Source: an uncultured Caryophanales bacterium (lineage in GTDB: Bacteria; Bacillota_I; Bacilli_A; RF39; UBA660). Taken from it: a DNA stretch of 46,512 bases. Below are positions 1 to 46,512 of the stretch, one piece after another. The notes beneath the pieces are model-generated. The model worked only from the letters and a program-made list of their open reading frames with translations, ran no database searches and was not told the DNA's origin. A program made the position numbers and the translations under genes. Each line of letters opens with the position of its first letter. Positions within the stretch are counted from its first letter, which is position 1. The stretch is from positions 1-46,512 of the forward strand of contig CAMOWA010000010.1 in NCBI GenBank assembly GCA_946628005.1, in the 5' to 3' direction.

Positions 1-465
1 TCCTGCTTCTAATTTTGGTTTTATTTTTATTTCATTATCTTTAATATATTTATTTAGATGTTTTCTACTACTTGAGGAAGAGTTTGGAAAAATTACTGAA
101 AGATTTACTAATTTATTTATATCGTTATTTGCTAAATCATAATATTTTTTATTTCCTACAAAGATATCTTGTACTTTAGTGATTGTTGTTAATTTTAAGT
201 CTTTATGATCTTCTGTTGGTGTGAATAATATTAATATATCTAAATTACCATTTCTTAACTCTTTAATTAAATTATTTGATGTATTATTGTTTATTTGGAT
301 ATCTATATTTGGGTATTTTTGATGAAATTTTTCTAAGTAGGGCATTAATATATATCTACATATTGTTGTTGATGCACCTATTCTTATTGTCCCATAGTCT
401 AAGTTTCTTAAATTAGAAATAATATTTTCTCCATTTTTTATATTATTTATTATTATATCTAGGTT
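1..465 (-). pseudogene. LysR-type regulator, effector-binding half only (truncated)
   Basis: Reading the minus strand from 465 down to the window edge gives an uninterrupted frame with the typical start of a LysR substrate-binding domain: LDYGTIRIGASTTICRYILM, then a LEKFHQKYPNIDIQI segment, and later LRNGNLDILI. These are hallmarks of the periplasmic-binding-protein-like effector domain of LysR regulators. The winged-helix DNA-binding half (about 60-70 residues) that should precede it is absent: two consecutive TAA codons (466-471) sit directly upstream in frame, and a different gene runs into this point. The C-terminus may continue beyond position 1. I infer a regulator beheaded by insertion or deletion next to the tRNA-Leu island, so it is probably not functional. 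Confidence 0.75.
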
Positions 466-1207
466 TTATTAAAGAATATTTTTTTTTAATATAGCCTTTT
501 GGATTTTGTATTTGATTATTTACTTGTTGTTTTTTTCTTTTTCTTATCCTTTGTCTATTATCGTAATTATCTCTTAAGTACCAATCTTCAAAGTTCCATG
601 ATTTAGCGGTATTATACATTTCCATAAAAGCATACATTCTCATGTGAGCAGGTAATGAGAAAAGTTTCTTTTTAGTACTATTACTTAGATTAATTTTCAT
701 TAATAAAATATAATCTTCGATTGATTTTTTAAAATCTTTTATTATTATTTCTGAACATCTATTAATAAGTAAATTTAATAGTTTTTCGTGATATTCATAA
801 TTATTATGTATGTTTTTTTGAAATGCTTTTATTTTTATTTTTTCTAAATTAGAATCAATTGTATCTAGATTATATAATGGTTTGAGTAGTTTATCAGAAT
901 CATCAATATTATCATCCCATTTCCAATCCCATTCACAATTATTTATTATTTCATATAATTCAGTTTGAAATTCTTTCTTTACAATATTATCCAAACTTTC
1001 ATAAAATTCTTTCAGTTTGTTAATCTGAATAGTTTTAGTAGATATTTGTTTAAGAAGATAAAACCATCTTCTATAATTATCATCATTCATCATAATTAAT
1101 TCGTTGATGTATTTAACTCTTTCTTCTAGTGATTTATTTCTAAAATTTTCAATACTCTTTTCAAGATTTTCTTTTTGAATCCTATTTAATAATTCTTTAT
1201 TTTGCAT
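443..1207 (-). CDS. Hypothetical helical protein, 254 aa
   Basis: Start ATG at 1207 has a good ribosome site (AAAAGGAGAAG) just upstream. The product is lysine- and asparagine-rich and mostly helical, with no signal peptide or membrane segment. It contains several Trp-rich patches (WDWKWDDN near residue 94, SWNFEDWYLRDN near 203) and a very basic stretch (RQRIRKRKKQQ) near the end, which could bind nucleic acid, though that is a guess. I do not recognise the family. Its last codons overlap the LysR remnant, so the C-terminal tail after about residue 240 may be read from sequence beyond the original insertion junction. It is the most distal gene of the minus-strand island downstream of tRNA-Leu and probably cargo. 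Confidence 0.6.
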   Translation of the reverse strand: MQNKELLNRIQKENLEKSIENFRNKSLEERVKYINELIMMNDDNYRRWFYLLKQISTKTIQINKLKEFYESLDNIVKKEFQTELYEIINNCEWDWKWDDNIDDSDKLLKPLYNLDTIDSNLEKIKIKAFQKNIHNNYEYHEKLLNLLINRCSEIIIKDFKKSIEDYILLMKINLSNSTKKKLFSLPAHMRMYAFMEMYNTAKSWNFEDWYLRDNYDNRQRIRKRKKQQVNNQIQNPKGYIKKKYSLIKPRYNNK

Positions 1208-1317
1208 ATTCTTCTCCTTTTGGTTTATTATTTTATCAATTTATTATAATTTGTCAATTTCAGCTTAATAACATTTATCATTATAAGTAATATTATCTTT
1301 TTCAATAATTTTCTTGT

Positions 1318-1348
1318 AAAAAAAATCAATCCTAAATTAGAATTGATT
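1318..1348 (-). terminator. Rho-independent terminator (minus strand)
   Basis: On the minus strand AATCAAT (1348-1342) pairs with ATTGATT (1330-1324) across an 11-nt loop and is followed by a run of T. It lies downstream of the 216-aa gene and repeat B1, and occupies the place where repeat A elsewhere carries its terminator. The rest of the gap 1208-1506 holds repeat B1 and a degenerate copy of the end of repeat A (about 1362-1400); I see no gene there. Confidence 0.6.
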
Positions 1349-1400
1349 GTCTATTTATTATTTGATACTTTATAAGTTTGAATATAATTTCTAATAGTGG

Positions 1401-1480
1401 GAGTGGTTAAGTTATTTCAAACTTTTACTCACAAACTAGATATTTCATAGTTTTATATCAATTTATAATAACATTTTACC
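1401..1480. repeat. Direct repeat B, copy 1
   Basis: This 80-bp block matches 2458-2537 with about two mismatches; the first 71 bases are identical. Its start can fold, because GAGT...ACTC flanks a short loop. Both copies lie immediately after the 3' end of a minus-strand gene and immediately next to repeat-A sequence (a degenerate one here). This makes it look like one end of a repeated cassette. Confidence 0.85.
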
Positions 1481-1506
1481 AAAGAATAGAAAAAGTAGCA
1501 ATAATT

Positions 1507-2157
1507 TTATGTCTTTTTTAATACTGGACCTTTTTCTTCTTTTGTATCTTCTGAAATAGGTTCTTCTTCATTAAATCCAAATGTTGAAATTCTTTCGATA
1601 TTCTCTTTTAATGCCTTTAAATCACTTAATGAATATTTATCAATGTTATTAATATTAAATGGTTGTTTATTTTTACTTCTTTGTAGTTCTATTTCTTTAA
1701 CTGCTTTTTTACTAACACTCAATATCATGTTTTCACTTTTTTCAATACTTTCATTTAATTTTTTTTTATTATCTAAAAAATAGTTTAGTTTTTTAATATC
1801 TCTTTTCTTAATTGCATTTGTTATCGCTTTTGCTGGATAATAAATTGCTCCTCCAGCAATAATTGCAAGAATCATACAATAAAACCATCCATCATTATTT
1901 ATTAAATTCATAATAGCAATTGGTAATAATAATGGGTGGCTTATTGCTAATATTTTATCACTTGATTTAAGTGGTTTTGGTTGTGCATTTCTAGCTTGTT
2001 CTTCCATTCTAGATATTATTTTATTTTCATTTTCTTCTGAATATGGAACTATGTATAATTCCCCACTTGCTAATTTTGCAACAATTTTTCCATTTTCTAT
2101 TTTATAAGATAATATAAATTTTTTAGAATCATTATAATTTAATGAATAATCTTTCAT
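1507..2157 (-). CDS. Hypothetical membrane protein, 216 aa
   Basis: Start ATG at 2157 follows a strong GAGAGGGG ribosome site. The first 50 residues look like a small beta-rich soluble domain (ENGKIVAKLASGELYIVPYS). Two hydrophobic segments follow (about residues 68-86 and 91-110, separated by NNDGW), forming a membrane hairpin, then a long charged helical tail of about 100 residues (KKRDIKKLNYFLDNKKKLNE...) likely in the cytoplasm. I do not recognise the family. It is the only gene of the 1401-2456 unit, bounded by repeat B1 on one side and a truncated gene plus repeat A1 on the other. It is probably cassette cargo; small two-TM proteins with helical tails occur among phage-defence and toxin genes, but nothing here proves that role. 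Confidence 0.65.
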   Translation of the reverse strand: MKDYSLNYNDSKKFILSYKIENGKIVAKLASGELYIVPYSEENENKIISRMEEQARNAQPKPLKSSDKILAISHPLLLPIAIMNLINNDGWFYCMILAIIAGGAIYYPAKAITNAIKKRDIKKLNYFLDNKKKLNESIEKSENMILSVSKKAVKEIELQRSKNKQPFNINNIDKYSLSDLKALKENIERISTFGFNEEEPISEDTKEEKGPVLKKT

Positions 2158-2291
2158 TATATTTTTCCCCTCTCAAAAAGTCGATTATTATTGTAGTGTT
2201 TTCTCAATAAAAAATCAAGACATACTATACTCCTTTATTTTGCTTTTATTTCCTTTTGTTCTAAATATAATCAATGAAATCATAACATTTT

Positions 2292-2345
2292 TTATCGTTC
2301 TAATTCATCATCAAACTCTAATTCTTTCTTTACAATATTAATCAT
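2292..2345 (-). pseudogene. 17-codon remnant of the 91-aa island gene
   Basis: The minus strand from ATG at 2345 encodes MINIVKKELEFDDELER and then stops. This is the first 15 or so residues of the gene at 4352-4627 (MINIVKKKIEFDDELKKK) with two or three changes, including its ribosome site region. It sits inside repeat A1, so the gene start was duplicated with the repeat while the rest was lost or replaced. It is not expected to be functional. Confidence 0.8.
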
Positions 2346-2456
2346 TTAAATCTGTCCTTTCTTTAATTAACAAAAAAATACCAACTTCTTTTAGAAATTG
2401 ATACTTTCTATATTAAGTCCAAAACTTTAAAAGTCTGGACAGATTTTTAAATGGTG
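2299..2456. repeat. Direct repeat A, copy 1 (tRNA-Leu 3'-flank duplicate)
   Basis: This about 158-bp block matches about 4580-4737 at roughly 95% with a single one-base indel. It carries the first codons and ribosome site of the 91-aa gene, a minus-strand terminator hairpin (2372-2403), and an imperfect palindrome GTCCA...TGGAC (2417-2440). It ends in TGGTG, the last five bases of the tRNA-Leu gene read on the plus strand. Similarity to copy 2 stops exactly there, and repeat B2 follows at once. The stretch 2158-2298 between the upstream gene and this repeat shows nothing I recognise. Confidence 0.85.
2372..2403 (-). terminator. Rho-independent terminator inside repeat A1
   Basis: On the minus strand, a 10-bp stem (TATCAATTTC-type arm pairing with GAAGTTGGTA, with wobble or mismatch positions) is followed by seven T. 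It is the duplicate of the tRNA-Leu terminator at 4653-4684. Here it lies between the 494-codon gene and the 216-codon gene, so it should separate their transcripts. Confidence 0.65.
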
Positions 2457-2457
2457 T

Positions 2458-2537
2458 GAGTGGTTAAGTTATTTCAAACTTTTACTCACAAACTAGATAT
2501 TTCATAGTTTTATATCAATTTATAATAATATTCTACC
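2458..2537. repeat. Direct repeat B, copy 2
   Basis: This is the second copy of the 80-bp repeat at 1401-1480. It directly abuts repeat A1 at the junction TGGTG/TGAGTGG and ends ten bases before the stop of the minus-strand 491-aa gene. The A-B contact marks the boundary between two tandem cassettes. Confidence 0.85.
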
Positions 2538-2547
2538 TTAAATTTAC

Positions 2548-4023
2548 TTATTTTAGAACTCTTTTTTTATCATCTTTTTTACTTTTATCGTGTTCAATAA
2601 TAAATTTTTCTAAATTCTCCTGTAAATGAGGTAGTGGTATTTCACCTTTAATTTGTTTTACAAAATTAATTGCTTGCGTTTCAGAATCCATAAGATTTGA
2701 AATTATTGTTTCATTCATTGTTGAAATAGATTGTTTTTTATAAATATTGGCTTTATTATTAACAATTGGAATAACTTTTCTTATCAATTCATCTATTAAT
2801 TCAATTGTAAGTTTTCCATCAACTATTGTAGAAAATAATTCCTCTTCATTTTTTGAAATTGCTTCTGAAAAATCTCTATATCTATTTCCTTTGCGACTAA
2901 TAAATCTTATTGAAATTTTATCATAGTATCGTTGCGGTGTTATTCTTAAAGCATATAAACCATTAATCTTGCCATTATTTTTATGAGTTCTAAAATCTAC
3001 ATAACAATTTTTAATTTCATCTTGTTCATCTGTCCAAAGTTCTATAGCTATTGATGAATTATCTACTACAGGAGTAGTATAATTAATTCTTTTTCTTTTA
3101 CCTTCTTTAAAATGTAATATATTTAATTGCTCTGTTTTAATATTTGTAAAATATGAGTTTTCATCAATATCTAAACTTTGTTTTTTTGAATCCTTATGAC
3201 TTTTACTTTTTAAACTAAAACTATTGCTTAAGATATTGTATGCAAATTCATAATCTATTCCATTTTCCCAATCATGAGAATTCTTTGAAAATTTTATATT
3301 TCCATTTCTTGAAAAACTTATACTTCTAGATGATTTTGCAGAGTTAATTTTTGTCCACAATAATGTTTCAACTTTACTAAATAATTCTGGTAAAGTAATA
3401 GTACCTTTATCAATTTCACTCATTAATTCTAAATCGAAATCATAGTATAATTCATGACTACCAATACTTTGCCACCAAGATTGTCCCCAATCTGTTAAAG
3501 ATTTTTCTGTTCTACTTACTTCTTCAACTAATTTAGGAATTAATGAATTATTTCTTTTATTTGTACAAGTATAGGTTGTTAAATTTTTATCATAAACTCT
3601 TTTATGATATTTAAAAGAATTTATTTTAGATAAATCAATATTGTTAATTAAATTAATTTCAATATTTTCTTTATCAAAGAAATACAATTTTAAAGATTCA
3701 ACAAGTTGCTCTACAACTTCAACAATTTCTTGTTGTGAACTAAAATATTTTTCATTTAGTTGTACTTCAATTTCTAGATTTCTTTCATCAGTAGATGTTC
3801 CAATATTAATTGCACCTACACATCTACATTTACCTTGAAAAATCATATAACTTTGATGTTCACTTAATTCACTATAAATTTTTGGACATTGTTCAACTGA
3901 ATCTGCAAGGTTTTTGTTCATATTTCTTAAATCTACCAAATAATCTTTATATTTATCATTATATTTTACTAAACTATAATGCCAGCCTTTATTACCATTC
4001 AAACTAATACTTCTATATTTCAT
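2548..4023 (-). CDS. Hypothetical protein, possible N-terminal GNAT-like domain, 491 aa
   Basis: The chosen start is ATG at 4023; a TTG nine bases earlier lies too close to the strong GGGAGG ribosome site (4034-4040). The first 150 residues resemble the acetyltransferase (GNAT) fold by eye: a strand with MIFQGKCRCVGAINIG, then LEIEVQLNEKYFSSQQ and a helix EVVEQLVESLKLYFFD leading to a final strand. That is tentative, and no acetyl-CoA loop is certain. The remaining 340 residues are an unrecognised beta-rich region (ISFSRNGNIKFSKNSHDWE; YALRITPQRYYDKISIRFI) ending in a basic tail. No membrane segments are present. It is the main cargo of the unit nearest the tRNA-Leu (2457-4737), and its stop lies only ten bases from repeat B2. 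Confidence 0.6.
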   Translation of the reverse strand: MKYRSISLNGNKGWHYSLVKYNDKYKDYLVDLRNMNKNLADSVEQCPKIYSELSEHQSYMIFQGKCRCVGAINIGTSTDERNLEIEVQLNEKYFSSQQEIVEVVEQLVESLKLYFFDKENIEINLINNIDLSKINSFKYHKRVYDKNLTTYTCTNKRNNSLIPKLVEEVSRTEKSLTDWGQSWWQSIGSHELYYDFDLELMSEIDKGTITLPELFSKVETLLWTKINSAKSSRSISFSRNGNIKFSKNSHDWENGIDYEFAYNILSNSFSLKSKSHKDSKKQSLDIDENSYFTNIKTEQLNILHFKEGKRKRINYTTPVVDNSSIAIELWTDEQDEIKNCYVDFRTHKNNGKINGLYALRITPQRYYDKISIRFISRKGNRYRDFSEAISKNEEELFSTIVDGKLTIELIDELIRKVIPIVNNKANIYKKQSISTMNETIISNLMDSETQAINFVKQIKGEIPLPHLQENLEKFIIEHDKSKKDDKKRVLK

Positions 4024-4087
4024 AAAGTACAAACCTCCCTTTGTTAGTCAATTATTATAGCACATATTTTTAATTTTTTTACAGAAT

Positions 4088-4282
4088 TTATTTATTTTCA
4101 ATTAAATATTTGTTATTTTGATTAACTTGTTGTTGTAATACTTCTAATTCTTTAAGATTTTTATTATTTTTTAATGCTTCCATTTGATTTCTAGCTGTTT
4201 TATTCATTCTGATTAATTCTGCATTAGTATTCTCTAGATTATTCAATATTATTAAATGAAGTAAATCAGTATAATCTCTCAT
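4088..4282 (-). CDS. Small coiled-coil protein, 64 aa
   Basis: This short frame encodes an Asn/Leu-rich helical protein (AELIRMNKTARNQMEALKNN, then VLQQQVNQNN), a likely coiled coil. There is no good ribosome site at a normal distance: a GGGA-type sequence sits about 17 bases upstream, inside a perfect inverted repeat (4299-4316). The frame stays open upstream for another 15 codons (YYLFPKQGIDKNGN) without a standard start codon. It may therefore be the tail of a longer broken gene. I do not recognise it. Confidence 0.35.
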   Translation of the reverse strand: MRDYTDLLHLIILNNLENTNAELIRMNKTARNQMEALKNNKNLKELEVLQQQVNQNNKYLIENK

Positions 4283-4298
4283 ATTACCATTTTTATCA

Positions 4299-4316
4299 AT
4301 TCCCTGTTTAGGGAAT
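4299..4316. other. Perfect inverted repeat (7-bp arms)
   Basis: ATTCCCT and AGGGAAT are separated by four bases. The motif lies between two minus-strand genes and contains the only purine-rich ribosome-site candidate for the 64-aa frame. It could be an operator, an RNA hairpin that hides the ribosome site, or an incomplete terminator without a T run. The sequence does not decide which. Confidence 0.4.
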
Positions 4317-4351
4317 AAGTAGTATCTTTAAGAAGTTGGTATATAAATATT

Positions 4352-4627
4352 TTAAGTTAATTGCTTTATAAATGACTCTAATTCGTTTATTTCAAGTTTG
4401 TTTGATAAATTATCTACATATATAGTTTTTGAGTAATTAAAGGCTAAAAATGTTATTCCTTTAATAATTATTCTATGTGGTTCAATGTATGATAGATTAG
4501 TTCTATCAATCTTTCTTATATTACCATTTATTATTGTTGGTGTAGTATTACAAAATCCACATATAAACTCTATTTTCTTTTTTAATTCATCATCAAACTC
4601 TATTTTTTTCTTTACAATATTAATCAT
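4352..4627 (-). CDS. Hypothetical protein, 91 aa
   Basis: Start ATG at 4627 follows a ribosome-site-like AAAGGAC. The product is small, soluble and mixed alpha/beta (KIEFDDELKKKIEFICGFCN, then HRIIIKGITFLAFNYSK, ending NELESFIKQLT). A CxxC-like pair in CGFC near residues 24-27 might bind metal or be redox-active, but only one pair is present. I do not recognise the family. Its first codons belong to repeat A, and a 17-codon remnant of the same start survives in repeat A1, so this gene marks the tRNA-proximal end of the cassette. It is the first gene downstream of tRNA-Leu on the same strand. Confidence 0.5.
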   Translation of the reverse strand: MINIVKKKIEFDDELKKKIEFICGFCNTTPTIINGNIRKIDRTNLSYIEPHRIIIKGITFLAFNYSKTIYVDNLSNKLEINELESFIKQLT

Positions 4628-4737
4628 TTAACCTGTCCTTTCTTTAATTAACAAAAAAATACCAACTTCTTTTAGAAATTGATATTTTCTATATTAAGTC
4701 CAAAACTTTAAAAGTCTGGACAGATTTTTAAATGGTG
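4580..4737. repeat. Direct repeat A, copy 2 (overlaps tRNA-Leu 3' end)
   Basis: This copy matches 2299-2456. It runs from codon 15 or so of the 91-aa gene, through its ribosome site, the tRNA terminator and the GTCCA...TGGAC palindrome (4698-4721), into the last five bases of tRNA-Leu (CACCA on the minus strand), where the similarity ends abruptly. It reads like an attachment-site repeat or a footprint of repeated insertion at the tRNA end. Confidence 0.85.
4653..4684 (-). terminator. Terminator of tRNA-Leu transcript
   Basis: On the minus strand, about 50 bases after the tRNA, TATCAATTTC pairs with GAAGTTGGTA (two wobbles), loop TAAAA, and is followed by seven T. This is a standard Rho-independent terminator. 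It means the 91-aa gene just beyond needs read-through or its own promoter. Confidence 0.7.
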
Positions 4738-4819
4738 CCTCAGGCCGGACTCGAACCGGCACGTTATTGCTAACACTGGATTTTGAGTCCAGCGCGTCTA
4801 CCAATTCCGCCACTAAGGC
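4733..4819 (-). tRNA. tRNA-Leu (anticodon CAA)
   Basis: The 87-nt minus-strand sequence folds as a class II tRNA. The acceptor stem is GCCTTAG with CTGAGGC, followed by discriminator A and encoded CCA. The D arm contains GGCGGAATTGGTAGACGC. The anticodon stem CTGGA/TCCAG holds the loop CTCAAAA with anticodon CAA. The long variable arm runs TGTTAGCAATAACG, and the T arm is GCCGG-TTCGAGT-CCGGC. The CAA anticodon and long variable arm identify leucine. Its 3' end is the boundary of the repeat-bearing island. Confidence 0.97.
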
Positions 4820-4830
4820 ATTACATATTG

Positions 4831-4839
4831 ATTATAACA
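4831..4839 (-). promoter_or_regulatory. Extended -10 box for tRNA-Leu
   Basis: Read on the minus strand this is TGTTATAAT, a perfect extended -10 element, 11 bases upstream of the tRNA 5' end. No convincing -35 is visible. The same TGnTATAAT form recurs at several other genes in the window. Confidence 0.6.
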
Positions 4840-4950
4840 TATTTTTTTTATTTTGTGTCTTTTTTCTTTGTTTTAGGTATAATTTTTATTTTTTTTATAA
4901 TTCTAATAGTAAATAATGTGTAAGGTTTTGTAAAAAAAGTTTTTTTCGTA

Positions 4951-4979
4951 TTGATTTAATTATTTAATATGGATATAAT
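4951..4979 (+). promoter_or_regulatory. Sigma-A promoter of the surface-fibre locus
   Basis: TTGATT (4951-4956), a 17-base spacer and a perfect TATAAT (4974-4979) sit about 65 bases upstream of the first gene of the locus. A leader of about 55 bases follows; I see no riboswitch in it. The rest of 4840-4950 is T-rich and shows nothing further. Confidence 0.75.
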
Positions 4980-5044
4980 TATTGTAGACATAGTAGGAAA
5001 GGTGGCATAGTGTACGGATAAGTATAGAATCAAGTGGTGATTGA

Positions 5045-5767
5045 ATGAAAAATGAAGTTGAAGTAAAAGCACAAAAAATTTATAAATGGGATTTATATAA
5101 AAAGTTTATTAAAATCACATTTCTATTATTACTCATTGTAATATCAATTGTTTATTTGGTTTTATATATTGTTTATCAAGGTGGTAGGTTTACTGTTACT
5201 CTTGACAAAAATTTGTCAAATAGAAAAAGCGTATATCTAACTGAGGATGGTAAAATATCTGGTAGGACAAGAGAATTAAGAGCAGATACTATTGACTATA
5301 TGGATAATATTTCTATTAATTGGTTGCCAGAAAATATTGATTCTGTAAAAGATGGTTCCCATAATGGAGATAATTATATTGCTTATACTTTTTATGTTAT
5401 TAATTCTGGGAATGAAGATGTTCATTATTGGTATGAAATTGATATTGATGATACTATTTTAAATGTAGATGAAGCAATAAGAATTATGATAATAAAGAAT
5501 GGAGAAAGAGTAGTTTACGCAAAGAAAAGTAGAGTAACTGGTGGGGCTGAAGCTGGTACGAAAGCGTTTGTTTCAAATTCTATGGCTGTTTTGGAACAAA
5601 GAACAAACTTTAAACCTAAATCTAAAGACAAATTTACTGTTGTTGTTTGGATTGAAGGAGATGACCCTGAATGTAAAAATGATTTACTTGGAGGGGAAAT
5701 TAAGTTGCACATGGATATTACCGAAGAACATGTCGATAATAATAAAAAATTAAAGATAAAGGAGTAA
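5045..5767 (+). CDS. Membrane-anchored TasA-like surface protein, 240 aa
   Basis: A basic N-terminus is followed by one hydrophobic segment (about residues 22-47, ITFLLLLIVISIVYLVLYIV) and a roughly 190-residue beta-rich extracellular domain. The C-terminal motif VVVWIEGDDPEC is nearly repeated in the next gene (YMWIEGQDVDC), so the two domains are probably related, in the style of TasA/camelysin proteins. There is no AxA site or AWF motif after the hydrophobic segment, so this one may stay anchored. The start ATG follows a GTGGTGATTG ribosome-site-like sequence. It is the first gene after the promoter at 4951, and only six bases separate it from the next gene, so the two are co-transcribed. 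A structural or chaperone partner of the following fibre subunit is likely, by inference. Confidence 0.65.
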   Translation: MKNEVEVKAQKIYKWDLYKKFIKITFLLLLIVISIVYLVLYIVYQGGRFTVTLDKNLSNRKSVYLTEDGKISGRTRELRADTIDYMDNISINWLPENIDSVKDGSHNGDNYIAYTFYVINSGNEDVHYWYEIDIDDTILNVDEAIRIMIIKNGERVVYAKKSRVTGGAEAGTKAFVSNSMAVLEQRTNFKPKSKDKFTVVVWIEGDDPECKNDLLGGEIKLHMDITEEHVDNNKKLKIKE

Positions 5768-5773
5768 AATAAT

Positions 5774-6778
5774 ATGACAAAGAAAGAAGCAAGAAAAAAT
5801 AGAAAAAGAAGAAGAAAAGTATTTTTAGCTTTCATTATGATTTTGTTCTTAGCACTTGTGCTTACTGCATCAACATATGCATGGTTTACTGCTAATAGAA
5901 CAGTTACTGTTGAAAGTATTGATGTTAATGTTTCAACATCTAAAGGTTTACAGATATCTACAGATGCTACATCTTGGAAATCAATTGTAACCAACAATGA
6001 TATTACTACAGCAAATTGGACTGGAGTAAAAAATCAACTTCCAAAAGGAACAAATACAATGGTTCCAGTATCAACAGTAGGTACTGTTGATAGTAGTACT
6101 GGTTATATGGATATGTATCGTGGTACAGTTGAGACTGATCTTACAACTGGTAATAATATCTTAGTTGCTGAAAAATCAACTGAAGCTAATGGTACTTCTG
6201 GAGACTTTGTAGCATTTGATTTGTTTTTCCAATCTTCACAGGCTCAGACAGTTTATTTAACATCTAATTCTTCAGTTGTTGCTAGTGGAACGGATAAAGG
6301 TATTCAAAATGCTGCTCGTGTTGCATTTATTAAAGAGGGTAGTGTTGCATATGGATTAACTCCTGCAGATGCTCAAGCTTTAAAAGGTGAAATTTCTAAA
6401 TTAGTATGGGAACCAAATTATGATGTTCATACTGCATCAGGTGTTGCTAATGCGCAAAGTGTTTACGATATAACAGTTGGACAAACTGGTGGATCTAAAC
6501 TTGCTTATAAAGGGGTTAAAGCACCTATTGCTGAGGCTACTAAAGTTGCTTTAGATAGCGAAGATTCTAATTATTTTGGGGATATTACTACTGTTGGAAG
6601 TGTAGCGGGTGGTATTCCTACTACTGCATATATTAATGCATTTGATGTTGCTGAAGGAGTTACTAAAGTTCGTATTTATATGTGGATTGAAGGTCAAGAC
6701 GTTGATTGTGAAGACCATGCATCAGGAAGTGCTTTAACTTATAATTTACAATTTAGTATTGATTCAAGTGCTTCTTAA
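5774..6778 (+). CDS. SipW-dependent TasA-like major fibre subunit, 334 aa
   Basis: The N-terminus is a model SipW-type signal peptide: a basic region of about 15 residues, a hydrophobic core, then TASTYAWFTANRTVTVESI (residues 31-49), where cleavage after Ala36 is expected. The mature part is Thr/Ser/Ala/Gly-rich and beta-structured with few charges, as expected of a secreted fibre-forming TasA/CotN-like protein, and ends with the WIEGQDVDC motif and an LQFSIDSS strand. AAGGAG precedes the ATG. It is followed by a strong terminator, so the first two genes form a short highly expressed unit. Two active-looking SipW peptidases (8694 and 24777) in the same locus are the probable processing enzymes. 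I infer this is the main fibre protein from its clean signal and composition. Confidence 0.75.
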   Translation: MTKKEARKNRKRRRKVFLAFIMILFLALVLTASTYAWFTANRTVTVESIDVNVSTSKGLQISTDATSWKSIVTNNDITTANWTGVKNQLPKGTNTMVPVSTVGTVDSSTGYMDMYRGTVETDLTTGNNILVAEKSTEANGTSGDFVAFDLFFQSSQAQTVYLTSNSSVVASGTDKGIQNAARVAFIKEGSVAYGLTPADAQALKGEISKLVWEPNYDVHTASGVANAQSVYDITVGQTGGSKLAYKGVKAPIAEATKVALDSEDSNYFGDITTVGSVAGGIPTTAYINAFDVAEGVTKVRIYMWIEGQDVDCEDHASGSALTYNLQFSIDSSAS

Positions 6779-6801
6779 GATTTGTATTGATTATAATTAT
6801 G

Positions 6802-6829
6802 AAAGCCTTCTTTTTTAGGAGGCTTTTTA
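6802..6829 (+). terminator. Rho-independent terminator
   Basis: AAAGCCT (6802-6808) pairs with AGGCTTT (6820-6826), followed by more T. It closes the 5045-6778 unit, 20 bases after the stop codon. Confidence 0.85.
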
Positions 6830-6846
6830 TTCTATGAGGTGTTACT

Positions 6847-6993
6847 ATGGAAAAAGATTTCAATTTTATAAAAGAATTAGGGGATAAAGAATTATTAGAT
6901 TTATATGATAAAATTGTTGAACATATTCAATATTTGAAGGAAAATATCATTGTTATATCAGATGGGGGGGATTCTTCTAATGTCTCAAATTGA
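6847..6993 (+). CDS. Small acidic protein, 48 aa
   Basis: ATG at 6847 follows a GAGGTG ribosome site at good spacing. The product (MEKDFNFIKELGDKELLDLY...) is a short acidic helical protein with no signal or membrane segment. Its end, reading ISDGGDSSNVSN, crosses a run of seven G and overlaps the next gene by 14 bases. That G run is also the ribosome site of the next gene, so its main role may be translational coupling. I do not recognise it. Confidence 0.5.
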   Translation: MEKDFNFIKELGDKELLDLYDKIVEHIQYLKENIIVISDGGDSSNVSN

Positions 6994-8590
6994 TGATTTT
7001 TATAGTTTAATGGAAAACGATAAAACTTATGTTGATAATTTTGTTTTAGAAACTCATGAAGGTACGAAACGTTTAAAAGAAAAGTTTCATTTGAATGCAT
7101 CTTTAGAAAGAAATAATTATATAGAGAAAAAGATTGTTGATTATAATCATTCTTTAGAAGTTATTAAGGATGAAATGAAAAATCGCTTTTCACAATTAAT
7201 GCCTAGAGATCGTAGTTTAGAATATGAAAAAGAACTTGATAAGATTGATGCTTATATTAATTTAGTTAAACTCGACTTAGATATTTCTAGTTCTTTTAAA
7301 CTTAATATTTCTTTTGTTTTATCATCTATTCAAGATGATACTTCTTTGGATGATTTAAATTTAGCACTATCTAAGTTTATAGATTTATTTCATCAGTATG
7401 GTATTTCTCTTTCTATTGAAGATTTTAAGTATACTATGTTTACTGAAGAATATATGAGATCTTTTTTTAGTAATGCAGATCAAGAAACTTTTAAAAGAGT
7501 TTTTGAAAAAATATTTTTTACTTGTCCAGATTTAAAAATGCAATTAAAAATGAATTTAATTGATATAATTTCTAAGTATCAAAAGAAGTTAGATCAATTT
7601 GTTTCTTTATATAAGAAGGAGTTATATGAGAAATATTCTGTTAATTCTTCTGATGTTGTTTCAAAATATGTATCTTATCGGGGAGAAGTGGGACAACGTA
7701 TTGCGATGGATGAGTATTATAATACTAAATTGTTTTTAGATTCTAAAAAGAAAATTGAAGATTATATGGATAGTTCTCCTATTCGTGAGAAAAATTATAA
7801 TCTTTTTACTACTACTAAGTATAGTGATTTAGATGAGTTAAAAAAGAAAAATTTTAATGATTCTATTATGGATTTTTATTTGACTTTGAACGAGTTAAAA
7901 AAGTATTATCGATATGAATTTATAATTAAAGATTTAATTGAAAGATATAAAAATAAGGATAGTGTAAAGAATGAATTTCTTTCTAAGAAAAAAGAAATAG
8001 AAAAAGAAGAAAAAACTAGACTTTCTATTTATAAAGATTATTTAAAGGCTTGTGGAATTGGTTTGTTTTCTCATAAAAATTCTAATAAGATGAAAGAATG
8101 TATGTTAAAAATGAATGATCAAGTAAAGAAATTAAATCAATTATATTCTGAATTTAATGATATAGAGATTACTTATTATTTGTCTTCTATTAATAATTCA
8201 GCAAGTATTTATGATTTATTTATGATATCTTTAAAATCATTTCCTTTTTTAGAAAAATGTTTTTTGAATAGAGAAGATTTTATTGATGAGTCATTTCCAA
8301 AAGTTATAGATGAATTTTTTAGATTTTTGTATAATCCAAATAATAGTATTCTTAGAGAAATTAATGTATTTACTGATTATGATTTAGTAGATGTAATTGC
8401 TTCTAAATATCGTTTATTAAATTTAAATGTAACAAATGAATCTATTCAACCTGAGACTATTGATTCTACTTTAGAGAGTTTAAGATTTATAAATTTGATT
8501 CAAAATGTTGAAAATAGTAATACTTCTTTTTCAAATATTTACATTTTATGTAGAATGAAAGATATTTTAAAAAATGAGGAAGAATCTTAA
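6980..8590 (+). CDS. Large cytoplasmic helical protein, 536 aa, unknown
   Basis: The start is placed at ATG 6980 (MSQIDDFYSLMEND), eight bases after a GGGGGGG ribosome site; an in-frame ATG at 6950 has none. The protein is almost entirely helical and charged, with coiled-coil stretches around residues 60-100 and 330-400 (FLSKKKEIEKEEKTRLSIYK). It has no signal peptide and no obvious catalytic motif. One short Gly-containing segment, YLKACGIGLFSHKN, breaks the helices. I do not recognise the family. It lies between the fibre subunit and the extended signal peptidase, so a scaffold or adaptor inside the cell serving the surface system is possible. A terminator follows it. Confidence 0.6.
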   Translation: MSQIDDFYSLMENDKTYVDNFVLETHEGTKRLKEKFHLNASLERNNYIEKKIVDYNHSLEVIKDEMKNRFSQLMPRDRSLEYEKELDKIDAYINLVKLDLDISSSFKLNISFVLSSIQDDTSLDDLNLALSKFIDLFHQYGISLSIEDFKYTMFTEEYMRSFFSNADQETFKRVFEKIFFTCPDLKMQLKMNLIDIISKYQKKLDQFVSLYKKELYEKYSVNSSDVVSKYVSYRGEVGQRIAMDEYYNTKLFLDSKKKIEDYMDSSPIREKNYNLFTTTKYSDLDELKKKNFNDSIMDFYLTLNELKKYYRYEFIIKDLIERYKNKDSVKNEFLSKKKEIEKEEKTRLSIYKDYLKACGIGLFSHKNSNKMKECMLKMNDQVKKLNQLYSEFNDIEITYYLSSINNSASIYDLFMISLKSFPFLEKCFLNREDFIDESFPKVIDEFFRFLYNPNNSILREINVFTDYDLVDVIASKYRLLNLNVTNESIQPETIDSTLESLRFINLIQNVENSNTSFSNIYILCRMKDILKNEEES

Positions 8591-8622
8591 AAAAATGGGT
8601 ATACTATTTTTATAAAATATTT

Positions 8623-8650
8623 ACTATAAAAACTTTTATAGTTTTTTTTT
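8623..8650 (+). terminator. Rho-independent terminator
   Basis: ACTATAAA pairs with TTTATAGT across a four-base loop, followed by eight T. It closes the 6847-8590 unit; a -10 box for the next gene follows within ten bases. Confidence 0.8.
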
Positions 8651-8656
8651 CTATGA

Positions 8657-8662
8657 TATAAT
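8657..8662 (+). promoter_or_regulatory. -10 box upstream of sipW-like gene
   Basis: TATAAT sits in CTATGATATAATG, 31 bases before the GTG start. The -35 position falls in the T run of the terminator and is not well defined, so confidence is moderate. Confidence 0.5.
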
Positions 8663-8693
8663 GTATATTGAGGATAGATTGGTGGTGACTTAG

Positions 8694-10109
8694 GTGAAAA
8701 AAGCTAAGAATATTTTTAAATTTTCTGCTACTGCTTTTTTAGTAATGTTAGTTTTATTATGCATTTATACCTTTGTTGTTACTGATATAATGAAAAAAGA
8801 TTATGTAAATGTTTTTGGATATTCGTACTTTGTTGTTGCGACTGGTTCAATGTCTGGGACAATAGAAGTTGATGATATTATTTTTGTTAAAATTACTAAA
8901 GATGTTAAAGTGAATGATGTTGTTACTTTTAAAAATAAGGATGGAGATATTATTACGCATCGTCTAATAAAACTTGATGGTGCTCGTTACATTACAAAAG
9001 GTGATGTTAATAATGCAAGTGATGAAGCTATCTCAAAAGACCAGATTATTGGACGAGTATCGTTTGTTGTTTCACCTAGTTTTATTTTAAAATGTATTGC
9101 AATTTTTTTGATAATATTTATTTTTTTAGCTTTAGTTAATTTTGATAATATTATTAAAAAGTTTATTATTGGTGATAGTAATAATAAAGAGCCAGTTTTA
9201 CAAAAAAAAGGATTTAATATTAAACAAGATTTAAAAACTACTCAAAGTATTTCTAATGATAATGTGTCTATTGAGAAAAATGAAAATAAAAATGATTCAA
9301 AGACAAAAAACATACAATCTTCTTTAAGAAATGATTCTACTATTGAATTGTTAGAAGATTCTGTTCCTACTAATTCAAATCGTTTACCTGATGATATTTT
9401 TAAAAATCCTAAAAAGAGATTTGAGGAACCTTCGTCTGGTCTTACGGTAACTATTTCTATTGATGAAATGGAAGAGCTTGATAAAATTCATTCAAGGGAA
9501 GTTCTTCAAAAAGAAAGGGAAGAGTTGGTAGAAAATTATGATGATTATCAATTTTCTTATACTCCGATGAAGAAGAAGAATAAGAATCTTCGTGAAAAAG
9601 AGACTATAGATTTTGTTGTATCTATTCTTAAATGCAAGAATAATAGTATTGCTAAAGCTAGAATGAATAAGAAATGGTTAGAAAGATATAGATATGTATA
9701 TAAGTTATGTTTCTTATTATTAACTGGTAGTACTGAATTATTAAATGATGAGATTGAGAGACCTCCTTTTAAAGAGATTTATGATTATGATTTAGATAAA
9801 GTTGGTTTAACTCAGTCTATTAGGAATCGTATATATGATATGCCAATTTATGTTTTTTTAAGAATTTTAACTTATTCTGTTTTATATAATGATGATGAGA
9901 TGTTTGATGGTATTTATAAAATTTTAAAGTATAAGGCTATGATTGATCCTAACAAAGAATTTACTCAATTAAGTCGTTCTGATAAAGAGGCTTTTAAACA
10001 GGTAAATACATTAATTTCTTTTATGAAAAAAGTATCTAATAAATTTGATAATAAACATGTTTTTGAACTTGAAAAAATAGAAAGAATGGTTCAAATAGGG
10101 AAGTATTAG
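8694..10109 (+). CDS. SipW-type signal peptidase I with long C-terminal extension, 471 aa
   Basis: Residues 1-150 are a complete signal peptidase of the SipW/Sec11 (ER) type: a first membrane helix (about 12-30), the catalytic-serine motif VVATGSMSGTIEVDD (Ser52), the histidine motif ITHRLI (His89, where bacterial enzymes of the Lep type use Lys), TKGDVNNASD with acidic residues (104, 110), and a second membrane helix (131-148). SipW itself is about 190 residues; here a further 320 residues follow, first disordered and charged, then a helical domain (about 300-470) with no motif I know. That tail should lie in the cytoplasm. The start is GTG after GGTGGTGA. The gene is only 17 bases from the giant solenoid gene, so the two are co-expressed. 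It is expected to cleave TasA-like preproteins of this locus. Confidence 0.85.
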   Translation: MKKAKNIFKFSATAFLVMLVLLCIYTFVVTDIMKKDYVNVFGYSYFVVATGSMSGTIEVDDIIFVKITKDVKVNDVVTFKNKDGDIITHRLIKLDGARYITKGDVNNASDEAISKDQIIGRVSFVVSPSFILKCIAIFLIIFIFLALVNFDNIIKKFIIGDSNNKEPVLQKKGFNIKQDLKTTQSISNDNVSIEKNENKNDSKTKNIQSSLRNDSTIELLEDSVPTNSNRLPDDIFKNPKKRFEEPSSGLTVTISIDEMEELDKIHSREVLQKEREELVENYDDYQFSYTPMKKKNKNLREKETIDFVVSILKCKNNSIAKARMNKKWLERYRYVYKLCFLLLTGSTELLNDEIERPPFKEIYDYDLDKVGLTQSIRNRIYDMPIYVFLRILTYSVLYNDDEMFDGIYKILKYKAMIDPNKEFTQLSRSDKEAFKQVNTLISFMKKVSNKFDNKHVFELEKIERMVQIGKY

Positions 10110-10126
10110 TTTAGGAAGTGAGAGTT

Positions 10127-13100
10127 ATGATAAGTTTAGTTAAGCAAAAAAAAATCTATACTTTTTTTATCATTGCTCTTTTTTTAACTGTTTTTTCTTT
10201 TGGATTATATTCTTTTATTACAGGTGTTATTTCCTTTGGTGAATTAGAGGATAAATGGGATGGGGAAAGTGTTGCTACTTCATTTCATTCTGGTAATGGA
10301 ACAGAAGATAATCCTTATGTAATAAATGATGCTTCTGAGTTTATTTATTTTCAATCTTTAATAGAAGGGGAACATTATAAAGACTATCAAGATAAGTTTT
10401 ATATTTTAGGGAAAGATATTGATTTTAATAATCATGAAATAACTCCTATTGGTAAAATAATTGATGAGGAAGAGAGATATTTTAAGGGTAATTTTAATGG
10501 AGATGGATTTTCATTATTAAACTTTAAAATTACTTCTTCTACTGTAATAGATAAGATATCTTATTATTCTTTGTTTTCTATTATAGAAAATTCTACTATT
10601 CAAAATATTGGATTAAGAGATTTTAATATTTCATCTTCTATGAATAATGATGATTTATCTTACTTGTCAATTTTAATTGGAAAAGATTATTCTACTATTG
10701 ATGAAAAATCTATTTTAAAAAATATTTTTATAGATGGTTTTACTATAGATACTAATCTTTTTACTAATAAAGATAATAAGATAAATTTACTAGGAATTTT
10801 TGATTATTCAGAAATTACTAATCTTACTATTTTTGGAGAAGTAAAAAGTGAATTTAATTATCAACTAGGGGATTTTTCTACTAATTCATCTATTTCTAAT
10901 ATAGTTGATGGGGTTTTATATTCTGATAAAGTTGATTTAAAAATAAATAACTATTATGTATATAAAGATAATAAATTTTATTTAAATGATGAAGAAATTT
11001 CTTATGATTCAATTCTTTCTAATTTAAATGAAAATTATGGTATTGTTTATTATTGGGATTATATTGATAATGATTTTATAATTAAAAAGTATGAAGAGAG
11101 AAAAAAGGTAGATGTACCTATTTCTTCTAAGAGTTTTTCTTTCTCTATTCGTAGTGTGGGTGCAATTAATTTACATGATTCTGGTACAGAGGGTACTAGT
11201 ATTTATGTTAATGATTTAGATAAGGATTATAATTATTACATGGGTTTAAATTATGCTTCTTCTTCTGATGGAAGTTTGCCTACAAGAGATAATAAGAATC
11301 TTTATTCTACTTCTAATTTAGCTAAGGTTTATATTCATTATGATAGTCGTGATTATAGTGATGATTCTATTTATGGAACAGTTAGTTTAACTGAGAGTTA
11401 TACGGATTATTATTATTATAAATATTATCCTATTATTGATGGGTATGTTACTTTTGATTTGATTGATAATCCTTGGGCAAATCGACCTAATGGACTTGCT
11501 TTTAATGGTTGGGTTACTGATTATCAAGGGGCTGTTGTTAGTTTGGATAATAGTTATTATGTTAGACAGGTTCGTATTCCAGCTAGTAGTTTTATTTCTA
11601 TAGAGTTTAAAACTTCTTGGATTCCAGCAACAATTGTTAATGGTAATAGTTTTTCAGGGCTTAATAGTGCTGGTATGGAATTGTATGAGCCGATTGTAAA
11701 TGTAGATTATGGTGATGTTTCTGAGTATTATGTTTTACGTACTCAACAAGCTTATACTAATTATCCTACTGGGAGACCTATTTATAATTTAAATGGTAAT
11801 CAAATTAATAATAGAAGATGTACTAATTTTTTTGGTTGTCAATATTTGATACAAAGTGATTCTTCTGTTGCAGAAGATGGTGTCAGTTATTATCGGTTAA
11901 CTTTTGCGAATGGAAATTATTCTTATGCTACTTCTGTAGAAGAAGTTGAGCCTACTATCACTACTACTGCACCTTTTGATGAAGGAGAGTTAGTTGCTGG
12001 TAATTTTGAGCAGGTAATAATATCAAATGGTTCTAGCATAGATGGTTATTATGATGAAGATGGTAATATTCTTAGTGGTAGTTGTACTAGAGGACCTTGT
12101 ACTGTTTATAAATATCTTCAGTTTTATGATGAATTAGGAAATGTTAATATTGTTGATTTATCTAAGAATTATTATTATTTGGTTACTAGAGATACTAATA
12201 TTATGGTTTTAACTGGTAATATTTCTGGACTTACTGTTTCTAAACCTGTTACTGTTACTGGTATTAATAATGGTGTTGATTATGGTGGTAGTATTACTAT
12301 TAGTCGTTCTAGTATTGTTTTGAATTCTGATTGTAGAATTGAACAACTATACATTGATAGTAGTTCATATAGTAGTGCTTCTTTGACAACTAATTCATAT
12401 TATATTGGTTATAATTTAATAGTTGCTAATTATCATAATTTAAAAATTGGTAGAGGAATTGAAGTTGCTAATAATCGTAAGATTTCTGGTATTTTTGGAG
12501 GAACTGCTCTAAGAAATGGTCCAACTTATGGTAGTGCATCTAATCCATATCATTATTCTTTAATAGTTGAATCTGGTTTTTATAATAATATATATTTTTC
12601 TGAATCATTTTATGGTGCTGGTACTATGTATTTATATGGTTTATGTACACTTGGTAATGATTTAGATAGAGTTAGTGGGAATAATGACAATTTGGATGTT
12701 TACTATTCTTTTCAAGGCAATGCTGGTAGTTCTTTAACGATGAGAGGACAAAATGATATTGATCGAATTTACGATATCTTTGTTAAAAGTGGTAAGTTTG
12801 GTTCTAGTAAGTCTGATTTATATACTGGTATTTATGTTGGTGGACGTGGTGGAAATATTTATGGTAATAGGGCTATAACTATCGAAGGTGGTTATGTCTA
12901 CACGATAATAGGTGGATTGGGTTCTATATCTAGTCAACAAGATTTGAATTCTGTTTATATTTATATGAAAGCTGGTAGTGTAGATGCTATTTTTGGTGGT
13001 AGTGGTTCTGCAGCAACATATGGTAATAGAATTATAAGCGTTACTGGTGGTACTGTTAATTATTCTATTTTTGGTGGAAGTAATGGTTCAACGATAAATG

Positions 13101-16100
13101 AATCTAGCAGTGATACTGGTATTCTATATGGAGACTCTTATATTTATGTTGGCGGTAATTCTATTATTGGAGTGGAATCTGGTACATTATTTGGAGCAAA
13201 TTCAGGATCAGTATTTGGTGCTGGTGCTGGTAATGATAACAAAGATGGATTAGGTTCTGTTGATAATTCTAATATTGTTATTGGGCTTGATACAACTATT
13301 AATGGTTCTGTATATGGTGGTGGAAATTATGGTTCTGTTGGAGCTCAAAGTACTTCTTCTACTTCTACAACTAATATTAAGGTTTTAGGTGGAACAATTA
13401 AGGAATCCATTTATGGTGGTGGTAATAATAATGGTAGTGGTAACTCTAATAGTGTAACTTCTACTATAAATATTGAATTTGATGGAGGAACTGTTAATAA
13501 TTCTATATATGGTGGTTCTCGTACAAATGGTACAATTTATGGAACTGTAAATCTTTCTGTTAATGGGGGAAAAGTTTTAAAAGATGTATATGGTGGTGGT
13601 GAAGGAGGTTATACTTCTTCTAGCTCTTCAGGTACTTATGTACGAGATGATGTTAATGTTGTTATTAATGATGGTACTATAGATGGTTCTGTTTATGGTG
13701 GTAGTGCATTTGGTACAGTTAATGCTGTTAATGAAAATACTTCATCTTCAACTCATACCACTAATGTTTCTGTACATGGAGGAGTTGTTAAAAAGAATGT
13801 TTTTGGTGGTGGAAAAGGTGATGAAGATTATACTCCAAAAGTTGTTGGAGATATAACTGTTTTAGTTGACGGTGGAAATGTTGGCAGTGTTTTTGGAGGA
13901 TTTGATGCTTCTGGAAAGCCTAGTAATGGTGATGTTGTTTACCTAAATGGTGGAACAATTGGTAATGCTTATGGAGGAGGAAATAATGCTAATCAAGATG
14001 TAACGGATATTCGTTTACAAGGATCAACTATTACGGAAAATTTATATGGTGGTTCAAATTTATTAGGAACCGTTACTTCTTCTAATGTAACTGTTACATC
14101 TGGTAGTGTTAAGGATGTTTTTGGCGGAAATAATATGGATGGTTTAACCATAACTTCTCATGTTAATATAAATGGTTCTACAATTACTGGTAATGTATAT
14201 GGAGGTGGAAATCAAGCTGATACGACAACTACTAATGTTACTATTAATAGTGGTACTTTAAACGATGTATATGGTGGAGGATATTCTGCTGGAGTTCAAG
14301 ATGAAACGAATATAACTATTTTAAATGGTACTATGGGAAATGTATTTGGTGGAAGTAATACGCTTGGAGATGTTGGGGACACAAATATTACTATTAATTC
14401 TACTAATCCTTCTAAAAGTATTTCTGCTGTATATGGTGGTAATAATTTAGGAGGAACTACTAGTACTTCTGATATTGATATTACTGCTGGAGTTATAGGC
14501 AATGTGTATGGCGGAGGAAATAAAGTTGGGCTTACTACATCAGATATAACTGCTGTGGGAGGAAAAATTGATTCTATATTTGGTGGAAGTAATCAAGCAG
14601 GAGATGTTACTACTAGCAATGTTGTTGTTGGAGGTGATTCTTCTTCTGTTGAAGTAGGCTCTGTATATGGTGGTAATAATGAAGGTGGAGTGACTGATAC
14701 TACTCATGTTACGATTCATTCTGGTACTATTCAAAATGTATATGGTGGTGGTAATGAAGCGGATGTTAATAGTACTACTGTTATTGTAAATAATGGAAAT
14801 ATTATTGATGTATATGGTGGTGGTAATGCTGCTAGTGTGCTTGGTAGTACTTCATTAGATATAAATGGTGGTATTATTTCTAATAATGTATATGGTGGTG
14901 GTAATGAAGGAATTGTTTCTGAAAGTACTAATGTTACTATTACAAATGCTAATATTCAAGGAAATGCCTTTGCTGGAGGAAATGGTTCTACTGCAGTTGT
15001 ATATAAGAACTCAACTATTACTATTGATGGAACGACAATAATTGGAACGGACTCATCTACTGCTCCAGATGATGGATGTGTATTTGGTTCTGGAAATGCA
15101 GCATCTACTGGATTAGAAACAGAGAATAATTCTATCGCAACTGTAAATATTGTTGGTGGCATAATCCATGGTAATGTTTATGGTGGCCCTAAGATGGCAG
15201 TTGTTTATGGTACTACTGAGACTAATATTGGTAGTGCTACTGTTAATAATTCTTCTCTTAATGAAAGTGATATTCATATTTATGGAACAGTATTTGGTGG
15301 TGGAGAAAGTAATGCTAGCGGTAGCGAAACATATGATTGGACCTTTATTTCTGTTACGGAAGGAATTAATGTTCATATAGATGGTACGAATTATATAAGT
15401 CATAATCATGATTTTATTATAAATGGTAGTATTTTTGGTTCTGGAAATGCTTCTAGTTCTTCTGGAACATCAAATATTTATGTTAAAAATCTAGGTTCAA
15501 AAGAATTACCTAATCAAGCAATTTCTATTCAAAGGGCTAATTATTTAGAAATTGATTCTTCTGTTATGGAGTTAGCAGGTACTACTGATAGAACTAATGA
15601 GTATTCTGATATTTTATATTCTTTCAATATGATTGATAAAATGGTTATTAAAAATGGTACAACTCTTTTATTAAAACACAATGCTAATATGTTAAAAGAA
15701 TTGTATAGTGGTGTTGATAGTGGAGGAGAATTAGTACCAGCTGTTGTTGATATTGATGATGAAAATAAAACTGTTACTAAAAATGTTGACAATCGTATTT
15801 ATATGATTCCTGGTCAAAATTTAAATGTTACTATTAATCAAAGTGCTACAGCATATGGTAAGGTAACTGGAATGACTTTCTTTGGAATGTATAATTCTTT
15901 TGAAGGTGGTGGTTATCGTTATGGTTTATATGATGATAGTATTCAGTATGGTGATAGTGGAAACGCTAGTTTAGCTATTGTTGGTGGTAGTTATGTTATG
16001 GGACTTCGACATGAAAACCATGATATAACGAAAGATGGATTTTATTCTAACTTTTTGGATGAAGATACTCATGATGAAATTACTACTGCTTATATAGACC

Positions 16101-18085
16101 CTAGTAGAATTGGTGAAAAAGGATATCGTTGGATTATTGGATTTGAAGCAATTAATTATGAGTTTACTTTAACTGCTTCTAGATATTCTTCTTTAGGAAC
16201 ATATGAATTACAAATGATTCATTTTGCTGAAGGAGATACTAAATTTACTGTATTAGGATTTGATAGTAGTGGTTTAAAATCTGGTTTAAGCTTTGTTGAT
16301 TCAACTAGTGTTCCAAGAGTTGGTCGAACAGAAGAGGAAGCTAATAATATATTAGGTTTATCTATGAAATCTGAAACTCAGGAGTGGACAGGTTATGGTA
16401 CTACAAAATTACTAAGTACTGGTGGAGGAGATTTTACTGGAGATTCAGATTATCGTACTGATAGTAGGAAACTTCCTCCTTCTCTTATGTTTTATTTATA
16501 TCATGCTAAAAATATAACTAGAGTAGGACCAATGGGAACTGTTGTTGTGACTCTTCAAGCTGCTGTTCCAAAAAACGCTATTGAAGATGATATAAAGTTT
16601 ATTACAATAACGATTCATTTAACTGCTGTTAATGTTGATTCTGATAGTTATGACGCTTCAATTACTTATGATAAGAGATATGAAATGCCTTCTTCAACTT
16701 CTGTTAATATTACTAATAAGAGTCAATTTAGTGCTTATTATTCTTTGACAGCATGGAAAGATAAATTTGAGTCTATTTATGGAAAAAATAATGATTATGT
16801 ACATGTTTTAGTTTCAAATCATGTTTTACCTGTTAATACAATGATTACTATGTTAGATTATGGAGCAAATCCTAATCGACCGGAGTATTATTATTTTAAA
16901 GTTACAGATAGTATTTATCAGGATTCTTTAAATCAACTTTCTCAGTATAATGAAGTTACTTATAGGTTAAGCAATTTTATTAAAATGGATAGTACTAGTA
17001 CGGATAATACGTATGATGATGCTTCTAATAATTTAATTTATTATGATTCTGAGGCTGGTTTAGTTGATGAAGAGTTTATGTTTATTTTTGATTTTAAGGA
17101 ATGTGAAGTGGAAGGGAATCATTTAAATAATACTATGTTATTTGAACTTCGTAATTCAGAAGAGCGTACTATTTATAGTGTTTTTGGTATTCGTGAAGGA
17201 TTAATGGTTTACAATACATTTGAAAGTAGTAATGTGGTTTTAAATCAACAATTTAATAATATGGATTCTTATTTATATTATAATATTCCTGATGAGTTTT
17301 CTTATTCTACTCAGATTCAATATAATGAAACTGAAAATAGGGAATCTGTAATTGATACGAATTATGAGTCTAGTAAAATGGGTTTGAATGTTGTTTTATT
17401 CAATCATGAAGGAGAACAGGTTAGTTCAAGTCTGTTGGTTGGTACAAGTATTTATATAGGTAATCAGGAGTATTTTGCTGATGGAGATGGTGTTTTTAGA
17501 ATTAAACTTGCTAATAAGGTGTCTAATTTGAATCGAGTAGCTAAAATAGTTGTTAATAAAGATTTACCTGCTGGAAGTTATACTATTCGTTATACTTTAT
17601 TTGCTTCTGATGATGGTCTTCATAATTCATCAGTTGAAAATTCTGTTACTCGTGAATTTCCTGTTGTTGTTGTAAGTGCTGACAATTCTATTATGGTAGA
17701 TTGTGATGATGGTGTAAAATTAGTTGATGGAGCTACCTCATTAAATTATAATGGAGTTGATACAAATAAGTATACTGTTAAGTATCATTCTCAATTATCC
17801 AATCCTAATTTTAGGATAGAAATATTTAAAAGAGATACAACTACAATAGATTCTACACAGTTTTCTTCTGTTAGCTTTCAATCTTTATTTCAGAATTCTC
17901 TTCCTATTGTAAGTGGAAATGAAGTTTCTATTTCAATGGGGAATGATACTGAAAAAGAGTTTGAATTTAAATTACAAGATTCATTAATTAGTGGTACTTA
18001 TCGTATTGCTTTTAAACTATATGATAATGATCAACTTATTGATGAAGAATATAAGTATGTAATTGTACAGAAAAAAATAGAATAA
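10127..18085 (+). CDS. Giant secreted beta-solenoid protein with YGGGN repeats, 2,652 aa
   Basis: The start is placed at ATG 10127, eight bases after AGGAAG; an in-frame GTG at 10118 overlaps that ribosome site. An N-terminal hydrophobic segment (about residues 9-32) directs export or anchors it. Residues 55-200 resemble GLUG-type modules (GNGTEDNPYVI, then FKGNFNGDGFSLLNF). From about residue 770 there is a parallel beta-helix-like region, and at about 970-1730 at least 25 turns contain Y/F-G-G-G/S-N, spaced 25-40 residues apart. The last 900 residues form several beta domains. No sortase motif or C-terminal membrane helix is visible, so the N-terminal segment is the only anchor seen. It is probably a long surface filament, adhesin or fibre scaffold. 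The region is T/G-rich and shows DNA-level repetition but no frameshift. Confidence 0.8.
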   Translation: MISLVKQKKIYTFFIIALFLTVFSFGLYSFITGVISFGELEDKWDGESVATSFHSGNGTEDNPYVINDASEFIYFQSLIEGEHYKDYQDKFYILGKDIDFNNHEITPIGKIIDEEERYFKGNFNGDGFSLLNFKITSSTVIDKISYYSLFSIIENSTIQNIGLRDFNISSSMNNDDLSYLSILIGKDYSTIDEKSILKNIFIDGFTIDTNLFTNKDNKINLLGIFDYSEITNLTIFGEVKSEFNYQLGDFSTNSSISNIVDGVLYSDKVDLKINNYYVYKDNKFYLNDEEISYDSILSNLNENYGIVYYWDYIDNDFIIKKYEERKKVDVPISSKSFSFSIRSVGAINLHDSGTEGTSIYVNDLDKDYNYYMGLNYASSSDGSLPTRDNKNLYSTSNLAKVYIHYDSRDYSDDSIYGTVSLTESYTDYYYYKYYPIIDGYVTFDLIDNPWANRPNGLAFNGWVTDYQGAVVSLDNSYYVRQVRIPASSFISIEFKTSWIPATIVNGNSFSGLNSAGMELYEPIVNVDYGDVSEYYVLRTQQAYTNYPTGRPIYNLNGNQINNRRCTNFFGCQYLIQSDSSVAEDGVSYYRLTFANGNYSYATSVEEVEPTITTTAPFDEGELVAGNFEQVIISNGSSIDGYYDEDGNILSGSCTRGPCTVYKYLQFYDELGNVNIVDLSKNYYYLVTRDTNIMVLTGNISGLTVSKPVTVTGINNGVDYGGSITISRSSIVLNSDCRIEQLYIDSSSYSSASLTTNSYYIGYNLIVANYHNLKIGRGIEVANNRKISGIFGGTALRNGPTYGSASNPYHYSLIVESGFYNNIYFSESFYGAGTMYLYGLCTLGNDLDRVSGNNDNLDVYYSFQGNAGSSLTMRGQNDIDRIYDIFVKSGKFGSSKSDLYTGIYVGGRGGNIYGNRAITIEGGYVYTIIGGLGSISSQQDLNSVYIYMKAGSVDAIFGGSGSAATYGNRIISVTGGTVNYSIFGGSNGSTINESSSDTGILYGDSYIYVGGNSIIGVESGTLFGANSGSVFGAGAGNDNKDGLGSVDNSNIVIGLDTTINGSVYGGGNYGSVGAQSTSSTSTTNIKVLGGTIKESIYGGGNNNGSGNSNSVTSTINIEFDGGTVNNSIYGGSRTNGTIYGTVNLSVNGGKVLKDVYGGGEGGYTSSSSSGTYVRDDVNVVINDGTIDGSVYGGSAFGTVNAVNENTSSSTHTTNVSVHGGVVKKNVFGGGKGDEDYTPKVVGDITVLVDGGNVGSVFGGFDASGKPSNGDVVYLNGGTIGNAYGGGNNANQDVTDIRLQGSTITENLYGGSNLLGTVTSSNVTVTSGSVKDVFGGNNMDGLTITSHVNINGSTITGNVYGGGNQADTTTTNVTINSGTLNDVYGGGYSAGVQDETNITILNGTMGNVFGGSNTLGDVGDTNITINSTNPSKSISAVYGGNNLGGTTSTSDIDITAGVIGNVYGGGNKVGLTTSDITAVGGKIDSIFGGSNQAGDVTTSNVVVGGDSSSVEVGSVYGGNNEGGVTDTTHVTIHSGTIQNVYGGGNEADVNSTTVIVNNGNIIDVYGGGNAASVLGSTSLDINGGIISNNVYGGGNEGIVSESTNVTITNANIQGNAFAGGNGSTAVVYKNSTITIDGTTIIGTDSSTAPDDGCVFGSGNAASTGLETENNSIATVNIVGGIIHGNVYGGPKMAVVYGTTETNIGSATVNNSSLNESDIHIYGTVFGGGESNASGSETYDWTFISVTEGINVHIDGTNYISHNHDFIINGSIFGSGNASSSSGTSNIYVKNLGSKELPNQAISIQRANYLEIDSSVMELAGTTDRTNEYSDILYSFNMIDKMVIKNGTTLLLKHNANMLKELYSGVDSGGELVPAVVDIDDENKTVTKNVDNRIYMIPGQNLNVTINQSATAYGKVTGMTFFGMYNSFEGGGYRYGLYDDSIQYGDSGNASLAIVGGSYVMGLRHENHDITKDGFYSNFLDEDTHDEITTAYIDPSRIGEKGYRWIIGFEAINYEFTLTASRYSSLGTYELQMIHFAEGDTKFTVLGFDSSGLKSGLSFVDSTSVPRVGRTEEEANNILGLSMKSETQEWTGYGTTKLLSTGGGDFTGDSDYRTDSRKLPPSLMFYLYHAKNITRVGPMGTVVVTLQAAVPKNAIEDDIKFITITIHLTAVNVDSDSYDASITYDKRYEMPSSTSVNITNKSQFSAYYSLTAWKDKFESIYGKNNDYVHVLVSNHVLPVNTMITMLDYGANPNRPEYYYFKVTDSIYQDSLNQLSQYNEVTYRLSNFIKMDSTSTDNTYDDASNNLIYYDSEAGLVDEEFMFIFDFKECEVEGNHLNNTMLFELRNSEERTIYSVFGIREGLMVYNTFESSNVVLNQQFNNMDSYLYYNIPDEFSYSTQIQYNETENRESVIDTNYESSKMGLNVVLFNHEGEQVSSSLLVGTSIYIGNQEYFADGDGVFRIKLANKVSNLNRVAKIVVNKDLPAGSYTIRYTLFASDDGLHNSSVENSVTREFPVVVVSADNSIMVDCDDGVKLVDGATSLNYNGVDTNKYTVKYHSQLSNPNFRIEIFKRDTTTIDSTQFSSVSFQSLFQNSLPIVSGNEVSISMGNDTEKEFEFKLQDSLISGTYRIAFKLYDNDQLIDEEYKYVIVQKKIE
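13045..15310 (+). repeat. Coding repeats: YGGGN solenoid turns
   Basis: This part of the giant gene encodes successive turns ending in motifs such as SVYGGGNYG, NVYGGGNQAD, DVYGGGYSAG, NVFGGSNTLG and AVYGGNNLGG. At the DNA level GTATATGGTGGTGGTAAT-like words recur every 75-120 bases. Copies have diverged, so this is an old protein repeat with some local homogenisation, not a fresh tandem duplication. The boundaries are approximate. Confidence 0.85.
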
Positions 18086-18135
18086 TAATTTGAATTTATA
18101 AAAATATTATGTTATTATTAGGATGGTGATAGTAG

Positions 18136-18768
18136 ATGAAGAATGTTTTAAGGTGGATTTGGTCAGTATTAGAGGTTTTTATTGTTATTTATGTTATTTT
18201 AATTACTTCTTTAATTTTGAATAAAAATAAATATGGTTATACTGAGTTTTTTGGATGTACTCTTCATAATGTTAATTTAATTGATGAGAATAATATTAAA
18301 AATGCTCATAAGGGAGAATTATTAGTCGTTAAAAAAAGTAATGATATTGAGGTTGGAGATTTAATATATTATTATGTTGCTTATAATGATAGTTATCTTA
18401 TTAGAAGTGATTATGTTACTAAGATTGTTCGTGATGATTTGAGTGCTTTGTATACGGTTCATAGAGGAAATGATGACTTTAGTATAGCAAGTGAAAGAGT
18501 TCTTGGAAAATATGCTAATTTGTATCCAACAATAGGTGGTATTTTAGAAGTTGTTGAAAGTCGAATTGGTTTCTTATTTTTAGTTTTACTTCCAATTATG
18601 ATTGTGTTTATCTATCAAGTATATGAGTTTATTGTTGTTTTACATTATGAAGATGTTACGGAAGATGATGATAGTGACAATGATAAAGATAACAAAAAAA
18701 CTACTAAGCTTGAGAAGACTAAAAGTGATAAATTTAAGTTTTCTGATAATGACGTTGAAATTTTGTAA
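18136..18768 (+). CDS. Signal-peptidase-like protein lacking catalytic residues, 210 aa
   Basis: The layout copies SipW: a first membrane helix (about 9-28), a beta domain of about 100 residues with the family segments GELLVVKKSNDIEVGDLIYYY and RVLGKYANLYPTIGG, and a second membrane helix (about 145-170) with a charged tail. However, the serine motif (TGSM in its neighbours) is replaced by FGCTLHNVN (residues 39-47) with no Ser, and the ITHR histidine motif is replaced by LIRSDYVTKI. The late HRGNDD keeps acidic residues. It should therefore be inactive as a peptidase by the known mechanism and may act as a regulator or substrate-holding partner. It lies 50 bases after the giant gene, with an AGGATGGTG ribosome site. 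Confidence 0.75.
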   Translation: MKNVLRWIWSVLEVFIVIYVILITSLILNKNKYGYTEFFGCTLHNVNLIDENNIKNAHKGELLVVKKSNDIEVGDLIYYYVAYNDSYLIRSDYVTKIVRDDLSALYTVHRGNDDFSIASERVLGKYANLYPTIGGILEVVESRIGFLFLVLLPIMIVFIYQVYEFIVVLHYEDVTEDDDSDNDKDNKKTTKLEKTKSDKFKFSDNDVEIL

Positions 18769-18797
18769 AAGGGTTATTTAAAATAACTCTTTTTTTT
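18769..18797 (+). terminator. Rho-independent terminator
   Basis: GGGTTATT pairs with AATAACTC (one G-U pair), followed by eight T, right after the stop of the pseudo-peptidase gene. It ends the 8694-18768 unit. Confidence 0.8.
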
Positions 18798-18805
18798 GTT
18801 ATAAT
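18798..18805 (+). promoter_or_regulatory. Extended -10 promoter for TasA-like gene trio
   Basis: TGTTATAAT (18797-18805) is a perfect extended -10 element, immediately after the terminator and about 20 bases before the next start codon. It would drive the three small surface-protein genes 18827-21003. Confidence 0.6.
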
Positions 18806-18826
18806 GAGTAAAGATAGGTGAGTTTA

Positions 18827-19435
18827 ATGAATAAGAAGATTGCTATTATGTTTTTATTATTAACAATTGGATGTTTTTTTTATTTAAGTTCTAAGAGTAC
18901 ATATACTTCTTATGAGTCTAATACTACTGGTAAGGTAAAAGCAAATACTGCAGGTATACACTTATCTATAAATGGGTTTAATGTAATGAATAGTGGAGGG
19001 GTATTGGATAATCGTATTATTTTGGAAAATACTACTTGGGAGTCTACTCACACACGTGAGAAAAAAATATCTCCTGGTTCTAGTGGAACAATTGATTTAG
19101 AAGTTGATCCTACTTCAAGTGATGTAGCAATTCTTTATGAGTTTCGATTTGTTGATAAAGTTATAGATGAAGAGAAACTATTAAATTTTGGAACTATTGT
19201 ATCTGATGATACATCATTTGTTAAAACAGGTGTAGATACTTATACAGGTGTGTTTACTTTAGATGATATTAATGATGGGAAAAAAACAAATATTCATGTT
19301 GATTTTTATTTTGATTATTTAAATGATATTGAAGGAATTACAGAAGATAATCAAGAATTTGATGATTTATTTGAGATTCATTTTCATGCTATACAATATA
19401 GAGGAGAAGAAATAGTACCATATTCTGGAGGATGA
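18827..19435 (+). CDS. TasA-like secreted protein, 202 aa
   Basis: The start is ATG 18827 after AGGTGAG; an in-frame GTG nine bases earlier overlaps the ribosome site. A short signal-type N-terminus (MNKKIAIMFLLLTIGCFFYL) is followed by SKSTYTSYESNTTGKVKANT, resembling the region after the cut in SipW substrates. The roughly 170-residue domain has the TasA/camelysin pattern: a first strand around GIHLSINGF, the turn motif KISPGSSGTIDLEVDPTSSD (compare xxPGxxGxxxLxVxN in the family), then paired strands (IHVDFYFDYL; FEIHFHAIQYR). It is probably a minor fibre subunit or anchor. Four bases separate it from the next gene. Confidence 0.7.
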   Translation: MNKKIAIMFLLLTIGCFFYLSSKSTYTSYESNTTGKVKANTAGIHLSINGFNVMNSGGVLDNRIILENTTWESTHTREKKISPGSSGTIDLEVDPTSSDVAILYEFRFVDKVIDEEKLLNFGTIVSDDTSFVKTGVDTYTGVFTLDDINDGKKTNIHVDFYFDYLNDIEGITEDNQEFDDLFEIHFHAIQYRGEEIVPYSGG

Positions 19436-19439
19436 TTTT

Positions 19440-20054
19440 ATGATAAATTCTTTTCGTGATAAAATCTTATCTATTCGATATTTTAAGGAAAAGACAAAAT
19501 TAATTCTATTTTTATTGGGTTTAATACTTATTTTGTTTTTTGCTCGTTATTTGTTTGGACTTGCTTATTCTAGGTATGAAGTTCGGGCAAAGATTAATGC
19601 TAACATAGATAAGGCTTTATATATTTTTGAAGATGAAAAGATAAGTTTTAATTTGGATCCTAATGGAATTATTCCTAGAGACGATCCATATACTTATAAA
19701 TTTAGTGTTTCTAATTTTAATGCTTCTAAAGAGAGTGATGTTGATATTTCTTATAAGGTATCTATTCGTACTACAACTAATTTACCAATACAGCTTAAAC
19801 TTTATCGTAATGAATTATATGACAGTGAAACTTCAGTTAATCTTTTAAATGGTAGTTCCGTTGTTCAAGATGAGGATAGTGCTTGGTATCGTGTTTATAA
19901 TGTCACTGATGAGTTTGAGTTTCTTTATACGTCTAAAAGTACAGATGTTTTTACTTTAGTTATTAATTTTCCTTCTGTTTATTCTGAAAACCCAATTTAT
20001 GCTGATTATATTGAAAATATTGAAGTTACTTTAGAGTCTAAACAAATAATATAA
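19440..20054 (+). CDS. TasA-like membrane-anchored protein, 204 aa
   Basis: A basic N-terminus and hydrophobic segment (about residues 20-43, LILFLLGLILILFFARYLFG) are followed by LAYSRYEVRAKINANIDKAL, matching the SxY...V.A.v.a.iA..l start of mature camelysin-like domains. Beta strands with SNFNASKESDVDISYKVSIR fit the family turn between strands. There is no clear cleavage motif. GGAGG is placed well before the ATG, overlapping the previous gene's end. It is the second gene of the 18827-21003 trio. I infer a structural surface subunit. Confidence 0.65.
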   Translation: MINSFRDKILSIRYFKEKTKLILFLLGLILILFFARYLFGLAYSRYEVRAKINANIDKALYIFEDEKISFNLDPNGIIPRDDPYTYKFSVSNFNASKESDVDISYKVSIRTTTNLPIQLKLYRNELYDSETSVNLLNGSSVVQDEDSAWYRVYNVTDEFEFLYTSKSTDVFTLVINFPSVYSENPIYADYIENIEVTLESKQII

Positions 20055-20070
20055 TATTGGAGGTAATATT

Positions 20071-21003
20071 TTGAAATATATACGTGAACATAAAAAAATT
20101 AGTATTTGTATCTTAATTGTTCTTATTATATTTTTAACAATTACTGTTACTTTTGGTAGATATATTAAAAATATTGTAAATAATTTTATTTTAGAAACAA
20201 AGGCTTTTTATTTTAATAGTAGTATATTGTCTATAAATGGTAAAAATTATTCTATTGTTAATTGGGATGGTGTTAACTCTTATAGTTTGAACATTGATTT
20301 AAATAATAGAAAAAATGATGAGAGATATACTAAAACGGATATTGTATATTCTATTAATGTTGATTGTCCAAATACTGTTCAATGCAGTTTAAATAAAAGT
20401 TCTGGTACGATTCATCCAGAGGATGAATCAGATAGTTATGTTATTACGGTTAGTCCAAAACAAAATTTTTATGAGGGGGATAGTGTTGTTGTAAAAACTG
20501 AAGTAGAATCTTCTTTACCATATCGTAAAAAGATGAGTGCATCTTATACTATTGGGGTTGAAAAAAGTGATTTTTCTTATGATATTGTGGATAGTGTAAA
20601 TTCTAAGTTTTTAACAATTAATTTTACTAATTCTATTACTTATTATCAAGTGAGTGAAGCTTTTGGTTCTTATTCTGTTGGAGATCAAATTGGTTTAGAT
20701 GATTATAGTTCTTTACAAGATAGTGAAAAAGATAAGTGCTTTTCAGCTATTATAACAGTTGAGTATGATCCAAATAAATTATTAGTTGATATGACTAACG
20801 ATTTATATTTGAATCGTTTAAGTACGAATTATCATGAAGAGATTATTAATGGATATTCTTATGTTTCTAAGTTTAGTTTTAAGGTACCTGCTAGTTCTAA
20901 TAGTTCTATTATTTTTTATAAAGACGATATTACTAAAAATTATACATATCCTATTGTAAATAATGATTCTATTATTGATGTTTCTGTTGTAAAAGCAAAT
21001 TAA
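20071..21003 (+). CDS. TasA-like/surface protein with TTG start, 310 aa
   Basis: A textbook GGAGGT lies nine bases before TTG at 20071, so TTG is the start. An N-terminal hydrophobic helix (about residues 10-28) is followed by TFGRYIKNIVNNFILETKAF, again matching the opening of TasA-like domains. Two beta-rich domains follow, the first ending near residue 165 with a DNA-encoded pair of cysteines (CPNTVQC) that could form a disulfide. The last third (SYVSKFSFKVPASSNSSIIFY) has no match I recognise. It closes the trio; the next gene has its own -10 box. Confidence 0.6.
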   Translation: MKYIREHKKISICILIVLIIFLTITVTFGRYIKNIVNNFILETKAFYFNSSILSINGKNYSIVNWDGVNSYSLNIDLNNRKNDERYTKTDIVYSINVDCPNTVQCSLNKSSGTIHPEDESDSYVITVSPKQNFYEGDSVVVKTEVESSLPYRKKMSASYTIGVEKSDFSYDIVDSVNSKFLTINFTNSITYYQVSEAFGSYSVGDQIGLDDYSSLQDSEKDKCFSAIITVEYDPNKLLVDMTNDLYLNRLSTNYHEEIINGYSYVSKFSFKVPASSNSSIIFYKDDITKNYTYPIVNNDSIIDVSVVKAN

Positions 21004-21029
21004 TCATATATTTTCTATTTTATTTATGT

Positions 21030-21035
21030 TATAAT
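21030..21035 (+). promoter_or_regulatory. Extended -10 box for the AAA+/DUF2357 operon
   Basis: TATGTTATAAT contains TG one base before TATAAT. It lies 26 bases before the TTG start at 21061 and would drive the genes 21061-26164. No clear terminator is seen between 21003 and this box. Confidence 0.55.
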
Positions 21036-21060
21036 TTATATGTTAAGGTAGGTGATTTAA

Positions 21061-22113
21061 TTGAAAAATTTCATTAATGTTTATATGGATTATAAAGTTA
21101 ATTGCCTAATTCGTATTGGTATTTTCTTCTTGAAAAAAGATAATTCTTTTATAAAAAGAGTATTTAGAGGATATTTTTATACTTACATAGATAATTATTA
21201 TTATAAGATTTTTAATACTATTGATGGGGAAAAGTTTACTTTAAAAAATTTAAAATTAGAATTTGATGGTATTATGTTAGAAATGTTAGATGATTATAAA
21301 GAATATGAATTAATTGATGATAATCGTACTTATCAAGAAAATTGTAATTTAATTCGAAAACTAAATAGTTTTTGTTATGAGATTGTTCGCTTAGATTTAT
21401 TAAAATATTCTTCTAAAGGAGATATTGCTAGAGAAGTAGAAGATTTTGTTCATAATAATAGAGTATTATCTTCTTATGTTACAGGTTCTCTTTCTGAGTT
21501 GATTTCTATTGTTCGAGAAAAATATACTAATTATAATAAACTATTAGAATTTGATGATCAGTATTTTAATTTAGATAAGAAGAAATTTGAGAATGATTCT
21601 AATATTCTATTTTGGGAGTTGGTTCCTAATATTAAAGTGTTAGATATTTATAGAGATAGTCTAGTTAAAAAAGTTTTTCAAGAAAATAAATTATTAAAAT
21701 TGAAGATGAAATGTCTTATTGAGAAAATAAGTATTTATTTGTTAAAAAGTGTTTTAAATAGAGAAGATATTAATCCTATTATTATAAAATTGAATTCTAA
21801 TTTTATTAGTAGAGGTACTATTAATGAAGATTTATTAGATTTAATGGATAATCCTTTATTTCAAAAATATGTTATTTTGGGAGTGGATTACTCTATTTAT
21901 CAGAGTCAAAGAAGTGCATTTTTAGCGGATTATCAATTTGCTTGTATTCAAGATTTTACTCATATTAATGATGTTTATCAAAAAACAGATTCTATTTATA
22001 AAGAAGGAGTCTTTAATTATTTAATAGTTGAGGATTGTAAGTATCGTGATAGAGATTATTTCTTGGATTATAATAGTGATGTTTTAAAGATCTTATTATT
22101 TGAGGAGGATTAG
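21061..22113 (+). CDS. Cytoplasmic helical protein, 350 aa, unknown
   Basis: TTG start after AAGGTAGGTGA; no signal peptide. The protein is helical and charged (NVYMDYKVNCLIRIGIFFLK at the start; LIEKISIYLLKSVLNREDIN near the middle) and ends DVLKILLFEED. The stop overlaps the ribosome site of the AAA+ gene (GAGGAGG), so translation is coupled and a physical partnership with the ATPase is plausible. I do not recognise the family. It resembles in character, but not in any clear sequence stretch, the 536-aa protein at 6980. Confidence 0.6.
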   Translation: MKNFINVYMDYKVNCLIRIGIFFLKKDNSFIKRVFRGYFYTYIDNYYYKIFNTIDGEKFTLKNLKLEFDGIMLEMLDDYKEYELIDDNRTYQENCNLIRKLNSFCYEIVRLDLLKYSSKGDIAREVEDFVHNNRVLSSYVTGSLSELISIVREKYTNYNKLLEFDDQYFNLDKKKFENDSNILFWELVPNIKVLDIYRDSLVKKVFQENKLLKLKMKCLIEKISIYLLKSVLNREDINPIIIKLNSNFISRGTINEDLLDLMDNPLFQKYVILGVDYSIYQSQRSAFLADYQFACIQDFTHINDVYQKTDSIYKEGVFNYLIVEDCKYRDRDYFLDYNSDVLKILLFEED

Positions 22114-22114
22114 T

Positions 22115-23656
22115 ATGAATACTTATATTCGATTTTTATTTGAGTTTATGTCCGTATTTTTTAAAGGAATTGGTATGATTGTAGGTGGTTTCTTTAAAGG
22201 TATTATTCAAATGTTTAGTATTCAGGATTATTTATATGTAATTGAATTTTATAGAAAAGATTTTAAAGTTGCTGAATGGATACTAGTAGTTGTTGCTGTT
22301 ATAGTGATGCTTATTATGTTATCTTTGATTGTTTTATTAATTGTTCTTTTTATACGTAAGTATTTTAAATTTCGTAAGACATTAGTTGAACAAGAATCTA
22401 TGTTAAAAGAAATTGGAGAATTAAATAGAGAAGTAGCAACTCTTGTTGAAGAAAAAGAAAAAATTCTAGCTATGAAAGTTTCTCAACTTGGTTTAAAACC
22501 GGGAGAAGAAGCTACTATTACTAGTGAAGAAGATGTTAATACTGGAGAATCTGATAATTTAGATGGAGATTTAGATAGTTATCGATTTAGTAAATTACAC
22601 GCTATTGATTTAGAATATCGTGATTATAAAGTTCAACAATATGGAAATACTTTTACTTTAGAAGAGTTAGTTGAATTGTTTCGTAATTTTGCAGCTTCTA
22701 AGTTAAAACTTTATTATACATCAAATATGATACGTTTATTTATATCTGGTTTATCAGCAACTAAATTAGTTATTTTACAGGGTATTTCTGGTACTGGTAA
22801 AACTTCTCTTGCTTATGCATGGGGAAAATTTATTAAAAATGATGCTATTATAGCTTCTGTACAACCTTCATGGAGAGATCGTACTGAATTATTTGGTTAT
22901 TTTAATGAGTTTACTAAGAAGTTTAATGAAACAGAAGTATTAAAGGGGCTATATGTAGCTGGATATACAGATGATGTTTATGTTACTGTTTTGGATGAAA
23001 TGAACATTGCTCGTGTTGAGTATTATTTTGCTGAAATGTTATCTATTTTGGAAATGCCTTCTCGTGATGAATGGATTATTGAACTTGTTCCAAGTGTTTG
23101 GGATAATGATCCTAAAATGTTAAAAGGTGGAAAATTACAAATACCTGGTAATATGTGGTATATTGGTACAATTAATAATGATGATTCAACTTTTGCTGTT
23201 ACGGATAAAGTTTATGACCGTGCTATGCCTATAGATATTAATGATAAAGGACAAGTGTTTGAACCAATTGATACGGATAGTATGAATATTAATAGTTCTT
23301 ATTTAGAAGGATTGTTTGCAGATGCTAAAGCTAAATATCCTTTAACTAGTGAAATGGAGAAAAAAATAAATGATATGGATGACTATGTTATAAAACATTT
23401 TCGTATAGCTTTTGGTAACCGTATTGTTAAACAGATGAAAGATTTTGTTGCTACTTATGTTGCTTGTGGTGGTACAGAAGTAGATGGAGTGGATTATTAT
23501 ATTGCTCGTAAGATTTTACGTAAATTTGAACAATTAAACTTAGCATATATACGTGATGAAATTGATCCTTTTATTGATTTTTTAGATAAAAGTTTTGGAA
23601 AAGAACATTTTAATGAATGTAAAGATTATTTATTAAGACTTAAGAAGATGGTTTAA
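22115..23656 (+). CDS. Membrane-anchored McrB/MoxR-like AAA+ ATPase, 513 aa
   Basis: The start is ATG 22115 after GAGGAGG, one base past the previous stop. Residues 54-84 form a strong membrane helix, followed by a coiled coil (about 88-120) and a linker. The AAA+ module spans about 200-420: Walker A GISGTGKTS (223-231), Walker B VTVLDEMNIARVEYYF (290-305), sensor I in YIGTINNDDSTF (349-360), and a candidate arginine finger in DKVYDRAMP (Arg369). The LDEMN Walker B and TxNxDD sensor are typical of McrB-like AAA_5 proteins. Unlike McrB there is no DNA-recognition domain at the N-terminus. Its partner is the DUF2357 gene 11 bases downstream. By inference it works at the membrane on the surface-fibre system, remodelling or powering something, rather than cutting DNA. 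Confidence 0.85.
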   Translation: MNTYIRFLFEFMSVFFKGIGMIVGGFFKGIIQMFSIQDYLYVIEFYRKDFKVAEWILVVVAVIVMLIMLSLIVLLIVLFIRKYFKFRKTLVEQESMLKEIGELNREVATLVEEKEKILAMKVSQLGLKPGEEATITSEEDVNTGESDNLDGDLDSYRFSKLHAIDLEYRDYKVQQYGNTFTLEELVELFRNFAASKLKLYYTSNMIRLFISGLSATKLVILQGISGTGKTSLAYAWGKFIKNDAIIASVQPSWRDRTELFGYFNEFTKKFNETEVLKGLYVAGYTDDVYVTVLDEMNIARVEYYFAEMLSILEMPSRDEWIIELVPSVWDNDPKMLKGGKLQIPGNMWYIGTINNDDSTFAVTDKVYDRAMPIDINDKGQVFEPIDTDSMNINSSYLEGLFADAKAKYPLTSEMEKKINDMDDYVIKHFRIAFGNRIVKQMKDFVATYVACGGTEVDGVDYYIARKILRKFEQLNLAYIRDEIDPFIDFLDKSFGKEHFNECKDYLLRLKKMV

Positions 23657-23667
23657 TAGGGGGATTT

Positions 23668-24765
23668 ATGGAAGAAGAAGAGATATTAGATGATGATGAG
23701 TTATTTTTACATAATTTAAATTCTACTTTATATGTAAAAAAAGATTATGATTTAAAAGATTTTGATTATGAATGGTTAGATATTTTAGAAGATTGTATTC
23801 CATATATTGATAATATTTTAAGAAATCCTAAAAGGTTTATTATTAATGAAGAAGAGATTGTTAAAGTTGAGTTGGCAAGAAAAGTAACAGTTGAGTCTGT
23901 TATTCATCTTACTCAACATACTAATTTAATTCAAAAAATAGAGGATAATGGAGATGTAAAACCTTCTAAAATTTTAAATATTAATAAAGAAGAAAGTATG
24001 GATACTTATGAAAATAGATTTATTTATACTTTAATTAATGATTTAAGAATGTTTTTTGAAAAAAGAGTAGAGTCAACAAGTGGATCAAGTTATTGTTTGG
24101 ATAAGAATATTCTAAAGTATGAGGCTAATACTAAAGTTTATGGAGAAGATTTAAAAATTAGTATGGATATTAGTGATATAACTAGAAATGTAAAGGAGCA
24201 TTCTGGGGATAGAGGAAGCATGACATTAGAAGAACGTCTAAGAAGAGCAAAAACTCAGATTGATGGTTTCTTCGGTACTGAATTAATGCAAATACTTTCT
24301 AAGTTACATGTTTCTCCTGTTAGAAGTCCAATTAAAAAGACTAATGTAATTTTAAAAAATCCTAATTTTAGAAAAGCAGAAGAGTTATGGAATTATATAC
24401 AGACATTTGAAAGTAAGGATAAAAAAGAGAAGGAAAAAAGAGATTTCTTTGATCGTGGGGTATTAAAAAATGAGTATGATCAAGCATTTTTAATGGCTTT
24501 TATTGCTAATCGTAATTTTATTAGTAGTAGTACTAATTCTACGGAATTAAATATGATTTATCAGATGATTGGAAGATTAGTTGATAATTTATTAGATACA
24601 GATGAAGATTTAACAGAAGATAAAATTGAAGAAATATTTCATAAAGAAATAAAAAAAATTAAGGAAAAGAATAAGAGGAGATCTCATTCTATATATGGAA
24701 TTTTAAAAGATAGATTAGAAAGAGAAAATGGTAAAATAGATGATTTTCTTCGAAGTTTAGGATAA
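23668..24765 (+). CDS. DUF2357 protein, AAA+ partner, 365 aa
   Basis: ATG follows GGGGGA. The segment PSKILNINKEESMDTYENRF (residues 99-118), continuing IYTLINDL, is the signature of DUF2357 proteins, which are usually encoded beside McrB-like AAA+ ATPases, as here. Before it lies an acidic N-terminus and after it helical regions. Many DUF2357 partners end in a PD-(D/E)xK nuclease; I see no such motif in the last 130 residues, and at 365 residues the protein looks too short to hold one. No membrane segment. It probably docks on the AAA+ ring in the way McrC docks on McrB, but without the nuclease, so a non-restriction role is likely. The domain call is sound; the function is inferred. Confidence 0.75.
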   Translation: MEEEEILDDDELFLHNLNSTLYVKKDYDLKDFDYEWLDILEDCIPYIDNILRNPKRFIINEEEIVKVELARKVTVESVIHLTQHTNLIQKIEDNGDVKPSKILNINKEESMDTYENRFIYTLINDLRMFFEKRVESTSGSSYCLDKNILKYEANTKVYGEDLKISMDISDITRNVKEHSGDRGSMTLEERLRRAKTQIDGFFGTELMQILSKLHVSPVRSPIKKTNVILKNPNFRKAEELWNYIQTFESKDKKEKEKRDFFDRGVLKNEYDQAFLMAFIANRNFISSSTNSTELNMIYQMIGRLVDNLLDTDEDLTEDKIEEIFHKEIKKIKEKNKRRSHSIYGILKDRLERENGKIDDFLRSLG

Positions 24766-24776
24766 AGGAGTTTACT

Positions 24777-25400
24777 ATGTCTAAAATATTACATAATAAA
24801 TATTTTTCTATAATATATACTATTATTCGTGATATCTTCTTCTTTGTAGTTGTCTTATATTTAGCTTTTATTCTTATGCAGAGGATAAGTGGAAATAATA
24901 GTATTTTTGGATATCGTTTATTTACGGTTGCTACGGGATCAATGTCTGGAGTATATGAAATAAATGATGTGATTGCTGTAAAAGATTATGATGTTTTAAA
25001 GTTAAAAGTTGGAGATGATATTGCTTATCGTGGTTCACGTGGAGGATTAGAAGGAAAGCTTATTACTCATAGAATTATTCGTATTACAGAATCAGATCAT
25101 GGTAGAGTGTATGTTACTCGAGGAGTTAATGCTCCAGTAGAGGATCCTTCTATTGAAAGTTATCAAATACTTGGAAAAGTTATTGGAGTTGTACCAATTA
25201 TCACGACTTTAAATCATGTTATAAAAAGTCAATTAGGTTTTTTTGCACTTGTATTTTGTCCTTTAGTAATTGTTATAGTATTAGAAGTATTACAAACTAT
25301 TACTGATATAAGATTAGAAAAAGAAGAAATTAGAGAAATTAATCATAATGATATTGAAGAAAAAGAAATTAAAAAAAATAATGATATAGAAATTTTTTAG
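24777..25400 (+). CDS. SipW-type signal peptidase I, 207 aa
   Basis: This is a normal-length SipW-like enzyme: first membrane helix (about 17-36), catalytic motif FTVATGSMSGVYEINDVIAV (Ser55), histidine motif LITHRIIRI (His98), VYVTRGVNAPVEDP where the family has KGDxNxxxD (the first Asp is Val here, Asp123 kept), then GKVIGVVP and a second membrane helix (about 152-175). The charged tail faces the cytoplasm. AAGGAG precedes the ATG. It sits between the DUF2357 gene and a TasA-like gene that is probably its substrate, nine bases downstream. With the enzyme at 8694 it gives the locus two active-looking peptidases, suggesting separate substrate sets. Confidence 0.85.
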   Translation: MSKILHNKYFSIIYTIIRDIFFFVVVLYLAFILMQRISGNNSIFGYRLFTVATGSMSGVYEINDVIAVKDYDVLKLKVGDDIAYRGSRGGLEGKLITHRIIRITESDHGRVYVTRGVNAPVEDPSIESYQILGKVIGVVPIITTLNHVIKSQLGFFALVFCPLVIVIVLEVLQTITDIRLEKEEIREINHNDIEEKEIKKNNDIEIF

Positions 25401-25408
25401 GAGAGGCT

Positions 25409-26164
25409 ATGAAAAAGCAAATAGATAGAGAAAAAATTCGTCTTTTGAATAAAAAACTTAAAAAGCAAAAATATATTAGTCTTCTTTTAGCACTTTTTAC
25501 TTTTGGTGTTAATATTTTTGCGTGGTTTGCTTTTTCTGCAAATGCTGGTTTAGGTATTGATGCTACTGTTGCAGCATGGGATGTTGAGTTTAAAGATAAT
25601 GGTGAAATATCTAGAAATATGTTTATTGAAGTCGCTAAAATGAAACCTGGGATGAGTGATTTTATAAGAACAATAGAAGTAAATAATAAAAGTGATGTAG
25701 TTGCTAAATTTTCTTATGAGTTTGTTTCAATGTCTTTACTTGGTCATGTAATTAATATATCTAGTATTGATGATATGAATGAATATTTATCTAGTTTTTA
25801 TCCGTTTTCTGTTCATTTTACTCCTTCTAGTGATGAAATTGCTGCTAATGGTTCTATTACTTTTGATGTTCGTGTTACTTGGCCTTTTGAAGATGTTGAT
25901 GGAACTACTACTTATTATAAACAAAATGATGTTTATGATTATAATGATACTTTCTTGTATTATACTAAAACTGGTGAGAGATATGACTTATTTAATGTAG
26001 CATCTTCAAGTGTATATAATTCAAATAAAAGTAGTTTATATTTAGAAAAAGATGATGCTGATACGTATTTTGGTATGGCTTGTCATCATTATGAAGAAGA
26101 GTCTGGGCAACCTTGTCTTACAATGAATTTGCGTTTACTTGTTGAACAAAAGATTGATGCATAA
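25409..26164 (+). CDS. SipW-dependent TasA-like protein, 251 aa
   Basis: A very basic N-terminus (residues 1-22) and hydrophobic core lead to NIFAWFAFSANAGLGIDATV (about 35-54), a SipW-type cleavage region with the AWF signature. The mature part starts with strands around AAWDVEFKDNGEIS and has the family turn VAKMKPGMSDFIRTIEVNN. The end contains two cysteines (MACHHYEEESGQPCLTMNL) in the place where the first two fibre genes have their WIEGxDxxC motif. GGAGAGG precedes the ATG. It is the last intact gene of the surface-fibre locus; the following DNA is a broken, unrelated gene. Confidence 0.75.
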   Translation: MKKQIDREKIRLLNKKLKKQKYISLLLALFTFGVNIFAWFAFSANAGLGIDATVAAWDVEFKDNGEISRNMFIEVAKMKPGMSDFIRTIEVNNKSDVVAKFSYEFVSMSLLGHVINISSIDDMNEYLSSFYPFSVHFTPSSDEIAANGSITFDVRVTWPFEDVDGTTTYYKQNDVYDYNDTFLYYTKTGERYDLFNVASSSVYNSNKSSLYLEKDDADTYFGMACHHYEEESGQPCLTMNLRLLVEQKIDA

Positions 26165-26190
26165 GGGTAAGATTGAGTTTTTTAGTTTAA

Positions 26191-26697
26191 TTGAGAGGAT
26201 TATCTGAAAATCATTTTGCTGGTACAATACTAGCCAATTGTATATCTTTTGAAGGAAATAGTGAAGCACATTTTTATTCATTACAACTTGATAATTTGCC
26301 ATATATTTCAAGTCTTGATTATCATAATGTAGATTATAAATTAGATGAAAGTAGGGGAACTATAAGTTATAGTGAGTGACTAAATCCACAAGAATTACAA
26401 GAAGGCATGGTCGTAAAGTTCAAAGTTAATACCAAACTAGGTTACCAAGTATCTAATATTATAATAAAAGATGAAGAAGGAAATATAATAGAATATAGAA
26501 AAGTATCAGATAATGAATATGAATTTACCATGCCAGCAACTAATGTAATGATAAATCCAACATTTGAAAAAAAGGAAGTAATTGATTTGATAACGAATCC
26601 AGAAACAGCGTTGAAAATATCTATTTTTCTAATAGCAATTATTTCTTTAGGAACAGGAATATATGTATATCAAAAGAAAGAATCTAAAAAAATATAG
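26191..26697 (+). pseudogene. Choice-of-anchor-A surface protein, C-terminal remnant
   Basis: The plus strand encodes, in one frame, HFAGTILANCISFEGNSEAH (with GLSEN before it), then a TGA at 26377-26379, then LNPQELQEGMVVKFKV on to NEYEFTMPATNVMINPTFEK and a C-terminal membrane helix. Each part aligns with the end of the intact gene 29469-30911 (YAGAFLVNSLYLEGNSEAHY; LEEGMVVSFRV; NEYEFTMPATNVTITPKF). The N-terminal 300 residues are gone, a stop (TAA 26188-26190) lies directly upstream, and there is no start or ribosome site. So it is a degraded paralogue, cut near 26165 and further broken by the TGA. Confidence 0.85.
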
Positions 26698-26707
26698 ATT
26701 CTTTTTT
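26678..26707 (+). terminator. Rho-independent terminator
   Basis: AAGAATCTA pairs with TAGATTCTT (9 bp), followed by four T. It overlaps the end of the remnant gene and now also closes the upstream fibre operon. Confidence 0.8.
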
Positions 26708-26714
26708 AGATAAG

Positions 26715-26743
26715 TTGAATCAAAATTTAGTTAATGTTAGAAT
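26715..26743 (+). promoter_or_regulatory. Sigma-A promoter for the GT2-GH5 gene
   Basis: TTGAAT, a 17-base spacer and TAGAAT, ending 29 bases before the ATG at 26773. GGAG follows in the leader. Confidence 0.6.
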
Positions 26744-26772
26744 AAAACATATAAAGTTTTGGAGTTGTTATT

Positions 26773-29421
26773 ATGAAAAATATTAAGAAATATATGTATT
26801 ATTTTTCACTTATTACTACCATTATCTATATTCTATTTAGAATATTTTGTACTTTACCAAGAGTATTTGATGTATCTTTGTTATTTGCGCTTATTGTACT
26901 ATTAGTAGAAATAATTGATTCTGTTTTTTTTGCTATATATACTCTTAATATATTAGTAAAAGAATCTAAAATACCAATCATTTCAAAAGTACTAAAAAAA
27001 GATTATCCTGAACTAGATGTTTTTATTGCAACTATTAATGAAGAAACAAAACTTGTTGAAGAAACAATAAAAGCATGTAAGGAAATGAAATATCCTGATA
27101 AAAGAAAGATACATATATATTTATGTGATGATGGAAGAAGAAAAGAAATGGAAGATCTTTGTAAAAAAATGAAAATTAATTACATTGATCGTAAAAATAA
27201 TAAGAATGCTAAAGCAGGTAATTACAATAATGCATTAAAAAAGACAAAATCTCCATATATAGTGGTATTTGATGCAGATATGAAACCTACAAAAGATTTT
27301 TTAATGAAAACTATACCTTATTTATTCTGTGATGAAAAAATTGGTTTTGTACAATTACCTCAAAGTTTTTCAAATGAAGACATATATCAAAAAAGATTTA
27401 AGTTATGGAATTATATTCCTTTTGAGCAAGACTATTTTTATCATAGAATCCAGTTATCAAAAAATAATAATAACTCTGTAATTTTTTGTGGAACAAATGC
27501 TATCCTCTCAAGAAAGGCATTAGAAGATATTGGCGGTTTTGCTACTGAAACTATTACAGAAGATTTTGCAACAGGTTTATTGATGGAAAGAAAAGGCTAT
27601 AAAGGGATTGCTTTACCATATGATGAAGCTTATGGAAAAAATGTTGAAAGTATATCTTCCTTAATAAAACAGCGAATAAGATGGTGTAGAGGATGTATTC
27701 AAACATATAAAAACTATAAAATTCTTCATAATAGTGGTTTGAACTTTATTCAAAAAACTGATTATTTGTCTGGAATATATTATTGGTTTTTTGGTATACG
27801 AAATACTATTTTTTTGCTTGTACCATTGTTGTTTGCATATTTTAATATTAGAATTATTCAAGGAAATGCTATATTATTTATTATTTTCTTTTTAATACAA
27901 TATATATTAAAAAGATTTGTAATTGATAAATTAGAAAATAATAAAGTGTCTTCAACTTGGAATAGAATATATGAAGTAATTTTATCTCCAATTATTTTTA
28001 TTGAATCTTTATTAGAAATAATAGGTATAAGAAAGAAAAAATTTGAAGTAACTTTAAAAAAGAATAGTAACCATAAATCAATTAAGTATTATTATTTAGT
28101 TTTATCTCATTCGTTCTTATTTATACTTAATATAACTGGTTTATATATTTCTATAGAAAAAACACTAATATATGATTATATAGAATTTATAATCCCAATA
28201 TTTTGGTTAAGTACAAATTGTATTTATTTATTATTTGCTTTAATTTTTGATTTTAGTAATAGTGAAAGTATTAATGAAATTGAAAATAATAGAAATACTT
28301 ATTCATTATCTTCTACGTTTATTCTGATTTATAAGTTTATTAAAGAAGAGATTAAAGTAAAAAGATTAGCTATTATTTCTTTTATAATATTTATATTTTG
28401 TTTTGGATTAATAATAAATAATTATTATCAATATAGAAAAAGTATAATAATAAATCCAGAGTCTTTAGTTTCTTATAATGGAAAATTATCGATTGATAAT
28501 GGAATTATTGTGAACGAAAAGAAAGAGATAGTAAAACTAAAAGGAATAAGTTCGCATAATTTATATTGGTATAAAAGAATTTATACAAAAGAAAATTTAA
28601 AAGAAATTAGAGATACATGGGGAATAAATACTTTTAGAATTGCATTATATACCAATCCAGAAGAAGATGGCTATATAATTAATAAAGAGCAAATAAAAGA
28701 GGTTGAAAGGATAATTGATTATTGTATTGATTTAGATATTTATGTAATAGTAGATTGGCATATTCTGAAGGATAATAATCCAAACATATATAAAGAAGAG
28801 GCAATAGATTTCTTTAATAAAATATCAAAAAAATATAAAGATAGTCCAAATGTTATTTATGAAATATGTAATGAGCCAAATGGAGAAGAAGTAACTTGGA
28901 ATGAAGATATAAAACCATATGCAGAAGAGGTTATTGGAGTAATAAGAAAGAATAGTAAAAATTCTTTAATAATTGTTGGTTTAGCTGATTGGTGTAAAGA
29001 TATTAATTCTGCTAAAAACAATTTATTAGAAGATAAAAATATAATCTATTCTGTTCATTTCTATGCGGGAGCTCAGAATATTCAATTAAAAGAAGAAATA
29101 TCTTCTGCAGTAAAAGAAAAGATGCCATTAATTGTTACAGAATGTGGAGCAACTAATGAATCAGGAGACGGTAAACTATATAAAAAAGAATTTATAAACT
29201 GGATAGAATATCTAGAAAATAATAATATTAGTTGGATAGTTTGGCAGTTATCAGAAAAAGAAGAATCATCTTCCCTAGTAATAAAAAAGGAAGTACAAGA
29301 TAGGCTGGATTTTTTATATGAAAAGTATACAGAAAAAGAATTAAAACGAAAGAAATATCATATTAATGATTATCTTTCTGATACTGGTAAATTTATGAAA
29401 GAAATATTTATAAAACATTGA
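26773..29421 (+). CDS. Cellulose-synthase-like GT2 fused to GH5 endoglucanase, 882 aa
   Basis: Two N-terminal membrane helices (about 10-62) lead to a BcsA-type GT2 domain: LDVFIATINEE, CDDG (118-121), FDADMK (166-171), ITEDF (261-265, catalytic Asp) and KQRIRWCRG (299-307, the QxxRW acceptor motif). Several membrane helices follow (about 320-480 and 535-555). I see no PilZ domain, so c-di-GMP control is not evident. From about 580 there is an extracellular GH5 cellulase domain: LKGISSHNLYW, DIYVIVDWHI, YEICNEPNG (acid/base Glu701), HFYAG and IVTECGA (nucleophile Glu790), IVWQLSEK. BcsA and its glucanase are normally separate proteins; here synthesis, export and trimming are joined. The product is probably a beta-glucan such as cellulose. 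It leads a set with two surface proteins. Confidence 0.85.
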   Translation: MKNIKKYMYYFSLITTIIYILFRIFCTLPRVFDVSLLFALIVLLVEIIDSVFFAIYTLNILVKESKIPIISKVLKKDYPELDVFIATINEETKLVEETIKACKEMKYPDKRKIHIYLCDDGRRKEMEDLCKKMKINYIDRKNNKNAKAGNYNNALKKTKSPYIVVFDADMKPTKDFLMKTIPYLFCDEKIGFVQLPQSFSNEDIYQKRFKLWNYIPFEQDYFYHRIQLSKNNNNSVIFCGTNAILSRKALEDIGGFATETITEDFATGLLMERKGYKGIALPYDEAYGKNVESISSLIKQRIRWCRGCIQTYKNYKILHNSGLNFIQKTDYLSGIYYWFFGIRNTIFLLVPLLFAYFNIRIIQGNAILFIIFFLIQYILKRFVIDKLENNKVSSTWNRIYEVILSPIIFIESLLEIIGIRKKKFEVTLKKNSNHKSIKYYYLVLSHSFLFILNITGLYISIEKTLIYDYIEFIIPIFWLSTNCIYLLFALIFDFSNSESINEIENNRNTYSLSSTFILIYKFIKEEIKVKRLAIISFIIFIFCFGLIINNYYQYRKSIIINPESLVSYNGKLSIDNGIIVNEKKEIVKLKGISSHNLYWYKRIYTKENLKEIRDTWGINTFRIALYTNPEEDGYIINKEQIKEVERIIDYCIDLDIYVIVDWHILKDNNPNIYKEEAIDFFNKISKKYKDSPNVIYEICNEPNGEEVTWNEDIKPYAEEVIGVIRKNSKNSLIIVGLADWCKDINSAKNNLLEDKNIIYSVHFYAGAQNIQLKEEISSAVKEKMPLIVTECGATNESGDGKLYKKEFINWIEYLENNNISWIVWQLSEKEESSSLVIKKEVQDRLDFLYEKYTEKELKRKKYHINDYLSDTGKFMKEIFIKH

Positions 29422-29446
29422 AAAAATAATCAAAATTAGTTATACT
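29418..29446 (+). promoter_or_regulatory. Sigma-A promoter for the choice-of-anchor-A gene
   Basis: TTGAAA, a 17-base spacer and TATACT, overlapping the stop codon of the GT2-GH5 gene. It suggests separate or additional transcription of the surface protein. Confidence 0.65.
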
Positions 29447-29468
29447 TTTATTGTAGGAGAGTGTACAT

Positions 29469-30911
29469 ATGAAAAAGAATAAAATAATAATAATATTTTT
29501 ATTAATAGTATCATTATCATTTATTACAGTTAATGTTTATGCTGATGATTATTCAGATGATATTTATGATGGGGATTATTCAATTGAAGATATGTTAAAT
29601 AACTATAATGTTATTACATTTGGAAAAAAAGATTTAGATAGTCATATGACTCAAAACAACTTTTCAAAGGGAGATGCTAAATTATTTCATATTAATTCAC
29701 AATTCTTAATAAATGGAACTCTTAGATTAACTCGTGGGACATTTTTCTATTATTATCTTGGCAATCGACTTGATGAAGGACGACTAGATCTTAACAGGTC
29801 AGTTGATAATCTAAATTCGTCATTTCTTTATATTGATTTTCCTAAGGCATATTCCCCTTCACCAGCATCAAGAATATATTCAATAAATGGAGGAGAAATA
29901 GAGTTGAATTATGTTATTGCATCAGAATACAATTATCCTAAAGTTTCTCTTAATAATTCTTTATATATGAATTTTAATCGACTATATGATTCTATAATAG
30001 CTGAACAAAATAAAATAAAAAAGGGTAGAAATGTAACTTCAGAAGATGGAATGGTCCACGTTGAAACTGGTGGAGAATACTATATTGATGATATAAATAA
30101 TATAAATGAAATTGTATTTGATAATTTTGAAGATAATAAAGATGATTTAACAATTATCACAATTAATAATACAGGAAGTATTACATTTCCTAAAATTTAT
30201 AACTCTACAAGCAATGGAGAAAATAGTTTAATTCCAACTAACGATTTCCTTGGTATGAATAGACCAGGGAGTGATTATGAGAGATACTATGTTACTGAAA
30301 AATATTATGGAAACATTATTTGGAATGTACCAAATGCAACTTATATAGAATTACCATCAGCTCCTTTTATTGGACACTTAGTTGCTCCAAAAGCTGATGT
30401 TTATGGACCAGAACTTCATTATGCAGGAGCATTCTTAGTAAATAGTTTATATTTAGAAGGTAATAGTGAAGCACATTACTATCCATTAACTAATACTAAT
30501 ATTCCATATAGAAGTAATCCAGAACCAGTAAAAGCAATATTTAATATAAAAAGAAATCAAGGAAATATCAAATTTAATAATAATATAAATAATGAGAATT
30601 TAGAAGAAGGAATGGTAGTATCCTTTAGAGTAGAAGTAGAAAATGATTATTTATTCTCTGGAATTGAAATAAAAGATGAAGATGGAAATATTATTGAATT
30701 TAAAAAAGTAGGAGATAATGAATATGAATTCACAATGCCAGCAACCAATGTTACAATTACTCCAAAATTTGTGGAAAGAAATATAAAAAACACAATTGAG
30801 CAAATTATCACTAATCCAAAGACTAAAAATAATTTCTTTATTCTTTTAGGAATTATAATTGTTAGTTTTATTGTTGGATATAAGAAAATAAAAAAAGAAA
30901 ATAAAATTTAA
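29469..30911 (+). CDS. Choice-of-anchor-A surface protein with InlB-B-like repeat, 480 aa
   Basis: A clear signal peptide ends near residue 25 (SFITVNVYA). The long central domain has the family end-motif APKADVYGPELHYAGAFLVN, then SLYLEGNSEAHYYPL, typical of choice-of-anchor-A (collagen-binding-like) domains that sit on surfaces. A divergent InlB B-repeat follows (GMVVSFRVEVENDYLFSGIE to EYEFTMPATNVTITPKF), then a membrane helix (about 453-470) and a basic tail, so the protein is anchored at the C-terminus by membrane insertion rather than sortase. GGAGAG precedes the ATG. Its position just after the glucan synthase suggests it binds or organises the polymer at the surface; that is inference. 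A broken paralogue lies at 26191. Confidence 0.8.
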   Translation: MKKNKIIIIFLLIVSLSFITVNVYADDYSDDIYDGDYSIEDMLNNYNVITFGKKDLDSHMTQNNFSKGDAKLFHINSQFLINGTLRLTRGTFFYYYLGNRLDEGRLDLNRSVDNLNSSFLYIDFPKAYSPSPASRIYSINGGEIELNYVIASEYNYPKVSLNNSLYMNFNRLYDSIIAEQNKIKKGRNVTSEDGMVHVETGGEYYIDDINNINEIVFDNFEDNKDDLTIITINNTGSITFPKIYNSTSNGENSLIPTNDFLGMNRPGSDYERYYVTEKYYGNIIWNVPNATYIELPSAPFIGHLVAPKADVYGPELHYAGAFLVNSLYLEGNSEAHYYPLTNTNIPYRSNPEPVKAIFNIKRNQGNIKFNNNINNENLEEGMVVSFRVEVENDYLFSGIEIKDEDGNIIEFKKVGDNEYEFTMPATNVTITPKFVERNIKNTIEQIITNPKTKNNFFILLGIIIVSFIVGYKKIKKENKI

Positions 30912-30962
30912 TAGTATAATGTTGTTTTGATTTTTTATAAAAAGAGTAGGAAATGATGTATT

Positions 30963-33900
30963 ATGAAAAATATTATTATAATTACTTTATGTATATTTTT
31001 ATTTATATTATTTATTCCTTTTGTGGTAAATGCAGAAAATTGTAGAACAAATAGTATTAAAATAAAATCTATCTCTATGAAGAATAAATCAAAGAACACA
31101 GAAGAATTATCTAAAGTAACAATAGAAAATAATAAAATTAATTTGAACCTTAAAATGTATGATGTAGGAGATTTTATTGAATATAAATTAGTTTTAGATA
31201 ATATAACTGATGAGGTATATTATTTTGATAAAGATTCTTTTAATATTGATTCAAATTATTTTGATTATGAAATTATTTATAGAGATGATTCTCGTAGAAT
31301 AGAACCAAATAGTAAAAATATAGTATATTTAAGAATAGTATATAAGAAGGAAGTAGAAAATCCAAAATTTTTAAGTGGCATATATTTAGATAAAAAAAAT
31401 ATATCTTTCAATTTGTCTAATTTAAATCCAATTTTTGTTAATCCATTAACTATGAACAATAAATTATTATTATTTATAATTCTATTTGTAGTTTTTTTTA
31501 CAATTATTTATTTAAATAAAAATGATAAATTAAAATATAGTATAATAATGTTATTAATAGTTTTTTTACCTATTCAAGTTTTTGCTATATGTAGAACTAA
31601 AATTGAGATTAATTCTAATATAATGATTGGTAAAGTTACTCCTAATCCTTGTATATATGATGGTGAGTTAGTTCAAGGAGCAGAATATACTAATGGGCAA
31701 TATACTTATAGATATATGCAAGAAGGATATAGTGATGAATGGAAAGATATAGATAATGATGGATGGGGAGTAGTATTAACAAATAAAGATTCAACAGAAG
31801 ATGTTACAACTAAGTTATGTACTAGTATTAATAAAAAAGCTATTGTTTCTATGTCTAGTATGTTTTATGGTAGTAAAACCTCGAAAATTGATTTAAGTAG
31901 TTTTGATACAAGTAATGTTGTAAATATGTCAGGTATGTTTAATTCTTGTACTAATATAAATAAATTAAATTTATCGAATTTTGATACTTCAAAAGTTTTG
32001 TATATGTTTACAATGTTTTATAGTGCAACTTCATTAGAAGAAGTAAACTTAGATGGATTTGATTTAACTTCTTCAACAAGTGGAAGCAATATACTTGGAG
32101 GCATGTTTTCTGGTGCTAATAATTTAAAGCGCGTTTCTATGAAAAACTGGAAAATACCAGAAACATTTACTAATGCAATAGGATGTAGAACATCATCGCT
32201 ATGTTCTGAAAGCTTAGAATATATTGATGTAACAGATTGGGATTTAAGTAAAACAAAAAATTTAAATGGGTTATTTGGAAACCTATATGCGAAAGAAATT
32301 AAGGGATTAGAAACATGGGATACACAAAATATTGCACATATGGGAAACATGTTTGGAGCTGCAAAAAATTTAAAAAGTTTAAATTTAAGTAGTTTTAACA
32401 CTTCAAAAGTTACAAATATGTCGTCAATGTTTTCCGATGCAACTTCGTTAGAAGAAGTAAAATTAGATGGATTTGATTTAACATCTTCAACAAGTGGAAG
32501 CAATATACTTGGAGGCATGTTTTCTGGTGCTAATAATATAAAGCGCGTTTCTATGAAAAAATGGAAAATACCAGAAACATTTTTTAATGCAATAGGATGT
32601 AGAACATCATCGTTATGTTCTGAAAACTTAGAATATATTGATGTAAAAGATTGGAATTTAAGTAAAACAAAAAATTTAAATGGGTTATTTGGAAACCTAA
32701 ATGCGAAAGAAATTAAGGGATTAGAAACATGGGATACACAAAATATTGCACATATGGGAAACATGTTTGGAGCTGCAAAAAATTTAAAAAGTTTAAATTT
32801 AAGTAGTTTTAACACTTCAAAAGTTACAAATATGTCGTCAATGTTTTCCGATGCAACTTCGTTAGAAGAAGTAAAATTAGATGGATTTGATTTAACATCT
32901 TCAACAAGTGGAAGCAGTATACTTGGAGACATGTTTTTTGGTGCTAATAATTTAAAGCGCGTTTCTATGAAAAAATGGAAAATACCAGAAGCATTTACTA
33001 ATGCAATAGGATGTAGAGCATCATCGTTATGTTCTGAAAGCTTAGAATATATTGATGTAACAGATTGGGATTTAAGTAAAACAAAAAATTTAAATGGGTT
33101 ATTTGGAAACCTATATGCGAAAGAAATTAAGGGATTAGAAACATGGGATACACAAAATATTACAGATATGGGAATTATGTTTGGAACTGCAAAAAATTTA
33201 AAAAGTTTAAATTTAAGTAGCTTTGATACTTCAAATGTAACTAATATGTCGGCAATGTTTTTTGGTGCTGAGAGTATAAAAGAGTTAGATTTAAGTAATT
33301 TTAATACAAAAAAAGTAACTAGTTTTGGTGGAATGTTTAGTGGATGTACTAATTTAAAAAAATTAAATCTAAGTAATATAGATGCTAATAATGCATCTTA
33401 TACAAGTAGCGTTTTTGAAGGAGTTCCGAGTTTAGATGAATTAGATATGAGTAATTGGGATTTTAGAAGGCATGATTTAAAAGGTAATGGTCCAATTATT
33501 AATAGAGTATTAGGTGATGGAGTTTATAATATAAAAAAATTAAAAGTAGATAATTCTATATTTGGTAGTGATATGACTTATGCGTTTGGAGGACTAAGTA
33601 ATTTAGAAGATTTATCATTAAAAAACGTAGATACAACAAATGTAACTAATATGTATGTAATGTTTTCTGGTTTATCTAAAATAAAGTCATTGGATTTAAG
33701 TAGCTTTGATACTTCAAATGTAACTAATATGTCGTCAATGTTTTCTGGTGCTAAGAGTATAAAAGAGTTAGATTTAAGTAGCTTTGATACTTCAAATGTA
33801 ACTAATATGTCGTCAATGTTTTCTGGTGCTGAGAGTATAAAAGAGTTAGATTTAAGTAATTTTAATACAAAAAAAGTAACTAGTTTTGGTGGAATGTTTA

Positions 33901-34502
33901 GTGGATGTACTAATTTAAAAAAATTAAATCTAAGTAATATAGATGCTAATAATGCATCTTATACAAGTAGCGTTTTTGGAGGAGTTCCGAGTTTAGATGA
34001 ATTAGATATGAGTAATTGGGATTTTAGAAGGTATGATTTAAAAGGTAATGGTTCAATTGTTAATAGAGTATTAGGTGATGGAGCTTATAATATAAAAAAG
34101 ATAAAAGTAGATAATTCTTTATTTGGTAGTGATTTGACTTATGCGTTTGGAGGACTAAGTGAATTAGAAGATTTATCATTAAAAAACGTAGATACAACAA
34201 ATGTAACTGATATGTCTGTAATGTTTTCTGGTTTATCTAAAATAAAGTCATTGGATTTAAGTAGCTTTGATACTTCAAATGTAACTGATATGTCGTCAAT
34301 GTTTTCTAATTGTTCAAGTTTAAAAACAATTTTAGTTAGTGATAAGTTTAAGGTAAAACAAGTTGTTATTTCTCATTCAATGTTTTATAATTCACCTTTA
34401 TTAGTTGGAGGCAATGGTACAACATATAATGCTAATCATACTGATAAAGAATATGCTAGGATAGATACTCCTGGAGCTTTAGGATATTTTACTAGGAAGT
34501 AA
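30963..34502 (+). CDS. BspA-like (DUF285) repeat surface protein, 1,179 aa
   Basis: A signal peptide (about 1-24, ending PFVVNAENC) is followed by a beta domain of about 145 residues, a membrane helix (about 168-190, KLLLFIILFVVFFTIIYL) and then a second signal-like segment (KYSIIMLLIVFLPIQVFAIC). From about residue 235 to the end the protein consists of DUF285 repeats of the form LDLSSFDTSNVTNMSSMFSG, spaced about 23 residues, as in BspA-like leucine-rich adhesins. The front looks like a complete small membrane-anchored protein fused to a secreted repeat protein. The repeats include three near-identical 138-residue blocks and two 187-residue-spaced blocks at DNA level. It ends with ALGYFTRK, without a sortase signal. 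Likely adhesion to host or community partners. Confidence 0.85.
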   Translation: MKNIIIITLCIFLFILFIPFVVNAENCRTNSIKIKSISMKNKSKNTEELSKVTIENNKINLNLKMYDVGDFIEYKLVLDNITDEVYYFDKDSFNIDSNYFDYEIIYRDDSRRIEPNSKNIVYLRIVYKKEVENPKFLSGIYLDKKNISFNLSNLNPIFVNPLTMNNKLLLFIILFVVFFTIIYLNKNDKLKYSIIMLLIVFLPIQVFAICRTKIEINSNIMIGKVTPNPCIYDGELVQGAEYTNGQYTYRYMQEGYSDEWKDIDNDGWGVVLTNKDSTEDVTTKLCTSINKKAIVSMSSMFYGSKTSKIDLSSFDTSNVVNMSGMFNSCTNINKLNLSNFDTSKVLYMFTMFYSATSLEEVNLDGFDLTSSTSGSNILGGMFSGANNLKRVSMKNWKIPETFTNAIGCRTSSLCSESLEYIDVTDWDLSKTKNLNGLFGNLYAKEIKGLETWDTQNIAHMGNMFGAAKNLKSLNLSSFNTSKVTNMSSMFSDATSLEEVKLDGFDLTSSTSGSNILGGMFSGANNIKRVSMKKWKIPETFFNAIGCRTSSLCSENLEYIDVKDWNLSKTKNLNGLFGNLNAKEIKGLETWDTQNIAHMGNMFGAAKNLKSLNLSSFNTSKVTNMSSMFSDATSLEEVKLDGFDLTSSTSGSSILGDMFFGANNLKRVSMKKWKIPEAFTNAIGCRASSLCSESLEYIDVTDWDLSKTKNLNGLFGNLYAKEIKGLETWDTQNITDMGIMFGTAKNLKSLNLSSFDTSNVTNMSAMFFGAESIKELDLSNFNTKKVTSFGGMFSGCTNLKKLNLSNIDANNASYTSSVFEGVPSLDELDMSNWDFRRHDLKGNGPIINRVLGDGVYNIKKLKVDNSIFGSDMTYAFGGLSNLEDLSLKNVDTTNVTNMYVMFSGLSKIKSLDLSSFDTSNVTNMSSMFSGAKSIKELDLSSFDTSNVTNMSSMFSGAESIKELDLSNFNTKKVTSFGGMFSGCTNLKKLNLSNIDANNASYTSSVFGGVPSLDELDMSNWDFRRYDLKGNGSIVNRVLGDGAYNIKKIKVDNSLFGSDLTYAFGGLSELEDLSLKNVDTTNVTDMSVMFSGLSKIKSLDLSSFDTSNVTDMSSMFSNCSSLKTILVSDKFKVKQVVISHSMFYNSPLLVGGNGTTYNANHTDKEYARIDTPGALGYFTRK
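32037..33266 (+). repeat. Three tandem 414-bp coding repeats
   Basis: The word GAAGAAGTAA recurs at 32037, 32451 and 32865, exactly 414 bases (138 codons) apart, with long stretches nearly identical between copies. The third copy is diverged near its end. In-frame length and high identity imply recent duplication that can expand or contract by recombination. Confidence 0.9.
33220..34300 (+). repeat. Two direct coding repeats spaced 561 bp
   Basis: A block starting near GATACTTCAAATGTAACTAA and including GCTGAGAGTATAAAAGAG is found at 33267 and again 561 bases (187 codons) later, nearly identical for about 500 bases. It is a second independent duplication in the same gene. The boundaries are approximate. 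Confidence 0.85.
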
Positions 34503-34525
34503 AAATAATACATTTTTTTAGAAAG

Positions 34526-34552
34526 AAAACCATCGGGTAGTCCGATGGTTTT
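34526..34552. terminator. Strong bidirectional terminator
   Basis: AAAACCATCGG pairs perfectly with CCGATGGTTTT (11 bp, five-base loop). It lies between the converging BspA-like gene (plus) and TasA-like gene (minus), with A and T flanks suitable for both strands. Confidence 0.9.
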
Positions 34553-34584
34553 AGTATAATTTTTCTTTTGGTTCTTTTTGTTTT

Positions 34585-35178
34585 TTATGTAGATTTTTTT
34601 TGTATGAAGTGTATTGAAACATTTATTTTTGTTATTTCGTTATCTTCATCTATTGCGTATTCTGTGTCTGCTTGATTATTCATTGTATTTGTATTATCAT
34701 CATTCCATTTAAAGAATATTTTTAGATTGGTATCTCCGGTATTTTTTTCTAAGTCTCCAGTTACTGTTTTGCTTCCTTCTTCGTAATTATGTCTTGTTCC
34801 GTTTAATTCGTATCCTGTTAGGACTAAATCTTCTAGTGGAGTAGATTCATCTACTAGTGTTGTTATTTCATATGTAAAGTCTACATCTACATTTTCAGCA
34901 TTAATTGTTAATTCAAAATATCCTGTACTTCCTGGAGCAATTACTCCATCATTTACATATTCATTTTCATCAAATATTGGAATTATTTCATTTGTTAAAG
35001 TATCTTTATTTTCGATGTTTTCGTTATTTACTTTAATTAACCAACTTGCAATTCTTGTTTGTACTGATCCATCTAGTTTTTTTCTATACTTAGCATATGA
35101 TGATTGGAATAAATAATAAAAACAGAACATTACAATTATTATAAATATTATTATAAATTTTTTATCATTTTTTATCAT
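34585..35178 (-). CDS. TasA/camelysin-like secreted protein, 197 aa
   Basis: This is the only minus-strand gene in the right-hand part. A basic start and hydrophobic segment (about 7-24) lead to FQSSYAKYRKKLDGSVQTRI, then ASWLIKVNNENI, the opening of a TasA-like mature domain (SxAxY...a.iAsW.i.v). The family turn GVIAPGSTGYFELTINAENV and the following ending VDVDFTYEI, plus the last strand KINVSIHFIQKK, also fit. The start ATG 35178 has a weak AAAAGAGA ribosome site. It has no peptidase next to it and may use the SipW enzymes of the left-hand locus. It is probably another fibre or surface subunit, encoded separately. Confidence 0.75.
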   Translation of the reverse strand: MIKNDKKFIIIFIIIVMFCFYYLFQSSYAKYRKKLDGSVQTRIASWLIKVNNENIENKDTLTNEIIPIFDENEYVNDGVIAPGSTGYFELTINAENVDVDFTYEITTLVDESTPLEDLVLTGYELNGTRHNYEEGSKTVTGDLEKNTGDTNLKIFFKWNDDNTNTMNNQADTEYAIDEDNEITKINVSIHFIQKKST

Positions 35179-35283
35179 ATTTATCTCTTTTCTTATTCTT
35201 TATATTATCATTTTAACATAATATATTTTTTTTTAGTAGTATTTATTTTGAGATTTGTGTTAAGATTAGTTTAGGTGGTTATT

Positions 35284-35580
35284 ATGGAATTAATTGATCA
35301 GTTTCGTTATTTAGTTGGTGGTTATTATGGAGTTTCATTAGTAGATGAATATCCATTAAAAGAATATATATTAAAGGATATAGAAAACTATATACGTGAT
35401 TTTATAGAGGTTAATCCTATAGATGATTTTGACTATAAAAAGGAAGCTTTAGAAGTAAAAGATACAGTTTCTGAAAAAGTAAAATTACAAGATGCTTTAC
35501 TTGTATTAAATCGTATTAATGGACCTATGGATTTAGTATTTATGATAAAGAATAAGTTAAAAAAGTATTCTCATAAATAA
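35284..35580 (+). CDS. Hypothetical small protein, 98 aa
   Basis: The start is ATG 35284 after TTAGGTGG; an in-frame GTG at 35275 overlaps that site. The protein is soluble and helical (MELIDQFRYLVGGYYGVSLV, LVLNRINGPMDLVFMIKNKL) with no motif I recognise. It begins divergently from the TasA-like gene at 34585. It may be a small regulator or scaffold, but nothing supports either. Confidence 0.5.
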   Translation: MELIDQFRYLVGGYYGVSLVDEYPLKEYILKDIENYIRDFIEVNPIDDFDYKKEALEVKDTVSEKVKLQDALLVLNRINGPMDLVFMIKNKLKKYSHK

Positions 35581-35633
35581 TTCATTGTGTTTCTATTATT
35601 TTTTTAATATAATATTTATTACGAGGTGAGTCT

Positions 35634-36485
35634 ATGGGGTTATTAGGTTGGTTTTTTTATTTATTTTTAGGAATTGTTTTATTTATATTTATACTTTATT
35701 TTACTCAGAAATATTCTATTACAAAACTTGAAAAATTAGTTATTTCAAATATATTTTTATTAGTTATTTCTGGTATATTTAAACGTTTTGGTATTCATTA
35801 TACTGATAATATTTTTTTGATATTTTTATTTTTATTTATGATTGACGCTATATATTGTAGTTATTTTAAAGATTTAGATTTTTTTGATCGAGTGGATAAT
35901 AATATTAAGTATTATTTTGTATTAATAATTATGGGTTTTTTTATTAATCAAGCTTTTATTAATAGAGTGGAATCTGTATTTTTAACAGGAGAAGATTTAA
36001 GGTTAATTATTTGGAGTTTTGTTCTATTATTTCTATATTATTTTTGTCGAAATAAAAATATTTTTACAAGTACTTCTAAAAATGAATCGATTCCTATGAG
36101 TGTAGATAGAGTGCTTTCTAGTTATGCTAAATTAAAATATCGTTATTTTGATGAGTGTGATGTTGCAGAGAAAGATTTATCAAATGTTTTATATTCTATT
36201 ATGATTTATCATAATTATCATAGAAGTAAATTTCTTAGAAGATTAGATTATATTCGGTTTCGTTTAAATGGACAAAAGCAAAAACTTGGTATTATGCAAA
36301 TTGAGAGTAATAAATTTATAACTGACTCTGAAAGTATTCTTATTACTTATAAAAAAATATTGAAATTATATGAAAAAGAAAAAAGTTCTAGGAAGAAAAA
36401 TAAAGAGGAAGAAATTATTAAAAATTATTGTAAGGGTTATTCAGATGATGTAATTTATATTTTTAATATTATAAAAAAATTCTAG
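35634..36485 (+). CDS. Hypothetical membrane protein, 283 aa
   Basis: ATG follows CGAGGTGAG. About five hydrophobic segments fill the first 145 residues (WFFYLFLGIVLFIFILYF; LVISNIFLLVISGIF; IFLIFLFLFMIDAIY; YYFVLIIMGFFI; LIIWSFVLLFLYYF), followed by a charged helical cytoplasmic region of about 135 residues (VLSSYAKLKYRYFDECDVAE; SSRKKNKEEEIIKNYCKGYS). I do not recognise the family. Confidence 0.6.
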   Translation: MGLLGWFFYLFLGIVLFIFILYFTQKYSITKLEKLVISNIFLLVISGIFKRFGIHYTDNIFLIFLFLFMIDAIYCSYFKDLDFFDRVDNNIKYYFVLIIMGFFINQAFINRVESVFLTGEDLRLIIWSFVLLFLYYFCRNKNIFTSTSKNESIPMSVDRVLSSYAKLKYRYFDECDVAEKDLSNVLYSIMIYHNYHRSKFLRRLDYIRFRLNGQKQKLGIMQIESNKFITDSESILITYKKILKLYEKEKSSRKKNKEEEIIKNYCKGYSDDVIYIFNIIKKF

Positions 36486-36535
36486 TTTCCTTTCTCTTTA
36501 TTTTATGATATATTTTAGATAAAGGTAGGGATATT

Positions 36536-37372
36536 ATGATGAAAAAGAATATTACTAAATTTATGTGTTTATTTTTATTTATTTTTTTATTAACTGGATG
36601 TAATGGAAGTGTTACTAGGAATATAAGACATGCTGGATTTAATGTTGGTGGTAAATTTATTTGTAATGAATTTTATCCAAAAGATAAAGAAGATACTAGT
36701 TATAAAAAAATATTATTTATGACTGGTTCTCATTTGATTAATACAGATGGTGATATCTATGAATTATCTTTGTCTAAAACTTATCAAGATGGGGAAAATT
36801 GTAAAGATGCAGATACTTCTTTAAAAGTTAAAGCTATTTATGATAATAGTATTATTAAAGCTACTGATAACAAATATTATTATTTAGGTGGACAAAGAGA
36901 GGTTCCTGCATATTCAGAAGTATTAACAGAAGATCGATCATATGCACTAATTAATGAATTATTAAAAGGTGAAGATGTACTTAAAGTTCAGACTGTTGAT
37001 AGTAGTGCGGGTTTATATTATGTTTTAAAAACAGATGGAAATGTTTATGCTAATGTTGTTATTTCTCCTGATAGAAATTCTCTTCCTCAATTAATAAGTT
37101 CACAGATTGTTTATTCTAGAGATGATTATGGTGCTTATATTGAAGATTTTAATTATGCTGGAGATTCTTTAAATACTTTTGTTCGAACAGATGATAAGTT
37201 GTTTAGAATGAGAGTAAAAAATAATGAAGAATGTTCGAAGTATGCTGATATTTCTTGTAAATATGAAATGGAAGAAGATCCAATTTATGTTCAATATAGA
37301 GATCGTATTATTACTTTTAATGGTAGTATGTTGATTACTGATTATAAACAGATATTTAATGTTGCTTTTTAA
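36536..37372 (+). CDS. Lipoprotein, 278 aa, unknown function
   Basis: The N-terminus MKKNITKFMCLFLFIFLLTG-C has a clear lipobox LTGC (Cys at about 22), so the protein should be lipid-anchored on the outer face of the membrane. The rest is beta-rich with repeated segments of the kind ATDNKYYYLGG and VLKTDGNVYANV, reminiscent of beta-propeller blades such as RCC1-like repeats, but too few to be sure. Two ATG codons are adjacent; either could start. It lies close upstream of the methyltransferase gene but no functional link is evident. Confidence 0.65.
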   Translation: MMKKNITKFMCLFLFIFLLTGCNGSVTRNIRHAGFNVGGKFICNEFYPKDKEDTSYKKILFMTGSHLINTDGDIYELSLSKTYQDGENCKDADTSLKVKAIYDNSIIKATDNKYYYLGGQREVPAYSEVLTEDRSYALINELLKGEDVLKVQTVDSSAGLYYVLKTDGNVYANVVISPDRNSLPQLISSQIVYSRDDYGAYIEDFNYAGDSLNTFVRTDDKLFRMRVKNNEECSKYADISCKYEMEEDPIYVQYRDRIITFNGSMLITDYKQIFNVAF

Positions 37373-37424
37373 AAAACTATTTATAGTTTTTTCTTTTGAT
37401 GTAAAAATATTTTTAGGAGGAAAT

Positions 37425-38297
37425 ATGGTTTTAGCTAATGAATGGGAAGATTATGAGTTAATTGATGCTTCTTTAGGAATGAAATATGAGAGATGGGGAA
37501 ATATTTATTTATTGAGACCAGATCCTCAAGTGTTATGGGATAATGGAAATTTATTGGAGAAATATAGTGGAAAGATAGATGCTGTATATCATAGAAGTTC
37601 AAAAGGTGGAGGAAGTTGGGAAAATTTAAAAAATGTTCCATCTTCTTGGATGATTCGTTATAAAACTCTCTCTTTTCATATTAAACAAATGGGTTTTAAA
37701 CATACTGGTTTATTTCCTGAACAGGCTGTTAATTGGAATTTTATGATAAAAAAAATAAAAAATGCTAATCGTCCAATTAAGGTTTTAAACTTATTTGCAT
37801 ATACTGGAGGTGCAACTGTTGCTTGTTTATCTGCTGGAGCCCATGTAACTCATGTAGATTCTTCACGGGGAATGGTTGATTGGTGTCGTGAAAATGTTAT
37901 AAGTAGTGGGTATCAAGGAAAGAATATTCGTTATTTAGTTGATGATGTTGTTAAATTTGTTCAAAGGGAAATTAGACGTGGAAACCATTATGATGCTATT
38001 GTTATGGATCCTCCTAGTTATGGAAGAGGGGCAAATGGTGAAGTATGGGATATTATGAAAAATTTAAATTATTTAATTTCCATATGTTGTGATATTTTAA
38101 GTGATAATCCTTTGTTTTTTTTAATTAATTCATATACTACAGGGATGAGTCCAATTGTTCTTGAAAATTTATTAAAGTCTCATGTATTAAAAAAGTATCC
38201 CGGAATGATTTCATCTGGAGAAGTTGGATTATCTATTTCATGTAATGATTTTATTTTACCATGTGGGATTTATGGAAGATGGGAAGCTAATGAATAA
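37425..38297 (+). CDS. Class I SAM-dependent methyltransferase (RlmI-like), 290 aa
   Basis: The start is ATG 37425 with AGGAGG five bases before. Motif I is VLNLFAYTGGATVACLSAGA (120-138), then the acidic loop THVDSSRGMVDW, and the catalytic-type motif AIVMDPPSYGRG (191-202) near the position where rRNA cytosine-5 methyltransferases of the RlmI/YccW group carry DPP(S/A)F/Y. The N-terminal 110 residues lack a PUA domain but hold a WKN-type beta region (DAVYHRSSKGGGSWENL). It is probably an RNA methyltransferase; the exact target is unknown. It overlaps the next gene by 8 bases. Confidence 0.85.
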   Translation: MVLANEWEDYELIDASLGMKYERWGNIYLLRPDPQVLWDNGNLLEKYSGKIDAVYHRSSKGGGSWENLKNVPSSWMIRYKTLSFHIKQMGFKHTGLFPEQAVNWNFMIKKIKNANRPIKVLNLFAYTGGATVACLSAGAHVTHVDSSRGMVDWCRENVISSGYQGKNIRYLVDDVVKFVQREIRRGNHYDAIVMDPPSYGRGANGEVWDIMKNLNYLISICCDILSDNPLFFLINSYTTGMSPIVLENLLKSHVLKKYPGMISSGEVGLSISCNDFILPCGIYGRWEANE

Positions 38298-38949
38298 ATT
38301 AAATGTTTTGTATGAGGATAATCACGTTATTGTAGTTGTAAAACCTGCTAATGTTCTTAGTCAAGGAGATAGTACTGGTGATTTATCTATTATGGATATT
38401 GTTAAAGACTATATAAAGAAAAAGTATCATAAACCAGGGAATGTATATTTAGGTCTTGTTCATCGTTTGGATAGACCTGTTGGTGGAATAATGGTATTTG
38501 CTAGGAGTAGTAAAGCTGCTTCAAGATTAACAAAGTATTTTCAAGAACATAAGGTTATTAAAAAGTATTATGCTATTATTCATGGAAAAATGGAATCAAA
38601 ATGTGGAAGATTGGTTGATTACATTGAAAAAGGAAAAGATGGTAATAGTTTTATCTCTAGTAATGGAAAAAAAGCAGTTTTAAATTATGAAGTAATAAAA
38701 TATTATTCTAAAAGTGATTGTAGTTTAGTGTCGATAGTATTAGAAACTGGAAGACATCATCAAATACGTGTTCAATTTTCTAGTAGGGGACATACGTTGC
38801 TTGGTGATCAACGTTATGGAAAACTTGATTATACGCAAATTGCCTTGTTTTGTTACTATTTATCTTTTCCCCATCCAATTACAAAAGAGTATTTAACTTT
38901 TAGTCTAGCTATTCCAAATGAAGGCTATTGGACAAAATTTACAGTGTAA
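38290..38949 (+). CDS. RluA-family pseudouridine synthase, 219 aa
   Basis: The start is ATG 38290, inside the end of the methyltransferase gene (ATGAATAA overlap), so the two are translationally coupled. VLYEDNHVIVVVKPANVLSQ, the catalytic HRLDRPVGG (residues 58-66, Asp61), then AASRLTKYFQE and ETGRHHQIRVQFSSRGHTLL are all standard RluA-family motifs. There is no S4 domain at the N-terminus. It converts uridine to pseudouridine in RNA; the substrate is not determined, and short members without S4 act on tRNA or rRNA. Pairing with a methyltransferase fits a small RNA-modification operon. Confidence 0.92.
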   Translation: MNKLNVLYEDNHVIVVVKPANVLSQGDSTGDLSIMDIVKDYIKKKYHKPGNVYLGLVHRLDRPVGGIMVFARSSKAASRLTKYFQEHKVIKKYYAIIHGKMESKCGRLVDYIEKGKDGNSFISSNGKKAVLNYEVIKYYSKSDCSLVSIVLETGRHHQIRVQFSSRGHTLLGDQRYGKLDYTQIALFCYYLSFPHPITKEYLTFSLAIPNEGYWTKFTV

Positions 38950-38974
38950 AAAAAATGTATAAAAAATAAAATGT

Positions 38975-39003
38975 TTGCATTTAATTATTTTTTTTGTTAT
39001 CAT
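38975..39003 (+). promoter_or_regulatory. Sigma-A promoter
   Basis: TTGCAT, a 17-base spacer and TATCAT preceded by TG (extended -10). It lies 36 bases before the ATG at 39039, after the end of the pseudouridine synthase gene. GAGGGAGA is the ribosome site. Confidence 0.7.
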
Positions 39004-39038
39004 GATATTAGATTATAAGAATAGAGGGAGAAGATAAA

Positions 39039-40226
39039 ATGAGTTTTGATTTATCTTGGTTTACTTCTGCTGGTGGTCTTTTAATTACTGGTGGAGTAAT
39101 ATTATTAACCATTGCTTTAATTATTTTAATTGTTACAGGCAAAAAGCCTAAGAAAGATAAAAATGCTGCTCCGACTGATAATTCGGTACAAGTTGCTAGT
39201 GCACCAGCTGCTATGGATCCAAATATAGTTCAACAAAATGTTGTACAACCTGTTGTTACTGGAACTGAACAATCTACTATGAATGGTGGTATGATGGTTA
39301 GTCCTATGCCTTCAACACCGGTTGATGCTGTTTCTATGCCAGCTGCTAACCCTTTAGTAAATGCTCAAGTACCAGCAAGTCCAATGGGTGGAGATGTTAT
39401 TTCTCCAGCACCAGTAGAGGCTATTTCTATGCCAACTGTTGAAGCAATGCCGGTTACTAGTCCTGTAGCAAATGCTCAAGTGCCAGTAAGTCCAATGGGT
39501 GGAGATGTTATTTCTCCAGCACCAGTAGAGGCTGTTTCTATGCCAACTGTTGAAGCAATGCCAGTTACTAGTCCTTTAGAAAATGCTCAAGTGCCAGCTA
39601 GCCCAATTGGTGGAGATGTTGTTTCTCCGGCACCAGTAGAGTCTGTTTCTATGCCAACTGTTGATGCGATGCCAGTTGTTGAAGCAACTAATGGTATGTC
39701 AATGCCAGAGAATCCATCTGTTGTTTCTGAACCAGTTTCTTTAGAAACTCCACAAATTCCTGTAGTTGATTCTATTAATCCTGTTGCTCCAATCGCTCCA
39801 GAAGTTAATTCACAACCTGTTATGCAGACTGTGGAAACACCTACATCTTCTACAGAACCTGTTATTTATGGTGGTGCAAGTCCAATTGTACCGGATATTA
39901 ATTTTAATCAAAATACAAATCATCAAATTTATGGCGGTGCAGATCCTTTGCAAAATACTCAAACTATACCTGCTGTAAATCCTGCACCTGTAGAAGTTGT
40001 TCCTCAACAACCTGAAATATTAACACAACCTGAAATGAGGCCTGTTGTTTCTACAGAAATACCTACTGTGCCAGTGGCTTCAGCTCCAGTTATGTCTGTT
40101 GAGCCTATTGCTCCTGTAGCCCCTGTTGAAGCTCCGACTCAGGTAGTTCCAAATCAAGTTGTACCTGTAGTTTCAGTACCATCTGTTACACCAGTTGCTC
40201 CTGTAACACCAGTTCAACCACAATAA
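39039..40226 (+). CDS. Membrane-anchored Pro/Val/Ala-rich repeat protein, 395 aa
   Basis: One N-terminal membrane helix (about residues 12-34, LLITGGVILLTIALIILIV) is followed by a short basic stop (TGKKPKKDK) and then 355 residues of low-complexity sequence rich in Pro, Val, Ala and Met, with no hydrophobic segment. Three copies of a 37-residue unit (SPAPVEAVSMPTVEAMPVTS, then NAQVPVSPMGGDVI) sit at about 105-215, and two ASPIVPD/IYGGA elements near 285-305. The orientation is unclear: the Lys-rich stretch after the helix suggests the tail is cytoplasmic. It has its own promoter and terminator, so it is an independent gene, probably well expressed. The function is unknown; a spacer or scaffold is likely. 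Confidence 0.65.
   Translation: MSFDLSWFTSAGGLLITGGVILLTIALIILIVTGKKPKKDKNAAPTDNSVQVASAPAAMDPNIVQQNVVQPVVTGTEQSTMNGGMMVSPMPSTPVDAVSMPAANPLVNAQVPASPMGGDVISPAPVEAISMPTVEAMPVTSPVANAQVPVSPMGGDVISPAPVEAVSMPTVEAMPVTSPLENAQVPASPIGGDVVSPAPVESVSMPTVDAMPVVEATNGMSMPENPSVVSEPVSLETPQIPVVDSINPVAPIAPEVNSQPVMQTVETPTSSTEPVIYGGASPIVPDINFNQNTNHQIYGGADPLQNTQTIPAVNPAPVEVVPQQPEILTQPEMRPVVSTEIPTVPVASAPVMSVEPIAPVAPVEAPTQVVPNQVVPVVSVPSVTPVAPVTPVQPQ
39320..39690 (+). repeat. Three tandem 111-bp coding repeats
   Basis: ACCAGTAGAG recurs at 39410, 39521 and 39632, a period of 111 bases (37 codons), with long near-identical stretches. The first unit is partly diverged at its start. In-frame length keeps the gene open when the copy number changes. 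Confidence 0.85.
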
Positions 40227-40234
40227 AAAATAAT

Positions 40235-40259
40235 AAGCATTTTGAAATGCTTTTTTTTT
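40235..40259 (+). terminator. Rho-independent terminator
   Basis: AAGCATTT pairs with AAATGCTT across two bases, followed by a T run. It lies ten bases after the stop of the repeat protein. Confidence 0.85.
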
Positions 40260-40270
40260 ATCTAATTTTT

Positions 40271-40279
40271 TGTTATAAT
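40271..40279 (+). promoter_or_regulatory. Extended -10 promoter for glycosyltransferase operon
   Basis: TGTTATAAT, an extended -10 element 26 bases before the ATG at 40306. It would drive the three overlapping genes 40306-42231. Confidence 0.6.
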
Positions 40280-40305
40280 TTTATTATATTTAAGAAGGTG
40301 TTTAT

Positions 40306-40779
40306 ATGAGACAAAGGGTAATGTTTATTTCTTCTACTGGTGGTCATTTAAATGAACTTTTACAATTAAAAGATTTATTTTCCTTGTATGATTATACAAT
40401 TATTACTGAAAAGATGAAATCTAATTTATATTTGAAAAAACAATATCCTAATAAAGTTCATTTTTTAATTTATGGGACTAAGCATCATTTATTAACTTAT
40501 CCTTTTAAATTATTATTAAATTGTTTTATAAGTTTATTTTATTATTTAAAGTATCGACCTAATTATATTATAACTACTGGTGTTCATACTGCTGGTCCTA
40601 TGTGCTGTATTGGAAAGATTTTGGGGAGTAGAATAATTTATATTGAAACTTTTGCTAATATGGTTAGTAAAACTTCTACAGGGAAGCTTTTATATCCTAT
40701 TAGTGATATGTTTATTGTTCAATGGGAAAGTATGAAAAAAATATATCCTAATTCTGTTTATGGGGGGTGGATTTTTTAA
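40306..40779 (+). CDS. Alg14/PssD-like glycosyltransferase subunit, 157 aa
   Basis: MRQRVMFISSTGGHLNELLQ is the standard start of the Alg14/PssD family (ISSTGGHLxEL), followed by a hydrophobic segment (LLLNCFISLFYYLKYRPNYI), ITTGVHTAGPMCCIGKILG and IYIETFANMVSKTSTGKLLY, and ending MFIVQWESMKKIYPNSVYGG. All are family motifs. This subunit anchors the pair to the membrane and, with the Alg13-like partner, transfers a sugar to a lipid-linked acceptor in capsule or exopolysaccharide synthesis. AAGAAGGTG precedes the ATG. It overlaps the next gene by one base (TAATG), a sign that the two act together. Confidence 0.9.
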   Translation: MRQRVMFISSTGGHLNELLQLKDLFSLYDYTIITEKMKSNLYLKKQYPNKVHFLIYGTKHHLLTYPFKLLLNCFISLFYYLKYRPNYIITTGVHTAGPMCCIGKILGSRIIYIETFANMVSKTSTGKLLYPISDMFIVQWESMKKIYPNSVYGGWIF

Positions 40780-41675
40780 TGATTCTCGTTGTTTTAGGAA
40801 CTCAAGATAAACAATTTCCACGATTGTTGAAAGCTGTAGATGAAGCTATTTCATCTGGTTTTATAAATGAAAGAGTGGTTGTTCAAGCAGGACAGACTGA
40901 TTATCAATCTTCTAATATGGAAATATTTGATTTTTTATCAGCTCCTGAATTTGATAAATTAATGGATGATGCAGATTTGATTATTACTCATGGGGGTGCT
41001 GGGACAATTTTAAGTGCGATTAAAAAAGGAAAAAAAGTAATTGCGGCACCACGTTTATCTAAGTATATGGAACACCATAATGATCATCAAAAACAGATTA
41101 TTTCTGAATTTTCTAAAGATGGATATATTTTGCCTTTATATGATTTTTCTAAATTGGGTAAATTAATTATTAAAAGTAAAAATTTTCATCCTAGAAAATT
41201 TGAAAGTAATACTAAAAATATGGATAATTTAATAGAAAACTATATTTTATCAGATAATCATACATCTTGGTTTAATAAGTGTTTTGAAGGAATTTCATAC
41301 TTGTTTTTTGGATTTTGTACAACACTTCTTAATTTTTTAGTTTTTTATCTTTTAAGATTAGTTGGTTGTTCTATTTTTATAAGTAATACTTTTGCTTGGA
41401 TTTTATCAGTATTATTTGCTTTTTTTACTAATAAATTTTTTGTGTTTAGAAGTATTAATAAATCTAAGAAAGATACTTTTTTGGAAGGTAGTTTGTTTTT
41501 TATTTGTAGAATTATATCTTATTTTTTTGATATTGGTTTTTTATATTTATTTGTTTATTATTTTCATATATCTGATTTAATATCCAAGATTATTTCAAAT
41601 ATTATTGTTATTATTGTAAATTATTTATTTAGTAAAATATTTATTTTTAAGGGAGAGAAAAAATTATATGAATAA
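40779..41675 (+). CDS. Alg13/PssE-like glycosyltransferase fused to GtrA domain, 298 aa
   Basis: The start is ATG 40779 after GGGGGGTGG. Residues 1-150 are the Alg13/PssE catalytic half: MILVVLGTQDKQFPRLLKAV, then VVVQAGQTDY, the UDP-sugar-site segment ADLIITHGGAGTILSAIKKG and APRLSKYMEHHNDHQ. From about 165 a GtrA-like domain of four membrane helices follows (YLFFGFCTTLLNFLVFYLLR; FAWILSVLFAFFTNKFFVF; FICRIISYFFDIGF; NYLFSKIFIF). GtrA proteins help flip lipid-linked sugars. The two activities are usually separate genes, so joining them suggests the lipid-linked sugar made by this pair is handed straight to the membrane step. The pilin-like gene overlaps its end by 8 bases. Confidence 0.85.
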   Translation: MILVVLGTQDKQFPRLLKAVDEAISSGFINERVVVQAGQTDYQSSNMEIFDFLSAPEFDKLMDDADLIITHGGAGTILSAIKKGKKVIAAPRLSKYMEHHNDHQKQIISEFSKDGYILPLYDFSKLGKLIIKSKNFHPRKFESNTKNMDNLIENYILSDNHTSWFNKCFEGISYLFFGFCTTLLNFLVFYLLRLVGCSIFISNTFAWILSVLFAFFTNKFFVFRSINKSKKDTFLEGSLFFICRIISYFFDIGFLYLFVYYFHISDLISKIISNIIVIIVNYLFSKIFIFKGEKKLYE

Positions 41676-42231
41676 AAATGGTTTTACTTTAGTTGAATTA
41701 TTAGCTGTTGTTGTTATACTTGGAATTTTAAGTGTTTATGCAATTCCTCATTTAGTTGGAATGCTCTCTACTAGTAGAAATAAGATGTATATTTCAGATG
41801 CTGGTAAATTTGTTTCGGAAATTGAACTTGCTCTTCGTGCAAAAAGTTCTGAGATAGAAAAGCCTGATGATGGAGAAGCAGTCGTTTTTGGATTAGGATT
41901 TATAGATTCTACTGAATTTGAAAGTACTCCTAATGGGGGAGAATATGATATAAACAGAAGTTACGTTATTGTAAAAAATAATGCTTCACAGTTACAGTAT
42001 TCTGTTTGCTTGGTTGAGCATACGAAGAATGGAGATTATATTGGACTTGATTTAACATTAGATGAGGCTTTAGAACAAAAAAATAGTTATAGTAGAGTTA
42101 CTACACTAAAAACTGCTGATTTGATAGATGTTTCTTCTATTACGGCAGATAAGGTTAATAATAAATTAGGTGCGGGTTATTTACAAAATGATACAAAAAT
42201 TTTACAAGTTTATTTAACCTCTTTAGATTAA
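41668..42231 (+). CDS. Type IV pilin-like protein, 187 aa
   Basis: The N-terminus MNKNGFTLVELLAVVVILGI is a textbook class III signal: cleavage after Gly5, then Phe and Glu5 of the mature protein, and a 20-residue hydrophobic helix. The mature domain is about 180 residues, with one Cys (YSVCLVEH), too short for a long pilus subunit with a disulfide loop but in range for a pseudopilin or short pilin. The start overlaps the GtrA fusion gene by 8 bases. No assembly ATPase, platform protein or prepilin peptidase is in the window. Use of a shared pilus machine elsewhere, or a glycan-binding pseudopilin, is possible. Confidence 0.85.
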   Translation: MNKNGFTLVELLAVVVILGILSVYAIPHLVGMLSTSRNKMYISDAGKFVSEIELALRAKSSEIEKPDDGEAVVFGLGFIDSTEFESTPNGGEYDINRSYVIVKNNASQLQYSVCLVEHTKNGDYIGLDLTLDEALEQKNSYSRVTTLKTADLIDVSSITADKVNNKLGAGYLQNDTKILQVYLTSLD

Positions 42232-42248
42232 TATAGTAAAGAAATAGT

Positions 42249-42270
42249 AAAGTTTGAAAAAACTTTTTTT
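42249..42270 (+). terminator. Probable Rho-independent terminator
   Basis: AAGTTT pairs with AAACTT over a short loop and is followed by seven T. The stem is short, so it may be modest. It lies after the pilin-like gene. Confidence 0.6.
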
Positions 42271-42329
42271 CTTTTCTATACTTTTTTTCTCTTCTTTGCT
42301 AAAATCTTTATAGGATAGGTGATAATGGT

Positions 42330-42902
42330 ATGAGTCTTCAAATAAGAAAAATTGCATATAGTATGATGACTATTAGTTTTATTTTTATTATGGCTGGTGC
42401 TGTATATACATTTATTCTTGGTTTAAAACAAGATCAAAATGAAGTTAGTTATCGTTTTTCTGAAGTACAGACTGTTTTTGAGTCTTTTAGTACGAATACT
42501 TCTTTATTTGAAAACTATCGAGAAAAGTTATTTAATGGTATTTTATCAAATACTTATTATGATGCTTTTTATAGACAAGATTCTGTTATTAAAAATAATT
42601 TGTCAAATTATGAGGAAATAGTAAATGATATTGAAAAAAATGTAGAGGAATTGAAAGAATTATGTGATGATATTTATTATAATGATGCTTCTGTTAATTC
42701 TCAATGTAGCAATTATAAAAATATTTATGAACAAGTTATTAATTATTTTGTTGGAGATATTAAATTGTATAATGATAATGTATTAAAATATAATGAATAT
42801 CAAAAATCTATCCATTCATCTTTATTGGTTAATAATTATGTTACTGATAAAAATTATATTGATTATAATGGAGATAAAAAATATGAGGGGAAAGAAAACT
42901 AA
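42330..42902 (+). CDS. Hypothetical membrane-anchored protein, 190 aa
   Basis: A single N-terminal membrane helix (about 10-31, YSMMTISFIFIMAGAVYTFI) precedes about 155 residues of helical, likely extracellular sequence (FSEVQTVFESFSTNTSLFEN; NDIEKNVEELKELCDDIYYN) with two cysteines that could pair (LCDD and SQCS). It overlaps the start of the next gene by 20 bases, so it is probably co-produced with that glycosidase-like protein. I do not recognise the family. Confidence 0.6.
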   Translation: MSLQIRKIAYSMMTISFIFIMAGAVYTFILGLKQDQNEVSYRFSEVQTVFESFSTNTSLFENYREKLFNGILSNTYYDAFYRQDSVIKNNLSNYEEIVNDIEKNVEELKELCDDIYYNDASVNSQCSNYKNIYEQVINYFVGDIKLYNDNVLKYNEYQKSIHSSLLVNNYVTDKNYIDYNGDKKYEGKEN

Positions 42903-43914
42903 TAATAGATCTTTATTTTGTAAATTTATTAGATTTTGGTGTTTCGTATATATTATCTTTTTTTGTTCTTTTCTTTTTTTATTTTATGGTCCTTTCACTG
43001 AATTTCAAGAGTTTTGGATTACGAGTGCAATGACAACTAAGTCTCATAGATTTCTTGCTACATGGTTGTATTCTGATAAACGTATTAAAAAAGTATTAGA
43101 AAATAATATAATTGTTGAGGTTAATGAGATTAGTGATCCAAATCTTATTCATTTTCGGAAATATACAACTTCAATTTATCGAAACGAATATGAGAAACAG
43201 TTATTAGAAAGAAATGATGATGATCTTTATAAGTTAATTCCTGTAAAAGGTCATGGCTATCAAGGATATTTAGTTGCTATATATGATGCATCACGTATCC
43301 ATATTGCAACAACGCAGTATTTAGGAGAAAAAGGAGAGTCTATTTTAGATGTTAGTAAAAGAGAAAATGCTCTAGTAGCAATCAACGCTGGGGGTTTTTA
43401 TGATCCTAACTGGAATGGTAATGGTGCGCTTCCTCATGGAACGGTTATTTCCAATGGAAAGATTGTTAGTGATTATAAAGATGCTTTTATGAGTGGTGGA
43501 TTTATTGGATTTAATCAAGATAATAAATTAGTCCTTGGAAGTATGAGTATGGAAGAAGCACTAAAAATTGGATTAAGAGATGCTGTTGAATTTGGACCAT
43601 TTCTAATTGTAAATGGTAAAAGAAGTTTTGTAAAAGGAAATGGTGGATGGGGGATTGCTCCTAGAACGGCTATTGGTCAGAGAAGAGATGGTATTGTTTT
43701 ATTGCTTGTTATTAATGGGAGACTTCCTTCTAGTATTGGAGCTGACATGATTGATTTATGTGATGTTATGGAACAGTTTGGTGCTTATAATGCTGCTAAT
43801 TTAGACGGTGGAAGTTCTTCGGAACTTGTTATTCAAAATAAAATTACTAATATTCCAGTTGCAGGAGGTAAGGATGGATTAAGAGATATGCCTACCTTTT
43901 GGGTTGTTAAGTAA
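42883..43914 (+). CDS. Phosphodiester glycosidase family (NAGPA) protein, 343 aa
   Basis: The start is ATG 42883 within the end of the previous gene. A membrane helix (about 18-38) is followed by a linker and the NAGPA domain (about 110-340): ALVAINAGGFYDPNWNGNGA, GTVISNGKIV, VEFGPFLIVNGKR, IAPRTAIGQRRDGIVLLLVI with NGR following, and NAANLDGGSSSELV. These are the motifs of the family, whose members remove N-acetylglucosamine covers from phosphodiesters in animals and act on surface glycans in bacteria. Here an outward-facing enzyme acting on cell-wall or teichoic-acid-type glycans is likely. The segment FWITSAMTTKSHRFLATWLY recurs in its paralogue at 45361. Confidence 0.88.
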   Translation: MRGKKTNNRSLFCKFIRFWCFVYIIFFCSFLFLFYGPFTEFQEFWITSAMTTKSHRFLATWLYSDKRIKKVLENNIIVEVNEISDPNLIHFRKYTTSIYRNEYEKQLLERNDDDLYKLIPVKGHGYQGYLVAIYDASRIHIATTQYLGEKGESILDVSKRENALVAINAGGFYDPNWNGNGALPHGTVISNGKIVSDYKDAFMSGGFIGFNQDNKLVLGSMSMEEALKIGLRDAVEFGPFLIVNGKRSFVKGNGGWGIAPRTAIGQRRDGIVLLLVINGRLPSSIGADMIDLCDVMEQFGAYNAANLDGGSSSELVIQNKITNIPVAGGKDGLRDMPTFWVVK

Positions 43915-43923
43915 TATATTGAA

Positions 43924-43949
43924 AACTAAGTCTTGTACTTAGTCTTTTA
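43924..43949 (+). terminator. Rho-independent terminator
   Basis: ACTAAG pairs with CTTAGT over a seven-base loop, followed by a T-rich run. It lies ten bases after the stop of the first NAGPA gene. Confidence 0.7.
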
Positions 43950-43955
43950 TTTTGG

Positions 43956-43961
43956 TATAAT
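43956..43961 (+). promoter_or_regulatory. -10 box
   Basis: TATAAT in TTGGTATAATCG (also a TG one base off the extended position), 23 bases before the next ATG. It would drive the two genes 43985-46437. Confidence 0.5.
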
Positions 43962-43984
43962 CGTTTAAGATGGAGTAAAGTGAT

Positions 43985-45355
43985 ATGGCTAAAAAGAAAA
44001 GTAAAAAGAAAAAAGAAAAAAAATATTTAGGTAAACATGAATTTGTATTTAATTTTTTTAGTTTAGTTATTTTAATAGGAATTGGTGTTTATTTTGGATA
44101 TAGAAGTTTGTATTACTATAGTAAACAAAATCAAAAAATAGAGCAGGAAGCTGCTACTTTAAGTGGTATGATTATTCAAAATAATCCTCCTACTACAGGT
44201 AGTAATGCAGGTCTTCATAAAGATTCTTCTGGTTATTTTTATAAGGGTAATGTTACAAATAATTATATTTTATTTCAAAATAGAATTTTTCGTATAATTA
44301 GAATTAATAAAGATAATACTATTAAAGTAATTAGTGAGGACTTTGTTGCTAGTTTTCCTTTTGGAGAGAGTTCAGATTATCAAAAATCAAATGTTCGTAA
44401 TTGGTTAGATAAAACAGAGAATAATTATTCTGGTATTTATGCTAATACTTTTGTTGATTTGGATAAGTACTTTGTTAAAACTACTTATCATGAGGATATT
44501 TTAAATGGTAATGAAGTAGAAGATGATAAAGAAGAAAAAAAATCTATGTTTTCTATTTTAACTATTAAAGATTATATATTAGCTGGTGGAAAAAGTAGTT
44601 ACTTAAATAATGGAAAATTGTTTTTTTTACTAGGTAAAAATAAATTTAATGAAAATTTATATGTAGATGATGATGGAAGTATACAAAAATGTGATTATTT
44701 AAATGGTTTTGGAATTAGACCTGTTTTTACTTTAAAAAGTAATGTTTCTACTTTATCTGGAGATGGTACAAAAGATAAACCTTATGTAATAAATACTGGA
44801 AATACGAAAAATTATATAGATACTTATGTTTTACTAGGTGGAGAAAAATGGAGAGTTTATGAAGATAAAAATAATATTTTAAGACTTTATATTTATGGAT
44901 ATTTATTATATAATGGTGTTGAATATGTTAGAAATTATAGTGATTCTAATAGTGTATTTGATTTAACTAATAAAAATAATATTGCTTATTTTTTAAATAC
45001 TAGTTATTTATCTAATTTGCCTTTTAAAAATTATTTATTAGATAATGATTTCTATATTGGTGAAATAAGTGATGATGTTGGTTATCAGTATCAAAATATT
45101 TATTCAAATAAAGTTACTTGCAAAGTTGGATTAATGAATATATTTGATTATAATTCTAATAATTATTTTAATGATTATTTTCATTTAAATACTACTTCTT
45201 TAGTAGGAGGTATGCAATATAATATATATTCAAATGGTTTATTAGAAGAGGCTGATGTTCGTGAGGAAAAACATATTGTTCCTTCCATATCTATATCTAA
45301 AAATAGTATAAAAGGTGGGGCAGGAACACTTGATAATCCTTATGTTTTGGAGTGA
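43985..45355 (+). CDS. Membrane-anchored DUF6273-like protein with two similar halves, 456 aa
   Basis: A highly basic N-terminus (MAKKKSKKKKEKK) and one membrane helix (about 24-44) are followed by two related halves. Each has a strand pattern NYILFQNRIFRIIRINKDNT or TYVLLGGEKWRVYEDKNNIL, reminiscent of DUF6273 domains, and ends with FTLKSNVSTLSGDGTKDKPY or ISISKNSIKGGAGTLDNPYV. The same G-G/D-G-T-x-D-x-P-Y-V motif occurs near the start of the giant solenoid protein. It lies between the two NAGPA genes; the stop is followed by the ribosome site of the second one. Likely an extracellular protein; function unknown. Confidence 0.65.
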   Translation: MAKKKSKKKKEKKYLGKHEFVFNFFSLVILIGIGVYFGYRSLYYYSKQNQKIEQEAATLSGMIIQNNPPTTGSNAGLHKDSSGYFYKGNVTNNYILFQNRIFRIIRINKDNTIKVISEDFVASFPFGESSDYQKSNVRNWLDKTENNYSGIYANTFVDLDKYFVKTTYHEDILNGNEVEDDKEEKKSMFSILTIKDYILAGGKSSYLNNGKLFFLLGKNKFNENLYVDDDGSIQKCDYLNGFGIRPVFTLKSNVSTLSGDGTKDKPYVINTGNTKNYIDTYVLLGGEKWRVYEDKNNILRLYIYGYLLYNGVEYVRNYSDSNSVFDLTNKNNIAYFLNTSYLSNLPFKNYLLDNDFYIGEISDDVGYQYQNIYSNKVTCKVGLMNIFDYNSNNYFNDYFHLNTTSLVGGMQYNIYSNGLLEEADVREEKHIVPSISISKNSIKGGAGTLDNPYVLE

Positions 45356-45360
45356 TAGTA

Positions 45361-46437
45361 ATGAAAAAAATTAAGAAGAAAGTTCGTTTAAAAAGATTAA
45401 ATAAATTTACCATACTTGTAATTTTATTAGATTTAATTGTAATAGATGGATTAATTGTTATTCAAAATGATAAGTTTAAAGCATTTTGGATTCCTACTGC
45501 TATGACAACGATGTCACATCAGTATTTAGCTTATACTTTGTATAATGAGGATACTGTTAATAAAGTTATGAGTGAAAATTTTATTGAACAAAATGATGAA
45601 GAAATGAATTTAGATGAGATTACGATTGGTAGTGTAAAGGAAAATACACATTATTCTAATAAGTATGAAAAAGAGTTATTTACCAAAGATCCTGGAAATG
45701 AAGTTTATAAAACTATTAGAATAATTGAACAAAAATATAAGGCTTGGTTAATTGCGGTATATGATCCGAGTGATGTTGAACTTGCTGTTTCATCTAAATT
45801 AGGTAAAGCAGGTCAATCTGTTAATACTTTAGTTAAGAATAATAATGCTTTAGTAGGTATTAACGGTGGGGGATTTGAAGATTTAGATGGATGGGGGAAT
45901 GGTTCTATTCCTTATGGTGCTATTATAAAAGATGGACAACTTATATGGGAACATGCAGGTGGTTCAGGAGGTTTAATTGGATTTACTAAAGATCATAAGA
46001 TGTATTTAACAACAAAATCTCCACAAGAAGCAATTTTAGATGGTATGAGTGATGCTGTTGATTTTGGACCATTTTTAATAGTTAATGGTAAAACAAGTAA
46101 AATACATGGTGATGGTGGTTGGGGAACAGCCCCAAGAAGTGTTATAGCTCAAAGAAAAGATGGAGTAGTTTTAATTTTATGTATAGAAGGTAGATTACCT
46201 GGATATAGTATAGGTGCTACTATGAATGATGTAATTGATATTTTACTTCGTTATAAAGCTTATAATGCTGCTAATTTAGATGGTGGAGCTTCTAGTACAC
46301 TTAGTGTTGAAGGAAAACTTTGGAATAAGCCTAGTGCTGGAGCTGAGTATGGTGGTAGAACTGTATCCAATGCTTGGATAGTTACAAATAAACAAAATAA
46401 GCCTGCTACTGCACCAATTAAGAATAACTATAAATAA
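45361..46437 (+). CDS. Phosphodiester glycosidase family (NAGPA) protein, 358 aa
   Basis: The start is ATG 45361, eight bases after GGAG. It is a paralogue of the gene at 42883, with the same order: basic start, membrane helix (about 16-34), the shared segment FWIPTAMTTMSHQYLAYTLY, then the catalytic domain with ALVGINGGGFEDLDGWGNGS, YGAIIKDGQ, VDFGPFLIVNGKT, TAPRSVIAQRKDGVVLILCI and AANLDGGASSTLSV. Active-site motifs are complete in both paralogues. A pair of such enzymes around one DUF6273-like membrane protein suggests two related steps on a surface glycan. It ends with a Lys/Pro-rich tail. Confidence 0.88.
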   Translation: MKKIKKKVRLKRLNKFTILVILLDLIVIDGLIVIQNDKFKAFWIPTAMTTMSHQYLAYTLYNEDTVNKVMSENFIEQNDEEMNLDEITIGSVKENTHYSNKYEKELFTKDPGNEVYKTIRIIEQKYKAWLIAVYDPSDVELAVSSKLGKAGQSVNTLVKNNNALVGINGGGFEDLDGWGNGSIPYGAIIKDGQLIWEHAGGSGGLIGFTKDHKMYLTTKSPQEAILDGMSDAVDFGPFLIVNGKTSKIHGDGGWGTAPRSVIAQRKDGVVLILCIEGRLPGYSIGATMNDVIDILLRYKAYNAANLDGGASSTLSVEGKLWNKPSAGAEYGGRTVSNAWIVTNKQNKPATAPIKNNYK

Positions 46438-46512
46438 GGAAATATGATTTATATTTTCTTTTTTTTGTATCTTTTTTATTTACTATATTATATAATATGC
46501 TTAATTTGGAGG
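46438..46512 (+). promoter_or_regulatory. Probable start region of a downstream gene (cut by window end)
   Basis: A T-rich stretch contains TATAAT at 46491-46496 and ends in GGAGG at the last bases, so a promoter and ribosome site for a gene just outside the window. No -35 of good quality at 17 bases; TTGTAT lies at 46465-46470 with a 20-base spacer. Confidence 0.45.

Follow-up and report, generated by a model that had tools for sequence, protein, structure and literature searches.

A cluster of SipW-type peptidases, TasA-like proteins and a membrane-anchored McrB-like NTPase that appears to build surface fibres in a gut-type bacterium

Gene content of the cluster

The analysed stretch of DNA (hereafter the window; 46,512 nucleotides of an uncultured Caryophanales bacterium) contains, between positions 5045 and 26164, 14 adjacent, co-directional open reading frames (ORFs) on the plus strand, with which this gut-type bacterium appears to build protein fibres on its cell surface. 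The initial annotation had described fourteen or so adjacent genes with many gaps shorter than 20 bases, and the ORF list of the window bears this out, since 8 of the 13 intergenic gaps are that short (range −14 to 171). The left border is marked by a tRNA-Leu(CAA) gene (4733..4819, minus strand), which likewise flanks the cluster in the relative G026, and the right flank is common to four near relatives. The locus was compared with a first set of 20 loci, with 80 named loci, with a wider phylum sample of 40 loci and with 119 genomes.

Three genes encode SipW-like proteins, as was initially proposed: SipW1 (8694..10109) and SipW2 (24777..25400) retain the Ser and His residues, while in the pseudo-peptidase (18136..18768) both positions are occupied by Asp. 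SipW1 has, moreover, a long C-terminal extension that is probably cytoplasmic. All three match the SipW model NF046067 (E 6.4e-15 for 8694, 9.2e-10 for 18136 and 1.5e-20 for 24777), with 38–74 bits as compared to a curated cut-off of 190 bits, which is passed by no protein of the 119 relatives either; SipW1 and SipW2 exceed the cut-off set for TIGR02228 (signal peptidase I, archaeal type).

The putative substrates of these peptidases form a larger group, that is composed of tasU1 (5045..5767; a single-TM protein), tasA1 (5774..6778; a TasA-like subunit with a TYAWF-type N-terminus), tas2 (18818..19435) and tas3 (19440..20054), both TasA-like with a single TM, tas4 (20071..21003; a single-TM protein, possibly TasA-like) and tas5 (25409..26164; TasA-like, with an AWF-type N-terminus). 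Each of the six has a single hydrophobic N-terminal helix. One further TasA-like gene is detached and lies on the strand opposite to the cluster (34585..35178, minus strand). A profile of this gene, to which tas2 responds as well, gave hits in 58 of the 80 named loci, and the tasU1 profile, which cross-matches tasA1, in 31 of the 40 phylum-sample loci. As there is cross-matching among the iterative SipW1 and tas-family profiles, single family labels in such locus counts are approximate.

The SipW-type signal of tasA1 is matched below threshold (TIGR04088, E 0.072), and its residues A36 and W37 are the same in all 29 homologues of the alignment. The predicted tasA1 model (pLDDT 86.5) gave as its two best structural matches (8aur and 7pnb) a Sulfolobus (archaeal) thread and the TasA fibre with Z 5.3 each, a value in a range that can reflect no more than a shared general arrangement; FimA and sialidase scored nearly as high. 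A Foldseek search with the model returned no significant match (best E 0.042), and the profile search of the PDB detected no fibre protein. The Bacillus SipW-TasA-TapA biofilm operon consists of three genes and is not known to include AAA+, DUF2357, EAL or giant-protein genes. It shares with the window the SipW-type peptidases, the TasA-like secreted subunits and a weakly similar predicted fold; however, none of the window proteins matches Peptidase_M73/TasA (Pfam PF12389), the only match of the genome being located on another contig. A terminator-like hairpin (6801..6827, plus strand) lies 3′ of tasA1 and could set the ratio of subunit to machinery, though terminator-like sites as a class are not above chance (two found vs. 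2.7 in shuffled sequences).

The largest gene (10118..18085) encodes a giant protein with YGGGN repeats and a TM at the N-terminus, a candidate tip adhesin or scaffold, in which 17 Y/F-G-G-G-N-like motifs were counted, many of them 24–26 residues apart. The repeats had been noticed before and the protein described as a probable beta-solenoid, a fold that is putative here; its length is corrected from 2652 to the 2655 residues of the ORF list. Its profile matches 41 of the 80 named loci, and 1000 of its residues gave no match at 0.01 in a profile search of the PDB. The product of hel1 (6980..8590) has no predicted TM and belongs to no Pfam family; its profile matches 18 of the 80 named loci.

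The McrB-like NTPase, its partner and their link to SipW

The gene at 22100..23656 (plus strand) encodes a membrane-anchored McrB-like AAA+ NTPase, built of one TM (residues 67–85), a heptad-patterned stretch (3.5-residue periodicity over residues 87–136) and an AAA+ domain with the NxD motif, in which N359 and D361 are invariant in 16 of 16 sequences and are followed by D or E. The assignment to McrB rests on NCBIfam PRK11331 (E 1.6e-5, far under its cut-off) and on a profile search of the PDB, where McrB was the best match (2.6e-6) and McrB proteins were the only matches at E 0.01. A TM was predicted in every homologue tested, 79 in one set and 41 in another, two CoCoNuT-like proteins included. 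The membrane anchor claimed in the initial annotation is confirmed. The N-terminus, which is FtsB-like in the systems described below, matched only FtsL (E 0.08–0.25). The characterised member of the McrB family uses GTP, and therefore the term "ATP-driven", applied to this complex before, is not assured.

The adjacent gene (23668..24765, plus strand) encodes a short protein of 365 residues, whose only matching part is a DUF2357 (McrC N-terminal-like) region (Pfam, E 2.7e-11, above cut-off); a profile of it found no meaningful match in the PDB, and long charged extensions occur in some relatives only. The nuclease-bearing McrC family (PF10117) is matched by no protein of the genome, in line with the initial description of a neighbour that lacks a nuclease.

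The association of such a pair with signal peptidases was named CoCoPALM in one paragraph of a survey on type IV restriction, which also describes the NxD branch of McrB (Bell et al., 2024, eLife, PMC11090510); that paragraph gives no mechanism. In its terms, CoCoPALM comprises an NxD McrB-like NTPase with a TM and coiled coil, a McrC-like DUF2357 partner that usually has a coiled coil too, and neighbours of the signal peptidase family (Bell et al., 2024). The initial statement that no description was known to tie AAA+/DUF2357 to SipW/TasA thus has to be withdrawn, for the link to signal peptidases is already in print. The main traits of this group were found in the window: an NxD-branch NTPase, as judged by the motif, a TM and coiled-coil N-terminus, as judged by periodicity and with no FtsB homology implied, and the SipW neighbours. 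The window version differs from what the paragraph describes in that it is enlarged, its DUF2357 protein is short and it contains the EAL-like hel2. Among the literature matches listed, CoCoPALM was used in this sense only by Bell et al. and the preprint, the others being judged by title and count only.

How firmly is the NTPase linked to SipW? A SipW gene is present in the stretch around the AAA+ gene in 78 of the 80 named loci, and in 77 loci it lies on the AAA+ strand no more than three genes away; in the two loci without SipW in the stretch (L117, L118) SipW matches lie, by coordinates, about 0.4–0.5 kb beyond the stretch. The wider phylum sample gave 37 of 40 loci, all within three genes, in contrast to 0 of 14 canonical McrBC control loci. 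A chance linkage of AAA+ and SipW is rejected on these counts, and the association proposed at the outset has survived the refuting condition set for it, namely that AAA+/DUF2357 genes of relatives would lie away from SipW/TasA-like genes. Taken together, six of the 140 loci (20 + 80 + 40) have AAA+ without SipW in the stretch, namely G111, L117, L118, L264 and the CoCoNuT-like L280 and L281. At the level of genomes, AAA+ was matched in 46 of 119 (the window's own included, and G103 with a weak match at a canonical McrBC locus), all 46 with SipW; SipW is more frequent (87 of 119) and occurs also in 41 of the 73 genomes devoid of AAA+. Three of the canonical McrBC control genomes (G046, G068, G233) also carry a window-type AAA+ elsewhere.

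hel2 and the EAL-domain genes

Directly 5′ of the AAA+ gene lies hel2 (21061..22113, plus strand), whose N-terminal half is helical. It had been listed among the large soluble helical proteins, a description that holds for part of it, as the C-terminal half of this family is predicted to fold as an EAL domain. The prediction was made on the homologue L136, whose modelled C-terminal half has the EAL fold (Z 14.1 and rmsd 2.8 over 171 residues); the 50 structural matches are EAL domains almost throughout, and those of LapD and FimX are among the closest. By sequence the relation is faint: profile comparison of hel2 with EAL proteins of the loci was weak (hhalign probability 4%, P 0.0097), one of 43 scanned proteins matched Pfam EAL (E 0.011), hel2 of the window has no Pfam match, and the EAL catalytic signature is not recognisable. 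Fusions of hel2 to SipW occur in 15 loci, six from the first set of 20 and nine from the 80 named loci; an alignment of the fusion found no match in the PDB.

Genuine EAL genes were found in 19 of the 40 phylum loci and in 9 of the 80 named loci, counts that include L260, which has no Pfam confirmation, and L248, where the match is cut by the stretch end. The distribution of hel2 is the reverse, with 3 of 40 and 60 of 80 loci, and the two never occur in the same locus. In Bacilli such as that of the window hel2 seems to occupy the place of the EAL genes. The phylum loci contain 32 EAL genes, each of them on the same strand as AAA+, and 12 of the 19 EAL-bearing phylum loci combine one EAL protein of full signature with one degenerate. 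Neither EAL nor hel2 was found in 16 of 38 phylum loci (the CoCoNuT-like pair left out) and in 11 of 80 named loci, some of which are cut by contig ends. At 1e-5 no EAL match was obtained in the genome of the window, and its two GGDEF matches have non-canonical motifs; since canonical c-di-GMP enzymes are thus missing, c-di-GMP may not act as the signal in this bacterium. The presence of EAL-domain (c-di-GMP) genes in AAA+/SipW loci is new here: as whole words, EAL, c-di-GMP, GGDEF, TasA and SipW are absent from the main text of PMC11090510, and among the matches listed from the open-access literature no title or abstract beginning links EAL or c-di-GMP to these systems.

A putative fibre machine and its alternatives

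On balance, the cluster probably specifies a machine of the membrane for the maturation and assembly of surface fibres that are TasA-like and of the donor-strand type. It would be a derived member of CoCoPALM, a group in which many other members are coupled to signalling genes of the c-di-GMP type. TasA-like precursors would be exported by Sec and cleaved by SipW1 and SipW2, with the dead SipW (18136..18768) serving as a scaffold; the subunits would then polymerise via donor-strand exchange, and the giant repeat protein would form the tip or the anchor. On the cytoplasmic side, the McrB-like ring, tethered by its TM and its coiled coil and with DUF2357 as stimulator, would spend NTP on remodelling or gating the peptidase/export complex. 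An intracellular signal may reach the ring through EAL-type proteins; in Bacilli this relay would be the EAL-like hel2, sometimes fused to the SipW tail, and in several other families an intact and a degenerate EAL. The conserved linkage of fibre subunits, SipW and membrane NTPase upholds the central idea of the original proposal, that they form one system. Computation has established the gene content, the conserved association, the NxD motif, the TM anchor, the retention or loss of catalytic residues, the predicted folds, the EAL genes of relatives and the SipW-hel2 fusions; joint function, the formation of fibres, the target of the NTPase, the binding of ligands and the direction of control are inferred.

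Could the cluster serve defence instead? An NxD McrBC-type NTPase might sense invading nucleic acid, with the secreted and surface proteins acting as effector or barrier. The AAA+ protein is a homologue of McrB of the NxD branch, a branch described in the type IV restriction survey (PMC11090510), the PADLOC candidate model PDC-M26A matches part of it (4.9e-37, best stretch 202–324), and among 64 scanned locus neighbours five match mad8 and three match HerA models. Yet the models in that PADLOC scan are mixed and reveal no consistent defence island, EAL is the commonest Pfam family in the set (13 of 64, EAL genes having been deliberately included), a nuclease match was not found and the NTPase has a TM anchor. 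Defence islands are usually patchy, whereas, among genomes of the same genus, the window-type system is carried by 14 of the 15 with a completeness of at least 90% and by 30 of all 38, its right flank being kept in four near relatives and its tRNA in one. Defence is thus considered unlikely, and the best reading appears to be that of a signal-linked, NTP-driven fibre machine rather than of a restriction system.

It is similarly doubtful that the locus joins separate parts, i.e., a standalone TasA/SipW fibre operon next to an AAA+/DUF2357 pair whose role, in the envelope or in stress, is unrelated to it, under shared regulation. That SipW persists in 41 of the 73 relatives lacking AAA+, and that sipW-tasA-tapA of Bacillus is not known to include an AAA+ gene, would fit such an arrangement; however, the adjacency of AAA+ and SipW is kept while gene order changes, the exceptions are limited to the six loci named above, and the neighbour of AAA+, hel2, is the very protein found fused to SipW. 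Nor do we give much credence to a machine for export or folding of giant surface proteins, with TasA-like fibres as an accessory. An ORF of at least 900 aa occurs in 51 of the 80 named stretches and in 18 of the 40 from the phylum sample, four of the ORFs counted being EAL proteins or neighbours of these and two the CoCoNuT-like AAA+, and in G111, one of the first 20 loci, the AAA+/DUF2357 pair lies beside proteins of 1676 and 2466 aa with SipW absent from the stretch. Nevertheless, SipW is more constant than the giants, and 22 of the 40 phylum loci (e.g., L252, L254, L255) have SipW and no ORF of at least 900 aa in the stretch.

The fibre-machine reading can be carried further, though only tentatively: CoCoPALMs may not be defence systems at all but second-messenger-controlled fibre machines, widespread in Bacilli and Clostridia at least, in which an EAL-type receptor switches the membrane McrB-like motor that drives SipW maturation and TasA-like polymerisation, hel2 being a receptor that decayed in Bacilli after the loss of c-di-GMP and was sometimes joined to the peptidase. 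To our knowledge, the polymerisation of TasA-type fibres is believed to need no energy source. If such fibres are indeed served by a conserved NTPase, in many loci with EAL-type neighbours, this would add another type of pilus motor, and a branch of the McrBC family would be reassigned from restriction to the assembly of the envelope. What the literature has mentioned only in passing thereby yields predictions that can be tested: the degenerate EAL proteins should bind a ligand, and the display of fibres should depend on AAA+.

Characterised systems resemble the window in part. McrBC of E. coli, a type IV restriction system, has homologous AAA+ and DUF2357 proteins, while in the window the PD-(D/E)xK nuclease of McrC was not found, there is no sign of a DNA-recognition domain and the NTPase is membrane anchored. 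In LapD/LapG and FimX-PilZ-PilB, degenerate EAL receptors control proteolysis of a surface adhesin or assembly of a pilus; these systems are Gram-negative and their protease or motor is unrelated, so the analogy is one of logic only. The dead SipW of the window is paralleled by SipA of Streptococcus pyogenes, a signal-peptidase homologue, that works with sortase pili and, in contrast to the window, is not known to involve an AAA+ protein. The SipW domain of the modelled SipW-hel2 fusion resembles SipA (Z 12.6, rmsd 1.5 over 86 residues), and the title of the matched PDB entry calls this protein "essential for pilus polymerisation".

Gene content of the cluster and its putative fibre subunits

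Fourteen plus-strand genes span positions 5045 to 26164 of the window, and in eight of the 13 gaps between these open reading frames fewer than 20 bases are left. Domain searches placed SipW-type peptidases at 8694, 18136 and 24777, a McrB-like AAA+ protein at 22100 and DUF2357 at 23668, all on the plus strand, while the TasA-like and helical proteins of the cluster gave no Pfam match above the family cut-off. The Ser/His pair is kept in the peptidases at 8694 and 24777 and lost in that at 18136. The giant protein (10118-18085, plus strand) carries an N-terminal transmembrane segment and 17 YGGGN-like motifs, many of them spaced 24-26 residues apart. Checks of reading frames, domains, Ser/His residues and motifs showed that the initial annotation had described the gene content of 5045-26164 correctly.

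One TasA-like protein (5774-6778) was modelled with AlphaFold2 from 29 sequences (pLDDT 86.5). Two filaments headed the structural rows of the model at Z 5.3 each, the thread of Sulfolobus and the TasA fibre of B. subtilis; next came FimA (Z 4.8), with sialidase and hexosaminidase rows close behind. Foldseek returned no significant match with the same model. Since the Foldseek result was not significant and such Z values may be coincidental, the model supports but does not prove that 5774-6778 is a TasA-like donor-strand subunit. Donor-strand exchange is the way in which TasA polymerises (PMC9674648), and it is likewise proposed for the thread (PMC9715654).

Downstream, a single protein (26773-29421) combines a family-2 glycosyltransferase, several transmembrane segments and a GH5 cellulase domain, and is followed by an ice-binding-like adhesive domain (29469) and DUF285/LRR repeats (30963). 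Together they look like a matrix or adhesion insert, which is missing at the same place in the relatives G026, G005, G007 and G003.

Association of the AAA+/DUF2357 pair with SipW

The order AAA+, DUF2357, SipW, directly adjoining, was found in 17 of the first 20 loci of relatives. One gene intervenes in genome G102; G099 has SipW upstream and a DUF2357 candidate of 442 aa, below the reach of the profile; G111 has additional AAA+ copies and giant surface proteins, with no SipW in the stretch. In G111 (L049, L069) two membrane-anchored AAA+ copies flank one DUF2357, beside a third, partial copy, and the copies are followed by proteins of 1676 and 2466 aa.

The set of named loci comprises the top 80 of at least 590 and was taken with up to about 10 kb on either side of the AAA+ gene; by title these are MAGs or uncultured organisms, most of them labelled Bacilli, Erysipelotrichaceae, Tenericutes or Clostridia. 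Among these best 80, DUF2357 lies in 77 stretches and SipW in 78, on the same strand and within three genes of AAA+ in 77 loci. No DUF2357 was found in L134, L123 and L141, the last two of which stop shortly past AAA+; for L117 and L118, the two without SipW, matches to it lie, by coordinates, about 0.4 and 0.5 kb outside the stretch in the same direction (for L118 the same contig is inferred). In L117 a HerA-type ATPase gene (DUF87; 8106-9875, minus strand) diverges from the AAA+ gene, and it apparently occupies the same place in L118. In the joined locus of G005 a 5449-aa open frame upstream of tas4, a possibly TasA-like gene, reaches the stretch start and matches tas3; it may be a fusion, a real giant or an artefact.

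Because the named loci are biased to close relatives, a wider phylum sample was drawn. The AAA+ profile matches 84 of 392 phylum genomes, out of which 40 loci from 39 genomes, mostly full-length matches, were taken, two of them (L280, L281) chosen on purpose for their ~900-aa CoCoNuT-like AAA+. DUF2357 was found in 36 of the 40 and SipW in 37, the loci lacking SipW being L264 and both CoCoNuT-like ones. None of these partners occurs in the 14 canonical McrBC control loci (13 of 246 relatives), two of which are short stretches of 8 and 11 kb; the control genomes G046, G068 and G233 also have a SipW-linked AAA+ at another site. The initial annotation had allowed that the link would be chance if the pair usually lay away from SipW; it lies beside it (78/80 and 37/40 vs 0/14), although common descent means that these counts are not independent events. 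Of 119 genomes, 46 have an AAA+ match, and every one of these, the window's own and G103 (a weak match at a canonical McrBC locus) included, also has SipW; overall SipW occurs in 87 of the 119.

In four genomes, G357 (L245), G321, G204 and G196, the AAA+ gene is present twice, both copies on one strand with about 15 kb between them. A separate ~610-aa AAA+ type with a single upstream SipW and secreted-looking proteins occurs in L275-L279 and in G099, where genes resembling ABC transporters lie downstream.

Identity of the NTPase

Bell et al. 2024 distinguish an NxD branch among McrB-like NTPases and devote one paragraph to CoCoPALM systems, in which the NTPase is fused to a transmembrane and a coiled-coil domain and has signal-peptidase-family neighbours (PMC11090510). 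In the AAA+ protein N359 and D361 are invariant among 16 of 16 aligned proteins, with D or E next; a transmembrane segment precedes the AAA+ domain in 79/79 and 41/41 proteins (the latter including two CoCoNuT-like ones), and residues 87-136 show a periodicity of 3.5 residues. On these features the window's NTPase is provisionally filed with CoCoPALM. As no nuclease match was found and the protein is membrane-anchored, it is not a restriction system, judged on the usual markers. The association of AAA+, DUF2357 and signal peptidase is known and already named. The main text of PMC11090510 uses none of the words EAL, c-di-GMP, GGDEF, TasA and SipW, and no work tying them to CoCoPALM was found among the titles and abstract openings listed from the open-access literature.

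EAL-type partners and the proposed working

In the protein encoded before AAA+ a SipW domain is fused to hel2 (646-811 aa in all) in six of the first 20 loci and in nine of the 80 named ones. One of these fusions, L136, was modelled (43 sequences, pLDDT 76.9). Its SipW domain resembles S. pyogenes SipA, and EAL domains, LapD and FimX among them, make up nearly all structural rows for its C-terminal part (489-672), with Z values up to 14.1. The window's hel2 (21061-22113) shares its profile family with the hel2 part of L136, on which the EAL-like fold was modelled.

Genuine EAL-domain genes occur in nine of the 80 named loci, among the first 20 in G091, G102, G113 and G118, and in 19 of the 40 phylum loci (L260 without Pfam confirmation, L248 cut by the stretch end), where all 32 share the AAA+ strand; none was found in the 14 McrBC controls. 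No locus has both hel2 and EAL (60 vs 9 of 80 named, 3 vs 19 of 40 phylum loci). Twelve of the 19 EAL-bearing phylum loci pair one EAL of full catalytic signature with one degenerate EAL, whose ~470-aa form has an N-terminal transmembrane segment; in the named loci every one of the nine EALs is degenerate, and G091, G102, G113 and G118 each carry one EAL with the full signature. A simple c-di-GMP story is disfavoured in the window, since its genome has no EAL match and two GGDEF matches with non-canonical motifs, and since both EAL and hel2 are missing from 16 of 38 phylum loci (the CoCoNuT-like pair left out) and from 11 of the 80 named ones, some of these loci being truncated by contig ends.

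Positions of transmembrane segments suggest that AAA+, DUF2357, hel2 and the long tail of SipW1 (8694-10109) are cytoplasmic, at the membrane, and that the TasA-like proteins, peptidase domains and giant protein are outside. It is proposed that an NTP-driven complex gates peptidase maturation and the assembly of fibres, EAL-type proteins being the signal receivers. In G097, of the first set, an HD_5 protein lies nearby in place of EAL or hel2, and in L265, L267, L271 and L274 a conserved ~245-aa gene stands between the two EAL genes.

Follow-up and report, generated by a model that had tools for sequence, protein, structure and literature searches.

We identified a protein of 882 residues from an uncultured gut Caryophanales bacterium that joins a cellulose-synthase-like GT2 glycosyltransferase to a GH5 endoglucanase domain in one chain. 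Its gene lies in a 46,512-nt stretch of contig CAMOWA010000010.1 (assembly GCA_946628005.1), referred to here as the window. On the strength of sequence comparison and structure modelling, the protein is quite probably a self-contained membrane beta-glucan synthase with its own endoglucanase, arisen once by gene joining; its product and activity are predictions. The initial annotation had read the GT2 motifs and both GH5 glutamates as intact in one frame with membrane helices between the domains, and the open reading frame, Pfam matches and alignment bear out the former, AlphaFold2 helices and hydropathy the latter. The novelty lies in a bacterial GT2-GH5 fusion and in the PilZ-less lineage to which it belongs, whereas synthase-hydrolase fusion as a type is known from tunicate CesA-GH6. 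Our literature search, mainly of non-subscription papers, found no description of either the bacterial fusion or the lineage, and an earlier description is possible. The main features of the locus are as follows.

26180..26697, + strand: truncated pAdhesive_15-type remnant upstream of the fusion (96-aa ORF at 26407-26697 resembling the gene at 29469; in-frame TGA by sequence reading)
26773..29421, + strand: GT2-TM-GH5 fusion gene, 882 aa (single open frame, Pfam, homologous fusions)
27007..27693, + strand: GT2 catalytic domain, aa 79-307, with DDG, DAD, TED and QRIRW (PF13641; BcsA-like by sequence and fold; conserved residues)
27790..28254, + strand: membrane channel region, TM helices 3-6, aa 340-494 (AlphaFold2 helices, hydropathy)
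28042..28059, + strand: gating-loop motif FEVTLK (FxVTxK), aa 424-429 (conservation across 21 sequences)
28309..28443, + strand: helix aa 513-557 with the extra TM segment, TM7 (hydropathy, AlphaFold2, junction comparison)
28468..29418, + strand: GH5 (GH5_2-like) endoglucanase domain, aa 566-882 (PF00150; Cel5A E=7e-88, Z 46.7)
28873..28875, + strand: predicted GH5 acid/base E701 in NEP (conserved 20/20; role taken from the Cel5A family)
29140..29142, + strand: predicted GH5 nucleophile E790 in TECG (conserved 20/20; role taken from the Cel5A family)
29469..30911, + strand: pAdhesive_15/choice-of-anchor A surface protein, 480 aa, a conserved neighbour (domain matches, locus comparison)
30963..34502, + strand: BspA-like LRR (DUF285/PARCEL) surface protein, 1179 aa (domain matches, locus comparison)

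The fusion gene begins with ATG, preceded about 9 nt upstream by GGAG on reading the sequence; a promoter and terminator scan gave matches no more frequent than in shuffled sequence. Pfam assigns residues 83-254 to PF00535, 79-307 to PF13641 and 580-829 to the Cellulase/GH5 family PF00150 (E=4e-58). When fused and unfused relatives are aligned, 21/21 GT2 rows keep the catalytic and gating residues of that domain, with F424, V426, T or S at 427, and K429 in the gating loop, and all 20 GH5 rows keep H663, N700, E701, H762, Y764, E790 and W824. The nucleophile context in this lineage is TECG, TECA or TETA as opposed to SEWG in Cel5A, and the kinetics may therefore differ from those of Cel5A.

Modelling of the whole chain had been suggested in the initial annotation, and an AlphaFold2 model from an alignment of 34 sequences (mean pLDDT 88.9, pTM 0.62) resolves into a BcsA-like and a Cel5A-like part. 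The first, residues 1-551, overlays BcsA (Z 37.6, 517 aligned, rmsd 3.2), and the second, residues 562-882, overlays Cel5A (1a3h; Z 46.7, 295 aligned, rmsd 1.0). Helices are modelled at 3-27, 34-61, 340-357, 366-387, 437-467 and 469-494, followed by a long helix at 513-557 with a further TM segment. In the predicted topology, six crossings would keep the GT2 domain and the gating loop on the cytoplasmic side and a seventh would take GH5 to the outer face, in agreement with the earlier proposal that the fusion places the glucanase at the molecule's own exit. The linker is poorly defined at 548-559 (pLDDT <50), and how far the GH5 cleft lies from the pore is inferred from a model (pTM 0.62) that leaves the GH5 position relative to the pore unfixed.

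The closest solved GT2 relatives are the BcsA proteins of E. coli (7lby/9fmz) and C. sphaeroides (4hg6/4p00), with which the fusion shares the D, D, TED, QxxRW and FxVTxK motifs, the TM channel architecture and the fold. It differs from BcsA in lacking PilZ, in its extra TM7 and predicted extracytoplasmic GH5, and in the two N-terminal TM helices that lie ahead of GT2. Against the CelA equivalog model NCBIfam TIGR03030 it falls below the cut-off (361 bits against 699), matching profile positions 60-561 of 714. On the GH5 side, the nearest relatives are Bacillus agaradhaerens Cel5A and its kin, which are GH5_2-type (1h11 E=7e-88), an assignment that reflects nearness to GH5_2 reference enzymes and not a formal CAZy subfamily model. 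The Cel5A/EglS endoglucanases (1a3h, 3pzt) are about 45% identical to the GH5 domain and match its fold at rmsd 1.0 over 295 residues, yet they stand alone, whereas this GH5 is tethered to a synthase. Clostridioides CcsZ (6uje) gives a far weaker match (E=2.6e-14 versus 7e-88 for Cel5A), and we rejected a CcsZ relationship.

Among described systems, the clostridial Ccs operon is similar in pairing a Gram-positive GT2 with a nearby-encoded GH5 beta-glucanase; however, its CcsA and CcsZ are separate proteins, CcsA has PilZ, CcsZ belongs to GH5_25, and the operon includes the partners CcsB, MBOAT CcsH and DHHW CcsI (PMC7710045). None of these three partners was found among the 15 other window ORFs scanned, immediate neighbours included. 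RiGT2 of Romboutsia ilealis is likewise a Gram-positive GT2 beta-glucan synthase and works without added c-di-GMP; unlike the fusion, it needs its PilZ domain for activity, has no fused hydrolase described and makes a mixed-linkage glucan (PMC10374906). Tunicate CesA does combine a synthase and a glycoside hydrolase in one chain, but it is an animal protein whose GH6 has lost the catalytic Asp, whereas the fusion GH5 retains both Glu residues (PMC7464555). Because the hydrolase families differ (GH6 versus GH5), the tunicate fusion is an independent event. The earlier statement that synthase and glucanase are separate in known systems thus holds for the bacterial systems described, for example BcsZ of GH8 (PMC5070118) and CcsZ of GH5_25 (PMC7710045), but not for tunicate CesA. 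The accompanying claim that the glucanase is needed for proper export went too far, since Salmonella makes less cellulose under the action of BcsZ, and in Komagataeibacter the GH8 enzyme promotes cellulose output (PMC5070118). Whether glucanases beside bacterial cellulose synthases lower output, raise it or help export is still argued.

The fusion is a real gene. A second fused copy, 52% identical, lies on another contig of the window's genome, and fusions at 51-82% identity occur in 4/35 further genomes of the genus. Together the five genomes hold seven fused copies, with a pair in both the window's genome and G024. All frames are open. For GT2, pairwise dN/dS lies between 0.03 and 0.35, and for GH5 between 0.09 and 0.29, values that are rough for the more distant pairs, whose synonymous sites are near saturation; the linker is looser. 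Purifying selection acts on both catalytic domains. Every carrier genome in the genus is a draft, the titled ones are MAGs, and the window's genome is scored as 8% contaminated, which would favour a chimeric assembly or a misread frame joining two genes. The seven open copies in five genomes and the purifying selection across both domains rule this out, leaving it a negligible chance, and the stop or frameshift that the initial annotation had named as a refutation is absent from the uninterrupted frame. A third GT2 match in the window's genome (L003) is 28% identical.

We also searched for the same domain order elsewhere, as had been proposed. A scan of 84,980 species genomes returned 206 relatives, of which the best 80 loci were examined, and further sampled searches covered the order, the phylum, the Saccharibacteria class and the Fibrobacter family. 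Four arrangements emerged. Within this coverage, the GT2-TM-GH5 fusion was found only in the window's genus, in the four further genomes noted above. In the second arrangement, a PilZ-less GT2 (~535 aa) adjoins a separate signal-anchored GH5 (~345 aa). These pairs are the nearest relatives of the fusion. They occur mostly in gut Candidatus Saccharibacteria, with over a dozen loci carrying the label of that group (including L028, L030-L036, L038, L039 and L075, where the synthase is cellulose-type), in one unlabelled MAG (L062), in another genus of the window's family (L029, from the same genome as L098), and in MAGs assigned by binning to Lachnospira (L025) and Clostridia (L040). On the 190-kb contig of L028 and the 138-kb contig of L030 the pair is collinear among what by eye are chromosomal housekeeping genes, which speaks against stray contigs. 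A close GT2 was present in only 3/294 sampled Saccharibacteria-class genomes; the pair is therefore uncommon in that class. The third arrangement, GH5-TM-GT2-PilZ-like (~1050 aa), belongs to rumen Fibrobacter (L066-L069, L072, L074, L087; 21/101 sampled family genomes), with a diverged relative in one MAG labelled Clostridiales (L097). The fourth is a Ccs-like GT2-PilZ protein in Clostridium, Paenibacillus and Lachnospiraceae, several loci of which have a separate, more distant GH5 nearby.

The unfused pairs point to how the fusion was made. In most Saccharibacteria loci the stop codon of GT2 and the start codon of GH5 share an ATGA, and in a few loci a TAATG. When the pairs are aligned with the fusion, the GT2 cytosolic tail leads straight into the N-terminal anchor of the unfused GH5, to which the TM7 helix corresponds. 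In this alignment, the fusion junction is the stop/start overlap point of the two genes. In the GH5 and GT2 trees, both built without RiGT2, the fusions form one clade (100/98 and 99) inside the lineage of unfused pairs. Synteny, junctions and trees together support a single origin of the fusion in the window's genus, by joining of adjacent genes for a PilZ-less synthase and a signal-anchored GH5. An AU test of whether the unfused pairs form one clade gave p=0.11. In both trees the sequences from Saccharibacteria branch within those from Bacillota, a pattern that suggests transfer into Saccharibacteria.

Both trees separate the Fibrobacter proteins from this lineage, and the hypothesis that the two kinds of fusion share one origin was rejected (AU p=0.0002). 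Their model comprises a signal helix, a GH5 barrel, a TM segment at 348-377, helices at 404-430 and 438-466, GT2 and further TMs, with a beta-barrel at ~925-1002. Pfam calls no PilZ in the C-terminus, while a profile match (hhalign 97%) supports a PilZ-derived domain there. Like the window's protein, the Fibrobacter fusion combines synthase and GH5 in one chain with GH5 predicted outside; unlike it, the order is reversed, the putatively PilZ-derived C-terminal domain is retained and the origin is independent. The fusion was made twice, in opposite orders, yet in both cases GH5 is predicted to lie outside and the catalytic residues are intact; this strongly supports the view that the glucanase would act at the exit of its own synthase. 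The single polypeptide would allow a test of this view by one point mutation.

The absence of PilZ noted in the initial annotation holds for both protein and genome: Pfam gives no PilZ match in the fusion protein, a search of the window's genome found none either, and the segment that separates TM6 from the following helix in the AlphaFold2 model, aa 495-512, is too short for one. The corollary that regulation must differ from the c-di-GMP type was too strong. Sinorhizobium BgsA is without PilZ but binds c-di-GMP through a C-terminal peptide, and RiGT2 has a PilZ domain that showed no detectable c-di-GMP binding (PMC10374906). Moreover, the window's genome has two GGDEF matches (contigs C23, 4134-4565, and C16, 28566-28946). 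That a PilZ-less lineage exists and extends to Saccharibacteria suggests that beta-glucan may be exported there without gating by PilZ; in the literature found, mainly non-subscription papers, Saccharibacteria had no record of such polymers and no link to a cellulose synthase.

The genes around the synthase point to a cell-surface role, because adhesin-like and LRR neighbours are conserved. A pAdhesive_15/choice-of-anchor A gene adjoins the synthase also in L018, L019, L020, L021 and L029, and a fragment upstream of L002 looks pAdhesive_15-like by eye. Of 11 Saccharibacteria loci whose upstream sequence is long enough, 7 have a large BspA-like LRR gene directly upstream of the synthase; in L020 and L029 such a gene lies no more than a few kb away, and in the window it is the second gene downstream. 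The genomes G344 and G345 have about two LRR_5 genes each, one of which adjoins the synthase in each case. Such adjacency is no demonstration of a physical link.

GT2 domains of the BcsA type make polymers from UDP-sugars and extrude the chain, and GH5_2 enzymes cut beta-1,4-glucans. From the conserved motifs and fold, the GT2 domain would build a glucose chain from UDP-glucose in the cytoplasm and pass it through its own membrane channel. TM7 would carry the polypeptide outside and hold the Cel5A-type GH5 near the channel exit at a fixed 1:1 ratio, where it may cut the emerging chain, thereby setting its length, releasing it or relieving tangles. Activity would probably be set by expression or substrate supply, and not by direct PilZ gating, since a PilZ domain is absent and there is no room for one. 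The glucan would probably form part of a surface layer with the adjacent adhesin-like and LRR proteins. A UDP-glucose supply in the genus is weakly supported, the galU-like matches there lying below the curated cut-off. A broader reading takes the gut Saccharibacteria and gut Bacillota proteins as a novel PilZ-less synthase lineage in which the tethered GH5 processes the exiting chain and couples the glucan to the adjacent adhesin-like/LRR proteins, giving small-genome bacteria an attachment coat that is not PilZ-gated; as a whole, we regard this as rather doubtful.

The product could be cellulose or a mixed-linkage glucan. The same machine might make a (1,3;1,4)-beta-glucan edited by its GH5, and some GH5 cellulases do cut mixed-linkage glucans. 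RiGT2, a Gram-positive GT2 of the same broad family, makes such a polymer; its authors state that structure alone cannot tell the two products apart (PMC10374906). The closest solved synthases, however, are cellulose synthases, the closest hydrolases are beta-1,4-endoglucanases, and RiGT2 has a PilZ domain whereas the window's lineage has none. We therefore view a mixed-linkage product as possible, if on the unlikely side.

Two further proposals concern what the hydrolase is for. It might serve mainly as a transglycosylase that grafts or anchors glucan onto the pAdhesive_15 or BspA-like LRR neighbours, as the conservation of these surface proteins would allow, and PMC5070118 cites a GH5 cellulase that has transglucosylase activity. 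Yet no residue or domain supports this role, adjacency is not contact, and the LRR neighbour is missing in 4/11 Saccharibacteria loci, making this very improbable. Or GH5 might be a nutritional cellulase merely anchored via the synthase, with incidental action on the synthase's own product, in keeping with hosts that inhabit plant-fed guts and with stand-alone anchored GH5_2 genes in other genera of the same family that have no adjoining synthase. The conserved synthase adjacency, the stop/start overlap, the congruent trees and the independent Fibrobacter fusion all argue against it, and we consider it very improbable. A synthase with a dedicated, tethered endoglucanase remains our preferred reading.

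Several minor observations were made as well. The stand-alone membrane-anchored GH5_2-like genes of the other genera are L099-L106. In the window, the BspA-like LRR protein at 30963-34502 contains long internal near-repeats, and a 2655-aa ORF without a Pfam match occupies 10118-18085 (+). Upstream of the fusion, at 24777-26164 (+), a SipW-like signal peptidase is followed by a secreted protein that has no Pfam match and is TasA/camelysin-like by eye, and several small secreted proteins are encoded at 18136-21003, beside these SipW-like and TasA-like genes.
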